From Parietichytrium sp. I65-24A (lineage: Eukaryota > Sar > Bigyra > Thraustochytrida > Thraustochytriidae), in contig BLSF01000042.1 of NCBI GenBank assembly GCA_012862575.1, positions 310,001 to 374,000 on the forward strand: a DNA stretch of 64,000 bases, written 5' to 3'. The notes below the pieces were generated by a model that was not told the DNA's origin, ran no database searches, and saw only the letters and a program-made list of their open reading frames with translations. The position numbers were made by a program, and so were the translations under genes. How positions within the stretch are numbered: the stretch's first letter is position 1; every line of letters starts with the position of its first letter. This document shows positions 1 through 64,000 of the stretch, piece by piece.

Positions 1-1411
1 ATCATGCCCACAAAGAAGATAAGAGGCGCAACTGCTTGAGGCGGAATAATCGCTTGGATTAGAGCAAACACCCCAAATATGGCAAAGAAGAAAAAGAAGA
101 CACAGTTCAGGACGGAGTAAAGAACACCTGCCCCGAACTTCTTGTAGGCTGGGTGCCCAATGTACACCGAGGTTCCGAATGGGGTGCCAAAAAAAGCGCC
201 AATCATCGTTCCGAATCCGTCGCTGATCATGGTTTCAGTGACTCCATATTTGTCCCCAGCTTTCTCCGCGCTGATTACATTCATAAGAGTTCCAGCAGCA
301 GCAGCGAGTGCAACAGGAAAGGTTGTGCCAATGTACTCGCCGACGGAGGACCAATCCCCGAGAGCAGAGATCCCAGTTCCGACTCCCCACGCTTGTACGT
401 TTACAACTGAGTCCTGAACGCCTTCTGGTGTCGACACACCATCCATCCAAGCAAGGGCAGTGCCGACCACAGCCACCACAAGAGATTTTGGAAGCGGGCC
501 AAAGCTGACGTCTCCGTAGTAGGCCGCAATGGTGAGGAAGAGAGGCAGAATGCCGGCAATTGGCTCGGAAAAAGACTGCGCGAGCTGACTTAGTCCCAGG
601 AATGAAAAGCCAATCCCAGCAAGAGCGGTGAGTAGGGAGAGCATCGGGCTAACTTTCAAGACATAGTTACCGATGAGGCCGAGCAGAACACAAATAATTC
701 CACCCAAAAAGTTGGACACCACACCGGCAGACCACCCTGCATCTGCGGCGTTCTTCCAGCAGTCAGCATATACTTGCGCGTCATCTGTGCTGGTGATGTT
801 CGAGTCGCAGGCAAAACTGGCGGTCAATGAAGCTTTTGGCAGAGCAAAAAGATATATCTGCCCGTTAGATTATGATGCACATGTGCTTTTTACCTCGCCA
901 CTGGAGGTTTCCACGTTGACTTACCTGGTCCAATGATTGAGAACAAGAAGGCCTGAGTCAGGTGCTGCTGTTAGATACTGAAGTGACTGTGAGCGAGCAC
1001 TAAAGTTGAGACGATTGGACTTACGAATGCGCCAGGAGTATTGACACCGTACGGCAGTGCTGTGACATCTCCAGCCCTATTTTCGTTGCGGCCGAGTCGC
1101 GCGCCCATCCACGTGTAGTAAAGATTTCCGAAAATCATGGTCATACCCAAACCTGGAATGGACTTTTGATAGATAATCTCATCGATGTGGGTAGTAATTT
1201 GCCCGATCTGGTCCGCGTACTCCCCGCTTGCCTCCAAGGCGTACAAATCACTGTTTCCAAAGCCCCTCAACACAATCTGCAAAAAGAAAATCAAAGAGAG
1301 CATAGTCGCAAGATTGTCGAAGAAGAGCTGGATGAAGCCATTCAAGTCGCCCCTTCGAAATTTGAACTGGTCCTTCCATGGTCCCTTTGTGCTCGCACCG
1401 GAGCCGTCCAT
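1..1411 (-). CDS. NCS2-type nucleobase (xanthine/uracil) permease, 3' end off the window
   Basis: This is a multi-pass membrane transporter of the nucleobase:cation symporter-2 superfamily, which moves purines or pyrimidines across the plasma membrane; the exact substrate is unknown. I infer three exons: 1025-1411 (ATG at 1411), a 28-nt exon 925-952, and 1-832, which is still open at the window edge. Both introns (953-1024 and 833-924) have GTAAGT donors and AG acceptors, and splicing restores one frame. The joined protein reads DLNGFIQLFFDN near the N-terminus, then PYGVNTPGAF followed by AFLFSIIGP across the first junction. Further on it has FGTPFGTSVYIGHPAYKK, typical of the AzgA-like/NCS2 permease group. 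The remaining exon 3 alternates hydrophobic segments as expected for a carrier. The C-terminal part lies outside the window. Confidence 0.82.
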
Positions 1412-1533
1412 TGTGCCTGGCCTGTGTCAACCTGGACAAACTAAGCACGCAACACCGCTCCTGAGATGGTTTGAGCAGTGTACACTTGACTCGCGTCGTC
1501 GCCTCCTTGCCCTTCCGATTTGGGGTCTGCATG

Positions 1534-1639
1534 CGTTCGCATCGATTTAGGGAAGAGCATGATGCAGCGCAGACTACCAAGCCCANTGTTCGCATCGATT
1601 AAGGGAAGAGCATGATGCTGCGCAGACTACCAAGCCCAT
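1534..1639. repeat. 53-bp direct tandem duplication with an ambiguous base
   Basis: Positions 1534-1586 and 1587-1639 are two copies of the same 53-bp segment starting GTTCGCATCGATT. They differ at only two clear positions. The single undetermined base of the window (n, position 1585) lies at the end of the first copy, next to the junction, so a mis-joined assembly is as likely as a true recent duplication. Confidence 0.85.
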
Positions 1640-1683
1640 AAAACAGCAAAGCGCTGAGGGATGTCTCCTAGCTAGGTTGGTGC

Positions 1684-1699
1684 GTACCGGTACTCGTAC
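1684..1699. promoter_or_regulatory. Triple GTAC element (GTAC-CG-GTAC-TC-GTAC)
   Basis: Three GTAC cores are each separated by exactly two bases, and the first ten bases (1684-1693) form a perfect palindrome. The element lies about 270 bp upstream of the permease start. Identical or similar paired GTAC elements occur in several other intergenic regions of the window. A regulatory role is inferred from recurrence and location only. Confidence 0.4.
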
Positions 1700-3370
1700 T
1701 CACGGTCAGCACTAGAGCGGAGTATGAAACCTTTTCCACCTTCACCCTTCACTCCCTTCACCCTTCCTTCTTCATTCTCCCTTTCCCCCGAAAAGGAGGA
1801 ACACAAGAAAAAGATGAGATAAAAGTGTGAGCTGCTGCAGTTGCTATACTTAGCGCTCCTTTTGGCCAAGGTGCATGTTCTCACAGTCAGTGGACATCTC
1901 TCGGATCAAGTAATCGTCAGTGGCAGTTTCAACTCCATGACGCATACTAACCTGAGCACCCAATACAGAGAGGCGGGAAAGATACTGCGTCAACTTTTTC
2001 ACAACTCTTGTGAAGTGAACAGGACATGTTGTGACTCGACTAGTCTGAATCTACCAGAGGCTAGTTGTCTGATTCTGAACTTCACTCGCGTTCCGAGCAG
2101 ATTTAAAAGCCTTTGCTTCGCGCCACTGTCACTAGGCTGAGTCCTTCGTTACTCGCTGTCAGTGTCCCTTTAGCGCGCCGCACCAACGAAATTGAACTAA
2201 TTGATGGAATGCTGAATTAATATTCCAAACTCTAAACTCTCAATTCTTCTACTTCTTCGTCTGGTGTTCGCCTCACGTCCCAACCAATCTCCAGGTGAAC
2301 GAAAATGACTTGGATGTTACTGATGCAACCGATGCATGAGAGGAAACAAGAGAGATAGATTGGGACTGACAGCGAGTAATGCTTGGCAAATAGCCGTGGG
2401 CAGCATCATCACGCTGCACACCTTTCCTCCGTTCCTTTTCTTCGTTTCCTGTCCTGTCCAAGTCTAGTCTAGCCTAGCCTGGTCTTACGCTTGAGCGTTG
2501 CGAGATATTTGAGACACTAGCTTTTGCTTCTTATCTTTTTTCAGCGACTATCGAGTTAGTTCACTCGCTGCGCCGACACGTAGAGAGTCTAGAGCACTGG
2601 CACTAAGCGAGTGCACGTGCTGTCTAATTTATGAGTACTGTGAGATGGATTGTCGACACGACGCCACGCCCTCCTCGACCCGAAAAGCGCGCTGCTCTGC
2701 TTTCCTAAAGATCACCTTACAGATCCACCTTTTTTTGAAAAAACAAAAAACAGGTCAGGTTGTGCGCTGCGCCACACATATTTGTTTCAGCAAAGCGGCC
2801 GCGCACGTTCCGCAATTGCTTCTAAAGCTTTCAGCCACTCAAGTCACTCAAGCTTGTTTCGGCGAGAGCAACCAACATTTTTTTTCTCACAAGCTGTGCT
2901 GGTCATCGATTGCACAAAACAGCCTCGGGTCACGATTTATTACTGCTGCCGGTAAAAATCAAAATTGGGTGCTGGTTTGTTTCAACAGACTGTCGTATCT
3001 GCCGTTCTCCTGTGGTCAATTTTCTCTAAGAAAAATGACTATCGACCATGGACTCGGTCTGGAGTTGTGTTGCACTCTCATGGGATCTCATAGATCGTCA
3101 ATGACCCTTGTGTCCCATGCATGCCGGAGAGTCGCAACATCTCTCAACTCTTCAAACAAGGCAGATCTCCACTACGCGAGTTCTTGTAAATCAACTCTTT
3201 TCGCTGCCTGCGATTCATCTCCACAATAAACATGAATGACCTCTGTCGATTAGCAATTACCAGACTAAGTCGACAGTTTGGCGAACATACGCTTAGCATC
3301 ACTGATAGTAAGCGGTGGCACTACTACGGCAGTGGGTAGCCCGTGCTGTAGTGGGTTGAGGACCGACTGT

Positions 3371-3382
3371 GTACTCGAGTAC
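3371..3382. promoter_or_regulatory. 12-bp palindrome GTACTCGAGTAC
   Basis: This perfect palindrome lies about 140 bp upstream of the beta-hydroxylase ATG. The same 12-mer recurs at 30733-30744, and nine-base halves occur at 8739-8747 and 57162-57170, all between genes. Its role is inferred. Confidence 0.35.
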
Positions 3383-3521
3383 CCACACGTCGGTCAGGCT
3401 GACTTTACTTTTAGGACAGCAGTCAATGCGCCAGAGTCGGAGGCCTTGAAAGGGCGACAAGTGCTCAAGAGTGTGCGTACTCGACAAAGCACACAGCCGC
3501 AAGAAGGCAAAAAGGCTCGCA

Positions 3522-4734
3522 ATGTCCCACGAAGCAACTGCACGTGCGGGACTTTTCGCGCTGAGCAGGGCTTGTGAGCAGGGCAAGAACGGCGGAAGTG
3601 AGTTCCAGGAGAACGGCGGCCACGAGCAATCGCAAGGTGACCATATTACAAGCCGACTGGTAGACATTTTGCGCCAAGACTATGGCCTTGGAGACCTTGG
3701 GCTTGTCGTTGTTCAAAAATGGCTGCGGAAGATGGGCGAGAACGCAGACGGCCTTGAGAGGCTCCGAGATTGGTTCCTGCTCCTTGTGAATGGCAAGAGA
3801 AGGAGGAAAGGTGCATTTCACCCATTTCAGCTCGGGTGTCCTGACTTGGTCCCTCGTCTTCGCCAGCAAGCATTTTGGGACCAGGTTGATCACGTTACAC
3901 AGCTTCTGGAAAATGCTTTTCCGGATGTAAAGGAGGAGCTTCTCAGCAAGCAGACCAGTGCGCTCTTCCAGCAATATCGAGCTCCAAATTGGGCCGCACC
4001 AGGCCGACTTGCTTCTGACGGGATTGGGAGCCTTGGGCACGACAAGGGGGAATGGGATGTTTGTTACCTCTATTTGCATAACGTGGATTTCGAACGGAAT
4101 TGCCAGATGTTTCCTAAAACAGCAGAACTAGTAAGTTGCCTTGCCGCTTCCGTCGCAGAAGCAAAATTTGTGCGTTTGGTGTGATTCTAACCACTTGTTC
4201 CAAACAATCATCATCAAGATCAAAAGCCTTCCAAGGTGGTATCGCCACGCTTTTTTCTCAGCACTTGCCCCAAATACACACATCGCTCAGCACAATGGTC
4301 CAACAAACAAGAAACTGAGAATCCATCTTCCTCTACTTGTTCCGCCAGGGCAAGTCTCTGGGATCCGTGTTGGGTCGGAAAAGCGAGACTTTGTGGAGGG
4401 TAAGACCATCACATTTGACGACTCCTTTGAACACGAGGCCTGGAACTCGCATCCAGATCTGCCGAGAGTGTGTTTAATTGTCGACGTCTGGCACCCAGAC
4501 TTCACCGATCGAGAGATCAATCTCTTGAGTTTCTTGGAAAAGGGGAAGATGAGGCGGGCCAAGCAACTGTGCTCCGCTGCGGGATCTTCGTACGTGGATT
4601 CCGACTGGAATGTGAAATCCATCCCCTTGCAGGAAAAGCCAACCCACGACGACCTCGCATTTGCGGGAAACAACTTTTACGCTCTACTAGAGCACACATC
4701 GAGAATGTGCCGGCCCTTACAGAGCTTGTGTTGA
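3522..4734 (+). CDS. Aspartyl/asparaginyl beta-hydroxylase family 2-oxoglutarate dioxygenase
   Basis: Members of this Fe(II)/2-oxoglutarate oxygenase family (PF05118) hydroxylate Asp or Asn side chains, for example in EGF-like domains. I infer two exons, 3522-4130 and 4219-4734, with an 88-bp intron starting GTAAGT, giving about 374 aa. The catalytic part is in exon 2. HNGPTNKKLRIH (228-239) carries the first iron His (H228) and the 2-oxoglutarate-binding Arg/His pair. DDSFEHEAW carries the second iron His (H275), and a following Arg in PRVCLIVDVWHPD matches the second co-substrate contact. The first in-frame ATG is 3522; the frame is open 17 codons further upstream but lacks an ATG. No clear transmembrane segment or TPR region like that of animal ASPH is seen. 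A secreted EGF-repeat protein is encoded about 36 kb away, but nothing links the two directly. Confidence 0.85.
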
Positions 4735-5684
4735 TCCATTACGCAAAGAGTGCAACACTAAACTGTACAGATTATCCTAAATAAATTGCATAGTACCCTC
4801 CAACGGATCTTTACTTTATTTCTGTCGATCAAGGGACGGTGATGCCGAATGCGCATATATATAGTAGTAAAAAAACAGTGCTCTTGACGAAGCCTCGGCG
4901 GGGTCGCCAAGGGGTAGTTCGGCTCTGATTCGGAGAGTGCGGAGCTAATAACAAAACGACTTTGGCAACTCGTCAAAATAAATAAACTATATGTGCTATA
5001 TGTGAAGAAAAAAGCAGAGACGAGCACCATATACTTTACCGGTACCGGCTTTGAGGGCTGAGTATAGCACTTGGTACAATCAATACAGGGAAGAAATCTC
5101 GAAAAAAAGCTGCCACACTCCGCATGAAATGGAAACTTGAGAGTGTGTAGATGTCACACTGGCTGCAATGGTTTACCCACGAAGGGCACTTGCACGTGCA
5201 ACCACCCGGTATAGTACGCCGGTAGTCCATGGGCAACTTGAGCTGCAAACGAAGTCCTTGCGAATAGTGCAGCACATGTCGCTCTTGTGGCTGTGAATAT
5301 GGTGAAGATAAGCGCTCGTGATCGTGGGAGCAGCTGTAGTGATTTCTCCCTCCAGTAGCGGCTCTCTGAAGTAGCTGCTGGTGCTGGGAATGCAGCATTG
5401 CTCAGCTAGAAGCGGTTACGTGAAAGAACAGAATTCAGAATTCAGAATTCAGAATTCAGAAAGATGGAAAAGTGGGAATAACTTGGTTTGCATGAACTCG
5501 AGAGCACTCACACGGTACCGTAGTGGCCTACACCACCCGTACTGCTATCGCTTTGTAGTCGCGCGGTATTCATTCGTTTGTGCCGCAACCCCGCACTCGC
5601 CACTCACTGCTTGTGGTGGAGCGCGCGTGCAGGAAGGGCGATTGGAGAGTGAGTTGGGCGAGAGCAGCCGGCTCACAGGTAAAA
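4735..5684. other. Intergenic region with an EcoRI-like heptamer repeat
   Basis: This is the 950-bp spacer between two plus-strand genes. It holds a 10-bp palindrome CCGGTACCGG (5039-5048), an 8-bp palindrome CGGTACCG (5513-5520) and the GAATTCA array at 5431-5460. No convincing coding frame or RNA gene was seen. Confidence 0.6.
5431..5460. repeat. Tandem heptamer (GAATTCA)4
   Basis: Four exact copies of GAATTCA plus two bases lie about 230 bp upstream of the kinase start. Each unit contains the palindrome GAATTC. Confidence 0.9.
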
Positions 5685-7649
5685 ATGATGCTCGACTTCG
5701 ACGACATCACTCCACGCGATGTGATGAACACGCGCATAACGCTCTACCGGCGTGGGCAGAACCCTGGGCTCGACAAAGGCGTTCATATGGATGTTGCGCC
5801 CAGCGAGAGCATGCCTTCACTGTACAAGCGGGCTTCGGAGCGCCTCGGGGTGAATGAAATTGACAAAATCGTCAACTTGGATGGCGACGTCATTCAGGAT
5901 GTTGTGATGATCAACCAGGATGACATCCTCTACGTTTTGATCAAGGGGGAGGAGATGCAGAGGAAGACCTCTCGCCGGAGCGAGCACGGGGCTTTCACGC
6001 AACGGTCCGTCAGCAATTTCAGAGACGGCGACCCCGATTGGGCAGCGGAGCGCGACCCTATTTCCGAGGGTGACGACTGCGAGGAAGAGGAGCTCGTGGG
6101 CAATTATGTGTTGGGCAAGTTTTTGGGGAGTGGGTCTTTTGGAAAGGTCCATATTGGCACCCATAGCATGACTGGCGAGAAAGTTGCACTAAAGTTCATG
6201 AACAAAAGTGAGTTGGGAACCTTTCAAGACGCGGAAAGGGTGTTCACGGAGATTCAGTGTCTCAACTCTCTTGATCACCCAAACGTAATCAAACTTCACC
6301 AAGTTATCAACTTGCCAGACCACATGGTACTTGCGCTTGAATATGCCTCTGGAGGAGACCTCAAAGAGGTCGTTGATACGCTTGGCTCTATAGAGGAGGG
6401 TCTTGCCTCTCGTATATTTGTTCAAATTCTTGATGGAGTGACCTATTGCCACCGACACAACATTGTTCATTATGATCTCAAATTGGAAAACATTTTGCTG
6501 ACAAACCCAGGAGCCGCTTCGAGCAAGGAGCTGGACAAACTTGAAGCTGACTTCCAAAATGGAAAAAAGGGCGTTTCTGACCTCGACTTGAGCATAGTTC
6601 AAGTAAAGATCGCCGATTTTGGTCTCTCTCAGCTGTGTAACCCTGGCCAGACATCAGATTACAGCGCAGGAAGCTTGGCGTACATAGCACCAGAGGTATT
6701 CCAGGGCGGGGAGACTGCCGGTGCACCGAGAGATGTTTGGGCTATGGGCGTCATTTTATTTTCCATGCTCACCGGCAGACTCCCCTTTTCCGGGACCTCG
6801 TACAGCGAAGTCGTCTCCAATATTCGCAAGGGCGTGTACCGCTTTAGGGACGAGGACAAAATTTCGGAGAGCTGCAAGCAAATAATAGCCGCAATGCTTC
6901 CAACGAACCCCGACGAAAGAATGACCGTCTCGGAGCTGCGCATCATGCCGTGGATCGACAGAGGACTGCCACACACACGCGCGAAAACTCCATCAGACGA
7001 GCATCCCAAAAATGAGAATAATGACTCCAAGCCTGTACGGCCACAGGCGGAGGTCGGCGCAACAGAAGATCCTTGTCCAGACGCCGACGGCGTCACACTC
7101 GACACTATTGACGGAGCCGGGGAGCAGGAAATTTCTCAGAGCCGCCGTGGTTCCAAAGAATCCACATCCTCGGGACATTCTAACGCGTCCCGAAACAGCG
7201 CGATCTCTGTGGAAACCGCAGAAAGTGGGTCAATCCTTCGAAATAGACTAAGCGATCAGCTGCCATCTAGTCCGTATTCGGCCGCGTCTCCAAAAGGAAA
7301 AGGAAAACAGCGCCTGAACGGGGGACAGGCGGCAAGCGCTCACAGGAAACTTCACGACGAGACTAGTAGGCTGGACACATCCAAGGCTGAGGACGAAAAG
7401 TCTGTGTCGTACAGATCCGGCGGCGGTGGAACGCCAACAACCAGAACAGCCTTGGTGAAGACCTTGGAGATCTCTCGGCCCAATTCTGCAGGAGGTAGCT
7501 CAGTTGGTTCCAGCTCTTCACCGACTGGATCTCAAAATTCCAAGGGAATACTTCCGCCAATCAACTCTCCAAAGAATGAGAAGAAGTGGTCCAGTGGAGG
7601 GTCGCAGTCATTCTCTCCTAGAAGTGCGTCAAACTCGAATATGCGCTAA
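5685..7649 (+). CDS. Ser/Thr protein kinase with N-terminal doublecortin/KHA-like domain
   Basis: The protein has 654 aa. Residues about 12-85 (ITLYRRGQNP to LYVLIKGEE) look like a beta-grasp domain of the doublecortin or KHA type. The kinase domain spans about 139-425. It has the Gly loop GSGSFGKV, ATP-binding VALKFM, catalytic loop HYDLKLEN (262-269), DFG (311-313) and GSLAYIAPE, placing it near the CAMK/AMPK-related kinases. The catalytic Arg of HRD is Tyr (HYD), so it is a non-RD kinase, although the Asp base is kept. About 27 extra residues separate the catalytic loop from DFG. The last 230 residues are Ser-rich and probably disordered. ATG 5685 is followed at once by a second ATG at 5688; the frame is open upstream but has no earlier ATG. 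The substrate is unknown. Confidence 0.88.
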   Translation: MMLDFDDITPRDVMNTRITLYRRGQNPGLDKGVHMDVAPSESMPSLYKRASERLGVNEIDKIVNLDGDVIQDVVMINQDDILYVLIKGEEMQRKTSRRSEHGAFTQRSVSNFRDGDPDWAAERDPISEGDDCEEEELVGNYVLGKFLGSGSFGKVHIGTHSMTGEKVALKFMNKSELGTFQDAERVFTEIQCLNSLDHPNVIKLHQVINLPDHMVLALEYASGGDLKEVVDTLGSIEEGLASRIFVQILDGVTYCHRHNIVHYDLKLENILLTNPGAASSKELDKLEADFQNGKKGVSDLDLSIVQVKIADFGLSQLCNPGQTSDYSAGSLAYIAPEVFQGGETAGAPRDVWAMGVILFSMLTGRLPFSGTSYSEVVSNIRKGVYRFRDEDKISESCKQIIAAMLPTNPDERMTVSELRIMPWIDRGLPHTRAKTPSDEHPKNENNDSKPVRPQAEVGATEDPCPDADGVTLDTIDGAGEQEISQSRRGSKESTSSGHSNASRNSAISVETAESGSILRNRLSDQLPSSPYSAASPKGKGKQRLNGGQAASAHRKLHDETSRLDTSKAEDEKSVSYRSGGGGTPTTRTALVKTLEISRPNSAGGSSVGSSSSPTGSQNSKGILPPINSPKNEKKWSSGGSQSFSPRSASNSNMR

Positions 7650-8217
7650 GCTCTCTCGCCAGCAGCCCATGCGATTTCTTTTCCGTCTGATTCTTGTAGT
7701 ATTTTGCACCTGAGCGTCAAAGCGGCTGTGCTTTGAAGCAGCTTTCCTGACTTTGAAGTGGGGGACAAATGCTGCCTGTCTCTTGTTCCCCCGTTGACAC
7801 TACCCGCGTCCGATCAACGTTTCTTCCCAACGTTCCTTTGCGTCAAGCGACCTCGAAGCTTCAGTCTTGTTCCTTGTAACCTGCGAGCGTATGCGCGCAT
7901 TCTCCTCAAATCAGACAGTGTCCTCGGAGTGTGGAACCTATGTGATTTCCTTTTGCACTATGCCTTTTTTCCAGGACCCACAGTCAACGACGTCTGACTT
8001 GTCGCATATTCTGAATTCTGTTCCCTTTCATCTGCACGCCCAATAGTTAGTGTCCGCGTTTAAAACAAAGAAAAGCCGTCCTGCAGTATTTTCTGTTTCG
8101 AACATATGTGTATATAACATGCTTTTACATTTGAGTCACTACAAACTAAAGAGATAGCACGACGCTCAGTGTAGAGGTGTGCTCGCACAACGTTGACCCC
8201 CGTTGTCCCCGTGCAGC
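7650..8217. other. Tail-to-tail spacer
   Basis: This 568-bp spacer lies between the 3' ends of the kinase and ankyrin genes. It probably holds both 3' UTRs. I see no gene; the open frame at 7758-7997 is short and featureless. Confidence 0.55.
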
Positions 8218-8667
8218 CTACAAGCTTTTGATGTATTCGACGACCTCTTTTAGCTGGGTCTCTTCCTCTTCATCGATATCCTCGTCTTCCAACTCGCTCT
8301 CCATGTGCTCAAGAGGAGTTCGCCCTTCCTTGTTGGTCACTTTCAAGTCGCCACCAGCTTCCACGAGCAGCTTCATGCACGCCGCGCTGGTGCAATAATG
8401 AAGAGCGGTGTCGCCTTCTGCATCAGCCATATTGACGTTCACGCCGCTCTGCCCTAGCAGGAATTGGAGCACTTCCAACTGTGCGTAGCTCGAGGCAGCC
8501 ATGAGCGCAGTGTACCCGTTCACGTCCTGCTCGTTTACAGAGGTGTTTCCCGAAAGAAGGCACGCACGGACAAGGTCCAACTTGCCGTCGCCCGCCAACA
8601 CTGCAAGCGGCTCCATCATCTGCGACATGGTGTCTGCCGACACCTCCGACTCGCTGCCGAAAATCAT
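8218..8667 (-). CDS. Small ankyrin-repeat protein
   Basis: The protein has 149 aa. The first in-frame ATG on the minus strand is at 8667; the open frame continues to 8799 without an ATG. Ankyrin signatures include VNGYTALMAASSYAQLEVLQFLL, split as VNGYTALMAASSY and QLEVLQFLL, then AEGDTALHYCTSA and NKEGRTPLEHM, so there are about four repeats. An acidic tail follows (ELEDEDIDEEEE), then a short helix ending EYIKSL. Size and layout recall small fungal ankyrin proteins such as the Yar1 and SPBC105.02c types, but I cannot assign a partner. It faces the SET gene head to head. Confidence 0.8.
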   Translation of the reverse strand: MIFGSESEVSADTMSQMMEPLAVLAGDGKLDLVRACLLSGNTSVNEQDVNGYTALMAASSYAQLEVLQFLLGQSGVNVNMADAEGDTALHYCTSAACMKLLVEAGGDLKVTNKEGRTPLEHMESELEDEDIDEEEETQLKEVVEYIKSL

Positions 8668-9415
8668 CTTTTCACACCACCAGCCAAGCAGAAACGCCCT
8701 GACACCGGCTATTTGAGGGCCGGAGTGTGCCGTGGGTTCTCGAGTACAACTCGTTTCAGTCGTTCTCGAACCGCCGAGTACCCCTTGAGAATCTGACAAT
8801 GTACAGAATGTACCGATAGTACCGATACAGTATCAGTCAGCATGGAGTGGCACACGGGTGGTGGTGGATGGTGGATGGTGGAGAAGGGCTAGAATTGCGG
8901 GTAGGACTGTGTACGAGTGTGCGGATTCTCAAGTTCCAAGATGAGAGTAGAGCAAACCGGATGGTGATAGATTTCGTCCAGAAATTCAAAGTGTTCGGAG
9001 TGCAATTCTCTATTCTCCGTAGCTTGGGTGCAGGAATGATCTTGCCTGGTGGTGGGGACAGGCTTCAAACCTGTTGGGCATTCGCGTGCCAGCCGTTCGA
9101 TTCGGCCTTTCCTGCGAAACTTTTTCCTTTGCGATTTGCTTCGTCATTTTGGACTCTGAGTTTTTAAGGACCAAGTTCTGTCGGATGATAGCGCACTGAC
9201 TCGGAAGACTCGGAAGCGATCTAAAGCGCTCCATTTGCAAAAAACTGTTAGTGGTATTCACTGCCAGTGTTTTGACTAGTAGAGTTTTGTGCTTGCTGCG
9301 TTCCAAACTGGTCACTGACCTAATAATGCTGATGTGGCGAGATTGGTGAAGGGGGGAAGGGGGGGCGAAGAAACGCGCGCGCGGCAGAGGGCACGCGGAT
9401 TCGGGCCACCACAGT
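8668..9415. other. Divergent promoter region with GTAC cores and a G-run pair
   Basis: This 748-bp head-to-head spacer carries CTCGAGTAC at 8739-8747 and three GTAC cores near 8801-8822. A G6-AA-G7 tract at 9351-9365 lies about 50-65 bp upstream of the SET start. No gene was seen. Confidence 0.5.
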
Positions 9416-10573
9416 ATGGCGGCGATTCGGTCGAGATTCCCCGGCCTGAACCTCCAGAGGTCCCTTCGCGGGGCTGAGAACGTTGGTCGCGCTCTTGGAG
9501 CTGGGCCCTTTGTGCCTGACTTTGTCAAGCATGGCGAGCGGGGCTGGTTCGCGAGCAAGAAGATCTTGGCAGGGTCCTGCATAGGGTTCAGTCCATATCA
9601 AAATGCGTTCTGCGCCCTTAATCTTGCTGCGCAGTCCAAAGTACAGTTGGTGGCGATGTCGTTCGAAGCTGTTCAGGGTTATGCAGCTCTGAAAGAGAAG
9701 AACGACGTCATCTTCGATGAACTCCAGCTTGCGCTTTTGTTGTGGGCTGAGCGTCGGCACAAGTACTTGGGCACTCAGTCTAATTGGGACGAGTGGTTGC
9801 AAGAGCTTCCAGATTGCTGCTGGGGTAATCGTCCATTTCTCAGCGATGCGTTGATCGAAAGTTGCTTCTCGCCAGAAGCGCTGAGTTGCATGGCGGATGG
9901 AGACCTCGAAAATGTAAAAAACGTTGCTTCTATCTACAACAGAGTGTTCAACGGATTTGCATACGGTGTCGAGGACGACTTCTCTGATGTATTTGAGGTT
10001 TTGGAAGGAGACCGGGAATCTTTGGCTTGGGGCAGAGGCGATCCTGCCCGTGTAGATGCCCCATTCAGTGAGCTCTTGCGAGAGGAGCTCTCACTAGTAA
10101 TATCGCGAGGGACCTATTTGCCCGCAAAGGGATCCTCCGCCAAAGGCTACCAGCAACTTGTGGAAAAGGTTGGCAATCTAGCAATCATTCCAGGTTTGGA
10201 TTTCTTCAATCATTCTGAAGCGTCACCGAACGCCGTGGTGCTTGTCCCGGGCAACGACGCCCTTTCATGGAACAAATGGCTCCTGAGTGATTCTGATAGC
10301 GCCACGCGCGAGGACGGTGTTGCCCAAGACAGCTTCAACCTCGGCATTGCCGTCGGTGCACTTCGGGATATCGAGGAAGGCGAGGAGGTCACCATATGCT
10401 ACAACGATACAGACCGCCCAGGTCCAGCGATGCTACGCTACGGCATCTCAACACTCTTCTCTGGAGAAGATAAGGTATCGCTCGGCTTCAATGGCTCCAG
10501 AGGGGTTTGCATTGCGAACACACTCTCACCATCTCTCGAATTCACCCCTCTCACAAAACACACGAAAATGTGA
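9416..10573 (+). CDS. SET-domain protein lysine methyltransferase (LSMT/SETD3-like)
   Basis: The protein has 385 aa. It matches the split-SET family that includes Rubisco large-subunit methyltransferase and SETD3/SETD6, which methylate non-histone proteins. An N-terminal segment contains KHGERGWFASKKILAG, the usual start of the SET fold. The S-adenosylmethionine and catalytic motifs follow as GLDFFNHSEASPN (Asn265, His266) and EGEEVTICYND (Tyr329) with LRYGI just after. The C-terminal substrate-binding helical domain of the family appears short or missing, and the last 35 residues look unrelated. An unrecognised intron near 10475 (AAG|GTATCG) is therefore possible. Despite the LSMT likeness, no plastid target is implied; the family is widespread. 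Confidence 0.75.
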   Translation: MAAIRSRFPGLNLQRSLRGAENVGRALGAGPFVPDFVKHGERGWFASKKILAGSCIGFSPYQNAFCALNLAAQSKVQLVAMSFEAVQGYAALKEKNDVIFDELQLALLLWAERRHKYLGTQSNWDEWLQELPDCCWGNRPFLSDALIESCFSPEALSCMADGDLENVKNVASIYNRVFNGFAYGVEDDFSDVFEVLEGDRESLAWGRGDPARVDAPFSELLREELSLVISRGTYLPAKGSSAKGYQQLVEKVGNLAIIPGLDFFNHSEASPNAVVLVPGNDALSWNKWLLSDSDSATREDGVAQDSFNLGIAVGALRDIEEGEEVTICYNDTDRPGPAMLRYGISTLFSGEDKVSLGFNGSRGVCIANTLSPSLEFTPLTKHTKM

Positions 10574-10802
10574 ATCGCGGAGGCAGCGTTTCGCAACTAC
10601 ATTAACAGTACTCAGTACCTATTAATACCACTCCTGACACAGCACCACAGGCTAGTTAGGTCAGGGTTATACTACAAGCCCTAAGCGAAAATCGACCGTT
10701 GCCCTCGTAGCCCATTACATTCTTCAAATTTGACGCTCTAGTGGAAGGTGAGCTCCGGTGCGGCAAGGAACGCATGGCCGAGACATGATCTAACGAGGCG
10801 GG

Positions 10803-13085
10803 ATGAGGTATTCACAAAGACAGCTGTTGCTCTTGTGCATTGTGGCGCTCATCGTAGGGTGCGTGTGGAGACTTACAACACGCCGTTTAGAAGTTGAGTT
10901 CACACTCTCGCAAATAGCCACCAACCCAACAGCACCTTCTTTCGGAAGGGCAGCGCAAGCCAGCCGAATCAAGACAGGTCTTAATATCGTGCATGGTACC
11001 ACGTCTCTGCGAGCCCTTGTGCTCGCAACTGACCAAATTGCGCTTTCTCATGCGCTGGAAGCGAGCAGAGGGCTGGTCCAGTGCGCAACTTTGGAGGTTC
11101 GCACCAATGCATCAACTGAGAACGCGCTCTGGAGCACCACCGGCGAAACTTCTAAAGCAGTTGTGAAGCGTTACATAACGGAGCAAATCGCTTCAGCGGA
11201 AAAGCAAGGGTCGGATATCTGCTTGGGGATTGACTCGCGTGCATTGCTCACTGTCCTTTCGCACGTCCGCGATATACTTTTCGACGCACATCTTCGCACT
11301 CAGATCATAGTTGGGCTTCAAGATGGACTGGAAGCAGCATTCTCGCCTTATTTAAATGGTTTTGCCTCGATGGCGCCTCGGTCCATGCTCAACGAGAGTC
11401 TAATCGACAACATCTGCCGGAAAAGACGTTTCTCGGACTTGCCCTTCGAGCGCCCCGCCTGCAGGTTCTTGAATGGAAATGGTGCGAACTCGACATTCCC
11501 TGCCGGCAGATGGGCAATCCCCTGCTCGATGGCAGAAATGCCAGTGCTTACTCGAGCAGTCATCTGGAAGAAGATCGCATCTGACACGATTTGGCATGCT
11601 GACGGCGCGATTCTTGTTCCTCTTCAAACTTACGAAGCGAAGCACGACAAGGCCCGAACATCGTTCAAGTTGTTGTCGAGATTTTCGGCGATATCGGAGC
11701 GCCTTAAATTCGGCCGAGATACCCTAATGGACATTGCAGACTTTGAAAAGCCTTGGGCAAGCGACCCTGTGGCACACTATTCGCTGGTTACAGATATTTT
11801 ATCTCTTCTTGTCGACGAGCGTGCGCAGATCTGGGAGCGCGTATCTGCTTTAGGTATGCCCGTCTCCAAATCGATGAAGTTAATGCCTGACATGAGTCAT
11901 ATTTCCAAGTGTCCAAAGACCAAGTACATTGTGGACGCTGGGTCATGCTGGGGAAAGAAGGTCTCTGACAACAATTTGCAAAGCTCAAACTCAGCCGCTG
12001 GAGCGTGCTTGCCTCAAACGGTAATTGCAGGAGTCCAAAAGGCTGGAACTGGCGAAATGGCTCTCTGGCTTGACGAGAGCGAGCATTTGAGCCGACAAAA
12101 CGCGGGAACGGAAACCCACTTTTTTGACTGCACTGGTCGTGGTGGAATGAAGAACAGAAAGCCATGCAAAGTGTTTCGGGATAAGCGGATGCAATTTTCG
12201 GGAAATCGCGGCTTGACGGACGGACCTCAAGCGCGGCAGCAGTTTAGCTGGGAAAGTATTAGCGAACTAGAGTCCACGTGTTCAATTTCTTCTCAACAGT
12301 TGCTGTGGAAATTCTATGCAAGCCTCGGCCACCTCAACCGGAAGAGCTTTTTCGGTCAGAGACAACTTGTGTTTGAGAAAACTCCTGCGTACTTTGACCT
12401 GGCTCACCCTGCGGACGTTGCTCGCCTTTTGCCGTCCGCTAAGTTTGTCATTCTATTGAGGGAGCCAACCGAACGGTTCCACTCAGGTTATTTTCAGAAC
12501 TGCGCCACCATCGAGTCGTGGAACTGCACGGAGGACGGACTCGACGATCAGGTGGCAAAGTACGCGTCTGGTCAAGCAGATGCCAGTTTTCTACGTCATT
12601 TGCGCGCAGGGGATTACCTCACAAATCTCAAACGTTGGCTTCGCGAATTCCACGAGGGCCAGATATTCGTCGTGTTTCAAGAAGCATTGTCGGAAACTCC
12701 GGAGGAAACGGTAGGGGCGGTGGAGCACTTCATTTTGCACTCTTACACGCCCGGGACCATTCTCATCTCACGGCCACAAAAGCTATTGAATCCCTCTAAA
12801 TTTCAGGCGCATCGGGTTCCTGGGACTAATTATTCAAGCGTCAGCAAGCAAAGTAAAGCTTACAGACCGTCTCACACCAGCAGTCTTGGTGAGCGGTCTC
12901 ACAAATTTCTTAAGCAATATTACGCGACAAAGAATGCGAACCTCGCCAAATTTATTTTGCAGTCAAAATTAAGATTTCAGGGGCCTGATGGCTCCGTGAT
13001 TGAAGGCTCGCAAGTCCAACCTGAGCATTTGCCTCTTTGGCTGCAACATAAAGTAAAAAACCAAGGCCACGGAACCCCGCTGTAG
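10803..13085 (+). CDS. Golgi-type membrane-anchored sulfotransferase
   Basis: The protein has 760 aa. It starts MRYSQRQLLLLCIVALIVGC, a single signal-anchor segment as in type II Golgi enzymes. The N-terminal half (about 30-380) is not recognised. From about residue 400 it is a PAPS-dependent sulfotransferase. The 5'-phosphosulfate loop reads VIAGVQKAGTG (about 407-417), followed by ETHFFD, and the 3'-phosphate site is VILLREPTERFHSGY (Arg553). This resembles heparan-sulfate and other carbohydrate sulfotransferases. Many marine protists make sulfated extracellular polysaccharides, so a glycan substrate is likely but not shown. The start ATG 10803 directly precedes the hydrophobic anchor, which supports it. 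Confidence 0.8.
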   Translation: MRYSQRQLLLLCIVALIVGCVWRLTTRRLEVEFTLSQIATNPTAPSFGRAAQASRIKTGLNIVHGTTSLRALVLATDQIALSHALEASRGLVQCATLEVRTNASTENALWSTTGETSKAVVKRYITEQIASAEKQGSDICLGIDSRALLTVLSHVRDILFDAHLRTQIIVGLQDGLEAAFSPYLNGFASMAPRSMLNESLIDNICRKRRFSDLPFERPACRFLNGNGANSTFPAGRWAIPCSMAEMPVLTRAVIWKKIASDTIWHADGAILVPLQTYEAKHDKARTSFKLLSRFSAISERLKFGRDTLMDIADFEKPWASDPVAHYSLVTDILSLLVDERAQIWERVSALGMPVSKSMKLMPDMSHISKCPKTKYIVDAGSCWGKKVSDNNLQSSNSAAGACLPQTVIAGVQKAGTGEMALWLDESEHLSRQNAGTETHFFDCTGRGGMKNRKPCKVFRDKRMQFSGNRGLTDGPQARQQFSWESISELESTCSISSQQLLWKFYASLGHLNRKSFFGQRQLVFEKTPAYFDLAHPADVARLLPSAKFVILLREPTERFHSGYFQNCATIESWNCTEDGLDDQVAKYASGQADASFLRHLRAGDYLTNLKRWLREFHEGQIFVVFQEALSETPEETVGAVEHFILHSYTPGTILISRPQKLLNPSKFQAHRVPGTNYSSVSKQSKAYRPSHTSSLGERSHKFLKQYYATKNANLAKFILQSKLRFQGPDGSVIEGSQVQPEHLPLWLQHKVKNQGHGTPL

Positions 13086-13322
13086 TGATGTGATGTGGTG
13101 TGTTACCCAGTGCGATTTGATGAAAGCGGTGAATCCGAAATGAAAAACTTAATTGTCTTGAAGGAATTTTGGTTTAACGATGAAAAGGATGTTGGCTGAT
13201 CCATCAGGGGATCACATCAGTGGACAGTAATCAAGAGATGAGAGTGCTTTTATAATTCGAGATCTTCTATTTCACGTCTGTGCACATTCCCTTGTCTGTC
13301 AAAAAACCACATAATGTTGTCA

Positions 13323-16300
13323 TCATTCCATCACAAGACTGTCAATGAGCTGTATGAAGACTCCAGGGTTTTGGTCAAGAAACTCTAAAACATCTTCTGC
13401 TTCGATGAAATAGAGATCTGCATCGGTCTTTGCGATAAGAGTCACTCTTGACGTGACAATCTTGACGGCAGCATAGTTCAGGCCGCTTGCGCTTGCTGGA
13501 GACGTTGGAGAATCTGGTTGCTGGTTTAAAGCCAGAGCGCTATGAGATTTTCCGCTGCTTGTAAAGTCTTGGAGCTGTGAGTCAGCCTGGAGCTGCTGCC
13601 TCTGCGTCATCATACTGGAAATGTTGCAGAAGAATGCACCAGACTTGAATGGCGTTTGCAGCTCATCTCGCATTTCTAGGAATTCGAGCTGTCCACTAGC
13701 TAGCAAAAATGCTTGTTGGACCACCTTGTCCTTCTTCCACAGCACCGTGCCCTTCTTCACGTGCTTGACTTGCATGACAGACTGAAGCTGAGAGCGCTGC
13801 GTTGACCTTAGTCTGGAAAGAACCGAATTTGCTTCAATAGCTTTCCAAGATAAACTGCAGCGTATTTTGGATAGCCTTTCCATGCGATACTGCAAACCAG
13901 GGGTTGTGTCAAGCAGATACTTGAAGGCATATTTGTCGAGTTTGATGAGGGAGAGCTTCGTGAGAGAAACGATATCTGCTGACCGAACGCTCTCCTCGCT
14001 TAGTAAGGCCAGTTCGCCAAGATAGTCCCCAGCACCAAATATTTTGCTCTGTCCTTCGCTTTTCATATCCGAAAGAAAACTGGAAAAGCTTGCCTCTGAT
14101 TCTAAGGAACAGCTCGAGTGGACGCTCGTGGCAGAACACGGTCTGGACGCTCCCGAGCTTGATTTCTGCCGAAACTCGCTGTGAAGGTCTTGGCCTTCGC
14201 CAAGGTTCTCAGCCAGTTTTACCGTGCAAAATCCTGAGAGAATAACGAAGAAGTGCTTGCCAACCTCCCCGGCTCTGCAAATATAATCGCCTGCTTCATA
14301 AGAGCAGTGGCGGCATAGTTGCAGCAAGTCACTTGCTTGCGAGATAGTAAAGTGGCGAAAAATATCTGTTGAGCGCAGGAGCTGGAGAATCGCCGCCGAA
14401 GTCGCGTGCTCGTGCTGGGGCGTGTCAATAATGATGGTATTTTCTACGCCTGCTTTCGCGAGCCTGAGACCGCTTTCCTGCGCCTTCTCCTCAGCGATAT
14501 GAATGATGTACAGGTTCTTTTGAACTTCAGCGGGAAGACGCTTGAGTGCAGAAACAGGGGTGTGGATTGGGGGAATGCCTGCTTCGTGCAGAACTACATC
14601 GTAGTCAAAAGGGAAGTCTAAGAGCGCTTGGTACCTCTCCTTGGAAAGACACCCATCTTCTCGGAGCTTTGCAAGGCCATCAGGATCATAAAATGTATCA
14701 GCAGAGTACGCAAAGGTTTTGCCGGCGACCATAGCCTCGAAACCAATACAAGGCAAGGCATGTAGAGAGTAAAAGAATCGAAGAGTGCCCCCTCCCCAAT
14801 GAACGTATTCCCCGATCTTCACGAGGCGGTGCTCGAAGAGACGGAGTAAAAACCCTTCGGCAAAGCCACTAATTATCGAGTATTTCCGAATGAAGGAGGA
14901 AAAGATTGTCTGTGTTGTAATGAGCGTAATCTTTCCCTCCTTTAGAATCTTTTGGAATGCACCAGCATCATGATCTGCATGGCAGTGAGTGAGAATAATG
15001 CCTGTGATCATGCTGGGGATGATTCCTGCCGCTTGCAGGCTCTCTGTCGCATTAGGCGGGGGATCAACCATGATTCCTTTCTTGTGCATCCAGAGGACGA
15101 AGCCTGACGTACTTCCCTTGGAATCAAAGCCATGCGAAGAACCAAGCACCGTGATCCCAAACTGAGGCGGTTCAGTGACCAGCTTGGGGACGACGCCGCT
15201 GAAGGTTTGGGGAGCGGGTGCCCAGGCGCTAAGAAAGGATTGTACGCGGCAAACAACTTGTCCGTCGTCAATGACAACATACTCTTCTCCGCAATCCACA
15301 ATCTCAAGTCCGTTGCCGAGATTTGCAACCAGAACAACATAGTCTGCAAAGAGTTGCCTCACAGATTTGATCGCAGGGTTTACGCGCATGTGTTCCAATG
15401 TTTGAGGTGAGAGGTTTTCTGCCACGCCATTCAAATGTTTGTCGCTTTCTTTGCTGTTGCCGTCTGTTGTGCGTCGCTCTCCCTCGGTCTGCGCCGCTTC
15501 TCTGGCTTGCTCTGCCACCTCCTTTGCTCCCGAAGAGATCGTGTCACTTTGGGAATCCACAGGCAGGAAGTGGGTAAATTGTACCAAAGTATTTGTCGAA
15601 ATGGCCCTACCTTCGCGTGGCTCCTTGAAAAATTGAATTTCTTTCTCATGATTTGGTCTCGCGGCATAAGAAAACCGTCCGGTCGGCTCTGCTTCGCTCA
15701 TGTACTCCTGGTCAACGTATAAAAATCGCGGATCGGGGCCTTCCAGGGTTTCGTCGATTACTTGGCGAACCGTGTCCTCTACTTGAGGCGTTGTTATCAG
15801 GTTTACGGTGCTCTTGCGAATGAAAAAGTTGAAGTATGCAGGAAACTCAATCTCGCACATATTTAGGCCGACTTTGAGGTTGAATCGATCCTTGGGGAGG
15901 ACAAAGAATCTTGGCACCTCCAGACCAAGTTTCATGGAGTCTTTGATGGATTCCGGAGGCACACCAAATTGAAGAGGTCCTTTGCTCGTCTGAACATAAA
16001 TTCCACCCCGTGGAAGCTGATACATCGGCACCTTGCTCTCGGCAAACCCATCAACGCCGTTGCCAGAGCGCTTTGGCCTGCTCCTCTTTTTGCGTTTTGT
16101 TGAGGACTGTCTTATCGCAATATCTTCACCCTCGCTCTCCTTTCTCTCTGCCGTAGCTTCACTTTCATTTCTGTCTTCGTTCCCTGCTGGGATCCTTACC
16201 TGCTGCAGATTCTCATTGCGTGGATCCAAAGGCAAACCGTCACGCTTCCCCTCAGCATTTTTCAACTCTGCGTTATTAGAGCACCTTGTGCTCTCCTCTT

Positions 16301-16862
16301 GCGTTTCCGTTTTATTGCCGTCTGTGTCAATGTCTGGCCTGTCATCGCGGCCGTCGTCGCTAAAGTGTGTATCGTGGTTTTGAGTCATAGAAGAGTTGGT
16401 GTTCCGTTTCGAGTTTCTTGCAATGAGCTTCTCCTGAGTTAACGTGAATCTGCGATGGCGCACTTGATCCAAGATCTGATCATGCTGTGCTTTCAAGTCA
16501 ACATCTGCTTGCTGAATGCTCTGTGAAGGCGACTTTCGAATTACACTTTGAGTGAGCTTCAGAAAGTCATATTGGCTCACTCTCGAGATTGAGCTGGACG
16601 AGTCTGTGCAGGATTGTGCAGCGCAGGAGAGCGCGTCGTCAACGCCACGGATGTCGATAGTTCTGTTTCTTGAGGAAAGCTCGAATGCCTCGACGTCTAC
16701 TCCTCTTTGCACCAGTTCAGCCTCCAAGTACGCGACCCTCCTTCTTAGGTCTGCATTCTCGTCGCTGAGAGATTGGATGATCTTGTCCCTTGAAACAATC
16801 TCCTCCTCCACAGAGAGTAGTTTTCTAGAGCTCCCCGGCGATCTTGGCGAGGCCATTGGCAT
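13323..16862 (-). CDS. Metallo-beta-lactamase domain protein with two cyclic-nucleotide-binding domains, phosphodiesterase-like
   Basis: The protein has 1,179 aa. It begins with a short coiled coil (about 12-60), then a long charged, probably disordered part. A metallo-beta-lactamase fold spans about 565-800, with the metal motif THCHADHDAG (625-634) and a later AYSADTFYD supplying a metal Asp. A cyclic-nucleotide-binding domain follows (about 835-985, phosphate-binding cassette GELALLSEESVRSAD from 949), then a second, less conserved one (about 1000-1170). The same order, MBL then two cNMP domains, is known from Dictyostelium GbpA/GbpB (PdeD/PdeE), cyclic-nucleotide-stimulated phosphodiesterases. 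A similar self-regulated PDE is therefore my inference. ATG 16862 is followed by another in-frame ATG two codons later. Confidence 0.75.
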   Translation of the reverse strand: MPMASPRSPGSSRKLLSVEEEIVSRDKIIQSLSDENADLRRRVAYLEAELVQRGVDVEAFELSSRNRTIDIRGVDDALSCAAQSCTDSSSSISRVSQYDFLKLTQSVIRKSPSQSIQQADVDLKAQHDQILDQVRHRRFTLTQEKLIARNSKRNTNSSMTQNHDTHFSDDGRDDRPDIDTDGNKTETQEESTRCSNNAELKNAEGKRDGLPLDPRNENLQQVRIPAGNEDRNESEATAERKESEGEDIAIRQSSTKRKKRSRPKRSGNGVDGFAESKVPMYQLPRGGIYVQTSKGPLQFGVPPESIKDSMKLGLEVPRFFVLPKDRFNLKVGLNMCEIEFPAYFNFFIRKSTVNLITTPQVEDTVRQVIDETLEGPDPRFLYVDQEYMSEAEPTGRFSYAARPNHEKEIQFFKEPREGRAISTNTLVQFTHFLPVDSQSDTISSGAKEVAEQAREAAQTEGERRTTDGNSKESDKHLNGVAENLSPQTLEHMRVNPAIKSVRQLFADYVVLVANLGNGLEIVDCGEEYVVIDDGQVVCRVQSFLSAWAPAPQTFSGVVPKLVTEPPQFGITVLGSSHGFDSKGSTSGFVLWMHKKGIMVDPPPNATESLQAAGIIPSMITGIILTHCHADHDAGAFQKILKEGKITLITTQTIFSSFIRKYSIISGFAEGFLLRLFEHRLVKIGEYVHWGGGTLRFFYSLHALPCIGFEAMVAGKTFAYSADTFYDPDGLAKLREDGCLSKERYQALLDFPFDYDVVLHEAGIPPIHTPVSALKRLPAEVQKNLYIIHIAEEKAQESGLRLAKAGVENTIIIDTPQHEHATSAAILQLLRSTDIFRHFTISQASDLLQLCRHCSYEAGDYICRAGEVGKHFFVILSGFCTVKLAENLGEGQDLHSEFRQKSSSGASRPCSATSVHSSCSLESEASFSSFLSDMKSEGQSKIFGAGDYLGELALLSEESVRSADIVSLTKLSLIKLDKYAFKYLLDTTPGLQYRMERLSKIRCSLSWKAIEANSVLSRLRSTQRSQLQSVMQVKHVKKGTVLWKKDKVVQQAFLLASGQLEFLEMRDELQTPFKSGAFFCNISSMMTQRQQLQADSQLQDFTSSGKSHSALALNQQPDSPTSPASASGLNYAAVKIVTSRVTLIAKTDADLYFIEAEDVLEFLDQNPGVFIQLIDSLVME

Positions 16863-18435
16863 TACCAGCTTCTCTTCGGACCTTGCCTGAAAGCTGACGT
16901 GTGGAATTACAAACTGCGACTATTCCTGTGCGACTTGCTCAAGTCCTTGCCGGGACGCAGGCGCAGGCTCAGGCGCAGGCACGGGATACCAATGGGCGGT
17001 ACCTACTGACGCATGAGCACCGCATGCGCACCTTCCTCTGCGTTTGGGGCCCACGGGCTGGACAGCAATAGAATGGTCTGATTTGCCAAATTCCAGAGAC
17101 TTGCCAAAGCGAATATTGCCGTTTCGTTTTGCTCCAACTTGAACTTACTTTGATGGGCACTGCATGGCACTGCATAATGGTCTCATCGCCTAATGGTCTA
17201 ATAGGATATGACTGTATTAGTATGCCGTAGTAGCACAAGCTGCCACGCAGAGCACGCTTGGTTCTCTTCTCAATTAATTTCCGACTTGAAAAGCCTGGCA
17301 AGCGCACAATCCAGACTCTAGAGTTTGAAATCTTGGAAATAGAATTCAGAAGCTGCTGTCAGAGTAGAAAAGAGGCATTACTAGAGCATGCTCCATTGAC
17401 CAAAATTGAGAAGCGAGATCCCTCTATCACCGGACTGTCAGTCCCTCCCGGTAATTACCCGCGAGGCGCTTTCACGGTCACGGCTGTCACGGCCCGGACC
17501 CACTGGGCCCCGTGAGGGGCCAGGAACGGTAATATTCCTGGCCTTTAATCCACCCAGCAAAGAGGAATAGACTCTCTTCTTTTCTCTCTACGCTCTACTC
17601 TCTTTCTCAACAGAAGTCAAATTTCACTGTGACTACTGTGACTACTGTGACTTGCAAGCTTGTTTGGCTACGCTATGTCGCGGTCGAGCAAAAACGCTGA
17701 GAATCGTGTAGACTTCTAATTAGGCGCCACAGTGAATCTGGTTAAACCCTTCTCTATCTGGTAGCGGTATCGTAAATGCCATCAGAGGCGGTATAAGAAG
17801 TTAACTGACAAAAAAGATCGGAACCAGGTCCAAGGAGAGTTTTCATCTGATCACGTCATCATATCCTAAATAAGTGTCAAGTGACGTCACTCTTGCAGCA
17901 TAGAGCGCGAATCGAGGGTCACTATCTGGAGTACGTCGAACCTCTTGCTGTGTTAGTATATCGCGCTGCAAGGTTTTCCCTAGACTATGTCTCCCCAATA
18001 GGCGAATCGTTGAGACTCGCAGTCACTGCATCAGAGTTGGATACGCTCCGATTCTCGATGACTCTAGCTAAAAGTGCGTAAGTGCAGTATAGCACTACCG
18101 ATCCTATGGGGAGTGATAGTTAAAATTAGCCTTTGGTAACGCAGGGCCTGGCTCTAGTAACATGTGAATGGCACATAAGCAACATATGGGGAGAGAGGAG
18201 GAGGGTATAGGAGGGTATAAGAGGGTAGAGAGAGTAGAGAGAGTAGAGAGAGACACTGCCCACGAGTTATGTGTTGTCGAGCAGAGAGGCTTGCTAAAAA
18301 ACTCACCGCGCATCTTCGCTTCCTCGTTGTGGAGAGTTGAACCATCGCACAACGCTCCTGCTCTCGTCGATCAGGGAACGCGACAACGCCCGCACCGCTC
18401 TTACGAATAGCAACACGCCCAAGAATATCTGGAGA
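16863..18435. other. Divergent spacer, 1.57 kb
   Basis: The spacer holds a GCAGGC-rich short repeat (about 16956-16980), a GTAC core at 16999-17002 near the MBL/cNMP gene start and the purine tract at 18188-18253. No gene is recognised. Open frames antisense to the SDHB leader (18154-18569) look like shadows. Confidence 0.55.
18188..18253. repeat. Purine-rich simple repeat upstream of SDHB
   Basis: This almost pure purine tract is built from GGAGGGTATA units followed by GAGAGTA units. It lies about 180 bp upstream of the SDHB start codon. Confidence 0.8.
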
Positions 18436-19556
18436 ATGGCCCTGAGACTCGCTTCTAGCAGGGCTGCGGCTCCTCTGCGCGCCAATGCGCAGCAGCAGCA
18501 CGTGCGCTGCCTGGCGACCGCCGGCGATCTCAAGCTCGACAAGAAAGCCGAGCGCATCAAGCACTTCAAAATCTACAGGTATGACCCCGTCAAGGGAGGA
18601 AAACCAACGATGGTCAACTACCCTGTCAACTTGAATGAGTGCGGCCCGATGGTTTTGGATGCTTTGATTAAGATCAAGAACGAGATGGATTCTACTCTTA
18701 CGTTTCGCAGGTCTTGCCGTGAGGGTATCTGCGGGTCATGCTCCATGAACATCGATGGAAGCAACACTTTGGGTAAGTTTTGCGCGAGCTACGGTTTGGA
18801 ACAAGTGTTTGTGCCGAGATTTGCAAGGAGTGATTCACGCTGAAAAGTTTATCCTTCCGTTATCCCTGTCTTAACCGCAAAACTACGATTTGCAAAGCCT
18901 GCTTGTCCCACATTGATGACAAGCCGACCACGGTGATCTATCCTCTGCCTCACATGCACATCATCAAAGACTTGGTTCCAGATATGAACAACTTTTACCG
19001 CCAATACAAGTCTATCAAGCCTTGGCTCCAGAGGAAGGACGCCAACCCAGACGGCAAGGAGACTCGTCAGTCGAAGGAGGACCGTGCAAAGCTTGATGGC
19101 ATGTATGAGTGCATTTTGTGCGCTTGCTGCAGCACCGCTTGCCCAAGCTACTGGTGGAACAGCGAAAAGTACCTCGGCCCTGCTGTCCTCCAGCAGGCTT
19201 TCCGCTGGATCGACGATAGCCGCGATCAGGCTACCAAGGAACGCCTTCAGCAGCTTGATGATACCTTTGCTCTCTTCAGGTGTAAGTGTTTGCTATACGG
19301 GATCGGTTATTTAACATGATCGTTGAGACTATGTGATGTATTTTCTAACGTTGAGCACATATGACGATGCAGGCCATACCATCATGAACTGCTCCAAGAC
19401 TTGCCCAGTAAGTTAATCGGTGTTGTGCCAAACATGCGAACCTGAATAATTGGTACTAACTGTAACTTCGCGAACTGTTGTGCTGTTTTACAGAAACATT
19501 TGAACCCGGGCAAGGCGATCGCCAAGATAAAGAACAGGGTTTTGCAAATGCACTAA
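18436..19556 (+). CDS. SDHB: Succinate dehydrogenase iron-sulfur subunit, mitochondrial
   Basis: This is the electron-transfer subunit of respiratory complex II, passing electrons from succinate/FAD to ubiquinone in the mitochondrial inner membrane. I infer four exons: 18436-18772, 18898-19281, 19373-19407 and 19494-19556. The introns (125, 91 and 86 bp) all begin GTAAGT and end AG, and splicing restores the family sequence at each junction ([33 protein letters not shown]). The 272-aa protein has a basic targeting peptide ([19 protein letters not shown]). The [2Fe-2S] motif is [11 protein letters not shown] plus the Cys at the first junction. [17 protein letters not shown] and [12 protein letters not shown] serve the [4Fe-4S] and [3Fe-4S] clusters. 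It ends NRVLQMH. It is complete, and all cluster Cys are present. Confidence 0.96.
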
Positions 19557-19835
19557 TCGTGCCCATGTTTGAAATTCTCGTCTTCTTTCCGGCAGAATAT
19601 AACCATTGCCATTTGCCCAGTGAAATATGGCAGCCTGCCCAGGAGTAGGAAATATTTTCAAACGCGAAAACAGTTTACGTCAAGGTCTATCTTTCCGGGC
19701 ACAAATCATCTTTTTCTTTTATTTCCTCGTCCAGTGCCGTTCTTGCCAGCCAGCATTGGCCCCCCTTGGTCTTGCCGTCCCATCTCATTCAATGCAGTGA
19801 GCAGCAGCAACAGTAGAAAACGTTTCGCGGAGCCC

Positions 19836-20831
19836 TTAGTTTGCTTGAACTTTGTTTCCTCGGAACGTGTCCATGCCCACGGAAGCGCCCGCAAATCGAA
19901 GGCAGGACTGGAGCACAGGGACGGGAAGTAACTTGGCAACGTAAGGCGCGAGCGTGAGTACCCATGGCATCACGATAAAGTATTCCCGTCGCTCCATGCC
20001 CTGCAAAATTCGATCGACCACATCTTGCGTTCGAAGGCATGGAAATAACAGCCGGGTAAGCCAAAGCGACGGGCTCTCAAACGCCCCGTCAAACATGCCA
20101 GTGTCAACAACGTACGGGCAAACTGCTAACATGTGGATTTTCGCTTGTGCATAGTGGCTGTCCAGCTCCAGCGAAAGGGACTCGTGAAGTCCCATACTTC
20201 CATATTTGCATGTACAATAGTCGATGAGTTTACAACCAGGTAAAAGCCCCATCAATGAAGCTATCGTTACAATCATGCCATCTTTCTCTTCCACCATCTT
20301 GGGCAGCAAGCCTTTTATCAAGCAGAACTGAGCGGTTGTCCCGAGGCGGACGGATCTGTCGTAGTCTCCCACACTTAACGCCTCCCATGATTTCCCTTGG
20401 ACTGCGCAAGCGTTGTTTACGAGAATAGAACAGTGCGTGTTGTCTTTCTCGGCACTCTCATTAATCTGGCGAATAACTTCCTTCAAAGCCTCGATGTCGC
20501 ACACATCGCATCGATAGAACACGATTCGTGACTGTGTTTGAGCAGCAAGCGATTGGAGCTCGTCCTTTTGAAAAGATATTGCATGTTCATCCTTATCCAA
20601 GACGTAGATGACGCATTTACTACACCGCTTCAATATTGTAATACAAAGCCGCAAACCGATTCCGGAAGCCCCACCCGTCACCACAATTGACCTCCCTTCC
20701 AGCGAGAAGGTTTCTTTTGCAAAGCGCCTTCCCCTTCCGACGGAGGTCATGAGGAAGAGGATCCCAAAGGCAATCGCACAGAACGCGCTCACCACCCCAA
20801 CCACGAACCCTGTGAGCCAACTGTCGCCCAT
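19836..20831 (-). CDS. Short-chain dehydrogenase/reductase, membrane-anchored
   Basis: This is a 331-aa classical SDR with an N-terminal hydrophobic anchor (about 8-30), as in the 17beta-HSD11/RDH10-like (SDR16C) branch that acts on steroids, retinoids or other lipids at ER or lipid droplets. The cofactor motif is VVTGGASGIG (TGGASGIG, 52-59). NNA is at 139-141, the catalytic Ser at 192 and the YCTCK motif puts Tyr205 and Lys209 in place, so the active site is intact. An Asp after the second beta strand (VLDKDE) favours NAD(H), by family rule. It converges with SDHB, 279 bp apart. The substrate is unknown. Confidence 0.88.
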   Translation of the reverse strand: MGDSWLTGFVVGVVSAFCAIAFGILFLMTSVGRGRRFAKETFSLEGRSIVVTGGASGIGLRLCITILKRCSKCVIYVLDKDEHAISFQKDELQSLAAQTQSRIVFYRCDVCDIEALKEVIRQINESAEKDNTHCSILVNNACAVQGKSWEALSVGDYDRSVRLGTTAQFCLIKGLLPKMVEEKDGMIVTIASLMGLLPGCKLIDYCTCKYGSMGLHESLSLELDSHYAQAKIHMLAVCPYVVDTGMFDGAFESPSLWLTRLLFPCLRTQDVVDRILQGMERREYFIVMPWVLTLAPYVAKLLPVPVLQSCLRFAGASVGMDTFRGNKVQAN

Positions 20832-22129
20832 CCTGGCGAATATTTGCCCTTTGGTCGTTTTGACTAACCCTTGTCCGACACTTTCAACTTGCCATCAACT
20901 AACTCGCGCTCCTCATCCTCTCTTCCGCTGCTCTGCTGGTCTTTCAAGCTTGTCTCAAGCTTGACCAAGATGCACAGAGCATCACAGACATTCACAGACA
21001 CGGCTTTCCGCATCACCACTTGTTAGGATATCGATAGTAGAAGAGTGTGTAGGGGGGGATAGGTCTATTGATTTTCTAGCACGTTTACGGTCAGGGAAAG
21101 AAATGGTGAGGAGCTTTGTCCTTCTAGTAAGCTTTTGTGAGGTCAGAGTTACTTTGAAAGAAGGTAAGTTCGCAACGGTGACTCTGGTGACTCGTTGACA
21201 ACCTACTTCCCATGTACACGACAACATACCAAGAAGCTAGGGTTTGCATTCCAAAACCGAGAAGCAGGATTTTGGGTTGATGGCTCGCGGAGACTCCCTC
21301 TCTGTAGGAGCAGGGAGGGGTAGTCGGAAAGGTGAGGAAAGTGAGGAAGCTCAGAGCTGAGAGCCAAGCAGTTAAAGCGGAATGCGGTAGTACAGGTACC
21401 AGTCGGGCACAGGAAAAGTTAGTATCCAGTGTTGTGAAACCTTGTGGACTGTGATTCCCTTGTGGCGAGGTTCAAAGTAGCAAAGCGGAAGGTTACTCAA
21501 GTACCGCGTGTCTTAATTAGCTAGCTAGCTAGAGCTTGGAGGCCATAGTGGATGCATAGTATTCATCGATCACTATATAGGAGTGGCGCAGCAGCAGCAA
21601 CTGCAACAGAGACCCGAAAGACCCAAAAGTCTCTGACAGTCTGTTTTAGGTGTAATTAGGAGGGGGAACAGAGAGGGGTAGGGAACGAATAGTCGGGAGA
21701 GTTGAGACGAGTAAGGCATTCTTAATGAGGAAGTCTTCTCAATTTCTATTCTTCCAAACATTCCAAACTGCCTCTGAATCTGAGTAGTTCGACCTTACCT
21801 GACAGTGTTTTCTGGCTGGGAGGGAATGGGAGGGAGGAGAAGGAGGCTAGCCTAGTATTCCTATTGTGGAGGGAGAACAAGGAGGACTTGGAGAGAGACC
21901 GGAGACAGGTTTGCAGCTGCCGACATCTTGAGACCGAACGAGCCCGAACGAGCCCGGTGGCTAGGTGACCGAAAATCAGCAGCGCAGCGGGGACGAGGCA
22001 ACGAGGCAACGAGGCGACGAGGCAACGAAGCAGGGGGCAGCGAGGCATTGAGTCAGCGGGACGGCGGCGCGCTGAGACAGAGTGCCCGGACTCGGGCGCG
22101 TGTGTGCGGGTGCAAAGTGACGAGGCAGA
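20832..22129. other. Divergent spacer, 1.3 kb
   Basis: The spacer contains GTACAGGTAC (21390-21399), a TAGC run near 21522-21534, and the ACGAGGCA array (21993-22032) just before the Zn2Cys6 start. No gene is recognised. Confidence 0.55.
21993..22032. repeat. Tandem octamer (ACGAGGCA)5 in a 5' leader
   Basis: There are five head-to-tail 8-bp units, three exact and two with one change each, about 100 bp before the start codon of the Zn2Cys6 gene. Confidence 0.85.
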
Positions 22130-24001
22130 ATGCAGTGCTGCACGATCAAGACCGAAAAGTGCGGCTCCCCAGGGGAGCTACGAACCCCGCCCCCTCCGTT
22201 CTGTGATTCAAGGGATGCAAGCTGCTGTGAAGAGGGGGGCGATTGCGAGAATGATGGCGACGACTTGGAGCTGAACGAGAAGGGTAAGCTCAAGTCTTCC
22301 TGCGAGAAGTGCTCCGTAGCCAAAGTTAGGTGCAGTGGAGAGCAGCCTTGCGATCGTTGCACTAGAAAGGGGCTGGAGTGTGAATACAAAATTGAGAAAA
22401 AGAGAGGCCGCCGCACTGTGACAAAGACAAAGAAGCTCGTTTGCTCCGATGCCAGTTGTTGGGGCCAGGTGGTGATGAATCCAATCTACAAATGTGAGGA
22501 TTTTGGAGCAAAGTTTGGTTTGGAGAGCGTTGAGCGCCGCATTTTTCAGGCATTCTTTGCTATATACAAACACCACGCTACTCCACAGTCATGCTGCCGA
22601 GAGTGGTTCACCTATCAATTGAACAAAATGAGCACATTCTTGCTGAGCAACGGCAATGTCGCTGGACAAGAAAAACTAGACGCATGGATGTTGAAAAAGG
22701 GCATCGAGGTCTTGGAGCACAACCCCAAGGAGTACGCCAAGGTGCCGGCCAATGTCATTGACGATGTGAGCGGAAAGTTAATGCCACCCATTCTTCCGAT
22801 GAAAGGGCCGAAACTTGGCTTCATGGAAGCGCCTTCAAATAAGAGGAAGCGAAACAAAGACGCTCAGGTGTATTCCACCCGTGGATTCTATCGTGATGAC
22901 ATTGTAAACTCTCCTATCGATCGCGAGATCCTCAACATGAAGAATAACATGTGTTATCTCAACCTTCGAGCCACGCACGAGCAATTCGAAGTCGAGGTGA
23001 ACGAAGAGTTTACCGCACTCTTCGGACATACGACGAGTAGTATTGTGGACATTATGGAGAGACTATTCGGCGGGCTTCTCCCTTGGGGCTGCGACGTCCT
23101 TGCTCTCTTGGTCACAAACGACTATGACCTCCTTTTCTTCCTCCGCATGCTCGCGCTTAAATTCAACAGCATTGGCCGTCCTTCCTCGTTTCCAGCAACC
23201 AGGCAAGCGCTCTCGACAAATACTTTCGATTTAGAAACTGCCAATGGTGATATCGTGGAGTGTGTGCTCAAGTGTGTACATAGAGAGTACTTGAGCCTGG
23301 AGCGAACTGAGGTTGACATATACATGGGCTTTGAGCCAACAATTCCAGACGTTCCTAGACATTTTCGCGGTGCTCTGAGCGGGGAGAAGCGGCGCGTGGT
23401 GGGCTCCGCAGCCCAAAGAACTATTGAGCGACGCTCTGATGGTGGATACAGTTACGAAGCCACCCGGCCTGACCCAATGATCGCGCCTCCTCGCGAAACA
23501 GAGGACTATGGCAAAGAAGATGACATGGATGATACCGAGTGGTCTTCGAGTAGCCCGAGCACTTCCAACTCTCCAGCTTACTCTGAAGCGACAGCAGCGT
23601 ACGGCTCGTCAGGGTACACCTTCAATCATGCAAATGGATATGACAGAGGCGCGGATATTCCAGAGTCATCTTTGGAAGGCATGGACTTTCTCGACTCTAT
23701 GATGAATTGGGCTGCGGAGGCTGAAGGGCAGCAGCATGCACCCCAGCCACCTCTGCGGCGCATCACGCAACAGCAGCAACAGCAACAGCAATATATCCCT
23801 CAGACAGGCTTTGAAGATGCTTTCATCACCGGACCTCCCTATGGCAATATGTCCATCGGGACAATCGGAACATTGTCCAATGTCTCTGACAGCTACGCAC
23901 CTTCCAACGACATTCTCCGCGAGGATGATATGAAGCGCAATGGAATTGCAATGGTCGAGGAGACACTTCCTGAGTCTCTTCGACGCACGCACTTGAGCTG
24001 A
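22130..24001 (+). CDS. Zn2Cys6 binuclear-cluster regulator with PAS-like region
   Basis: The protein has 623 aa. Residues 58-84 form a fungal-type zinc cluster (CEKCSVAKVRC, then CDRCTRKGLEC), spacing C-x2-C-x6-C-x5-C-x2-C-x6-C, followed by a basic stretch KKRGRRTVTKTKK. A later region with FEVEVNEEFTALFGHT (about residues 280-300) and its flanks resembles the PAS domain that fungal Ert1/AcuK-type gluconeogenesis regulators carry after their cluster. The C-terminal third is Ser-, Gly- and Gln-rich, with a Gln run encoded near 23767-23793, as in activation domains. A DNA-binding transcription factor is likely. The target genes and the link to carbon metabolism are inference from the Ert1/AcuK resemblance. 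Confidence 0.78.
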   Translation: MQCCTIKTEKCGSPGELRTPPPPFCDSRDASCCEEGGDCENDGDDLELNEKGKLKSSCEKCSVAKVRCSGEQPCDRCTRKGLECEYKIEKKRGRRTVTKTKKLVCSDASCWGQVVMNPIYKCEDFGAKFGLESVERRIFQAFFAIYKHHATPQSCCREWFTYQLNKMSTFLLSNGNVAGQEKLDAWMLKKGIEVLEHNPKEYAKVPANVIDDVSGKLMPPILPMKGPKLGFMEAPSNKRKRNKDAQVYSTRGFYRDDIVNSPIDREILNMKNNMCYLNLRATHEQFEVEVNEEFTALFGHTTSSIVDIMERLFGGLLPWGCDVLALLVTNDYDLLFFLRMLALKFNSIGRPSSFPATRQALSTNTFDLETANGDIVECVLKCVHREYLSLERTEVDIYMGFEPTIPDVPRHFRGALSGEKRRVVGSAAQRTIERRSDGGYSYEATRPDPMIAPPRETEDYGKEDDMDDTEWSSSSPSTSNSPAYSEATAAYGSSGYTFNHANGYDRGADIPESSLEGMDFLDSMMNWAAEAEGQQHAPQPPLRRITQQQQQQQQYIPQTGFEDAFITGPPYGNMSIGTIGTLSNVSDSYAPSNDILREDDMKRNGIAMVEETLPESLRRTHLS

Positions 24002-24246
24002 GTCGCCTATCCATGTCGCGGCATTGCATCAAGAGATTGCAACGTATGCGCAAACTAATTCAGTTGCGACGAACCTTTTATTTTTATTTTTTGGATGAGT
24101 GCAACGGAAGATTTGGCGGTAGATCACAGACGAATTGAAGACAAACAAAGAGCAAATATTCTTTCAGGGTTTTGAAGAGTATCCTTGCAAGCGCGTTAGC
24201 GTTGCTTCGCGCTCCGAAACTGAGTACACCAGCTCGAGCTGAAGAT

Positions 24247-24852
24247 TTACACTGTGTCTCTCAAGAAAGTGGAAATTACGGACTTTCCTTCTAAAGTTTT
24301 ATGGACAGGGCACAGGTTGGCGATCTTCAAAAGTTTTTCTCGATCGCCGTCAGAAAGATTTGGGCCATACAGCGTTATCCTCCGCTCGATGTGATCGATT
24401 TTTGACTTGCTCTGAGCGCCAGCTCTTATACAATCTTCGCAATCGTCTGCGTAGATCTTCCTGTGACTTAATTCCACCTCCACGCCGTCCAAAGGGAGCT
24501 TTTTCCGATCGGCATACATTTTGATCGTCATTGAGGTGCACGACCCGAGGGCACCCAGGAGTAAATCATAAGGATTCGGCCCCAAATCTGCTCCGCCGAC
24601 TTTGGAGGGCTCGTCCGAGATAAGGTCGTGGCGGCCTGCTTTCACGTCCTGAGCATAAGGCGAGGTCGGCTCAAGAGAAGGGTTCAGGGACTTGCTCCGA
24701 ACAACCACAGAGAAGCTTCTACGAAGGCCAACAAGAAATGGACTCTGGACGCGTGGCGCACCCGCACGCGAAATCCTCAGCCCCAGCATTCTGCATGTGC
24801 TCGTCTGCAAGTAATAGCGAGCAACCCTTGCAAACTCGAAACTTTCGCGCAT
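24247..24852 (-). CDS. OsmC-like peroxiredoxin-type protein, probably mitochondrial
   Basis: The protein has 201 aa. The OsmC/Ohr fold uses a Cys pair to reduce organic hydroperoxides or carries out related redox work. Both Cys are present: Cys105 in [11 protein letters not shown] and Cys181 in [10 protein letters not shown]. The first 50 residues are rich in Arg, Ser and hydrophobics ([17 protein letters not shown]) with no acids after residue 6, which suggests a mitochondrial targeting peptide. The mature part starts near residue 55. OsmC proteins are mainly bacterial and scattered in eukaryotes, so an endosymbiotic or transferred origin is possible. Confidence 0.88.
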
Positions 24853-26403
24853 CCCAAAAATTTGTTTGCGCCGGTGGCGCCGGGTGCACTAGGCGCGACT
24901 ACAACATCAAGCGCTAACTTACTTACAGTTAATTCAGCTATCCTTTCCTAATAGCATCGAGGATAGCCGTTCGAGTAGTACAATACTATTACACCGATTA
25001 CCAGAGTTTGGTAAACACAATCACATAAGACTAGATAGAAGAGTATAATAAGTACAAATCATTACTAATCACTAGTTGCGTAACGAGAGCTATTCTCTCC
25101 AAATTCACGGTTCTATACTATCTATCGATTACAGAAATAGCTAGAAGACAGTACCTTGACTCTCGTTCAGATAGCTAGACTACAATTATAATAGGTGTCA
25201 GTATGAAACGAAGAGGGCAATTAGTCTGTATATTGTTATCATCTCTTAGACGAGTAGGAATGATGAGAATAGGGTATAGGAGACGTATGAAAGATCCATC
25301 CACCTATACCAGCCAACCAACGGTATAGCATTATGTAGTGAAGTTATACGGCTACTGAAGAAGTTGGACTTGTGCAGAAAAGATAAGTATCCCTACACCA
25401 ACTTGTAAGGTTTACGGCAAGGAAAATTTTCCCTCTCGTTTTCTCTGGAAGAACGCATGGAATCGTGCCGGTGATAGTTTCTATCTTGAGACTATTCGAC
25501 AAACTTGGCATGAGTACCGTAACGCCACTATCGAAGTCCTACGGAGCAGTGTCAGCAGAATCCGCTGAAGAGGAGAAGGAGGTGTAGTGATGCGATAGAA
25601 CTCATTATGCCTGTATGTAACAGAACAGTCGGCCCTGTTAGAAGTGCTCCTCCCCTCACATCAAATTCTATTTTACTTTTTCAATTAATTTCAATTTTTC
25701 TGTACTAATACTCCAAGTCCTATGAGTTCACTAAAACTTGGAGTGCCCTATAGTGCCCTCCTCAACAAGCGTTGATCGCCTCACAGTGTCTCACAGTTGT
25801 TCACTTTTACTCACTTTGTCTCTTTCTCACTCTCTCTCTCACACTCCTCACAGAGTCCTCAGTGAGTCCTCGCATTCCTCACTCCTCACTCCTCACACTC
25901 GTCACGAGGCCCTCACTCACACGCCACACGGACGCCGAGTCCGACGCGGACGCAGACTCAGGCAGGCACGAGCGCAGACTGTCGCTGTCGCTGTCACTGT
26001 CGCTGTCACTATCACTGTCGCCGCAGCACAACTTTGCGTGTGCTCACTGCGCCGCGCGGCAGCCCCCTCACAGCCAAGGCTTGGCGCTCTTGCTCGCCTC
26101 GGTCTCGCGCCGTTGGGCCCCGCCTTTCGCTCTTCAACATCGCTCGTCACGGCACAGGGGCAAAGAGAGAGTGCGAGCGTGTGCGAGAACTCGCTCGCAA
26201 GGAGCACCTGGTGCGCTTGACGCTTGGCACCCTGCTTGGCACCGCGGGTCCTTGGCCGACATCTGCCTGTCTCTCGGCTCTAGGTTATTCGCGCAGGAAG
26301 AACGCCGCTCCGCGATTTGGCAGTTGCTTGCTTTTTGGAAGTGGCCGCGATCTGGTGCTGTCCTACATGGCAAAGCTATGAGTGGTAGGTGTTTCAGGAA
26401 ATT
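24853..26403. other. Divergent spacer with AT-rich island and CT-rich repeats
   Basis: About 24930-25740 is clearly more AT-rich than neighbouring DNA and full of short CTAG/TAGC words; no gene, RNA or mobile-element signature is recognised in it. From about 25785 the sequence turns into CT/CACTC-rich simple sequence, then a CTGTCR hexamer array to 26021. After that comes GC-rich DNA before the CW-protein start. Confidence 0.55.
25978..26021. repeat. Hexamer array (CTGTCR)n
   Basis: About seven copies of CTGTCG/CTGTCA-like hexamers occur in a row, upstream of the CW-finger gene. One unit is changed to CTATCA. Confidence 0.8.
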
Positions 26404-28587
26404 ATGACAACGTTGAGACGTATTTTGTTAGCCACCGCACAAGAAGCCCCTGTTCCTGAAGGCGGGACGAGTCCCACGAAAACGGAGAATAATCACTCAC
26501 CGCGACATCTCACCGAGTTGAACGACAGCACCGTCGAAGAGGCTGGCATAAGAGGCAAACACAAAGGTAGGTGGCATTTTGCTCGTTTTTTAGAGGAACC
26601 ACAACGCTTTCTTTTTTTTTCTGCAGCAAAAAGGCTGTACAAGGGCTGTTGCGCTGAGCATCTGGAGTTTTATTTTTTTCGACGTCACTGACTTTCTGTA
26701 CGTGTTGTGTGACCTACAGACTTACCCCCGATGAATCGTAAACGGAGCAGAGATGAGTCGCATCATGCCAAGAGCCCAACAGCTAACGGCCTCGATGGAT
26801 CACTAGATTCGAACTTTTCACGGACAGGGAAAAAACACCATGCAGAAGTAGAACTCGGAAACACTGATGCTCAAGGAATTAGAAATCTCACCATACCTCC
26901 CTTACCCTCCACCAAGCCTCAAGGTGTCCCGCCACCTAGACCTCAAGGTGTTCCCCCGCCACCGCCACCCTTAGCCCCTCCTACCTCGCCAAGTCTTGCT
27001 GTCGGCGGAAATGCGACACAGAACGGTTCTCGGTCGAAAACGTCAAAATCGCTCCAACCTGGCGCTGAACAAAGCGAGGACGAGGAGTTGGAGAAGCTTA
27101 CATGGGTGCAGTGTGAGCGCTGCCAAAAGTGGCGAGATGTCCCCAGCTCTGCTGCCAAGCATTTGCCCAAGCACTGGTTTTGCTCACTCAACACTTGGGA
27201 TCCCGCTTATGCGTCTTGCAGTGCTCCGGTCAAGGAAGCCGCGACTGAAGACTCGAATGCCCAACCCTCAACGGTGAGTGGAAGACGCGGCTCCCTGCAT
27301 GAGCATCCGGTCGCCTCTCAGGCGGCCCTCTCCGCACAGGAGCGCTCGGAGAAAGATCCCGGGCTAGGGCAGAAGAACAGGAAGAAGAAGCGTCACTCCA
27401 AACACGAGGCCGAGTCCGCTGGAGCCGAGAAACCCGGGGCCCCGCCACCAATTACCACTGGGGTAACGCGGAGCTCGAGCAGCGATAAGCTTGGGGTGCG
27501 AAGAGGGAACAAAAAGTCAACTCTTGCGGCCGGCGGGCCGCCCAAATCAAAGAAGAGTAAAGTTGGTGCTAGCTCGGCAAATTCGAATTCCCAGACGTCA
27601 CCAACCGAGCCTGGGGGCAAGGCTGCTTTACGTCCGAGCATGAGTGGAGGTATGAATTTGAACTTGACCAACGTAGCCAATGGGAAAGGCAAAGTTGGAA
27701 AGAACTTTACATGGGTACAGTGCGAGCGTTGTCAAAAGTGGCGTAAGCTTCCTCCAGAAGTTGATTCAAGCAACTTGCCGGATAAGTGGTATTGTGATAT
27801 GAATCAATGGGACCAGGCGAGGGCTGATTGCTCAGTCGCCCAGGAGGATGACGAGACGCAGGCCGACGAAGAGGCTGCCGATGGCTCTGGGCCGATAGTC
27901 CGTCTCCCAGACGGGGTGAATTTGTACGGTGGCCAATTCGTACCGCTGAAAGGGAATCGCAAACCCCCGGTCAGCTACAGAGACCTAATTGTAAATCATT
28001 ATCGGCATTTCAACAAGTATGACACCTTGGCGAACACCGTGCTGAACATCCGATATTTGGAGTCCTCCCTTTTTGTCCCTCGCGGCAACGTGCGAGGCAA
28101 GGGCGTGAAAAAGTCTGCGTCTGAGAAGGGTCAGGCGGCTGCCCCGTCAACGAGCATCTCACACTCCGTTCGAGCGAACAAGGGCATCTCGAGTGCAGCT
28201 GTTGTAGCTTTCAGTACTTTTCGAAGACTCTACGGCCTTGGAGCAACGGAAGTCACGAGCAAGGACTATGGCCTGTCCCGTCAATCGCTTGCGGCGGCGA
28301 ACGGTGAAGAAGGAAGCGCCGAAACAGGAAACAAAGGCAGTGCGCCAGCGGTTGCTGAACTGAGCACAACGCAGCAAAATTCTAATGCCGAGGTGGTGGC
28401 CAACTCTTCATCTTTGTCTGAGGGTGACTCAAATTTGCTTGGAAAAATCTCGCGGGATCTTTTAATGGAGACTGACGGCGAACACTCACACTTTTCGACT
28501 TCCATGCTAAAAGCTTCCAAGCCTTGGCGCAAAGTTGGTGGTTGGATCGGGGACGGAAATTACTATTGCGTCCGGAAAGAAGACTAG
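26404..28587 (+). CDS. Double CW-type zinc finger protein
   Basis: CW domains read histone H3 Lys4 methylation. I infer two exons, 26404-26566 and 26720-28587, with an intron starting GTAGGT, giving 676 aa. The alternative is a start at ATG 26731 inside exon 2. Two CW fingers are clear: the first from residue 183 (TWVQCERCQKWRDVP to CS in YASCS), the second from 386 (TWVQCERCQKWRKLP to ADCS). Both have the Cys and Trp residues of the fold. The linker is basic and disordered, with a proline-rich stretch before CW1 encoding repeated PQGVPPP. After CW2 a segment with PPVSYRDLIVNHYRHFNKYDTL, split here as PPVSYRDLIV and NHYRHFNKYDTL, is not recognised. A chromatin reader role is likely; no enzymatic domain was seen. 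Confidence 0.82.
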
Positions 28588-28933
28588 CTAGCAAACCATA
28601 GGAGATGGCGATTTTAACGCACAATTTGTTACAATGCACCCACGTAAATAACACGGAAAGTACTTGATTTTATCTGACTTCTTTTTTCTCAATTATTTAC
28701 AATCTAGCCTAGCTAGTAGAGAGCTCGCTACTAGCTAGCACTTTGCGGAGCCTCCGTGGCAAAGTATTTATTGTTTTACAAACTATTTTTGCAATGAGGA
28801 AACGCGCCGATGATCACCTGAGCAACAAATAGCTCCTCTGAGCGCGAAGTCTTCACATTTTCCACAGGTAGTCTTCAAAGACACCTTTCGAGTGGGCTCG
28901 GAGAGCGCTCACTTTCTAACTCTCAGTTTGCCA
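28588..28933. other. Tail-to-tail spacer with a hairpin-forming inverted repeat
   Basis: This 346-bp spacer lies between convergent stop codons. It contains the 11-bp inverted repeat at 28709-28738. No coding sequence was seen. Confidence 0.6.
28709..28738. repeat. Perfect 11-bp inverted repeat, 8-nt loop
   Basis: CTAGCTAGTAG (28709-28719) is the exact reverse complement of CTACTAGCTAG (28728-28738). It can form a hairpin in transcripts of either strand, midway between two converging genes. Confidence 0.85.
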
Positions 28934-30250
28934 TTAGCTGAGCACGACCTTGGCCCACCTTGAGTTCAGAATGAACCGTCCTTCGTAGTGTTCCACAGAT
29001 CGCTTCGCAGAGCAATCTCGAACAAGTACTGAACCGACGGGGGCCCCACAGTCAGCACATTGAATGTTTTGGAGCTCGGCACGAATGCCGAAGATATAAT
29101 CAATCGTCGACGCTGGCAACCTCTTGAAAGACGAATCTCTCAGCGCGTTTGCGACTACAAATGCTGAATTCTCGTCTTGCTCGAATGGAGATGGCGAATG
29201 AAGACTGCAGACGAGTTGCTCTGTGGTACACAACACTCTCGTGCACTCGCCGCTTTCACCATGGCATTTAATATATTGTGTGTCCTGCAAGGGAGCAAGT
29301 GGAATCTGCTCAGATCGACAGGTTAGGTACCTCCAACAGAGAACCGCTTGATTAATCCTTCTGACATGGATTTGAGCACCGAAAGGATCGGACGGGTAAG
29401 GCACCATTTTGCAGCTGGCCAAGTACTCCTCGCTCGGTCGAATCACTCTCGGAGAGCGAAATAATGCCGTTCTTTTGATGATTGAAGGTGCAACACAACT
29501 GTCAAGCAATGGAATAGACTGAGACGACAGAGAAGCTATCTCGGGTTCAGGCTCCCCGGCATTCCACCCACTTGAACTGTCACCGAAGGAAATGTTGTCT
29601 AAGCCGCGAAGAAAGTGGTAAGGCTCTTTCCCGTCCGGATTGCACTCAGCCAAATCGCCATGCCATTGCGCTGGCGGGTAAACTCGATCGGGGCCAAAAC
29701 CTTCCACATTGTACTGTACTGCGAAACTAACGAGTCGAGCTCCTAATGCAAGACTGCATGAAGGGCACTTGAGCGTCTCAACTTCGTATGAGTAGCGCAT
29801 ACCTTTGGGGCTGAAATAACAACTCTTCGAACTTATGAAATTCCCACGGCTGACATAGAGTTCCTGCGAACGGTCTTTGGAAGCATCACACAGAACGATC
29901 TCGGGACCATAAACTCCTGGCTGAGCAAGTTGAACTTTGGCCCTTGTCCAGTCCACATCCATACTTAAGCAAATTGGAGTTAGGCACGCCCCGCAACGAA
30001 GAGTGCGCTCGTCCACTGTTACGTGATGATGGCGCGCGACGCGGCTCGCCTTTCTCCCCCACGAAATATCGGTGCCTGTCAATATCTCTCGTGTCTTAGA
30101 TCTCGCGAGATCTGCATTCTCGATTGCACGATCCACTGCCAGCTGCATGCTACCTTGATGCCCTTGCCTCCGAACCCGCATTCGACCTAGCAAATGCATG
30201 AAGACATCGCGCACTGACTGCGCTGACTCTTGCTCCGAAGTCTCGCTCAT
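28934..30250 (-). CDS. Protein with two Mis18/Yippee-type zinc domains
   Basis: The protein has 438 aa; ATG at 30250 (the frame extends to 30331 without ATG). The first domain (about 75-185) has CGAC at 86-89 and CPSCSLALGARL from 162, the two zinc knuckles and trailing Gly typical of the Mis18/Yippee fold. The second domain lies near the C-terminus: an upstream Cys pair around IKCHGESGEC, then CADCGAPVGS (398-401 for the Cys pair) and EGRFILNSRWAKVVL, which recalls Yippee C-termini. Mis18 proteins license CENP-A loading at centromeres. A single polypeptide with two such domains could mimic a Mis18 dimer, which is inference. The N-terminal 60 residues may form a helix. Another possibility is a cereblon/Yippee-like protein. 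Confidence 0.72.
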   Translation of the reverse strand: MSETSEQESAQSVRDVFMHLLGRMRVRRQGHQGSMQLAVDRAIENADLARSKTREILTGTDISWGRKASRVARHHHVTVDERTLRCGACLTPICLSMDVDWTRAKVQLAQPGVYGPEIVLCDASKDRSQELYVSRGNFISSKSCYFSPKGMRYSYEVETLKCPSCSLALGARLVSFAVQYNVEGFGPDRVYPPAQWHGDLAECNPDGKEPYHFLRGLDNISFGDSSSGWNAGEPEPEIASLSSQSIPLLDSCVAPSIIKRTALFRSPRVIRPSEEYLASCKMVPYPSDPFGAQIHVRRINQAVLCWRYLTCRSEQIPLAPLQDTQYIKCHGESGECTRVLCTTEQLVCSLHSPSPFEQDENSAFVVANALRDSSFKRLPASTIDYIFGIRAELQNIQCADCGAPVGSVLVRDCSAKRSVEHYEGRFILNSRWAKVVLS

Positions 30251-30713
30251 CGCAACTCGGACGAGGTTAGATTTGCAGCCCACAACCAAAGGACCTTCAG
30301 TAAGGCCGCGAGGACGCGGAAGGTGCTGCAAAGGTCACCAAACGCAACTCTCTTGGGCGTGCCTGCAGAAGAGATTCGGTCGCCAAACTTTGGCTCTGAC
30401 ACGAGATGGCTTGCAACTTGCAACAACACACCTCACTCGCTCGCACAATTTAGCCATTACTATCCATTATACTGGTACTAAAGGAATAAATGATACCTAC
30501 TTGCACACCCTTTTAGAAGGCTCGGCGCGGCATGGCCTAGAGAGCATCGGTATCCGTGCTATTACTAGGTCCAGATTATATATAATTTACAAAAAGCTTA
30601 CGATGGGTACAGATAGGAGATAGGCTATACTCGAGAATAGCTTTGTAAGATCCCGTGATAGGAGTACCACACCTACCACACCACTCATTTTGAGAACTCG
30701 CTCTATGATAAAC

Positions 30714-30744
30714 GTACGTGTACTCAGGGCGAGTACTCGAGTAC
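30714..30744. promoter_or_regulatory. Clustered GTAC elements
   Basis: GTACGTGTAC is followed ten bases later by the palindrome GTACTCGAGTAC. The cluster sits between two divergent genes, so it could serve either. Function is inferred from recurrence. Confidence 0.4.
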
Positions 30745-30815
30745 CAGCTATAACTGGTAGTGCCGTTTGAAAAGAACGATTTTGTCGTGCCGGTAAGGAG
30801 AACAGCCGTGACACG

Positions 30816-30888
30816 CACTCTCGCACTCTCGCACTCTGCGTCGTTACGTCGTTGCGTCGTTGTGTCGTTGCGCGTCGTTGCCGTTGTT
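30816..30888. repeat. Two adjacent octamer arrays in the leader of the CCCH gene
   Basis: Three CACTCTCG-type units (the last imperfect) run straight into about five CGTCGTTG-type units. They end about 125 bp before the start codon at 31014. Confidence 0.75.
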
Positions 30889-31013
30889 CTGGGTGGCAAC
30901 CTCCTCGGTTTACATGGTTCGTCACATGCACAGGACGCGAAACAGCACAGTTCTGCGCAACCTCCTCTCGCCCTTGTCCCGAGCGCAGCAGCGGGCAAAT
31001 CTTAAATAATTTC

Positions 31014-32321
31014 ATGGAAGCGGTGTGCGTCACCGGGCAGCTCTTGAGAACCCGGGCACTCGGGAAAGGTCTGCGATTCTGTGACCTCTTGGTAGCCTCA
31101 CAAGAGGAGGTTTCTGGAGGTCGCGATTCAGATCGCTCAGTGCTTGATGGGGGTGCGAATCAGTCGCACCTTCGCCCTCCTTCTCTCGGTGACGTGCCCA
31201 CTGGGAAGGTTGTCGAGCTCGCATTTCGTGCCCAGGACTGGCCACCAGAGCAACCATTCCCGTACAAGCGACGGGACCTAGTCGTTGGAGATACCGTTCG
31301 CATTTCCATTCTTTGCGCGGAGTCTGTCGAAGGAGTGAACGGGAGCGAGAGCAAAGAGCTTTTTAGATGCTCAAGCTGTGAAGTACTTCATCGTCCCGTT
31401 TCGTCGCAACCTGTCACAACTTGGAGCGCGGCATCGACCCAAGAGCCATATTCAAAATCCGCCTCTCTGCCGCACGAACGCCGCGACGATGGTAAGGCAC
31501 CGAAGAAACGGAAGATAGAGGAAAGATTGAGTGAAGCGAGCTTGGCTCCGTTATGCAAATTTTGGATTTATGAAGAGGGGGGCTGTAAAGAAGAAAAATG
31601 CTCTTTTCGACACTACGTTCTCAATTCTGCAGAGGAGCAGCGAATAGCTCGTCTTCGAGAGCAGAGAAAAAAAATCGACCAGTCAGCTGCTCGGGAAGGT
31701 GAGGAATATCACCATGGTTGCGGCGACACGACGTTGCACGGCAAGGAGACAAGAAGCAGAGCTTTTGCTACTTGGTTGGTTGAAACCTTTGGCTTAGAAA
31801 ATCTGGAGAGCGGAGAAGGAGTTTTAGATGTTGCGGGAGGAAAGGGCCTGAATTGCATCAACTTGCTGTGTTTGACGCAATCCTCAAAGTTGCAAACTAC
31901 TGTTGTAGACCCTTACCAGAGGAACACAGTGCTTCCAAAGAAGATTAAAAAGAGACTCGCGAAACTTGGCTGCAAGCAACCTCAATTCAAGTTCGAGCCA
32001 TTTGATCGTCATTTTGTAGATAAGAATTTCGACCTGGTATCGGCGGCCAGCTGTATTGTTGGAATGCATCCAGATCAAGCCACCGGAAGCATTGTGGAAG
32101 AGGCTGTTCGACTCGGAAGGCCTTTCGCGGTCGTTCCATGTTGCGTTTTTTCCTCCCTGTTCCCAGACCGTAAAATAGAAACTTCGGGATCGACAAAAAA
32201 TGTCGAGACTGTAAATGACCTTGTTCAGTGGCTTCAAGGTATGCATGCAAACGTCAGGACAGATTTTCTGCCAATCAACGGCCGAAATAAAATTCTGTAC
32301 ATGCGTTCCAGCGACTATTAA
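31014..32321 (+). CDS. OB-fold/CCCH-finger/methyltransferase protein, probably RNA-directed
   Basis: The protein has 435 aa; ATG 31014 is the first in frame (the frame is open upstream without ATG). Residues about 1-110 (VTGQLLRTRALGKGLRFCDL and following) look like an OB-fold nucleic-acid-binding domain. A CCCH zinc finger follows at 181-200 (C-x9-C-x4-C-x3-H, CKEEKCSFRH). From about 235 comes a Rossmann methyltransferase: motif I VLDVAGGKG at 270-278 and later VGMHPDQATGSIVEEA and FAVVPCCVFSSLFP. This resembles the PF13679-type methyltransferases found in tRNA-modifying and related enzymes. The combination of two RNA-binding modules with a methyltransferase suggests RNA modification; the substrate is unknown. 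Confidence 0.75.
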   Translation: MEAVCVTGQLLRTRALGKGLRFCDLLVASQEEVSGGRDSDRSVLDGGANQSHLRPPSLGDVPTGKVVELAFRAQDWPPEQPFPYKRRDLVVGDTVRISILCAESVEGVNGSESKELFRCSSCEVLHRPVSSQPVTTWSAASTQEPYSKSASLPHERRDDGKAPKKRKIEERLSEASLAPLCKFWIYEEGGCKEEKCSFRHYVLNSAEEQRIARLREQRKKIDQSAAREGEEYHHGCGDTTLHGKETRSRAFATWLVETFGLENLESGEGVLDVAGGKGLNCINLLCLTQSSKLQTTVVDPYQRNTVLPKKIKKRLAKLGCKQPQFKFEPFDRHFVDKNFDLVSAASCIVGMHPDQATGSIVEEAVRLGRPFAVVPCCVFSSLFPDRKIETSGSTKNVETVNDLVQWLQGMHANVRTDFLPINGRNKILYMRSSDY

Positions 32322-32424
32322 ACTCGAGTTTTTCTCTTTCCTTTGTGGGGCAGAAGACTGCTTCGCGAGTTCTCGAATTCAAAATTCAAACTTTGGTGCA
32401 GACTCTGACTCGGATCTACCTGTC

Positions 32425-32434
32425 GTACCGGTAC
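32425..32434. promoter_or_regulatory. Palindrome GTACCGGTAC
   Basis: This 10-bp palindrome is identical to 1684-1693 and 46403-46412. It lies between genes. Confidence 0.35.
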
Positions 32435-33017
32435 TCTGGTTTGCATCGATCAGAGTTCTTTGTTCGAGCTTTCAACGACCAACGAAACGGTGAATCATTA
32501 TTGTTTTTTTTCTTTTTCCTCCAGCAAACACCATGTTTATGTAATCTAGTTGCCTGCGTACCATTGAGCGACTTTGCTTCTCAAAGTTACAGCACAGAGG
32601 TCGTCAAAACTCATAAGCTTATAACTTTGTGAATTTTGAAATGTGATGAGTGCGATGGCATGCTCTAGCTGCAAGGAGCACATGTGATCTCGCAGTTCTC
32701 GGAGACCAGTCCTTGCCACACAGGAGGAGGGTTGACGAGGATCGAATTTCTTCTGCCCTACCATCACCTACTGTGCTTTCTATACCATAGTCCAGCAAAG
32801 TCCTATGTGTTTAGCCAACTCATGTTAGGTCGAGCGACTTTTATCGGCCCTAAACACCCATAGACATCCATAGACTGCCTTTAACGCTCGATGAGGATGG
32901 AGTCAGAGGAGACTGAGGAGACAGAGGAATCGGGTCGAGCCTGAGGATGAAATACGAGAGAGGGAGAACATCCAGTAGTCTTAGGTGACACGCCTGCGGA
33001 GATGGTAGTCCTTGAGT

Positions 33018-33027
33018 GTACTAGTAC
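33018..33027. promoter_or_regulatory. Palindrome GTACTAGTAC
   Basis: This 10-bp palindrome is identical to 40836-40845 and 49739-49748. It lies upstream of the GPCR gene. Confidence 0.35.
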
Positions 33028-33474
33028 TCAGTATGGTACCAATACTGGACGTGCCACAAGCGCCACATTCAATTTTCGCTAAACTTGATAGCGGGTGCTA
33101 CGTCACAGCGGTATGGAGACAGCTCGGTGAGTTTGGACCCTCGGACCCTCAGACTCTCAGGCAAGTTGGGCAAGAACTCTGTCGTATTCAAGCGCCCCTC
33201 ACTTACTTCACTGGAGCTTGAGCTTGAGCTTGCTCAGCCAGATATTGCGAGAAACTGGCCGTGCAAGGGGTGAGCCAGTGCTTTCTCTGCTCACTTCGCT
33301 CCTCGTCGTACGAGGCGCCAGAGTCCCACTCGGACGCGACTGAGCTTTGCGCACCACCGACAGCCTGAAGTTTGCTGTGATTTGTCAACGCAGGTAGCCC
33401 GTGCACTCATAGCTTGGAGCGGGCGCTCGTGATACCTATCCACTCCGAGAGGTAGCTCTTTCAGATCAAAAGAA

Positions 33475-36006
33475 ATGATGGGATTTCTCTTCTCTGCTCT
33501 CTTCACGCTGATTTGCTTGTGGACAGCCAAGGCACAGACTTCCGTTGCTGAGACCTTGTCCTACACCGCCCTCTATGCAACGACGGCGGTGAGATGCACC
33601 TCGGGGCAGCAGTGTATTATGCCACGCGACGGCTACATTCGCTTCGGGAATGACCCCTATGTATACTCGATCGAACTTCCTGGGGGCCTCATCTTCGCTT
33701 GCGGAGTAGGATTCTTCGGAAGTGACCCAAACCCTGGCGAGTCGAAAAATTGCGACATCAGTGTACAAACGAGCTCACCAACCACAAGCCCGACCATCTT
33801 CCCTTCCACTTCCCCAACCACTCCTATACCTTCACGGGCGCCTACAACAGACTCGCCAACGAGAACTCCGACTCGCGCTCCAACAGAGCAACCTTCCGAG
33901 TCTCCAACCTTTGCACCAAGTCCTTCGCCCAGCATGGCGCCAACCACCACGTCCCCGACGAGCGCGCCAACCACGAGTGCACCCACTGAAGACGGCGTTA
34001 CGCTTGCTCCAACTGTGATCCCGACTTCACAAGTGACACAGAGCCCAAATGGAAATCCCACGACAACAACCGCACCAACCACGTCTGGTCAAAACAACTC
34101 GGCAATTTGCTCCATGCAAATAGATAGCACAAGCTGCGAGAGCCTCTCATTCTGCGCGTGGACATCTGTCGGGAGTTGCGCTGCTCTGAGCAAATCGGAA
34201 ACGGATGCTCCGATCGATAGCGATGACGGCTCATCTCGTATTGGGATAGATTGGATAACACTAGTCGCCACCAACCTTGCGATTCTAGGCATCGTGCTCT
34301 CAGTGAGCGCACTTGTCTTCATCCACACTCATCGGCTAAAGCCCGTTATCCAGCTCAGCCAGAGTTTGTTCTTGAAACTTATCTGTGTCGGCGCCATCTT
34401 CATCAACTCGTCGATATTCCCTGCAGCGTTCGAGCCCCAAAGCCGCGCCTTGTGTATTGGCAGAAAATGGTGGTTTGATCTTGCACTTACGTTCACGTGC
34501 TCAGTGATGCTTCTGAAGGTGTGGCGTGTCTGGAGGGTTTTCAATTCGGAGGTTTCCAAGATCTCACGCATTACTAATGAATACTTGCTGAAGGGATTAG
34601 CCTTGCTCGTCTTCATCGATGTTGTGTTCCTGGTCCTATGGACTTCGATTGATCCACCCACGGTGGCTTACGACGAGAGTCGACAAGCAAATGTCTGTGA
34701 GTCTGGCGCAATCGGGAACGCGTTCATGGCGCTGTCCTATGTGTTTCTGGCGATTCTCATCCTCGCAACTTCCTTTTACGCATTCAGAGTAAAACACCTT
34801 GGTAGTGTCCTCGGGGAGTCCAAGCAGATCTTCTTTATCTCCAACAATATACTGGTGTGGGGTGCCTTTAATCTCATTCTGTACTTCACGCCAGTTCCGG
34901 AAGATATTCGTGTCCTGGTTTTCACCCTCAGCATTTTCTGGTGTACCTCTGTTGGACTCTTTGCGATTTTGCATGCCAAGTACGAACGCTTTCACTTGAC
35001 TCGGGAAGAGATATTAAAATCCGCAACAGAGAAAAAGCAATCAAGGGCCGCAGTTGGGCGCAGTGCCACACAAGGGCCAACCGATAATGGTATGTCCGGG
35101 AACACCGGACAAACCAATACCGGGAATACTGGTTTCCTCGATGAGCAGGAGGTGCGAGGGATTTCGGGGAATGCACCGCTTGTTTTCTTGCATGGCGCCT
35201 CAGAGAACCATTTTCCTCGCGATTCTTTCGAAAATATGCGCCAAAGCTACACGGCCCAGAGCCCTTTCGTCTCAACGCGCGATCTTTACGGTAGCCGAGA
35301 GCAGTACAATACTGACAATGCTCGTAGAGTCAGTTTTCGTGATTTTGGAGACACGATGTCTGAGAGTGGTGACTGGCGCCGCAGTCGGTCTGCTCGCCCG
35401 GCAGTTGTGGCGGCCCCTTTTCAACCTATGCCTAGTAATGCCTCAGTACCAGGCGGAATCGATCTCAATCGACCTCGCAGGCATGAGCTGGTATCTGAAC
35501 TGCCGCCGTTGCCAAGCACCGCATCTGTTCCGGGGGGAATTGACTTTTCCCGGCCCCGGAGATCTGACAAGGGCTTGGGAAACTCTGATAGCTCCAGTCA
35601 GCCTGGTATCTACCAGCCGCGCCAGAGCCGCAGATTCATGCGGGAGGGCTCAAGCTTCACTCCAAGCGCGTTCCCTGACCTCGATGCTTTGGAGAGACGG
35701 ACGGCTCAAACTGAGAATGCAAAGCCGGTCCTCGCGCCTATGCACAGCTATAAACTCGCCGAAGATGCCGGAGTGGGTAGATCTAATACCCCACCGCCTG
35801 TTCCAGCGAAATCATCTGCCGTGAAGCGGTCTTCATCTGGCCCAGAGACATCTGATCGTGCTACGATAAAATCGAATGGATTCAAAATTGGAGAGCGGGG
35901 GAACTGGGAGGAATACGTGCATCGCATCACCGGCGAAAGCTTTTGGGTACATACCAAGACGGGAGAGATGAGTAAAACCGCCCCAGCAGAAATTGAACTG
36001 GCCTGA
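33475..36006 (+). CDS. Class C GPCR-like receptor with Pro/Thr stalk and C-terminal WW-like domain
   Basis: The protein has 843 aa. Two ATGs in a row open a signal peptide (FLFSALFTLICLWTAKAQ). The ectodomain has a small Cys-containing part (about 20-95), then a Pro/Thr/Ser-rich stalk of SPT and APT repeats to about 205, then a short Cys-rich module (CSMQIDSTSCESLSFCAW). Seven hydrophobic segments follow (about 258-515) in the class C (GABA-B/metabotropic glutamate) style, with LKLICVGAIFINSS and MLLKVWRVWRVF. The ligand-binding Venus-flytrap domain of typical class C receptors is absent. The 320-residue cytoplasmic tail has a duplicated motif (PSNASVPGGID and PSTASVPGGID, from 653 and 680). 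It ends with a WW-like unit (NWEEYVHRITGESFWVHTKT) lacking the second canonical Trp. It probably signals at the surface; the ligand is unknown. Confidence 0.82.
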   Translation: MMGFLFSALFTLICLWTAKAQTSVAETLSYTALYATTAVRCTSGQQCIMPRDGYIRFGNDPYVYSIELPGGLIFACGVGFFGSDPNPGESKNCDISVQTSSPTTSPTIFPSTSPTTPIPSRAPTTDSPTRTPTRAPTEQPSESPTFAPSPSPSMAPTTTSPTSAPTTSAPTEDGVTLAPTVIPTSQVTQSPNGNPTTTTAPTTSGQNNSAICSMQIDSTSCESLSFCAWTSVGSCAALSKSETDAPIDSDDGSSRIGIDWITLVATNLAILGIVLSVSALVFIHTHRLKPVIQLSQSLFLKLICVGAIFINSSIFPAAFEPQSRALCIGRKWWFDLALTFTCSVMLLKVWRVWRVFNSEVSKISRITNEYLLKGLALLVFIDVVFLVLWTSIDPPTVAYDESRQANVCESGAIGNAFMALSYVFLAILILATSFYAFRVKHLGSVLGESKQIFFISNNILVWGAFNLILYFTPVPEDIRVLVFTLSIFWCTSVGLFAILHAKYERFHLTREEILKSATEKKQSRAAVGRSATQGPTDNGMSGNTGQTNTGNTGFLDEQEVRGISGNAPLVFLHGASENHFPRDSFENMRQSYTAQSPFVSTRDLYGSREQYNTDNARRVSFRDFGDTMSESGDWRRSRSARPAVVAAPFQPMPSNASVPGGIDLNRPRRHELVSELPPLPSTASVPGGIDFSRPRRSDKGLGNSDSSSQPGIYQPRQSRRFMREGSSFTPSAFPDLDALERRTAQTENAKPVLAPMHSYKLAEDAGVGRSNTPPPVPAKSSAVKRSSSGPETSDRATIKSNGFKIGERGNWEEYVHRITGESFWVHTKTGEMSKTAPAEIELA

Positions 36007-36430
36007 TATTAGAATTGCGCTCGTCAGTTTCAGCGTCTCGTGGGGATGTAGAGTATCAGAGAAGCTTGGTTTTGCACCCACATGCACAAAAGTCGCATAC
36101 CTTTTCTCTTTCACATGGCAAAGACGAGGTTGTTCGTGAATGTATTTCGCTTATTGTACGACTCCTCAGCGGGAGCTTTTGGTACGCTCACGATGGCCAT
36201 AGAAGCGAAGGGTAAATTGTAACATTTGACAATCTTTATTATTTTTGTTTGTGCTCTCTGCAGGTTGCTCGCGCTTAAAAAACACAGGTAGTGAATGATA
36301 TTAGGTTGAAGCTGTGAAGCAGTCATCCTCCAAGTACCCACCCCGCTATTTTTTTTTTGTGAAAAGAAATAGTATTTTTGTTTGGGCTTCGTTTACGATA
36401 CCTTTTAAAGGGGTGGCAGGTGTGGCAGAT
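36007..36430. other. Tail-to-tail spacer
   Basis: This 424-bp spacer lies between convergent stops. It has a long T-run (about 36350-36358) and is AT-rich; nothing coding was seen. Confidence 0.55.
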
Positions 36431-38902
36431 TTACAGTAGAATCTCCGTCCGGTACTTGTCCACGCGGTGCGGTTTGTGTTTGTGATTGAATTCAACCACC
36501 TTTTTTAGCGCTGCTGCGAGCGCGTCTCGCTGGATCACGCTACAAGCTTGAATATCAAGAGTTCTTGCCTGCGTCTCTAAGGAAAGACACAAGTTCTTCA
36601 CCTTCTTGTAGTCTTTCGTCGAGCGGCGAATAGTGGCCGTCATCTCTCCAATACGAATGCCAGCCACCTTGGAGAGCTCCAATCCCCTGTGAGATCCATC
36701 AAATTGGGCGCTCTCCCATGCCAAGTGCGTAAGTGCTGAATTAATCCACATTTTGCGCTGATGAGGACGACCTTCACGGCCAAATTTGGTCACACTGAAC
36801 CCAGCTAAGATCCGGATGTTGTCTTTTCCGATCTCAGCTTCGGCGAGCTCCCGGATTTCCGGATGCGTCAAAGCAACTTTACGACCGGTCGTTGACGATG
36901 ACGTCGAGGGACCAGCAACCGCGCCCGTTCCTGAAAAAGATTTTGCAGATTTGCCGTCCTCTTCTTCTTGCAATTTACGCGCGAGTGCTTCATCTTCGGA
37001 CTCCTGCTTCTTTTTGCGCTTTTCCTCCTTCTTCTTTGCTTTGGCTAACTTGCGCTCCTCCTCCTCGCGACGAGCGGCGTCATCACTTTGAGACTCAAAA
37101 ATAGAGATTGGGTTGTCCTCAGCTTTCGCGGGAGCCCAGGATGCTGACGCCATCGAGTCGTATCCAGCACCAAAAGACGCACTCCCAAAGTCAAATGGGT
37201 TTCCAATAGGAGCATTTAGGTCAGAGGCATCGTCGAATAAGACCCAACCATCGTCGCCGCCGCCCGAAGTGGTAGATGAGTGAGGAAACGGAACGTTTGG
37301 AAAATGCTGCTGCTCTTCCTGATAGAACGGGATGTATGTAGACGACGGTGCTGTGGAATACATCCCATCAAAAGACTCGTTTGGTGGCCCTCCAAATGGA
37401 TTCTGCCCTCCGGGATGCATGTTGTATTGTGAGTACGGGTCTGGCTGCTCATTTTGAAACGAATGCTGGTAGCTGTTTGGCTCTTCAAACTTGTACATTC
37501 CACGATCCATTTCGCCGCTCATGTCGAAAGGTGTTTGGGAGGTACTCGGCGCGTAAAACTGGGGCTCCGTGACTTCTTCCTCGAGGTTTGCTTCGTGCTC
37601 GTAGCCGCGAAGCACAACGTACTTGTTTCTCAGCAGCGTGAGCGCATTGGGCTGGCTCAGAACAAATTCGCTTAGCTTCCCATGAAGGGGCTCCCAATGA
37701 GCTACCCAGCCTTTTCCGGTCAATTCGCGAATCTGCACCATTAATTCGCCAAGCTGGGCTGCCTCTAGCCCAGCGTTATCTTCATTTTCTCGACGGCGTC
37801 TCAGGTATCCTGTTAGAATACCAACCAACTGGAACGCCTCTGCTTCCCGGTCCCTTGGAGCGGGAATTTTAGAGTCTGGGTGCGTTGCAGCCAAACTTTG
37901 GACGGGCTGCTGCGGGGAGAGTGCGTCAAACGGGTTCTTTACACCGGCAGCCTCCTTTTCATTCTGACCGCTCCCGCCCAAATTCATACGGCCCAGGCGC
38001 TCAATATTTTTGGAATTAAATTCGTCCATCATGGACTGAGACATTGTGGGAACAACTATAGATTGTGCTCTTCTAATGTCAGCTTCGGCGTTCAAAGTAG
38101 ACTGCGCTTGCTTGCCGACAGGCGCGCTGCCTGTTGGCTTCGCGTTTCCGTTCCCATGCGCACTTTGGACAGCAGGCGGTGTCGGGGCGTTCTGTCGCGG
38201 AGCAGACACTTGCTGAAGCGGTCGACTTGGTGCGTCTGCTCGTGTCTCCATCTGATGCTGTCCCGGTTGAGCCGACGAACTGTGCTGCTGCCCCTGCGTC
38301 TGTCCGGGTCCGTAAGATGACGACGTGACACGGGGAGCTTCTTTGGAAATCCCATGAGCGGATCCCGTAGAGGTTGACTGTTGATACGAGTTGTATTGCG
38401 GCGCAGGGGGCTGCGCGTGATGCATTTGAGGAGGCTGCGGCTGTTGCTGCTGTGGCTGATAATGGCCTTGTCCTGGGAAGTGCTGCTGTTGATGCTGCGG
38501 ATAGTGTTGCTGCTGTTGATGGTGCTGATTGTATTGTGGCATTCCGTATTGCTGCGTGTTGTGCTGCTGCTGGGGCTGGGGCTGCTGATATGCCGGAAAA
38601 CCTGAATTTCCATATCCTCCATCGTTGGTTGCGTAGTGAGGGGGTTGTTGTTGCTGCTGATGGTGGTTTTGATACCCCATCGAGTTTGAGGCCTGCCCAC
38701 TGCTCCTCATGTCTTGGTACTGATGTTGTTGTTGATGCTGCTGGGATGGAGGCGCATACATGGAGGAACTCTGGCCATGCATTTGGTACTGACCGTTCGA
38801 TCCCCCTGGGGCATGGCCTTGGCCTTGCTGTGGGTATCCTTGCTGCTGATGAAATCCGTTATACGGTGCCGAGCCACCCGCGTTGAAAGACGAGCCGTCC
38901 AT
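36431..38902 (-). CDS. Gln-rich protein with C-terminal PH-like domain
   Basis: The protein has 823 aa; ATG at 38902 (MDGSSFNAGG). The first 230 residues are dominated by Gln, His, Tyr, Pro and Gly (many QQQ and HQQQ runs), a prion-like low-complexity domain. A helical segment at about 350-450 (AFQLVGILTGYLRRRRENED and on) is not recognised. A Lys/Glu coiled segment with KAKKKEEKRKKK precedes the last 150 residues, which look like a PH fold of the phospholipase C type (GREGRPHQRKMWINSALTHL to FNHKHKPHRVDKY). The pattern resembles stramenopile proteins with a lone PLC-type PH domain. It may bind membranes or condense; no catalytic domain was seen. Confidence 0.7.
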   Translation of the reverse strand: MDGSSFNAGGSAPYNGFHQQQGYPQQGQGHAPGGSNGQYQMHGQSSSMYAPPSQQHQQQHQYQDMRSSGQASNSMGYQNHHQQQQQPPHYATNDGGYGNSGFPAYQQPQPQQQHNTQQYGMPQYNQHHQQQQHYPQHQQQHFPGQGHYQPQQQQPQPPQMHHAQPPAPQYNSYQQSTSTGSAHGISKEAPRVTSSSYGPGQTQGQQHSSSAQPGQHQMETRADAPSRPLQQVSAPRQNAPTPPAVQSAHGNGNAKPTGSAPVGKQAQSTLNAEADIRRAQSIVVPTMSQSMMDEFNSKNIERLGRMNLGGSGQNEKEAAGVKNPFDALSPQQPVQSLAATHPDSKIPAPRDREAEAFQLVGILTGYLRRRRENEDNAGLEAAQLGELMVQIRELTGKGWVAHWEPLHGKLSEFVLSQPNALTLLRNKYVVLRGYEHEANLEEEVTEPQFYAPSTSQTPFDMSGEMDRGMYKFEEPNSYQHSFQNEQPDPYSQYNMHPGGQNPFGGPPNESFDGMYSTAPSSTYIPFYQEEQQHFPNVPFPHSSTTSGGGDDGWVLFDDASDLNAPIGNPFDFGSASFGAGYDSMASASWAPAKAEDNPISIFESQSDDAARREEEERKLAKAKKKEEKRKKKQESEDEALARKLQEEEDGKSAKSFSGTGAVAGPSTSSSTTGRKVALTHPEIRELAEAEIGKDNIRILAGFSVTKFGREGRPHQRKMWINSALTHLAWESAQFDGSHRGLELSKVAGIRIGEMTATIRRSTKDYKKVKNLCLSLETQARTLDIQACSVIQRDALAAALKKVVEFNHKHKPHRVDKYRTEILL

Positions 38903-39715
38903 CCTTGGGAGAAAAGCAGCTTTCCGAGGACGTTGCCTGCTCGATATAGCTCTACACCGCTGGTCTACCTGCGCTGCACAATCCGGCTTGGCGGAGTGTG
39001 ACAAATTCCGTCCCAAGAAGCTGACGACAAAAAACACAGGCAAACAAGCCACCACTTGACTTGCTCTCCTATTCCTATTGCGCCGCTAGCTCCTTTTCGT
39101 TGAATGTTCTTTGAAGCCGGGAGACGCACTGAATCCTGGGCAAGTGCAACGCGCAACAGGTTCGTCCAGTCCTCCAACGAACGCCGTGTTTTCGACTCAG
39201 AGATACTCAGAGTGCTATGTGCTGCCAGACCCTCGGAGATAAAAGAAACATCATCGAAGCTTCTATCTTTCGCTTTATAGTTCAGGTCCGTGTGGACGTG
39301 GCATATCTTACGTCTCATTAAAGCTTCTCTACAATTTTCTACCAGCATGTCAGGGGATTATAATTCCGACTACGGTCAAACTAGAACATTAATTAGCCAA
39401 TTAACAACGTTAGCCTACATACTATTTTTCATAGGAAAAGTCGTTCAGCTTTCTGGTTCCAAGTCTATTGCTTGTTCGATTTGACAGAGAAGTAAATAAT
39501 AAATCCCATACCCATTAAAGAGACAGGCGCACTGCGCTGCCGACCTGCACTGCCAAGGCAAATTTTATCCATGGCCAATCAACTCCAAAACACTTCTTCC
39601 CTAAGCCTGCAATAAAACGTTAAAAGTATACGTGGTCAATCGTTCGTCCGAAGAAGACGGAGAGATGAATGGACTGAAAGGAAATCAACAAGTGCAATGA
39701 AGAACGTATTGACCA
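38903..39715. other. Intergenic region between co-directed minus-strand genes
   Basis: This 813-bp spacer turns AT-rich from about 39330. I see no gene in it. Confidence 0.55.
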
Positions 39716-40615
39716 TCATGCATAGGCTAGCGCGTCCTGCGTCTGACACGCCTCACCTGTATAACCTGAAAAGCAACTGCATACACCGGATTCGTAGTCA
39801 CAGATGCCTCGGTTTGAACAATCCACATGACACAAGTTTCCAGCAACCCCGCCATCAACAGACGTTGTAGTCTTCCCAGAGATTGGGTCCTGAAGCTTAC
39901 CTTCGCAGTCGGTCTCATCTGCATCGGTAAGGGGATCATTCCCACTGGGACATCGGCGACGCTCGCAGAAAGGGCCAAAATACTCTGGAAGTTGTGTTTC
40001 GTCATCGCCAAGGCCAACTTCCCAAGATGAATCGCAGACGCACATCGTTATCATATCCTCGTCCCATGTTGTGGTAGACTCAAGCCCACCGTACGACGTC
40101 GCCGAATTCAGAGGTTGTGCAGTGGAGTCCTCTGCAGCTTCTGAGAGAGTGAGGCACCTACCGTGACCGCTGCATGCGGCTGACTCTGTGTCCGTCGGGT
40201 CAATGCGGCAGCTTCTATATTGGCAAGCTGTACCTTCAAAACCCGCCAAGCAGACGCACGTTCCGATTAAGCGATCACATGTCCCGCGGCCACTGCATTC
40301 CACTTGTGCATGGGCTGTATCGGCCGCCGTTGGTACATCACTCCACGCCATCCCAAGTGGACACACCTTTTCGCTGCAGTCTGGGGCAGGAAACGGAGGC
40401 TGAAGGCGAAGTTGAAGTTCGCTGTCGGCACCGAACCCTTCTTCACACATACATCGCTTGTTTTTTGCGTCACACGAACCGTGGCCGCTGCAGGTTATAA
40501 TAACTCCGTCAACCTCTTGCTGGAAGATCGAACAGACAGTCCAGGCCAAGGCCGTCTTTTGAACACAGCACCACAAAAGGACGCAAAGAAGAAGCGCAGT
40601 GCATGGGGCCCTCAT
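39716..40615 (-). CDS. Secreted EGF-like repeat protein
   Basis: The protein has 299 aa; ATG at 40615 opens a clear signal peptide (APCTALLLCVLLWCCVQKTALA). Four EGF/tenascin-type units follow, each starting with a CSGHG or similar core: CSGHGSCDAKNKRCMCEEGF, CSGRGTCDRLIGTCVCLAGF, CSGHGRCLTLSE and CSNRGICDYESGVCSCFSGY. Between units there are longer insertions with additional Cys (CPLGMAWSDVPTAADTAHAQ and a related CPSGNDPLTDADETDCEG). This two-part pattern is common in secreted proteins of stramenopiles and some other protists. There is no membrane anchor after the last EGF unit, so it is probably a secreted adhesive or matrix protein. The role is unknown. Confidence 0.82.
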   Translation of the reverse strand: MRAPCTALLLCVLLWCCVQKTALAWTVCSIFQQEVDGVIITCSGHGSCDAKNKRCMCEEGFGADSELQLRLQPPFPAPDCSEKVCPLGMAWSDVPTAADTAHAQVECSGRGTCDRLIGTCVCLAGFEGTACQYRSCRIDPTDTESAACSGHGRCLTLSEAAEDSTAQPLNSATSYGGLESTTTWDEDMITMCVCDSSWEVGLGDDETQLPEYFGPFCERRRCPSGNDPLTDADETDCEGKLQDPISGKTTTSVDGGVAGNLCHVDCSNRGICDYESGVCSCFSGYTGEACQTQDALAYA

Positions 40616-40835
40616 GTTTGCTACCGCCCTCCGCCTTCGCAGCACGGCCCGCACAACGGAAGACGCGTACGTTTTTGTTGCTTAACAGCTCACAGACATG
40701 CATGCAATCCCATCTCAACCCGAAACCAAAACACTAAAGAACCGTACGTAATAAATGGTATTATGATATTAGCCGTTACAATAAGACAAGTCTCTGTCGC
40801 TGTCGTGGTAACTAACTCATTCATACCGGTTCTGG

Positions 40836-40845
40836 GTACTAGTAC
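40836..40845. promoter_or_regulatory. Palindrome GTACTAGTAC
   Basis: This 10-bp palindrome lies about 220 bp upstream of the EGF gene start and is shared with 33018-33027 and 49739-49748. Confidence 0.35.
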
Positions 40846-41054
40846 TCTCTCTGAAAGCGGCAGCCAGTACGAGTCCCAAAATCCATGAAGGACGCAGCGT
40901 CATTTTCGTGGGTTCTTGCTTCTGCAGAACGATCATGTTGCTGCAAAATCACGATCACTTCTGTAAACAAGGGTGTTCCGGTAACACCGTCCATTTAGAC
41001 GAAGCCCTTATGAAGAAGATCCATCCGGCTCCTAGTAGAGGGTTCGTCTATCAT

Positions 41055-41098
41055 GTCGCCAATAATTGGAAGATTGGGAAAAAGCGATTATTGGCGAC
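41055..41098. repeat. Perfect 12-bp inverted repeat containing CCAAT/ATTGG
   Basis: GTCGCCAATAAT (41055-41066) and ATTATTGGCGAC (41087-41098) are exact reverse complements around a 20-nt loop. Each arm carries a CCAAT core, in opposite orientation. Confidence 0.85.
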
Positions 41099-43167
41099 TA
41101 GGCTTCGATTTCAGGACCCAGTGATACCCTCAGCTAGAACAGAAAATCACAACCACTTCGGAGCTTTGGAAGTCCCTTGCGAACATTCACGTCTAGAAAT
41201 ATATTTGCCTTGACTGTGAATGAAAAGGTGCGTTGGTGAAGAATCTACGCTCATAACAAATCAGTCCCGTGACACAGAAGTTATAAATCCCGTACGAATC
41301 GTCCTTACAGCAATCGTCGAGCCATTTTCAAGTGATGTGGATGTGTCAATCAAAGCTTTTATTTTGTTTCCCCATGATCATGAAGAAGTATACTCTTTTT
41401 ATCTTCTTTTATAAAAGGTGCATTGTGAGGGTACCCCAGTACCGGCGGAGTCTTGTTGTGCATGTGAGGCATGAACGTGTGAGCCAGTGCCGACAAATTA
41501 GTTAGTTCACTGCGAATTCTCACCTTTTCAAAACAAGCTTGAATAAATCAACTTTTTTTTTTTAATTTTCTCAATCAATACTCTTGAAGAGGCAATAAAG
41601 TTCACCCTCTTGTTTCTTCACTGTGAGAATGAAAGATGAATTGGTCAGTGTACTCAGTAGCATGTCATGTCGTTTATCCACCCAGACGAGCTATAACAAC
41701 AGAACAACGGCCAATTCATGAATAAATACATCAGCACAGCTATTTTCTTTTTTTTCTCGATTGAATGGTGGTGTATTGAGAGAATTTGTGAGTGAAATTG
41801 GTGGGAAGAACGAATTGCACAAAGCGGAGTCGGTCAATTCTGGCCGAAAAGAGTGACTAACCGCGACTTACCCTAGCACTACAGAGATATTATTCGGGCA
41901 TCTCCATGGACAGCGATCTGAACTATCTGAACCCACGCATACACATTTTTTTTCTCTGCATGTGAAACTTACGACTACTCGACCTTTACAGAATGATATT
42001 TAATCTCCTTCATAGTCATGACATTTCTTTGTCTCAGAGACAAAGTCACTCAGTCCAAGTCATGGTTGGCCACAACGAATACTTTTTTCTTCATCAACCA
42101 ACCAATTGCAGAATTCACAATCACTATCAAATATACTCGCAGCTAGTACACATTTAGTACTTGGGAGTGAAACTTTAGAATTTAGGTTACTACCTGGTCT
42201 ATCCATCACTGTGGCACTTGACAATCAGAACAACTATCAGAACGGTAAAATTTTACGCACATTTCTGAAAATGCGCGAGTTGCGTCTTCACAAAGATAAC
42301 GTTATAAGCATCGACTGACTCATGCCATGCGACATTCTTTTCCCAAAGCCAATGCAGCGTGCTGCAGTTTATCACATGCCAATCCTCCGAATTCCACAGC
42401 GATAGAAGATATATTTGAAAATAGGTGGCGGGCGAGATGAATGGGGCAACCCTGCAGCAGAACTGTACACTCGCAGGCAGCCAATCCCTCATCTGTTACA
42501 TTGTGTCTGTCTGCCTGCCTTGACTCCTGATTTGGCTAACGGCGAAACTTGAGAACCAAACGGAGCATGGCAGCTGGCAGGCATGCATACTGTGCAGACG
42601 GCCATTGACGAAGCCACTCGGGCTCAGAGTGAGTGGACAGAAAAGGGAAACTAAAACTGACAAGATTGGTAACAACAACAATTGACATCAAAGACAGTGA
42701 AGCCTCACAACGGGAAAAGAAGATGTTTAATTGCTTTTCTCACCTTTGGCCAATTTTCAATCGCGAAAAGACAATCCTTCGAATTTCACTGGTTAGGAGC
42801 CTCAACTTGTAAAGACCACAACGCCTGAGGTTGAAGGTAGCTGAAATTGGCTGCCCTTTGCCAAGTCAGGAGATATTGGTGAGGAAAATATACTGTTGCC
42901 ACATCCAGGGAAAAGTGCAATCGCAGAGCAAGACAGATGTAGCGCGTTCCATAATTGGATTGGTGATTGCTTGCAAGTGCGAGTGGGAGGAAAAGCATCT
43001 TAACCTGTAGGTTCTGATGCTAGCAAGCCGCGATCAATGCTGGAGATTGTTCGGCATGGACAGGGTTGCTCACAGTCAGAACACGCACGCTCAACACGAC
43101 AAACCCCAAATCAGAGAATCCGACGAACACTGTGAGCCAAGAGCAAGAGAAGAGAAACGAGACCAAG

Positions 43168-44604
43168 ATGGCAACCGAAGTCGCGAGCTACCCGACCGAT
43201 GCTGAGACCGTAGAGGACCCAGCATTCAGCCTCGAAGATGACAAGAAACTCCTTCGCGAGCTGAACTCGAAGACCTACAAGCAACAGGCCATCTGGTTCT
43301 TGAACGCATTCTGGAAAGATATTTTCGAGAACAACAAGGAAGAGAGTGAAGTGGTCTGGGGAGCTTGCTTTAGCTGCGTAGAGCTCGACCCCAAAAAGGA
43401 GGATGGATGCGAGCTTGATCAGTTTAGCTCTCACAGGCTCTTGGAAAGAGTTGACAAAGCTTTGACTGTCGTTGAGCTTCGCGAAACTCTTTCTAACATC
43501 GACCTTGACAACAACAAGAGCATGAGCTTGGCAGAATTCCTCGTCTTTAAATACAAGGTGGACTGGAGAAAGCTTGTGCACGCACCACAAGGCACTGTCG
43601 ACGAAGCGCGCCTCAAGCTTGCTGAAGAGAAGGTTGAAGAGGCACAGAAGGACATCGAAACGTCGGAAATCCGTGCCAAGGAGGCTCGCGACGCTCTCAA
43701 AGAGAGCGCGGACGCAGAAAAAGTAGCAAAGGCAAATGCAGATGAGGCCAAGTCCAAACTCGACCAGGCCACCGAGTCTGCCGAGCAAGCTGCTACAAAA
43801 GAGAACCAGGCAAAGAGCAGCGAAGAAAACGCACTGAAGGAGGAGAGCCAGGCGTTTGAAAACGAGTCACTCGCGAAGGAGGCTGAAGAGAAAGCCAGCG
43901 CGACAGCAGAGGAGCAGAAGGCTATTCAGGCACAGGTCGAAGAGGCTCTCAGCTCTATTGAGCGCGAACGGGAGGAATTTAAAGAAAAGTGCGACGAGCT
44001 GGAGAAAACTGGAAACGATGACACCATTGGAATCGTGAAAAGGAATCTTGCCAAAGCACAGCTTGCGCAGCTCCAGTGCACAGACCCATTGCCACTTCAG
44101 AAGGCAATTATCTCACACAATGCCATCGTCCGAAGGCAGGAGAAGCTCACTAAAACCGCTGCAGCCGCCGAGAGTGCAGCTATCAACGCCCGCAACCAAG
44201 CAGAGGAAAGCCGTAAGCTTGCAGTTCTTGCGCGCGAAAAGGCGTCGGAGGAGCGTGGTATCGCTACCTCTGCTCGTAACACAGCAGAGGAGCAAAAGGA
44301 TGAGGCGGACAAAGCACGCCAAGAGGCAGACGAGAGTGCTCAGGCTGCTGAAGAAGCTCGCAAGATTTCTGAGCAGTCCAAAGCTGACGCTGAGCTTGCT
44401 TTACAGAAGTCGGTAGACTCGTTTCAGGAAGCAACAAGATTTCTGGAGAAGACCAAGCGTGAATGCAAGGGAGCTGGCAAAGGCAAGCTCTGGTGGATGT
44501 GGCGTGAACTTGAGGAGTCCAAGAAGTACATGAGCAAGGCACAGCTTGCCAGACTTGAGGTTGCTCCTCCAATGGGTGCTGATGTCACCCCATCCTGCGC
44601 ATAA
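43168..44604 (+). CDS. EF-hand coiled-coil protein
   Basis: The protein has 478 aa; ATG 43168 in AAGATGG context. Residues about 25-140 form a helical domain ending in one canonical EF-hand loop DLDNNKSMSLAE (112-123; D, D, N, S, S, E at the six ligand positions), followed by FLVFKYKVDW. An earlier degenerate unit (CVELDPKKEDGCELDQF) may be its partner hand. Residues about 150-440 are an Ala/Glu/Lys-rich coiled coil with heptad-like EEA and KAQ steps. The motif KAQLAQLQ in the coil recurs as KAQLARLE near the end. A cytosolic calcium-responsive structural protein is likely. I do not recognise the family by name. Dense, even codon use suggests strong expression. Confidence 0.78.
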   Translation: MATEVASYPTDAETVEDPAFSLEDDKKLLRELNSKTYKQQAIWFLNAFWKDIFENNKEESEVVWGACFSCVELDPKKEDGCELDQFSSHRLLERVDKALTVVELRETLSNIDLDNNKSMSLAEFLVFKYKVDWRKLVHAPQGTVDEARLKLAEEKVEEAQKDIETSEIRAKEARDALKESADAEKVAKANADEAKSKLDQATESAEQAATKENQAKSSEENALKEESQAFENESLAKEAEEKASATAEEQKAIQAQVEEALSSIEREREEFKEKCDELEKTGNDDTIGIVKRNLAKAQLAQLQCTDPLPLQKAIISHNAIVRRQEKLTKTAAAAESAAINARNQAEESRKLAVLAREKASEERGIATSARNTAEEQKDEADKARQEADESAQAAEEARKISEQSKADAELALQKSVDSFQEATRFLEKTKRECKGAGKGKLWWMWRELEESKKYMSKAQLARLEVAPPMGADVTPSCA

Positions 44605-44863
44605 ATGTAATAATCTTTGTGCAAAATTCATGAAAGCGAAGGAAATAAAAGCCTGTGTGGTCCAAACTGCACAAACCAGATCCCTTTCCTTTTGTGGTCG
44701 AAAGTCATTCTTTTATGTCATAAAAAACAGGTAAAACAACGAATAGAATACTCTATCAGGGAAAATTCTTTATTTTACTTCTTCAGATGAACATCGAAAT
44801 TCTACATTCAGAGAAAGAATAAAATGGTGTCAAATTCAGTGAAAGGCATCAGTACTGTACACG

Positions 44864-45976
44864 TCATGGATTTTTCATGTTTGCATCTGCCTCTCGAAAC
44901 CGCTGTTCGGTCTCTAGAGCTCCGGCAACCTGGACTTGAAGCTCTGCACTAGGCCACAAGTTCGCAGCTTGAAGCGTTTTATTCATAGTTGACCTATAGT
45001 CGAGAATTCGAGGTGGGTACAATGTTCGATCCATAAACTCCCACGCACCACTCTCAACTTTCTCGGGAATCAAACTGCTGTGGGTTGCCCCAAGCCACAT
45101 AATGATCCCCTCCAGCGTGTCGTCAGCATTGAAGCGTCGTTGTAATGTGTCGCCACCACAGAATACAGTGATGCGCGTGGTACCTGCAGCTCCTAGGTCG
45201 GGCTCCACGGGAATTCGGCCCCTATACTGCTCACGGCGCCTTGCCTCTTCCTCCCCAGCGCTGGACATCGATTCTTTTAGAGCATTTTCGAACGCAATCT
45301 TCTCCTTGGCAAGCAAGTAAATCGGATTTTCTTGAATGCCTTCCAGACTTGCTTTTGCCAGCCAAAGCCGCGCTGGGTCTTCCCCTTTCAAAACATACCA
45401 ATCGCCGCTCTCGGCGAAACCTACAAGCTTCATAAAAGATGTGCCCCAAACGCCCGCTTTCCCAATCGTCTGTGAAAACCGTTTGTTGGTCATCTTGATC
45501 TCCCGGTACTTTTGCACGCCTGGATTGTCCAGAATTGTGCGGATCACGTAAATCAGAGTTTCAACGGCCTGAGGATACTCCACGAGCCCCGTTACAGCTC
45601 CTTCCAAGCGGTTTTCGAACGGCTGCGAATTCCCCCCTTCTAAACGCTGGGGAGACTTTGACTTCTTTGAAGCTGAAACATTTGACGGCGCTTGAACAAC
45701 GCGCTGCGTGCCGCGTTGTTGAAATCGAAGCATCCTTTCTTCGGCCGCTTTCGCAGCTCTCTCTCGCCTTTCGGAGGCTGCGTCCGAGCGTGCCTGAGTT
45801 GTTTGAGTAGCTTGCCCCGCTTGAGACAAGAGCAGTTCGATTGCCCTCTCCACGTTCCCTTCTGCCTGTCGTAACGCGTATTCACTTGGACTTTGTTCAA
45901 ACCCCATGCCAACCATGCGCTCTACTTTGGCTCGGTCAGAAGCGGACGAACCTCCAAATGAGGACCTGTTGCCCAT
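44864..45976 (-). CDS. UBA-PUB-UBX protein, Cdc48/p97 cofactor
   Basis: The protein has 370 aa; ATG at 45976 (MGNRSSFGGSS). A UBA domain near the N-terminus (VERMVGMGFEQSPSEYALRQ and following, about 20-60) can bind ubiquitin. A PUB domain (about 120-200: VETLIYVIRTILDNPGVQKY, KAGVWGTSFMKLVGF) binds the C-terminal tail of Cdc48/p97. A C-terminal UBX domain (about 270-355: TTRITVFCGGDTLQRRFNAD and on) binds its N-domain. PUB plus UBX is the signature of UBXN6/UBXD1, an adaptor for lysosomal and ER-related p97 work. The start MGNRSSFGG, with Gly at 2 and Ser at 6, could be a myristoylation site, as inferred from the motif. Confidence 0.85.
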   Translation of the reverse strand: MGNRSSFGGSSASDRAKVERMVGMGFEQSPSEYALRQAEGNVERAIELLLSQAGQATQTTQARSDAASERRERAAKAAEERMLRFQQRGTQRVVQAPSNVSASKKSKSPQRLEGGNSQPFENRLEGAVTGLVEYPQAVETLIYVIRTILDNPGVQKYREIKMTNKRFSQTIGKAGVWGTSFMKLVGFAESGDWYVLKGEDPARLWLAKASLEGIQENPIYLLAKEKIAFENALKESMSSAGEEEARRREQYRGRIPVEPDLGAAGTTRITVFCGGDTLQRRFNADDTLEGIIMWLGATHSSLIPEKVESGAWEFMDRTLYPPRILDYRSTMNKTLQAANLWPSAELQVQVAGALETEQRFREADANMKNP

Positions 45977-46031
45977 TTTCGGAAGGTCGCCTTTCGCACC
46001 TCCCTCTGGTCGTAGGGCGACTGTCAGAGCT

Positions 46032-46067
46032 ACCAGAGATACCAGAGATACCAGAGATACCAGAGCA
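46032..46067. repeat. Tandem nonamer (ACCAGAGAT)4
   Basis: Three exact and one altered 9-bp unit lie about 55 bp upstream of the UBX gene ATG, so probably in its 5' leader. Confidence 0.85.
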
Positions 46068-46397
46068 CCACTCCTCCGATTCCTCCGAAGCTTCGGGATC
46101 TTCGGGAGTGAAAAGACTTGACACGCTCTGTTCGCGGGAGTTGCGGGAGTTGCAGAATTCAGCAAACCTTCTTTAGAACCTTCGCTCCACTCCTTGTCCT
46201 CCTCTCCTACAATCTCCTACATCTCCTACGCTGCTGAACTCTAGGCTCTCTAGCTAGGCACCTACGAGGTCTGTAATTGTCTCCACCTCCTAGACTTTGG
46301 CCTATCATCTTCGTCTGGAATCGTAGTAGAAATAGTACACAGTTTAGAAATTCACTTTCCAGAAGGAGAGAGTATGACACAATACTAGCACCTGCAG

Positions 46398-46413
46398 GTA
46401 CAGTACCGGTACT
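46398..46413. promoter_or_regulatory. GTAC cluster with palindrome AGTACCGGTACT
   Basis: GTAC-A-GTAC-CG-GTAC; bases 46402-46413 are a perfect 12-bp palindrome. It lies about 420 bp upstream of the UBX gene start and 270 bp past the desaturase stop. Confidence 0.4.
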
Positions 46414-46679
46414 GGTGCCCAGAAAAGTGTGCGAACCCAACCGCTTTAGCTAGCCTATAAAACCATTATTTTACTAGTTATATAGCTAGCTACTAGGGAG
46501 TAGCTGCACACCCAGAAGATGGTAGGGAGCTAGCCAACGGATCAGCAATTTACGATTGGAACATGCACCTGTGAACCAAGTGCACCCGACGATACAACCA
46601 TTACAAGCGAAAACGTCGAGATATGATTGACTGTACACCAGTTTGCTTTCATGATTTCTCTTAATTCAAAAAAAAAATA

Positions 46680-48029
46680 TCATTCTATCTTTTGCGTCTT
46701 GCTTTTCATCTGCTGAGCAGCATCTTGTTGACCAACAAAAATATCTTCTCCATAGGCTCTGTCGGTCTGGCGCAATGTTCCGAACAGCCAATCCCACGCT
46801 ACAAGCGTCACGCCGTACTACATCACATGTCGTTCACCCAACTCTTTTAGCAACCACGGCCGACACATATCCTGGAAGAGAGGGAATCAAGAAACTTACG
46901 TTCAAGTGAAAATATTGGTGGTGATCATCATGAAATTTCGTCGAAGGAACCCACGGCAAATCTCCCTCGTAGTACACCCCAGAGTGGTCCACCTGGTTGT
47001 GATACGCCACGAAAGTGACGACGGTCAGAAAAGACATAACATGAACGGGGAAAATGGCACAGCACCAAATTCCGGCTGTCTGGAAACCAATGTCTGAGAG
47101 AATTGGGCAAAGATGCTGTGAGTTTAGTAAAGGTCAAAACAAAATCACCATATGAAACACAAACGGATGACAAGCTTACACTCAATTGGATGAATCGCGA
47201 AAGCTCCAAACGCGGTAGGAGCCTTGTATCGATGATGCCACTTGTGAACGTATTTGTAGATCCACTTGTGATGCAAAATTCTGTGGATCCAGTAACTGTA
47301 GAAGTCCACCCAAAAGTAAACCAGAATGCATCCAGCTATGTAGTGCAACCAGCCCCTAGATTCCACATTGTAGTACAGCTTGAGAAAAGGGTAATTTTGG
47401 TGCAAAAAGAATATGCCTGTTCCCGCAAAGCCTGACATGAAGCCGTTGAAACAGCCTGTCAATTTCTCCTCCAAGAACAGCTCGTTAGTTGGCCAGCACT
47501 TTGGCTGGCATTTCCACAAATGAGCCTCGCTTCGTCGCTCGACGTAGTAATGGTTGTGAATGGTCTGCGCACCAAGATAGTAAATGATGAAAGTGGAGAT
47601 CCCTGCAAGGGTCATCCATCCCAAGATGAAGTACGGGTCTTTCATCGCCGACTGCATGTATGTGCTTGCAGTGAGGTCGTGGTTTAAGGCCATCCGCGCT
47701 ACAGTCGAAGCGTTTGCAATAATCTCGCTCGATAGCTCAGTCTTTCCGAAATCGGCGACAAGGGGGTACAAAATGCTTGGTTCGTTGTGGGTCAGCCTGT
47801 CGTACTCGTCTATGTGTAACGTGAGCAAGAGAAGAATTGCAAACATCATGCCGCCAGATCCCGCGAAGGCCACAAGAAAGCTCAGCACCATGAAACGAAT
47901 GTACTTGACGGAAACGCTCGAGGTCTTCACCTTCCCGCGACGATACCAGTAATATTTGCTGTTGACGGGATACAGCCATCGATGAAACCTGCTCAGCACA
48001 TCGTTTCCTGGGAACGTGTGAGGAGGCAT
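46680..48029 (-). CDS. Fatty acid hydroxylase/sterol desaturase superfamily enzyme
   Basis: These are ER di-iron membrane enzymes that hydroxylate or desaturate sterols, sphingolipids or fatty acids. I infer three exons: 47180-48029 (ATG at 48029), 46900-47093 and 46680-46817, with 86- and 82-bp introns (GTAAGC and GTAAGT donors). The product has 393 aa, and both junctions restore the family sequence (HPIE|YIGF and FHLN|YGVTLVAWDW). Histidine motifs are complete: HRILHH, HKWHH and HDDHHQYFH. At least four hydrophobic segments precede or surround them. The C-terminus reads WDWLFGTLRQTDRAYGEDIF, typical of the superfamily. A roughly 100-residue loop between the first two membrane segments is unusual. 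The substrate is not determined. Confidence 0.9.
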
Positions 48030-49501
48030 GGCGTCAAGGCCGTCAACACTCTTGCAGCGCGGATCTGCAAACAAATCACCCCACCTCGCGACGAGACTGG
48101 CCGCGCACCTCACACACCTAGCGTCTTGCCTTCGCGCAGGGAAAGGGTTTGCCGTGGACAGAGACTCTCTCACCTGAAGCTCTGCGCTTAGCGAGCTGCT
48201 TCCTCCTGCCCTTTGAGTTGAGCTATGCCACAAGGAATGGCGGATTCAACCGTCAGTTGACCTATCTTGCACAGGACTCGTTGCGCGATGGGAAGGTGAT
48301 GTCGCAGCTAAATGGAGGACTCAGTTTACTCGGTTTCTGCAGATTTCTAAACCATGTGACATACTGAATACTTAGCTTCTACGCGCCTTACCTTTAAAAT
48401 ATCTAGTGTTGCGTTAAAAACTTTGGTCGCATAGTTCAGTCATAAGTTTAGTCTACCTTCTTTGAATCACTGCTGGAGACCCACTCCTATGTGCACGGCC
48501 TAAACTCGATTAGGACGACATTGAGTTTTTAGCGTTGTAGGCAATCGCGTAAACCACCCTCAGGGGACTTCGGTAGCAGAGCGTAGTGTCAGCACGCAAA
48601 CCAAGTGAAACAGATGAGGGGCCTCTTGCAAGAGAGGACAATCCCAGCTTCTCTTGTTCTTTCCCACGGAGAGGTTCCTTTTGTACGCGATCAAACAGAA
48701 CACCGGTCGGGTGTTTTGGGGTTCTCGGGATCGCTCTTGGGCCCCTTCTCCCGCTGTCAACATCGCAAGATTGTGCAGGTTGCCCCCTGCCTAGATCGAA
48801 GAAGAGCTCGCAGTTATTCTGGATTGCGTCCCTCAGCCTGAGGGATAGGCAGTACCCATGCAAAACGCATGCAAGGGAGACGTTGAGAAGAGCTCCACGA
48901 ACCATTATGAGACTCGACAAGAACCGGGACAGAATTCGTTTGTCATATAGGAGCACATTTAAAATACCCAAAATTCAAAACAGTGGAGCAGCTCGTGATT
49001 GTGTTGGGCGCGGCAGTCGGGGAACCCAGTTCAAAGTTTTGTTGTTGAGCGAAATTCGCCTCTCATCTGACCGATCTCACGTCCTGCAATCATACATTGC
49101 ATGCGATCCTAGAGCTATCCTATCCTTTGAAATTGCTCTGTAGAGCTTCTCAGAAAATTTGTCTCATGAGCGCAAGATACAAGCTACGATACCGAAGAGT
49201 CTGTACCCACTTTCAAGTTGAAATGACAAGGAATTAGCGATTTCTCGGGGGAAGACGCGTCGTCAAGCCCAATATCTTTGATGGTTTTTCTCAAGTGCTA
49301 TGCTTGCCAGGAGCTATCTAGGCTTTCAGACCCGGACTCCAAGTCGGGCTTCTGGCCGACTTGAGATTCGGACTCCCGGAGTTGAGCTGACATTCTCACG
49401 GCCATGGCGCTGGCACTGGCGCTGACACTGACAACTGCCATGACACAGTTCAGAGATTCCGAGTCAAAAAAAATTTACTGTGAATTCTGAACTGAATTTT
49501 T

Positions 49502-49590
49502 TCATGATCGTAATCATGATGCATAGTTTTCATCATGAAGATCATGGCCATCGAGTGATCGAATGATCATCAATCATTGATCATCATTAG
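49502..49590. repeat. Cluster of GATC/ATGAT palindromes
   Basis: This 90-bp AT-rich patch has many overlapping ATGATC, CATGATC and TGATCAT words, including a near-palindrome centred near 49575. It could extrude or bind a dimeric factor; the function is unknown. Confidence 0.6.
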
Positions 49591-49711
49591 TGGTAAAAAA
49601 ACGGACATGTTCTACCACCTAAGAAACACTAAGAATGGCGATTTCTCTTGACTTCTACTCGCAACTAGCAACGGTGACAGTGGACTGCCAGTATTCTGAC
49701 TCGGAGACAAC

Positions 49712-49748
49712 ACTAGTACCGGTCAAGTACCGGTATCGGTACTAGTAC
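49712..49748. promoter_or_regulatory. Inverted-repeat cluster of GTAC elements
   Basis: ACTAGTACCG (49712-49721) and CGGTACTAGT (49737-49746) are exact inverted repeats. A further GTACCGGTA lies between them, and the palindrome GTACTAGTAC overlaps the right arm (49739-49748). It lies about 290 bp upstream of the SAM-domain gene. Confidence 0.45.
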
Positions 49749-50035
49749 TGTGCAATACGATCTATAGTAATCGTGCAATGCGGGCAGATGTGACAGGTAC
49801 AACATGGTGCAGCAGCACTTTGCGCACTCGAGAGAGTTGCGTGGTGAGGAGCGCAAAGAACGCAAGGTCCAGCGTTGCTTCACAGATCCCTCGGAAAGAG
49901 GCGCCTTGCCATCTTCAAGAAAGAGACAGGTTGCGCCGCATTCCCCAAGAGCTGTCTCACTGGGCCGGGCGCTTGAGCAGGCTGACTTGTGCTGCTTTTC
50001 AAGTAAAAAGCTGTTTAGAAAGGTCTTCGCACACG

Positions 50036-51166
50036 ATGCGTCAGCACGGCAGACAAAAGGCCCGTGAATCGGACCGCCTTGAAGAGGAGAATAAGCGCAT
50101 GGAGTGGCAGCTTCATAAGCTTCGCTCACAGATAGAACGGGAAAGAGCGAAGGCGCCACAACATGACGGGCCCATTTGGGGGACCTCATCAGGATCCCTC
50201 CGGTCAAATGGCCAACAAGCTCGTGAGCAGGCTGAGCCACTCGCGCAAGACGACTCGAAGCAAAAGGTTGCGGTATCTTCAAAGAAAACGAATTCCAAGA
50301 AGGAGAAGCGCATTCTGAGAGGCTCGGAAGCAGCGAGCTGGAGCCAGACTGACGTTCTTGCTTGGTTGGAAAGCATAGGTCTTGGACAATTTCGTTCCGT
50401 TTTCAAAGAAAACCAGATAAACGGTGAAGTATTGCTGGAACTGGGTGTAGATGACTTGGACTACATGCAAATTACAAGTCTCGGCCCAAGAAAAGCTATC
50501 ATTAAAGAGGTGTCTAAACTGAAACGGTGCGTAAAGCCAAATGCCGAAGAATCTCGACCAATGACGCCACGCTCCAGCGGGCTTCAATCCCGGACAAATG
50601 CGGAGAGCACCACAACAAATGAAGCGAGCAATCGAGCAAGAAGAGAAATACCAGTGCAAAATATTATGCCTCGTGAGTCGCAACTGATGTGCGAGGGGGA
50701 ACTTGATGAAGAGGCTGAGCACGCAGCGTTCAGGGCAGCGGTGGAGGAGTGGCGAAACGCTGGAAAACAAGTTGCACATGCAGAAAGTAAGGAAGATAAC
50801 TTTGATACTTATCCAGCACCATCTCGTGATCCTGGCAGGCTGCTTCGAGGCTCTTTCAACGAAGAGGCAGAGCACCAAGCATTCCAGAACGCAGTGAAAG
50901 AATGGAGACAATCCTCCTCTGCTTCGCCTGGTATAAAAGTCGTCAATGCAGACAGTGAACATTCGATTCGGCACCAAAACCCGTCTGGCAAGTCTGATTA
51001 TCTTGCTCGCATCGTGCGAGATTATGAAGAGAGCTTGAAGGTCAGTAAGTCGAGTTCTGGCCGAGAAGAAGCGACAGAGGAGGTGGATTCGGCAGCCATG
51101 GACGAGAGCAAGTTGGAGGGGAAAGAAGAAGTTTTCGAAGCTTGGAATTTCGACGCAGCATTCTGA
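50036..51166 (+). CDS. SAM-domain protein with repeated EEAEH-AF motif
   Basis: The protein has 376 aa from ATG 50036 (MRQHGRQKARESDRLEEENK); an earlier in-frame ATG at 49778 would add 86 residues of unremarkable composition. An N-terminal coiled coil (about 8-40) precedes a SAM domain (about 101-165: WSQTDVLAWLESIGLGQF, then NGEVLLELGVDDLDYMQI). SAM domains oligomerise or bind partners or RNA. Two copies of an acidic motif follow: DEEAEHAAFRAAVEEWR at about 223 and NEEAEHQAFQNAVKEWR at about 273. The tail is acidic and Ser-rich. The repeat is not one I can name. It is probably a scaffold or adaptor. Confidence 0.75.
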   Translation: MRQHGRQKARESDRLEEENKRMEWQLHKLRSQIERERAKAPQHDGPIWGTSSGSLRSNGQQAREQAEPLAQDDSKQKVAVSSKKTNSKKEKRILRGSEAASWSQTDVLAWLESIGLGQFRSVFKENQINGEVLLELGVDDLDYMQITSLGPRKAIIKEVSKLKRCVKPNAEESRPMTPRSSGLQSRTNAESTTTNEASNRARREIPVQNIMPRESQLMCEGELDEEAEHAAFRAAVEEWRNAGKQVAHAESKEDNFDTYPAPSRDPGRLLRGSFNEEAEHQAFQNAVKEWRQSSSASPGIKVVNADSEHSIRHQNPSGKSDYLARIVRDYEESLKVSKSSSGREEATEEVDSAAMDESKLEGKEEVFEAWNFDAAF

Positions 51167-51534
51167 GCACTCTGAAATCTCAGATAATGGGAGCTGGCAG
51201 CCGCAGTGGTACTCGCGATTGCGCAGAACCAGGCTACTCTGACGCGTGCCCCTCACTTAAACTCTTATTTGTAATTCTGTGAATAGCCGTGAATTGGCAT
51301 CTGATCAATTTCATCGAGAAGGACTGGGCCTTTTGCTTTCCAAAAAAATTGCTTTGGAAACGTAAACAACTCAACACAATTTCTTAAAAAATCTTTCAGA
51401 ATTACAAACCCCGCACATATACTGCACCTGTAATTCAGGGGGAGAAAACATTACCGCCTGCAAGCTTTGTTTGTAGTTTCCCAACGAATGTTCAACCAAA
51501 CTGTGTGTATTGCACGGATGCCATGCACGGAGCG
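51167..51534. other. Tail-to-tail spacer
   Basis: This 368-bp AT-rich spacer between convergent stops contains no gene that I can see. Confidence 0.55.
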
Positions 51535-54500
51535 TTATCTGAAAACTGAGCTGTCCTGATTCAGAGGTGCTTGTCTGGGTGCAGGAATGCTAATATGCAT
51601 GCCTTTTGCGGAAGAGAGGGCTTCGTATGAACTTTGCCGGTCCAGGCAAATGTCTCCCTTTGGGCTTGTCAGATCATGTTCAACGCGCGATGGATTGTGA
51701 CTGCGAGGTAACGTTTGGGCCACAATTTTGCCGCCTTTGATCCCGATGGGAACTTTCGTGATACCTCCAAGCAAGCGGGCATGTTTTTGCCGCTGCTGAT
51801 TTCGAACTCGGCGCTTTGCCTTCTCTTGGGCCCTACAAGCCAGCTTCTCCGCAGTAAGATTCGTTTCGGGTTCCTTTGGGCCCTCAATTTTGTATGCAGG
51901 CTGGTACAAAGATCTACCCAAGTGCCTGTTAGGAGAATGTACAGGAGGCAACGGTTGCCGATTTGCTCGCCGCGCAACATGGCTCTTGTTCAGCAATATC
52001 GGTTCTTCTGTGGGGCATGAGGAACGCGGCTCGAATTTCTGGTATGCTATTATCTCCATCCATCTCAATCTCGCTAAGCGGAAGCGCTCATCCTCCCAAG
52101 TGGGGCGAAGTAAGGCCGACCTTGTGTCCTCAACTCCCATATCAGTAAGCTCTTGCTGCATGACGCGCTTGTCTTTGGCATCCAGCTCTCGTCTAGCTTC
52201 CATTCTTCTCCACAACATCTCCTGCTCCGAGTCGAGACGCTCTTGCTCTTCAAGTTCTGCTCTCTGCTGTTCAAGTCTCTTGCGTTCAGCAAAGTCGTCT
52301 ATAACTTTCCAACGCATTCTGGAGGCCTCGTCTTCCTCCAACATCTGAGCTCGATTCAAGGCGAGCTCTTCGCGCCGGCAGAGACCTAGCGGGTGTTCAC
52401 GCCTCTCTCGCTCCTCCTCTCGCTGTAGCCATACGAGACGATTGAGCTCAGCCTCTTCCGCTGCGAGTAAAAGCATTCTTCGCTCTTGAATGTAGAAGCT
52501 CCGCAACCGACTTTCTTCCTCGCGCATGAGCGCTAATTCTCGCCGTCTAGCTTCCTCTTCTTCCGCTCTGGCAAGTTCTAGCTCGCGCATCCTCTCTCGC
52601 TCTGCTTCCCACTCTTCGTCGCCGTTATCCAAGCCTGAGCCAGCTTGCCAAGCGGATTTCGTCGCTAAATACATCTCAAGCTGAGATACGTCGCTTCCAA
52701 ATGCAAATGATTCGGACGTGAGCTCGCCGCCTTGCAGCTTGGAGTCCATGTCAACGTTTCCCACGTCAGAGTCAACCTCCCCTTGTTCATCCTCGCCAAA
52801 CTCCCCTTGTTCATCCTCGCCAACCTCGCATTCTGGCGACAAGTTCGTCTGCGAAGAAGCAGGGAGTAAAGTTTTGTTCCGAGAACTGGAAATGATTTCA
52901 GCCTGACGAAAACCTTCAGATGCGACAGGGTCACTGCTGCCATCTTGGACTGCAGAGGTCTCGGCTTTTAAAGCAATAGCAGGGGCTGATTTGCAGTGGT
53001 CAGATGCGTCTTCTCCGCTTTCGCTGGCGGCGCTACTATGAGCTTCTGATTCACAGACACTTGCATCCTCCCTTTCAGAGTCTAGTTGATCGCCAGCCCA
53101 ACCATCTCGCTCGAGTTCTCGCTTGAGATCATCTCTGATTTTGCTTCGAAATCGTTTGATTTCCTGTTCTTGCAGACCGCTCAGCTCAACTTTTAGGTCG
53201 TGCTGGGCTTGTTGCTCTGCCTGCCTTAATGCATGATCGTCAGACTCGAGCTCATTCTCTTTGTACCATTTCCTGATCCGGAAAAGCTTCATGCGTCTTA
53301 GAATTGCTGGGCTAATGGGCGGAACCTCCAACGCGTCCGCTTCATCGAATATATTTGCTTTACTGACGCGAATATACTCTCCTCTCTTCGTCATGCTCTT
53401 CTCAAACACCTCGAATTTGGACATCCGAGTCTTTAGAAAACTGGTTCGCAGGGACCGGTCTCTACTGTACCACTCTTTGAATTCTGCAAATTCAGAGTTA
53501 AAGGTCTCTCCATCTGTTGTTTTGGTGGAATCAAACTTGTGTGCGGAGTCTGCAACAACAGGAGCTGGGTTCGTAGGCACTTGGTCGATTCGCTTTTGGA
53601 GAGATGGGCGTGTGCGAACACATATTCCCGCGGCATTCAAATTTCGCCGTGATTTGGTTCGCTGTATGGCACACTGACTTGTAGCAGAAGTCGGTATCAT
53701 AGTTGAGCTCCATTCAGGCCCATTTTCCCCTTGATCTCCCTCTCTACCGTCATTAGAAGACTCGTCGTCAATGTCTTCTGAGTCATCTAGATCCTCCATT
53801 TTCCACGGAAGCTCTGCGGACAATCCCAATGATGGTGCCAAGTTGTCAGCCTTTTGCCTCTCCATCCAGTCATTCCTGGTCTGTTTGAACAAAGAGTATA
53901 ACTCGCTATTTGACACTTGAAGAGTTTTCAGCGCTTTGGTGATCTCACGAATAGCGTCACGCCTTGCTCGGTTCCGGTTCTCTTTCAGCTCTGGTGCATC
54001 CCACTCCTCGGTGTTCACCTTGACAGACTTGTCTCCAGCCATTCGAAATCCCTCTCCGTTTTCTTTGTGCAGTGTTTCTGCGCTTTTGTCACCACCTTCA
54101 ACTGGACCCGAACCGCCCGTAAATACATTCAGAACCATTTGCTGCGACAATCGGCAAGAAATCTCCACAGCCTCCACATTGTATTTCTGGCTCCGTCTCA
54201 CCACTGCACTCTGACGAATGCGAGAAATTCTCTCAGCGTTGCTTCTCAGCGTTGCCTTGCTCATCTCTTGGTTATACTTGGTTTCCAGCATTTGAAGTGC
54301 CTTCACTCTCTCGCGGGGGTCAGCTATCAATTTTGCTTGCGAAGCTTCCTGAAGGCCTTGCTGATGCAGCAAAGTTAGGTTTTCCTCACTTTCCTCTTGA
54401 AGCCTATGAAGTTGCCTCTGCTCTTCTTCTTCGGTAACTTCTATCAGGCGTTCGAACAAAGCTCTCGCAAATTGCAAATCAAACTCTGCTGCTAGCGACT

Positions 54501-56793
54501 CTCGCCTTCTGTCCTTTGCCAAGGGCACGATACCCTGCTCAAAGTCTTTATCGTTGACTTTCTCCAGCGCTTGCCGTACTTGATCTTGCAATCTTTCATC
54601 CTCCTTTCGAGAAGCTCTGTTGTAATCCCGTGCCATCTGAGCAGAGAAGATTGGCTTCGTGGCGTCTCCTTCTCGGGCATCCTGCTTAGACTGCAGGTCT
54701 TCATCGCTGTCCGAGAAGTCTTCATCGACTGCAACCCATCCGCTTCCAAGCGTGGCGGAGGAGAGGAGTTCATTTAGACGTGCCTTATCTTGTGATATTA
54801 CTATGGTGGAGAGACGCTGCCGCATACCAGTCACTGCATCTTCCGTCTTCACAGCTTCGAAGATTGTTTTCTCTTTCGCAAAGTCCGATACAGCACAAGA
54901 TAATTCTCGCTGAAGATATAAATCGCGAACTTGCGGGCAGCCAGCAAACCACAAAAGTAGTTCTTCCTTCATCGCGGGGTTTTCAAAGGCACGCTGTACG
55001 AGGTCGTTGACACTTTCACTGACTTCAGAGTCGCCCGCTAGAACGCTCAACTCGGCTAATTGTTCCACAAGTCCCTCTGCCTGAGCCAAATCGCGGAGTA
55101 GGCGGTCATAAAGCGCGGTGCGCACCTCCAGCTCGCGCTCTTCTGTGCTCATTTTGGACCACATCAAGGCTTCGCCCCACTCTTTGTTGAACTCAAACTC
55201 GTCCAAAATCTCCTTGCACTCGGTTCGAAAAGCGGATGCGATTTTCCACCTTAATGGGTATTGAATCCAAGTTTTAATTTCAGCATCTCGCCCCGGAGCT
55301 TGCTTGTCAGCGTCTCCCTTTGTCGTAGATGAAACCAAGTGCGGCATTTCAAAACTCTCGAAGAAGCTCCAACCCAGCTTTGAAAATTTGTGCCTTAACC
55401 ACTGCGCCCATTGCGAATTCCAGGCCATAGACAGCCGTTGGGCTTCTCTATGCAGGAAGACCTGGCGACACGAACGCCCATCTTTGCCAAAATACCACGA
55501 CCGAAACGCGCGCCACCTTGATCTTTTGCTTTTAACTTCTGAGACACTGTCTCCTTTTTTCACAGCTTCAAGCCCACTTCGGGTTGCCTCCTTTACGACG
55601 GAACTACTTCTGCTTGCCTCTAAAACCTCTTTCTCCAAAAAGCGTTGTCGGAAAATCAGGTTCTTCTCGTTGAACCACCAGTCCGCTAAACCTTCGTCCC
55701 ATGTCGCCTGGAGAGAGGTCGGGTCAGGGACGTTTGGACACATGGGCACAAGCGAGTACACCCCGTTTTCACTGCAAGCGCCCCAGCTTTCTGGAAACGA
55801 GCTTGCGACTCTGATTTCGAATTGCGCCAGCTGCATATCCATGGATTCTCTCAACGGAATATACTCTGGGAGAGCAAGCCACTCACGCAAAGCTCTGCGT
55901 TCTTCTTCTTGCTCCATCTCCCGCCAAGCAAATTTCTCAGCTAATTGTAAAGCAGAATCGTCTGCTCGTAGCTCCTGATCAGTGTACCAAGCCAGGACAT
56001 CTTCGAGCCTTGTTCGTTTCGGTTCATCCGGAGGATCTGCATCCACAGGCGTCGGAGTTCGTTCCCCACTTTTTGGCGACCCTACGGCATCGATTGTGCG
56101 CAGCCCTTTATAGAGAAGTAATTCTGGAAGCGGAGGGCTTTTATTCTCTCGAATTGGGCTTGATTCACGGGGCGTCGCCGTAATCGCCAACAATTCGGCA
56201 CCCGACTCGTCCACGTAGCCTACTGATGAGCAAGATTTAGGGGAAGCAGGACTTGATGGAGATGCTGCGTCTTCCGAGGGAAGCTGTCTTGGACGCTTTT
56301 CAACGTTCGGAACTTCAATATGGCTCACTTCTAGAGGACGGTTGTGAGCTGCTAACCTCGTGCGAATCTGCTCTAAGCGATTATATGCCTTCACGTCTCC
56401 GTTCAAAGCGGCTTTTTCAAGCGATTCCACCAGTGCCCTATCGCTGTGCCCAATAGGCATTGCCGACCCATATCCCGTTCTTGCTCCCGAAGCATGCGAT
56501 GGGTCAGGGTGATATCTCTTGCGACTTGCAGCGCCCACCTTGCTAATCTGAACTTGGGCTCTTTTATATACGATCCGCTGTGTCTGATTGGCCATGGCCC
56601 TGCTCTCCAAATATTGGCGCTTTGCCCTGGCCTGGCTCTCCCTGGAGTTTTGGAGCTTCTGCAAGCCTCCTTTTCTCAAGAATTTCGCTCCTCGCGGCTT
56701 GTCCGAGACGTTTGCTTTGGGGGTGTCTGAGACATGGCTCTCTGACGCCGCCGATGAAAAGTCCTTTCCATCTCCAGCAGCATGCTTGTCCAT
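51535..56793 (-). CDS. Giant charged coiled-coil protein with dispersed Trp-Tyr repeats
   Basis: The protein has 1,752 aa; ATG at 56793 (MDKHAAGDGK), the first in frame. No known domain is recognised. The N-terminal 260 residues are basic and Pro/Ser-rich. Then come repeated helical units that open with W-Y or a similar pair, with the Trp at 269, 372, 433, 615, 1108 and 1176. The clearest pair is WYTDQELRADDSALQLAE and WYKENELESDDHALRQAE. Long Glu/Arg-rich coiled coils fill the middle and a stretch near 1440-1600 (ELARAEEEEARRRELALMRE and similar). An imperfect acidic duplication GEDEQGEF/GEDEQGEV lies around 1330-1345. The last 150 residues are basic. A structural or scaffold role is likely; anything more specific would be a guess. 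Confidence 0.72.
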   Translation of the reverse strand: MDKHAAGDGKDFSSAASESHVSDTPKANVSDKPRGAKFLRKGGLQKLQNSRESQARAKRQYLESRAMANQTQRIVYKRAQVQISKVGAASRKRYHPDPSHASGARTGYGSAMPIGHSDRALVESLEKAALNGDVKAYNRLEQIRTRLAAHNRPLEVSHIEVPNVEKRPRQLPSEDAASPSSPASPKSCSSVGYVDESGAELLAITATPRESSPIRENKSPPLPELLLYKGLRTIDAVGSPKSGERTPTPVDADPPDEPKRTRLEDVLAWYTDQELRADDSALQLAEKFAWREMEQEEERRALREWLALPEYIPLRESMDMQLAQFEIRVASSFPESWGACSENGVYSLVPMCPNVPDPTSLQATWDEGLADWWFNEKNLIFRQRFLEKEVLEASRSSSVVKEATRSGLEAVKKGDSVSEVKSKRSRWRAFRSWYFGKDGRSCRQVFLHREAQRLSMAWNSQWAQWLRHKFSKLGWSFFESFEMPHLVSSTTKGDADKQAPGRDAEIKTWIQYPLRWKIASAFRTECKEILDEFEFNKEWGEALMWSKMSTEERELEVRTALYDRLLRDLAQAEGLVEQLAELSVLAGDSEVSESVNDLVQRAFENPAMKEELLLWFAGCPQVRDLYLQRELSCAVSDFAKEKTIFEAVKTEDAVTGMRQRLSTIVISQDKARLNELLSSATLGSGWVAVDEDFSDSDEDLQSKQDAREGDATKPIFSAQMARDYNRASRKEDERLQDQVRQALEKVNDKDFEQGIVPLAKDRRRESLAAEFDLQFARALFERLIEVTEEEEQRQLHRLQEESEENLTLLHQQGLQEASQAKLIADPRERVKALQMLETKYNQEMSKATLRSNAERISRIRQSAVVRRSQKYNVEAVEISCRLSQQMVLNVFTGGSGPVEGGDKSAETLHKENGEGFRMAGDKSVKVNTEEWDAPELKENRNRARRDAIREITKALKTLQVSNSELYSLFKQTRNDWMERQKADNLAPSLGLSAELPWKMEDLDDSEDIDDESSNDGREGDQGENGPEWSSTMIPTSATSQCAIQRTKSRRNLNAAGICVRTRPSLQKRIDQVPTNPAPVVADSAHKFDSTKTTDGETFNSEFAEFKEWYSRDRSLRTSFLKTRMSKFEVFEKSMTKRGEYIRVSKANIFDEADALEVPPISPAILRRMKLFRIRKWYKENELESDDHALRQAEQQAQHDLKVELSGLQEQEIKRFRSKIRDDLKRELERDGWAGDQLDSEREDASVCESEAHSSAASESGEDASDHCKSAPAIALKAETSAVQDGSSDPVASEGFRQAEIISSSRNKTLLPASSQTNLSPECEVGEDEQGEFGEDEQGEVDSDVGNVDMDSKLQGGELTSESFAFGSDVSQLEMYLATKSAWQAGSGLDNGDEEWEAERERMRELELARAEEEEARRRELALMREEESRLRSFYIQERRMLLLAAEEAELNRLVWLQREEERERREHPLGLCRREELALNRAQMLEEDEASRMRWKVIDDFAERKRLEQQRAELEEQERLDSEQEMLWRRMEARRELDAKDKRVMQQELTDMGVEDTRSALLRPTWEDERFRLARLRWMEIIAYQKFEPRSSCPTEEPILLNKSHVARRANRQPLPPVHSPNRHLGRSLYQPAYKIEGPKEPETNLTAEKLACRAQEKAKRRVRNQQRQKHARLLGGITKVPIGIKGGKIVAQTLPRSHNPSRVEHDLTSPKGDICLDRQSSYEALSSAKGMHISIPAPRQAPLNQDSSVFR

Positions 56794-57540
56794 GACTCTA
56801 GCAGGCTCCAATTAAATAAAAATACGATTTGAGGGGACCATTAGCGGCGCTTGTCCTTGTTCTCGGCGTTGTTGTTGTTGAGAACTACTCTTGAATCTCT
56901 GTTACTTTTTCACCTTTTACTCTCGCTATCGAGGCTATGAGAGCGTTCCGTGTCGCGTAGTATTTCGGAGTCCTCTGGCTTGATCGTCCGTGTGGACTGC
57001 TTCCTCGAGGCAAGAGGCTCGGTACGCTAGAGATGAGTGAGTGCCTCTCAAACTGTCCTTGTCAACCTGCCCTCCAAAACCGTCAAGCGCGGACCGACAC
57101 CCTCAATTTTCCGTGACGCCTCGCGTGCCCGCAGTCAAGAATGGTGTCCGCTGATTGAGGGGTACTCGAGGACCTGTATGTCCGTGAGAGCAGAGAGCAT
57201 GAACAAGTCGTTCGGGTAGAGTTTGCTGCCAGGGATTGTAGGAGCCCCAAAGCGGACACCCCGTCTACCCCGTCACGGTTGTCACGGTTACGGCAAAAGT
57301 TAGAACTGCACCAACGGACCTCTTTCAGACAGTCTCTGTAGCTCTATCCGTAGCCTTCTCTTTTTTAGCTGGTGGATAGGAATTTCACGAAGCTCCTCTC
57401 CCACTCTCTTTCGTAATCACTTCTGATTTACTAGTACCTAGATAGCGTTCTGTAGCATATCTTATTTACTTTAAGTGGATACTGCGAGGGCTACAAATGA
57501 GGACGGAGAGGACGGAGAGGAACTGGGCAACATAGGAATC

Positions 57541-57576
57541 GAGGAAACAGAGGAAACAGAGGAAACAGAGGAAACG
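57541..57576. repeat. Tandem nonamer (GAGGAAACA)4
   Basis: Three exact 9-bp units and one with a single change lie about 165-200 bp upstream of the inferred sorting nexin start. Confidence 0.9.
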
Positions 57577-57585
57577 AGGAAGCAA

Positions 57586-57639
57586 GGCATTGGCATTGGC
57601 ATTGACATTGGCATTGGCATTGGCATTGGCATTGGCATA
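57586..57639. repeat. Hexamer microsatellite (GGCATT)9
   Basis: There are nine GGCATT units, one of them GACATT and the last GGCATA. Read in one frame they would give Gly-Ile repeats, but they lie upstream of the likely start codon. Confidence 0.9.
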
Positions 57640-57739
57640 GTAGGCGTTGGAAGAGGTTGGCTCGCCCCAAGTCCTCCAACAGCGATCCTCGTTTCCTCGT
57701 TTCCTCTCCGTCCTCGTTTGGGGCTGGAGAAGGATAAGG

Positions 57740-59274
57740 ATGGCCTCATATGCGTTCGAGAGGGTGGTAAGTGGTGGAGAAAGTGTATGCCTGCGTGGAA
57801 AAGTGATCTGACCACTCAAAATTGGGCGTGGCTGCCGCAGGATAGCACTGAAGCTGGCGATCTCGACGACCAGCCAAAGGCAGCTCCGAAATCACCGCGA
57901 ACCTCCGAGGAGGAAGTTGATAGTGAGTACGCTGTCCACGCGGAAGGCACAGACATGCCAAAGGAAAGGCCACGTGCAAGCTCTGAAAACTCTACCACAT
58001 CGACGGTCATCGATTCGGACGCCGAAGAGGTTGCATTAGACCAAGTGACACACGTTATTAGAAGCGACAGTGAGCTGAACGAATTCTGGAAGCAGCATGA
58101 TGCTTGGGCTCATGATGTGGTGCAGCAAAGTGCAAACGTCTTGGTTGCTAATCCCCTCCAGGCTTCTCGATCGCTTTTGAGTCCCAATCCTCCAGTGACT
58201 TTTCAAATCTCTTCCAACGTGCTTGGAGGCAGCCAAAGCACCCAAGTCCGTAGGAGATATTCTGACTTTGAATGGTTAAGGGAGAGTCTTCGGCAAAGAT
58301 ATATTGGGATGTTGATTCCGCAGCTGCCTGCTAAAAAGATTATCGGGAAGACAGACGACTTCATGAAGGCAAGAATGCGCGGGCTAGAACTGTTCCTTGA
58401 AAAATTGATGGGGAATCCCTATTTTCGAACTGACAGTGTGGCCATCGCATTCCTGACAGCCACTGATAATTCTGTGTGGGAATCTCTCAGGAGGGCATCA
58501 GAAGCTCATGTTTCGCAACTTGGAAGGGGTTTGAACCGCGAGAATACTGGTGAGAGTCGATGGTTTGATGCTCTTAGTCACTACCGCATACCGTCCAACA
58601 AGGAGCTCGAGTTAGAGAATATTGGACATGAGCTAACGGTTCTGGAGGAAGTTCTGAAAAACCTGATCTCGACAGCAGAAAAGATGGTAACTCAGCAGTT
58701 AGCATATGTACAGCTTTTAAATCAGTATGGATCGCAATTAAAATCGAGTGATGGATCGTCCGCTAAGAACGCTCAAATTCTTGCTTCTGCATCTGAGCCC
58801 ATCAGAAACGTCTTTGGCGCGCTCGGGGATGCATTCAGCCAGTGGAGCACAGTTGGATCTTGTCTACCTTCCATACTCGACAAAGAGCTCTGTACAGCAA
58901 TGAAGGCGGAACTTTTCATGGTGGAAGAGCTCAAAGCGACTTTGTCCAGGCGAGTGGAGCTGATTAATGAGATAGCGAAGCGTAAACAAACTCTGGCAAG
59001 GCTGGAATTGGAGAAACAAAGTTTGACCCAGTCAGGCAAGCTGGAAAAAGCCGCCAGGACTTCAGAGAAGTTCAAATTGGAGCAAGCCGCTTTGAGGAAT
59101 GCTGATGCAGATTTGGAGTGGACCACGAAAGGTCTTTTTTTCACCGAAGTAGATCTCTTCGCCATCAATAAGGCCAATGCCTTCAAGACTTTAGGAAAGA
59201 GTCTTTCTTTAGCTTTCCTTGAATACTTGGATTGCCTTCGTGACACCTGGCAGACTACCTTTGATGCCTTGTAG
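57740..59274 (+). CDS. PX-BAR sorting nexin
   Basis: Sorting nexins bind endosomal phosphoinositides through PX and bend membranes through BAR in retrograde traffic. I infer a 27-nt first exon 57740-57766 (MASYAFERV) joined to 57841-59274 across a 74-bp GTAAGT...CAG intron, 486 aa in one frame. The alternative is ATG 57787 in the unspliced frame. The PX domain spans about 95-215: RRRYSDFEWLRESL (phosphoinositide-binding Arg-Tyr near 147), the PQLPAKK loop, and RMRGLELFLEKL with NPYF. Residues about 260-486 are a helical BAR-like region rich in heptads. This fits the SNX4/SNX7-like or Vps5-like group. It converges with the myosin gene, 250 bp apart. Confidence 0.83.
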
Positions 59275-59524
59275 GAACCCATCCCCCCTGTACTACAGCA
59301 CAGGGCGTGCTTTGTAGATCCGCTCGCTATAGTTTTCTGACTTGATTTAGAAGAAAAAAAGTGTTTCCCGAGAGAATTTAGGAACTTTCAAGACCATTTG
59401 ATCAACATTTCAATTCGGCGAAGAGGAGCTCCATCTACGTCAACGATTTTTTGTTTGTTTTTGGATTCGCAAAAACGGTTCGATGTATCTTGCTCGCTAT
59501 TTGTCCTCGGGGGAAATGTTTCTG

Positions 59525-62500
59525 CTAGTACCAGCGGAAGATGCACCACTCTTCTTTTTTTCTCTTTTTTGGCTCTGAAGCGACAACTACTCTGTTGTTT
59601 GGAACGTCAAAAATTTCGGAGCCTTCCTGCTGTAAGTACCGCGGAGTCGTTTGCCGGGCATCAGAGTCATACACGGACATCTGCCTCGGATAGCCGTTGG
59701 CAATTGCTCGCAGGGTTCTGAAATGCTCGTCGAGTATCATCCGTTCTCGTCGCTGCGATTCAGCAACAAGTGAAATCATGCACGCCTGTTCTTGCCTCAT
59801 TTGTTCGACCTGCGTCTGGAGACGTTGCATTTGCTCGCCAAGGTAGCTCGAACTTCCTCCTTCAGCTAAATTTGGTGTTGAATGTGGTTGAGCGACACCC
59901 TCCTCACAAGCAGCTACAGCTCGCGACCCATGCTCGGAGTTGATGGCACCCAACGCCCCTATCTCTTTCATTAACTGGCGAGGAGATTCGTGCCGTGCGG
60001 CCTTGGCCTCTTGAAGTTCCAGGCGCATTGCCTCGATCTGATTCTGCAGCGACTGGATAATACGCGCTTGTGAATCACTATCTGCTTCCATGCCGTCGCT
60101 AAGCAGGGTCATACTTGAACCTTCGTTCGCGCCGATTAGTGTGGCTTGCCTGCTTGGCGACTGGCGTGAAGAGCCCGGGGCTCGGTCTGCGTCAGTGTCT
60201 AGGTCAGTGTCACCGTCCGGATTGTCAACTAGGTGTGTTACCTTTTGCATGTCAGAGCTGGTGCTCAAACTCTCGTTGGACCTTGTCACCTCGTCAGCCC
60301 TTGAGTAATGAGCGTTGTGTCGAAGGATACGTTGATAATATCTTCTTGCGGATATTGAGCGAAAAACACTCTGCAACGTGATAACGCTTTGCTGTTGCCG
60401 TAGAAATGTAAGTCTATCCTTCGCCAGCCTCAAGTAAGAAGTAATTTTTGACGCACAGATCTGTCGGAGTCGAATCGTTTCGAGTAATCGAACGAAGCGC
60501 ACGCCGGCAAAGGTTTGAGCAAGCACTCTTTTCCAACGCTGTCTTGCTTGCGCAGACATCAACTTTTGCACAACAGTACTCCATCCTTCCTCGTTCTCTG
60601 GGTCCGAAAGCCGATTGAGCAGGTCAGTTATTTGGTTCGTAGCACCTTTGCGAAAGAAAACTCTTGTGAAGCCGCATTTGTACAGCGAAGCCTCCACTCC
60701 AACTGCAGCTAGAAGCGCTTGCACAAAGCGTTTCTTGTCCTCCAGCGAGCTGTCCAACGCTGATCCAGGCAGAGTATTGCACAGCCCTTTTGGAAGCTTA
60801 TCTTCAAGAAGCTGAGCAAATGCTGCGTAGGATATCCGAGTGGGGAATCCCCCGGAGCTCAGCAATTTGGCGGTCTTTGGTATACTCAGATTGCGCATCT
60901 GTCGCAGTACGAAAGACTCGTCAAACCAGCTGCTCTTCGTTGTTCGCTGCAGCAGTGCATTTGGTTTGATACACCGTATAAAGTGGCAATTCGTACTGTT
61001 CAAATCGGCCTTCAGAGTCTCTATTTCGCCAGAAAATGCCGTGCACATTCCAGCGCCGCCCAAAGACTCCCTTCTTTTAATCCTTCCAGACGGTAGCTTT
61101 TTGGATTTCAACGAGGAGAGCAAACGCGAGACTATGACCTCATCGGACGATTTGCACAGTGATTCGGCTATATTTGGAGGCACACGGTCCGTATTTTTGT
61201 GAACAAATTGATCAATTGTATACTGTACAGCTCCTGCAAAATGCTGAACGATAAAGTGAGTCCTTGAGCACGTAGGGTGGGGCGGTAAAAAGAGCGGATG
61301 CTGCTGAAATGTTCGTTGCATGTACTGCAGGAGTTTTTCGTCCGTCGGCTTCGGCATGCTCGTAAAGTCGTCAATTAAGGACAGCAATCCACCCCGGCTG
61401 AGAAAGAGATCAATGCAAGTGTCCTCATATGCGCTCATGCGATGCTGCAGCTGTTCCGCCGTGACAGACGTAATTCCTTCTACGCGATACAAATTCGCCT
61501 CTGCAACGAGAATGTGTTCTTCGAAAGTCTGCTGGAGTGCTTCATTGGTATAGTTTATCAGAAGCTGCTCGAGGCTATTTTGTTGAAAGCATTCAAAGCC
61601 AAAAATGTCGAGGACAGATATGTACGGAGTACTCAGCCCATCGCTGGCTACCTCTTCCCCTTTCACGACGTTCGTAAAGTGTGAATTAGCAAGGCCGACT
61701 ACCCAATCAAACAAAGAATTGTAAAGGGCCCTGATCAGGCCATCCCGAACTTGTTCGGCCTCTTCGGCGCTTCGGGTAGACGTCAAGTGTTCGTTTCCAA
61801 CCTTGATGATTCGCTGGGTTATCATGCTCACTAGAACTGCTTCAGGAAGCTCAAGCAGAACCGCGGCCCGCGTGAGAGAGCCCACGGCGTCATGCTCCAC
61901 AGCGTTCGAGAATTTGCCCCCATCGGCTTCGTTGCGGTGGTCCTCTTTGGTTTCAATCGAATCGTCAGCCCGATTAGAACTGTGTTCGTAAAACTCAACT
62001 CCTTCGGCACCATCTTGTTCCCGGATCAGAACGTTTCCCAAATGTAAAAGCGCCCCGAGAACCTTCAAAACTTTGAATTGCACGCTCCCGGACATTCCGA
62101 CAGCGGACAAACCGTTTTTGAATGCTTTGAACCCCGTTATATCTGAAGCATCTTGCTGAGCTGCATCTTGTGCGATAGACATCGGCTGTAACACGTTCCT
62201 CGTCGATCGCATCGGCGTGGATGCAAGAGCTGGGGCTCCTGATTTAAGCGGGAAAGCATTAAGGATTCGAAAATCAAGATAAGTGGCATCTTTCGCTAAA
62301 CCAAGTCCTTCTCTCTCGGTGGTGCTCAGGCCGCGCAACATGCGATAGAACACGTGAAAGTTCCTTTCTCCAGTCTGAACAGATGTTACCCTCGAGCGCT
62401 CCAATAAATATGTCACGAAAGAGGCTCCAACCAAGCCATCGTCTGCACGAAAGTAGAGTTTTGTCAGCTTTCCGAATCTAGAGGAATTATGATTACTATT

Positions 62501-63133
62501 CGTGGTAGCATTTCCAAGAGCTTCAAACACTGCGTTTGCCTTGAGCAGATCACCTTCTAGTCTTTGAGTTTTGTATTGAATAGATTTTGACACCAAATGA
62601 CGAATTATTCGTTTCGCAGCCTCCGTTTTCCCGGAACCGCTCTCCCCGGCTATTACGATTGACTGATTGAGCTGCACAGACTCAGATTGGAGTGTGAGCA
62701 TTTGGTTCCTAGCTTTTGCCTTTTCAAGTTTAATCGCGAGCTGCATTTGCGAGTAGGCTTGTTCGGCAATTGTGAATGGATGTGGTTCATTTGGGCAAAT
62801 TTTCTTATCACTGGTGTCCACATTAATGACCGGGTTGACGATCAAAAGCACCGACCCCAGAAACGTGTATGGCAGATTGGTCACCGATCGCTCTTTAAGA
62901 TTTGCCAGTATTCCAGGTTCGTGCACAGCGCTAATGCTGCACACATCTTCTTTCGCCTCTTCGTTCGCTATGAAGAGCTGGGTCGACGGAACCAAGTGTT
63001 GCTCGCCTGTGTCGCGTTGCTGAATTCGAATTTGATCGGTACTGCTGGATTCCTTTGGCGCCCATTCTACTACCGCTGCCGCATACTCCTGAGGTCCGCG
63101 CTGGAACCATACACTATCACCAGGTTGCAGCAT
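59525..63133 (-). CDS. Myosin heavy chain, unconventional
   Basis: The protein has 1,202 aa; ATG at 63133. An SH3-like N-terminal segment (about 1-55) precedes the actin-based motor domain (about 65-790). ATP-site motifs are intact: P-loop GESGSGKT (163-170), switch I NHNSSRFGKLTKLYF, switch II DIFGFECFQQNSLEQLLINY. The actin-linked strand FIRCIKPNALL is also intact. After the converter come one or two degenerate IQ motifs (VITLQSVFRSISARRYYQ). The tail is short and mainly disordered, with a predicted coiled coil (about 1010-1120: SLQNQIEAMRLELQEAKAAR and EQMQRLQTQVEQMRQEQ). It ends in a basic, Trp-containing tip (KKRKKEEWCIFRWY). There is no FERM, MyTH4 or SH3 domain in the tail. The class cannot be assigned by eye; stramenopile-specific classes are plausible. 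Confidence 0.9.
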   Translation of the reverse strand: MLQPGDSVWFQRGPQEYAAAVVEWAPKESSSTDQIRIQQRDTGEQHLVPSTQLFIANEEAKEDVCSISAVHEPGILANLKERSVTNLPYTFLGSVLLIVNPVINVDTSDKKICPNEPHPFTIAEQAYSQMQLAIKLEKAKARNQMLTLQSESVQLNQSIVIAGESGSGKTEAAKRIIRHLVSKSIQYKTQRLEGDLLKANAVFEALGNATTNSNHNSSRFGKLTKLYFRADDGLVGASFVTYLLERSRVTSVQTGERNFHVFYRMLRGLSTTEREGLGLAKDATYLDFRILNAFPLKSGAPALASTPMRSTRNVLQPMSIAQDAAQQDASDITGFKAFKNGLSAVGMSGSVQFKVLKVLGALLHLGNVLIREQDGAEGVEFYEHSSNRADDSIETKEDHRNEADGGKFSNAVEHDAVGSLTRAAVLLELPEAVLVSMITQRIIKVGNEHLTSTRSAEEAEQVRDGLIRALYNSLFDWVVGLANSHFTNVVKGEEVASDGLSTPYISVLDIFGFECFQQNSLEQLLINYTNEALQQTFEEHILVAEANLYRVEGITSVTAEQLQHRMSAYEDTCIDLFLSRGGLLSLIDDFTSMPKPTDEKLLQYMQRTFQQHPLFLPPHPTCSRTHFIVQHFAGAVQYTIDQFVHKNTDRVPPNIAESLCKSSDEVIVSRLLSSLKSKKLPSGRIKRRESLGGAGMCTAFSGEIETLKADLNSTNCHFIRCIKPNALLQRTTKSSWFDESFVLRQMRNLSIPKTAKLLSSGGFPTRISYAAFAQLLEDKLPKGLCNTLPGSALDSSLEDKKRFVQALLAAVGVEASLYKCGFTRVFFRKGATNQITDLLNRLSDPENEEGWSTVVQKLMSAQARQRWKRVLAQTFAGVRFVRLLETIRLRQICASKITSYLRLAKDRLTFLRQQQSVITLQSVFRSISARRYYQRILRHNAHYSRADEVTRSNESLSTSSDMQKVTHLVDNPDGDTDLDTDADRAPGSSRQSPSRQATLIGANEGSSMTLLSDGMEADSDSQARIIQSLQNQIEAMRLELQEAKAARHESPRQLMKEIGALGAINSEHGSRAVAACEEGVAQPHSTPNLAEGGSSSYLGEQMQRLQTQVEQMRQEQACMISLVAESQRRERMILDEHFRTLRAIANGYPRQMSVYDSDARQTTPRYLQQEGSEIFDVPNNRVVVASEPKKRKKEEWCIFRWY

Positions 63134-64000
63134 CGCGTGCTCTCGGTGGCGAGAAGCTCTAACGTCCGGAGTGCCAACTCACAACGTCAACTAACAATTC
63201 TGACGTTCAAGGGCCCCAACAAACCACTTGAGTGTCCCGGCCCTCAGGGCGGCTCTCATATGCAGCGCTCGAAACGGCGAGGCAGCTTTGCTATCACTTG
63301 GTCTCTCCGAGCGACAGTCGTCTGGCCTGGCAACTGAGAGCTTTCTTCCTTTGGGAGAGAGACTATTGCGCTGAGAAGGGGCGAATAATTAGGCCTTCGT
63401 CGTCTGCGGGTGCGTCTGCATCTACTTGTGCGTTTGCGTGTGCGCCTGCGTTTGATGGTGAGCCAAGCAGGTCTCCGAGACATACATGCTTCTCTGACGA
63501 AACCCTCCTTTGCAGGTTTTTAGAATGTAGTCTCTCACTTGGTCACTCGTTTGGACTTGCAACATTGAACTCCGTGGTACTCAGTGGTACTGATGACACT
63601 GGTAGTAGTACTATTTGACAGGGGTGACATTACGTGACATGGTCAGTTTCTCCAGTTCCAGGCGAATAACAGTGAGCAGCTCTAACCCTTGCCTACTACC
63701 GGTAACCACGGAGAACAAGAGGAACACCATGGAACACCATGTACTCAGAATGGTAGCGCGTTGTTATATAATTGTAATCCCTAGCAGTACGTACTCCTTC
63801 GGAGACGCGAGCCACCCGAGTCACCCGAGCCACTGAAGAGCCACGCGAGAGTATCAAGAGAAAGAGAGAAAGAGAGAAAGAGAGAGAGAGATCACGAGAG
63901 AATAGTAAATAGTAAATAGTAAATAGTGTTCGCACAAGGTCAAACAAGGTCAGAGCGGAGAGAAGAGAAGGAAGAGAAGAGGGCGTGCCATAGTCAGAGG
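63134..64000. other. Upstream region of the myosin gene, right edge of window
   Basis: The region contains several GTAC cores (63577-63611), a purine repeat of GAGAAAGA units (about 63857-63890) and a heptamer array AATAGTA (63901-63928). Open frames are short and featureless; no gene is called. Confidence 0.55.
63857..63928. repeat. Purine microsatellite followed by (AATAGTA)4
   Basis: GAGAAAGA-type units pass into a GA run; after a short gap four AATAGTA-type heptamers follow (the last ending in G). Confidence 0.85.

Follow-up and report, generated by a model that had tools for sequence, protein, structure and literature searches.

Genes and paired GTAC sites of the window

The stretch of DNA analysed here (the window, 64 kb, with a G+C content of ~50%) belongs to a genome of 42.54 Mb (also given as 42.5) in 172 contigs, and carries eukaryotic genes that include those for a myosin, a 7tm_3 receptor and a Zn(2)-Cys(6) protein. 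The closest relative of the 7tm_3 protein in the one protein search made was from the thraustochytrid Hondaea fermentalgiana, with 44% identity, and on this single search the DNA probably comes from a thraustochytrid. Genes were called in a simple way, by filtering frames that open with ATG on their codon usage, and introns were ignored.

An earlier reading of the window, made from its letters alone (the sequence-only reading), had listed nine places in which two GTAC are separated by two bases (GTAC-N2-GTAC), and each one was found again at its position (Table 1). The two words described as recurrent were also recovered, with GTACCGGTAC at 1684, 32425 and 46403 and GTACTAGTAC at 33018, 40836 and 49739; at this last site, two more GTACs begin 12 and 23 bases before. 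Dinucleotide shuffles of the window gave a mean of 0.18 such pairs and a maximum of 2, and none of the 100 shuffles reached nine. The claimed excess over chance was thus borne out, and the expectation of about one pair per 64 kb from which it had been derived proved too cautious, i.e. conservative. The genome average (3,324 pairs in 42.54 Mb) predicts about five pairs for a stretch of this length vs. the nine observed, and the window is fairly ordinary in its density of two-base pairs.

Table 1. Paired GTAC sites of the window with their surroundings (positions count from the first base of the window)
Positions	Word	Description	Surroundings
1684..1699	GTACCGGTACTCGTAC	Three consecutive GTAC (spacers CG, TC)	~272 bp upstream of minus-strand ORF 971-1411 (without Pfam match)
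10608..10618	GTACTCAGTAC	Three-base-spaced form, overlooked in the sequence-only reading	SET-domain gene on one side, sulfotransferase-domain gene on the other
21390..21399	GTACAGGTAC	Outside the Y..R class	Flanked by a short-chain dehydrogenase gene and a divergent Zn(2)-Cys(6) gene
30714..30723	GTACGTGTAC	Outside the Y..R class	GTACTCGAGTAC nine bases beyond
32425..32434	GTACCGGTAC		~100 bp past the stop of frame 30852-32321
33018..33027	GTACTAGTAC		7tm_3 receptor gene starts 447 bp downstream, at 33475
40836..40845	GTACTAGTAC		~180 bp upstream of minus-strand EGF-repeat frame 39716-40654, GTG-opened
46398..46412	GTACAGTACCGGTAC	Spacers A, CG	Upstream of minus-strand PUB/UBA-domain gene, 44864-45976 from ATG
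49739..49748	GTACTAGTAC		29 bp upstream of SAM-domain gene at 49778

The sites had been said to lie all between genes and mostly upstream of a start codon. None of the nine fell inside a codon-usage gene call, as claimed, but three of them (30714, 40836 and 49739) were inside stop-to-stop frames of at least 150 codons, so that the position between genes depends on a gene prediction without introns. Regarding the second part, a predicted ATG start from the codon-usage calls was found within ~560 bp of six of the nine sites, and those at 30714 and 40836 are near frames opening with TTG or GTG, which counts for less in a eukaryote. An upstream position suits the majority of these sites, although the corresponding preference was not significant when doublets were counted in a larger sample (see below).

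A doubled RGTACY word across the genome

When GTAC pairs were counted by spacing over the whole genome, 1,183 were found with one base between them, 3,324 with two (N2) and 2,647 with three (N3), compared to 12,637 over the twenty spacings from 11 to 30 bases, i.e. ~632 per spacing. This represents a rise over the background of ~5-fold for N2, ~4-fold for N3 and ~2-fold for N1. The two-base pairs of the sequence-only reading are therefore enriched genome-wide, but not as a single fixed spacing, and the strict two-base rule was dropped given that N3 is nearly equal to N2. The reversed word CATG, used as a control, occurred 757, 1,672 and 718 times at the same three spacings and ~710 times at each of the spacings from 11 to 30; as it is also raised at N2, part of the GTAC excess at this spacing may be generic.

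The N2 and N3 forms shared their inner flanks, with a pyrimidine (Y) after the first GTAC and a purine (R) before the second. The pattern GTACY-N(0-1)-RGTAC was present at 4,053 places in the genome, compared to 610 for its backwards control, and accounted for 68% of the 5,971 N2 and N3 pairs, when 25% was predicted from even base use and ~37% from the flank bias of non-coding DNA (Y follows 61% of all non-coding GTACs in the sample). As this Y..R flank is common to both forms, the unit is RGTACY, a six-base palindrome that occurs in two copies, adjoining or separated by one base. Six of the nine sites in the window belong to this class, whereas those at 1690 (spacer TC), 21390 (AG) and 30714 (GT) are devoid of the Y..R flank; these three could represent background or weak versions of the word.

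Individual words showed the same excess across the genome, with 1,428 places (745 + 683) for GTACTCAGTAC vs. 22 (8 + 14) for its control, 1,036 vs. 94 for GTACCGGTAC and 536 vs. 152 for GTACTAGTAC. RGTACCGGTACY represented 547 of the 1,036 GTACCGGTAC places, and a hand count of the outer letters around R..Y-flanked GTACCGGTAC, over 34 non-overlapping cases among 50 places listed of the 547, gave 8 G..C, 9 A..T and 17 mixed. Thus, A and G were used alike in the outer flanks, which fits a degenerate RGTACY and not the copying of a GTACCG unit.

Location was analysed in a sample of 304 kb consisting of the window and 24 ten-kb stretches elsewhere in the genome, in which 47% of the bases were confidently coding. 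Among the non-coding GTACs of this sample, RGTACY was the commonest flank class (126 of 321; 1,355 per Mb) and YGTACR the rarest (60 of 321; 645 per Mb), whereas in coding DNA the order was reversed (RGTACY 87 of 378, 614 per Mb; YGTACR 122 of 378, 861 per Mb). In the 93 kb that were strictly non-coding, 21 doublets were detected, vs. a mean of 0.67 and a maximum of 4 in 100 order-3 Markov simulations. The RGTACY doublet is therefore over-represented beyond base composition, and its half-sites have a fixed arrangement, with peaks at N2 and N3 and a Y..R flank.

Position relative to genes and competing origins of the doublets

None of the 32 doublets of the sample lay in confident coding DNA (p = 3e-9), and the same was true for the 25 that remained when the window was excluded (p = 5e-7). 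For N2 pairs in general, 3 of 29 were in confident coding DNA (p = 5e-5), so the density in coding sequence is clearly not equal to that outside it. It has to be considered that GTACTAGTAC and GTACTGAGTAC are able to contain a stop codon, and their absence from coding DNA is thus partly trivial. A preference of the doublets for the upstream side of genes was not significant, as 11 were upstream only and 5 downstream only (p = 0.46), or 7 vs. 5 without the window. An upstream bias was seen only for looser pairs, with 0 to 9 bases between the two GTAC, for which 37 upstream and 11 downstream cases were counted with the window included (p = 0.008). Convergent gaps, with a small span of 6.2 kb, contained no N2 or N3 pair, and doublet-spaced pairs were found 5 vs. 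0 times in divergent and convergent gaps (p = 0.33, with few data).

In a separate observation, the words TAGCTA (1.09 vs. 0.21 per kb) and AGTAGTA (12 vs. 0.9) were enriched near doublets, a result that regulatory modules and repeat-rich patches suit equally.

The main rival to a protein-binding role is that the doublets are neutral short tandem repeats, i.e. 1.7-copy pieces of six- or seven-base repeats (GTACCG, GTACTCA) generated by replication slippage and bound by no protein. This alternative is serious, since short repeats abound in the non-coding DNA of this genome, which shows raised self-match over short lags and in which CAGAATT repeats and AG/CT runs are two of many examples of short tandem arrays. 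Even so, we regard it as unlikely on the whole. Three CG-linked GTACs followed each other in a run at 8 of 42 independent RGTACCGGTACY places among those listed (hand count), one array (L007:1957) consists of GTACGTAC followed by four CG-linked GTACs, and another (L028:4150) has two identical TGA spacers, all of which would be expected from slippage. On the other hand, plain doublets made up 41 of the 47 non-coding GTAC arrays with gaps of up to 3 bases, four of the six longer ones had no repeated spacer, and the array at C1:678398-678414 combines periods of 6 and 7. The pairing of GTAC at N2 was also exceptional, only GA/AG runs scoring above it among four-letter words other than homopolymers (non-coding DNA, gaps of 0 to 12), and the outer flanks around GTACCGGTAC were degenerate, as shown above. 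Moreover, GTACCG is in frame and free of stops and still no doublet was present in confident coding DNA. Tandem Repeats Finder (TRF) detected no array at the nine sites, but arrays so short cannot reach its score, so this result means only that the sites are not within longer arrays. A 1.7-copy doublet by itself cannot separate a microsatellite from a binding site, and slippage may well have produced some of the copies, which would then have been kept.

Two other origins were weighed and set aside. In one, the palindromes would act as hairpins in RNA or single-stranded DNA (terminators, UTR structures) and not as double-stranded sites. Folding of 80-base windows around 37 pairs was slightly better than expected, with a mean z of -0.86 against mononucleotide shuffles, compared to -0.12 for 150 single GTACs and -0.20 for 200 random windows, with z below -2 in 22%, 7% and 6% of them, respectively. 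Similarly, inverted repeats of 8 bases were present in 8 of 37 pair windows, 8 of 172 single-GTAC windows and 57 of 1,000 random ones. However, when GTAC was masked, the corresponding figures became 3 of 37, 6 of 172 and 53 of 1,000, which means that the excess is mostly the palindrome itself; there was also no sign of a link to 3' ends in the 304-kb sample, and the hairpin explanation was rejected as highly improbable. In the other, the pairs would be footprints left by the excision of a transposon that duplicates a GTAC target. Transposon excision can leave the target duplication plus a few bases, and the geometry is compatible with a 4-base duplication leaving 1-3 bases. Nevertheless, excision would not yield Y..R spacers, triple arrays or the dominant TCA/TGA spacer (1,428 of 2,647 N3 pairs), and no dispersed repeat spanned the sites in the sample, where 0 of 37 flanks matched elsewhere across the site. 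A dispersed element or MITE as carrier was thus rejected for the 304 kb covered, and the excision origin has hardly any probability left.

A putative cis element and its possible readers

The counts show an enriched word that follows a rule of spacing and stays out of coding DNA in the 304-kb sample. On this basis we infer, with a probability of about 0.6, that the RGTACY doublets at ~4,000 places are a non-coding cis element, putatively bound by a dimeric or cooperative factor. In the arrangement proposed, two RGTACY copies would lie adjacent, with no base between them in GTAC-N2-GTAC and one base in GTAC-N3-GTAC, and a sequence-specific protein would bind each doublet as a dimer or through two cooperating domains. 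Doublets bound in this way would mark regulatory DNA and affect transcription.

Proteins with AP2 domains are possible readers of the doublet, proposed by analogy and as a lead only. The genome contains 33 AP2 matches, 10 of them above the cut-off, and the three AP2 proteins inspected (two of them above the cut-off) have one or two AP2 domains each according to Pfam, together with Q-rich or low-complexity stretches. No homologue of one AP2 protein was found at E <= 0.001 among 7,995 candidates scored. A search of the genome for CP2/Grainyhead domains, whose site has an ACCGGT core, gave no match in a run without positive control.

The regulatory sequence of labyrinthulomycetes seems little charted. 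Among the matches listed in literature searches on GTAC promoter motifs in stramenopiles and on transcription factors of thraustochytrids or labyrinthulomycetes, no title was about the RGTACY word, and the matches listed for GTACCGGTAC appear unrelated to such a motif, judging by their titles and the start of their abstracts. Some labyrinthulomycetes produce commercial omega-3 oils, and a word with ~4,000 instances offers a concrete bait for factor discovery (e.g. AGTACCGGTACT or AGTACTCAGTACT) and material for promoter building. In the available part of the one paper on labyrinthulomycete chromatin among the matches listed, motifs were matched to known factors, with no word starting with GTAC among them (PMC10840233).

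Comparison with known GTAC sites and promoter words

The sequence-only reading had pointed to SBP-domain factors and copper-response elements of green algae, with which the GTAC core is shared; the title of a 2005 paper by Kropat reportedly points to such a core in the copper-response element. This hint found no support, and an SBP-type copper-response element is the least credible of the explanations considered. A search of the genome for SBP domains found no match, a weak result given that it was run without a positive control. SBP proteins prefer CGTAC(A/G), which falls in the YGTACR class, and GTACs with this type of flank are the least common ones in the non-coding DNA of the sample. SBP proteins are not known from outside the green plants and algae. 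Compared to the site of CRR1 and SPL7, therefore, the core is alike, but the flanks and the lineage are different.

In oomycetes, another stramenopile group, the core promoter elements INR, FPR and DPEP are genome-wide promoter words for which microsatellites likewise had to be considered, and the string GTAC is absent from the available text of that work (PMC3599244). The same string is absent from the text, figures apart, of the available part of a paper on factor specificity in P. infestans (PMC11267843), in which Phytophthora AP2 proteins are described as binding sequences unlike those bound by human and plant proteins. As their specificity differs in this way, the name of the AP2 family predicts little about the sequence recognised.

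The closest analogy to a GTAC site read by an AP2 protein is PfAP2-G of malaria parasites, whose site has a GTAC core and is described as GTACNC in the available text (PMC7083873). The GTAC core and the presence of AP2 domains are alike in both cases, whereas the word is GTACNC there and an RGTACY doublet here, and the link to AP2 would be by analogy. That thraustochytrids have a lineage-specific regulatory code extending over the genome, in which ~4,000 RGTACY doublets would be read by an AP2 family of their own that reached the GTAC core independently of malaria AP2-G, is an extension that we consider rather improbable. As a doubled palindromic word, the RGTACY doublet is a fresh instance of a familiar kind of element, in a lineage that has been little studied.

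Palindromic and adjoining words in non-coding DNA

In the non-coding DNA of the 304-kb sample, the most over-represented palindromic hexamer was TAGCTA (41 occurrences vs. 16.8), which was about 18-fold denser there than in coding DNA and was found clustered near the GTAC doublets (two RGTACY hexamers, 0 or 1 base apart). A second word, TCACAGTCA, frequently adjoined GTAC, as in GTACTCACAGTCAGTAC, and TCACAGTC was counted 20 times in non-coding DNA vs. 3.8 expected.

AP2 domains and a selenocysteine tRNA

The AP2 domain was matched 33 times in the whole genome, which is probably that of a thraustochytrid; some of the frames in this family contain two or three of the matches each. Within the window, a selenocysteine tRNA with a TCA anticodon was detected concordantly by ARAGORN and Rfam (74.3 bits); a SET-domain gene lies 300 bp beyond it.

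Features and example places (L, ten-kb sample stretches; C, genome contigs)
Feature	Position	Strand	Basis or scope
Selenocysteine tRNA	window 9030-9115	+	ARAGORN, Rfam RF01852
TCACAGTCA	L023:2669, L007:8436, L020:2857		non-coding sample DNA
AP2 match	C83:34171-34593		
AP2 match	C1:450400-451647		
CAGAATT, 7-base repeat	window 5429-5461 and elsewhere		non-coding sample DNA
53-base unit, two tandem copies	window 1535-1639		

Tandem repeats

The 53-base copies, where the assembly has one N, lie close beside the 1684 site, a run of three GTAC. The CAGAATT repeat generates GAATTC copies one base apart (seven such pairs in non-coding DNA) and may be a plain repeat; the geometry of these pairs equals that of RGTACY pairs one base apart.
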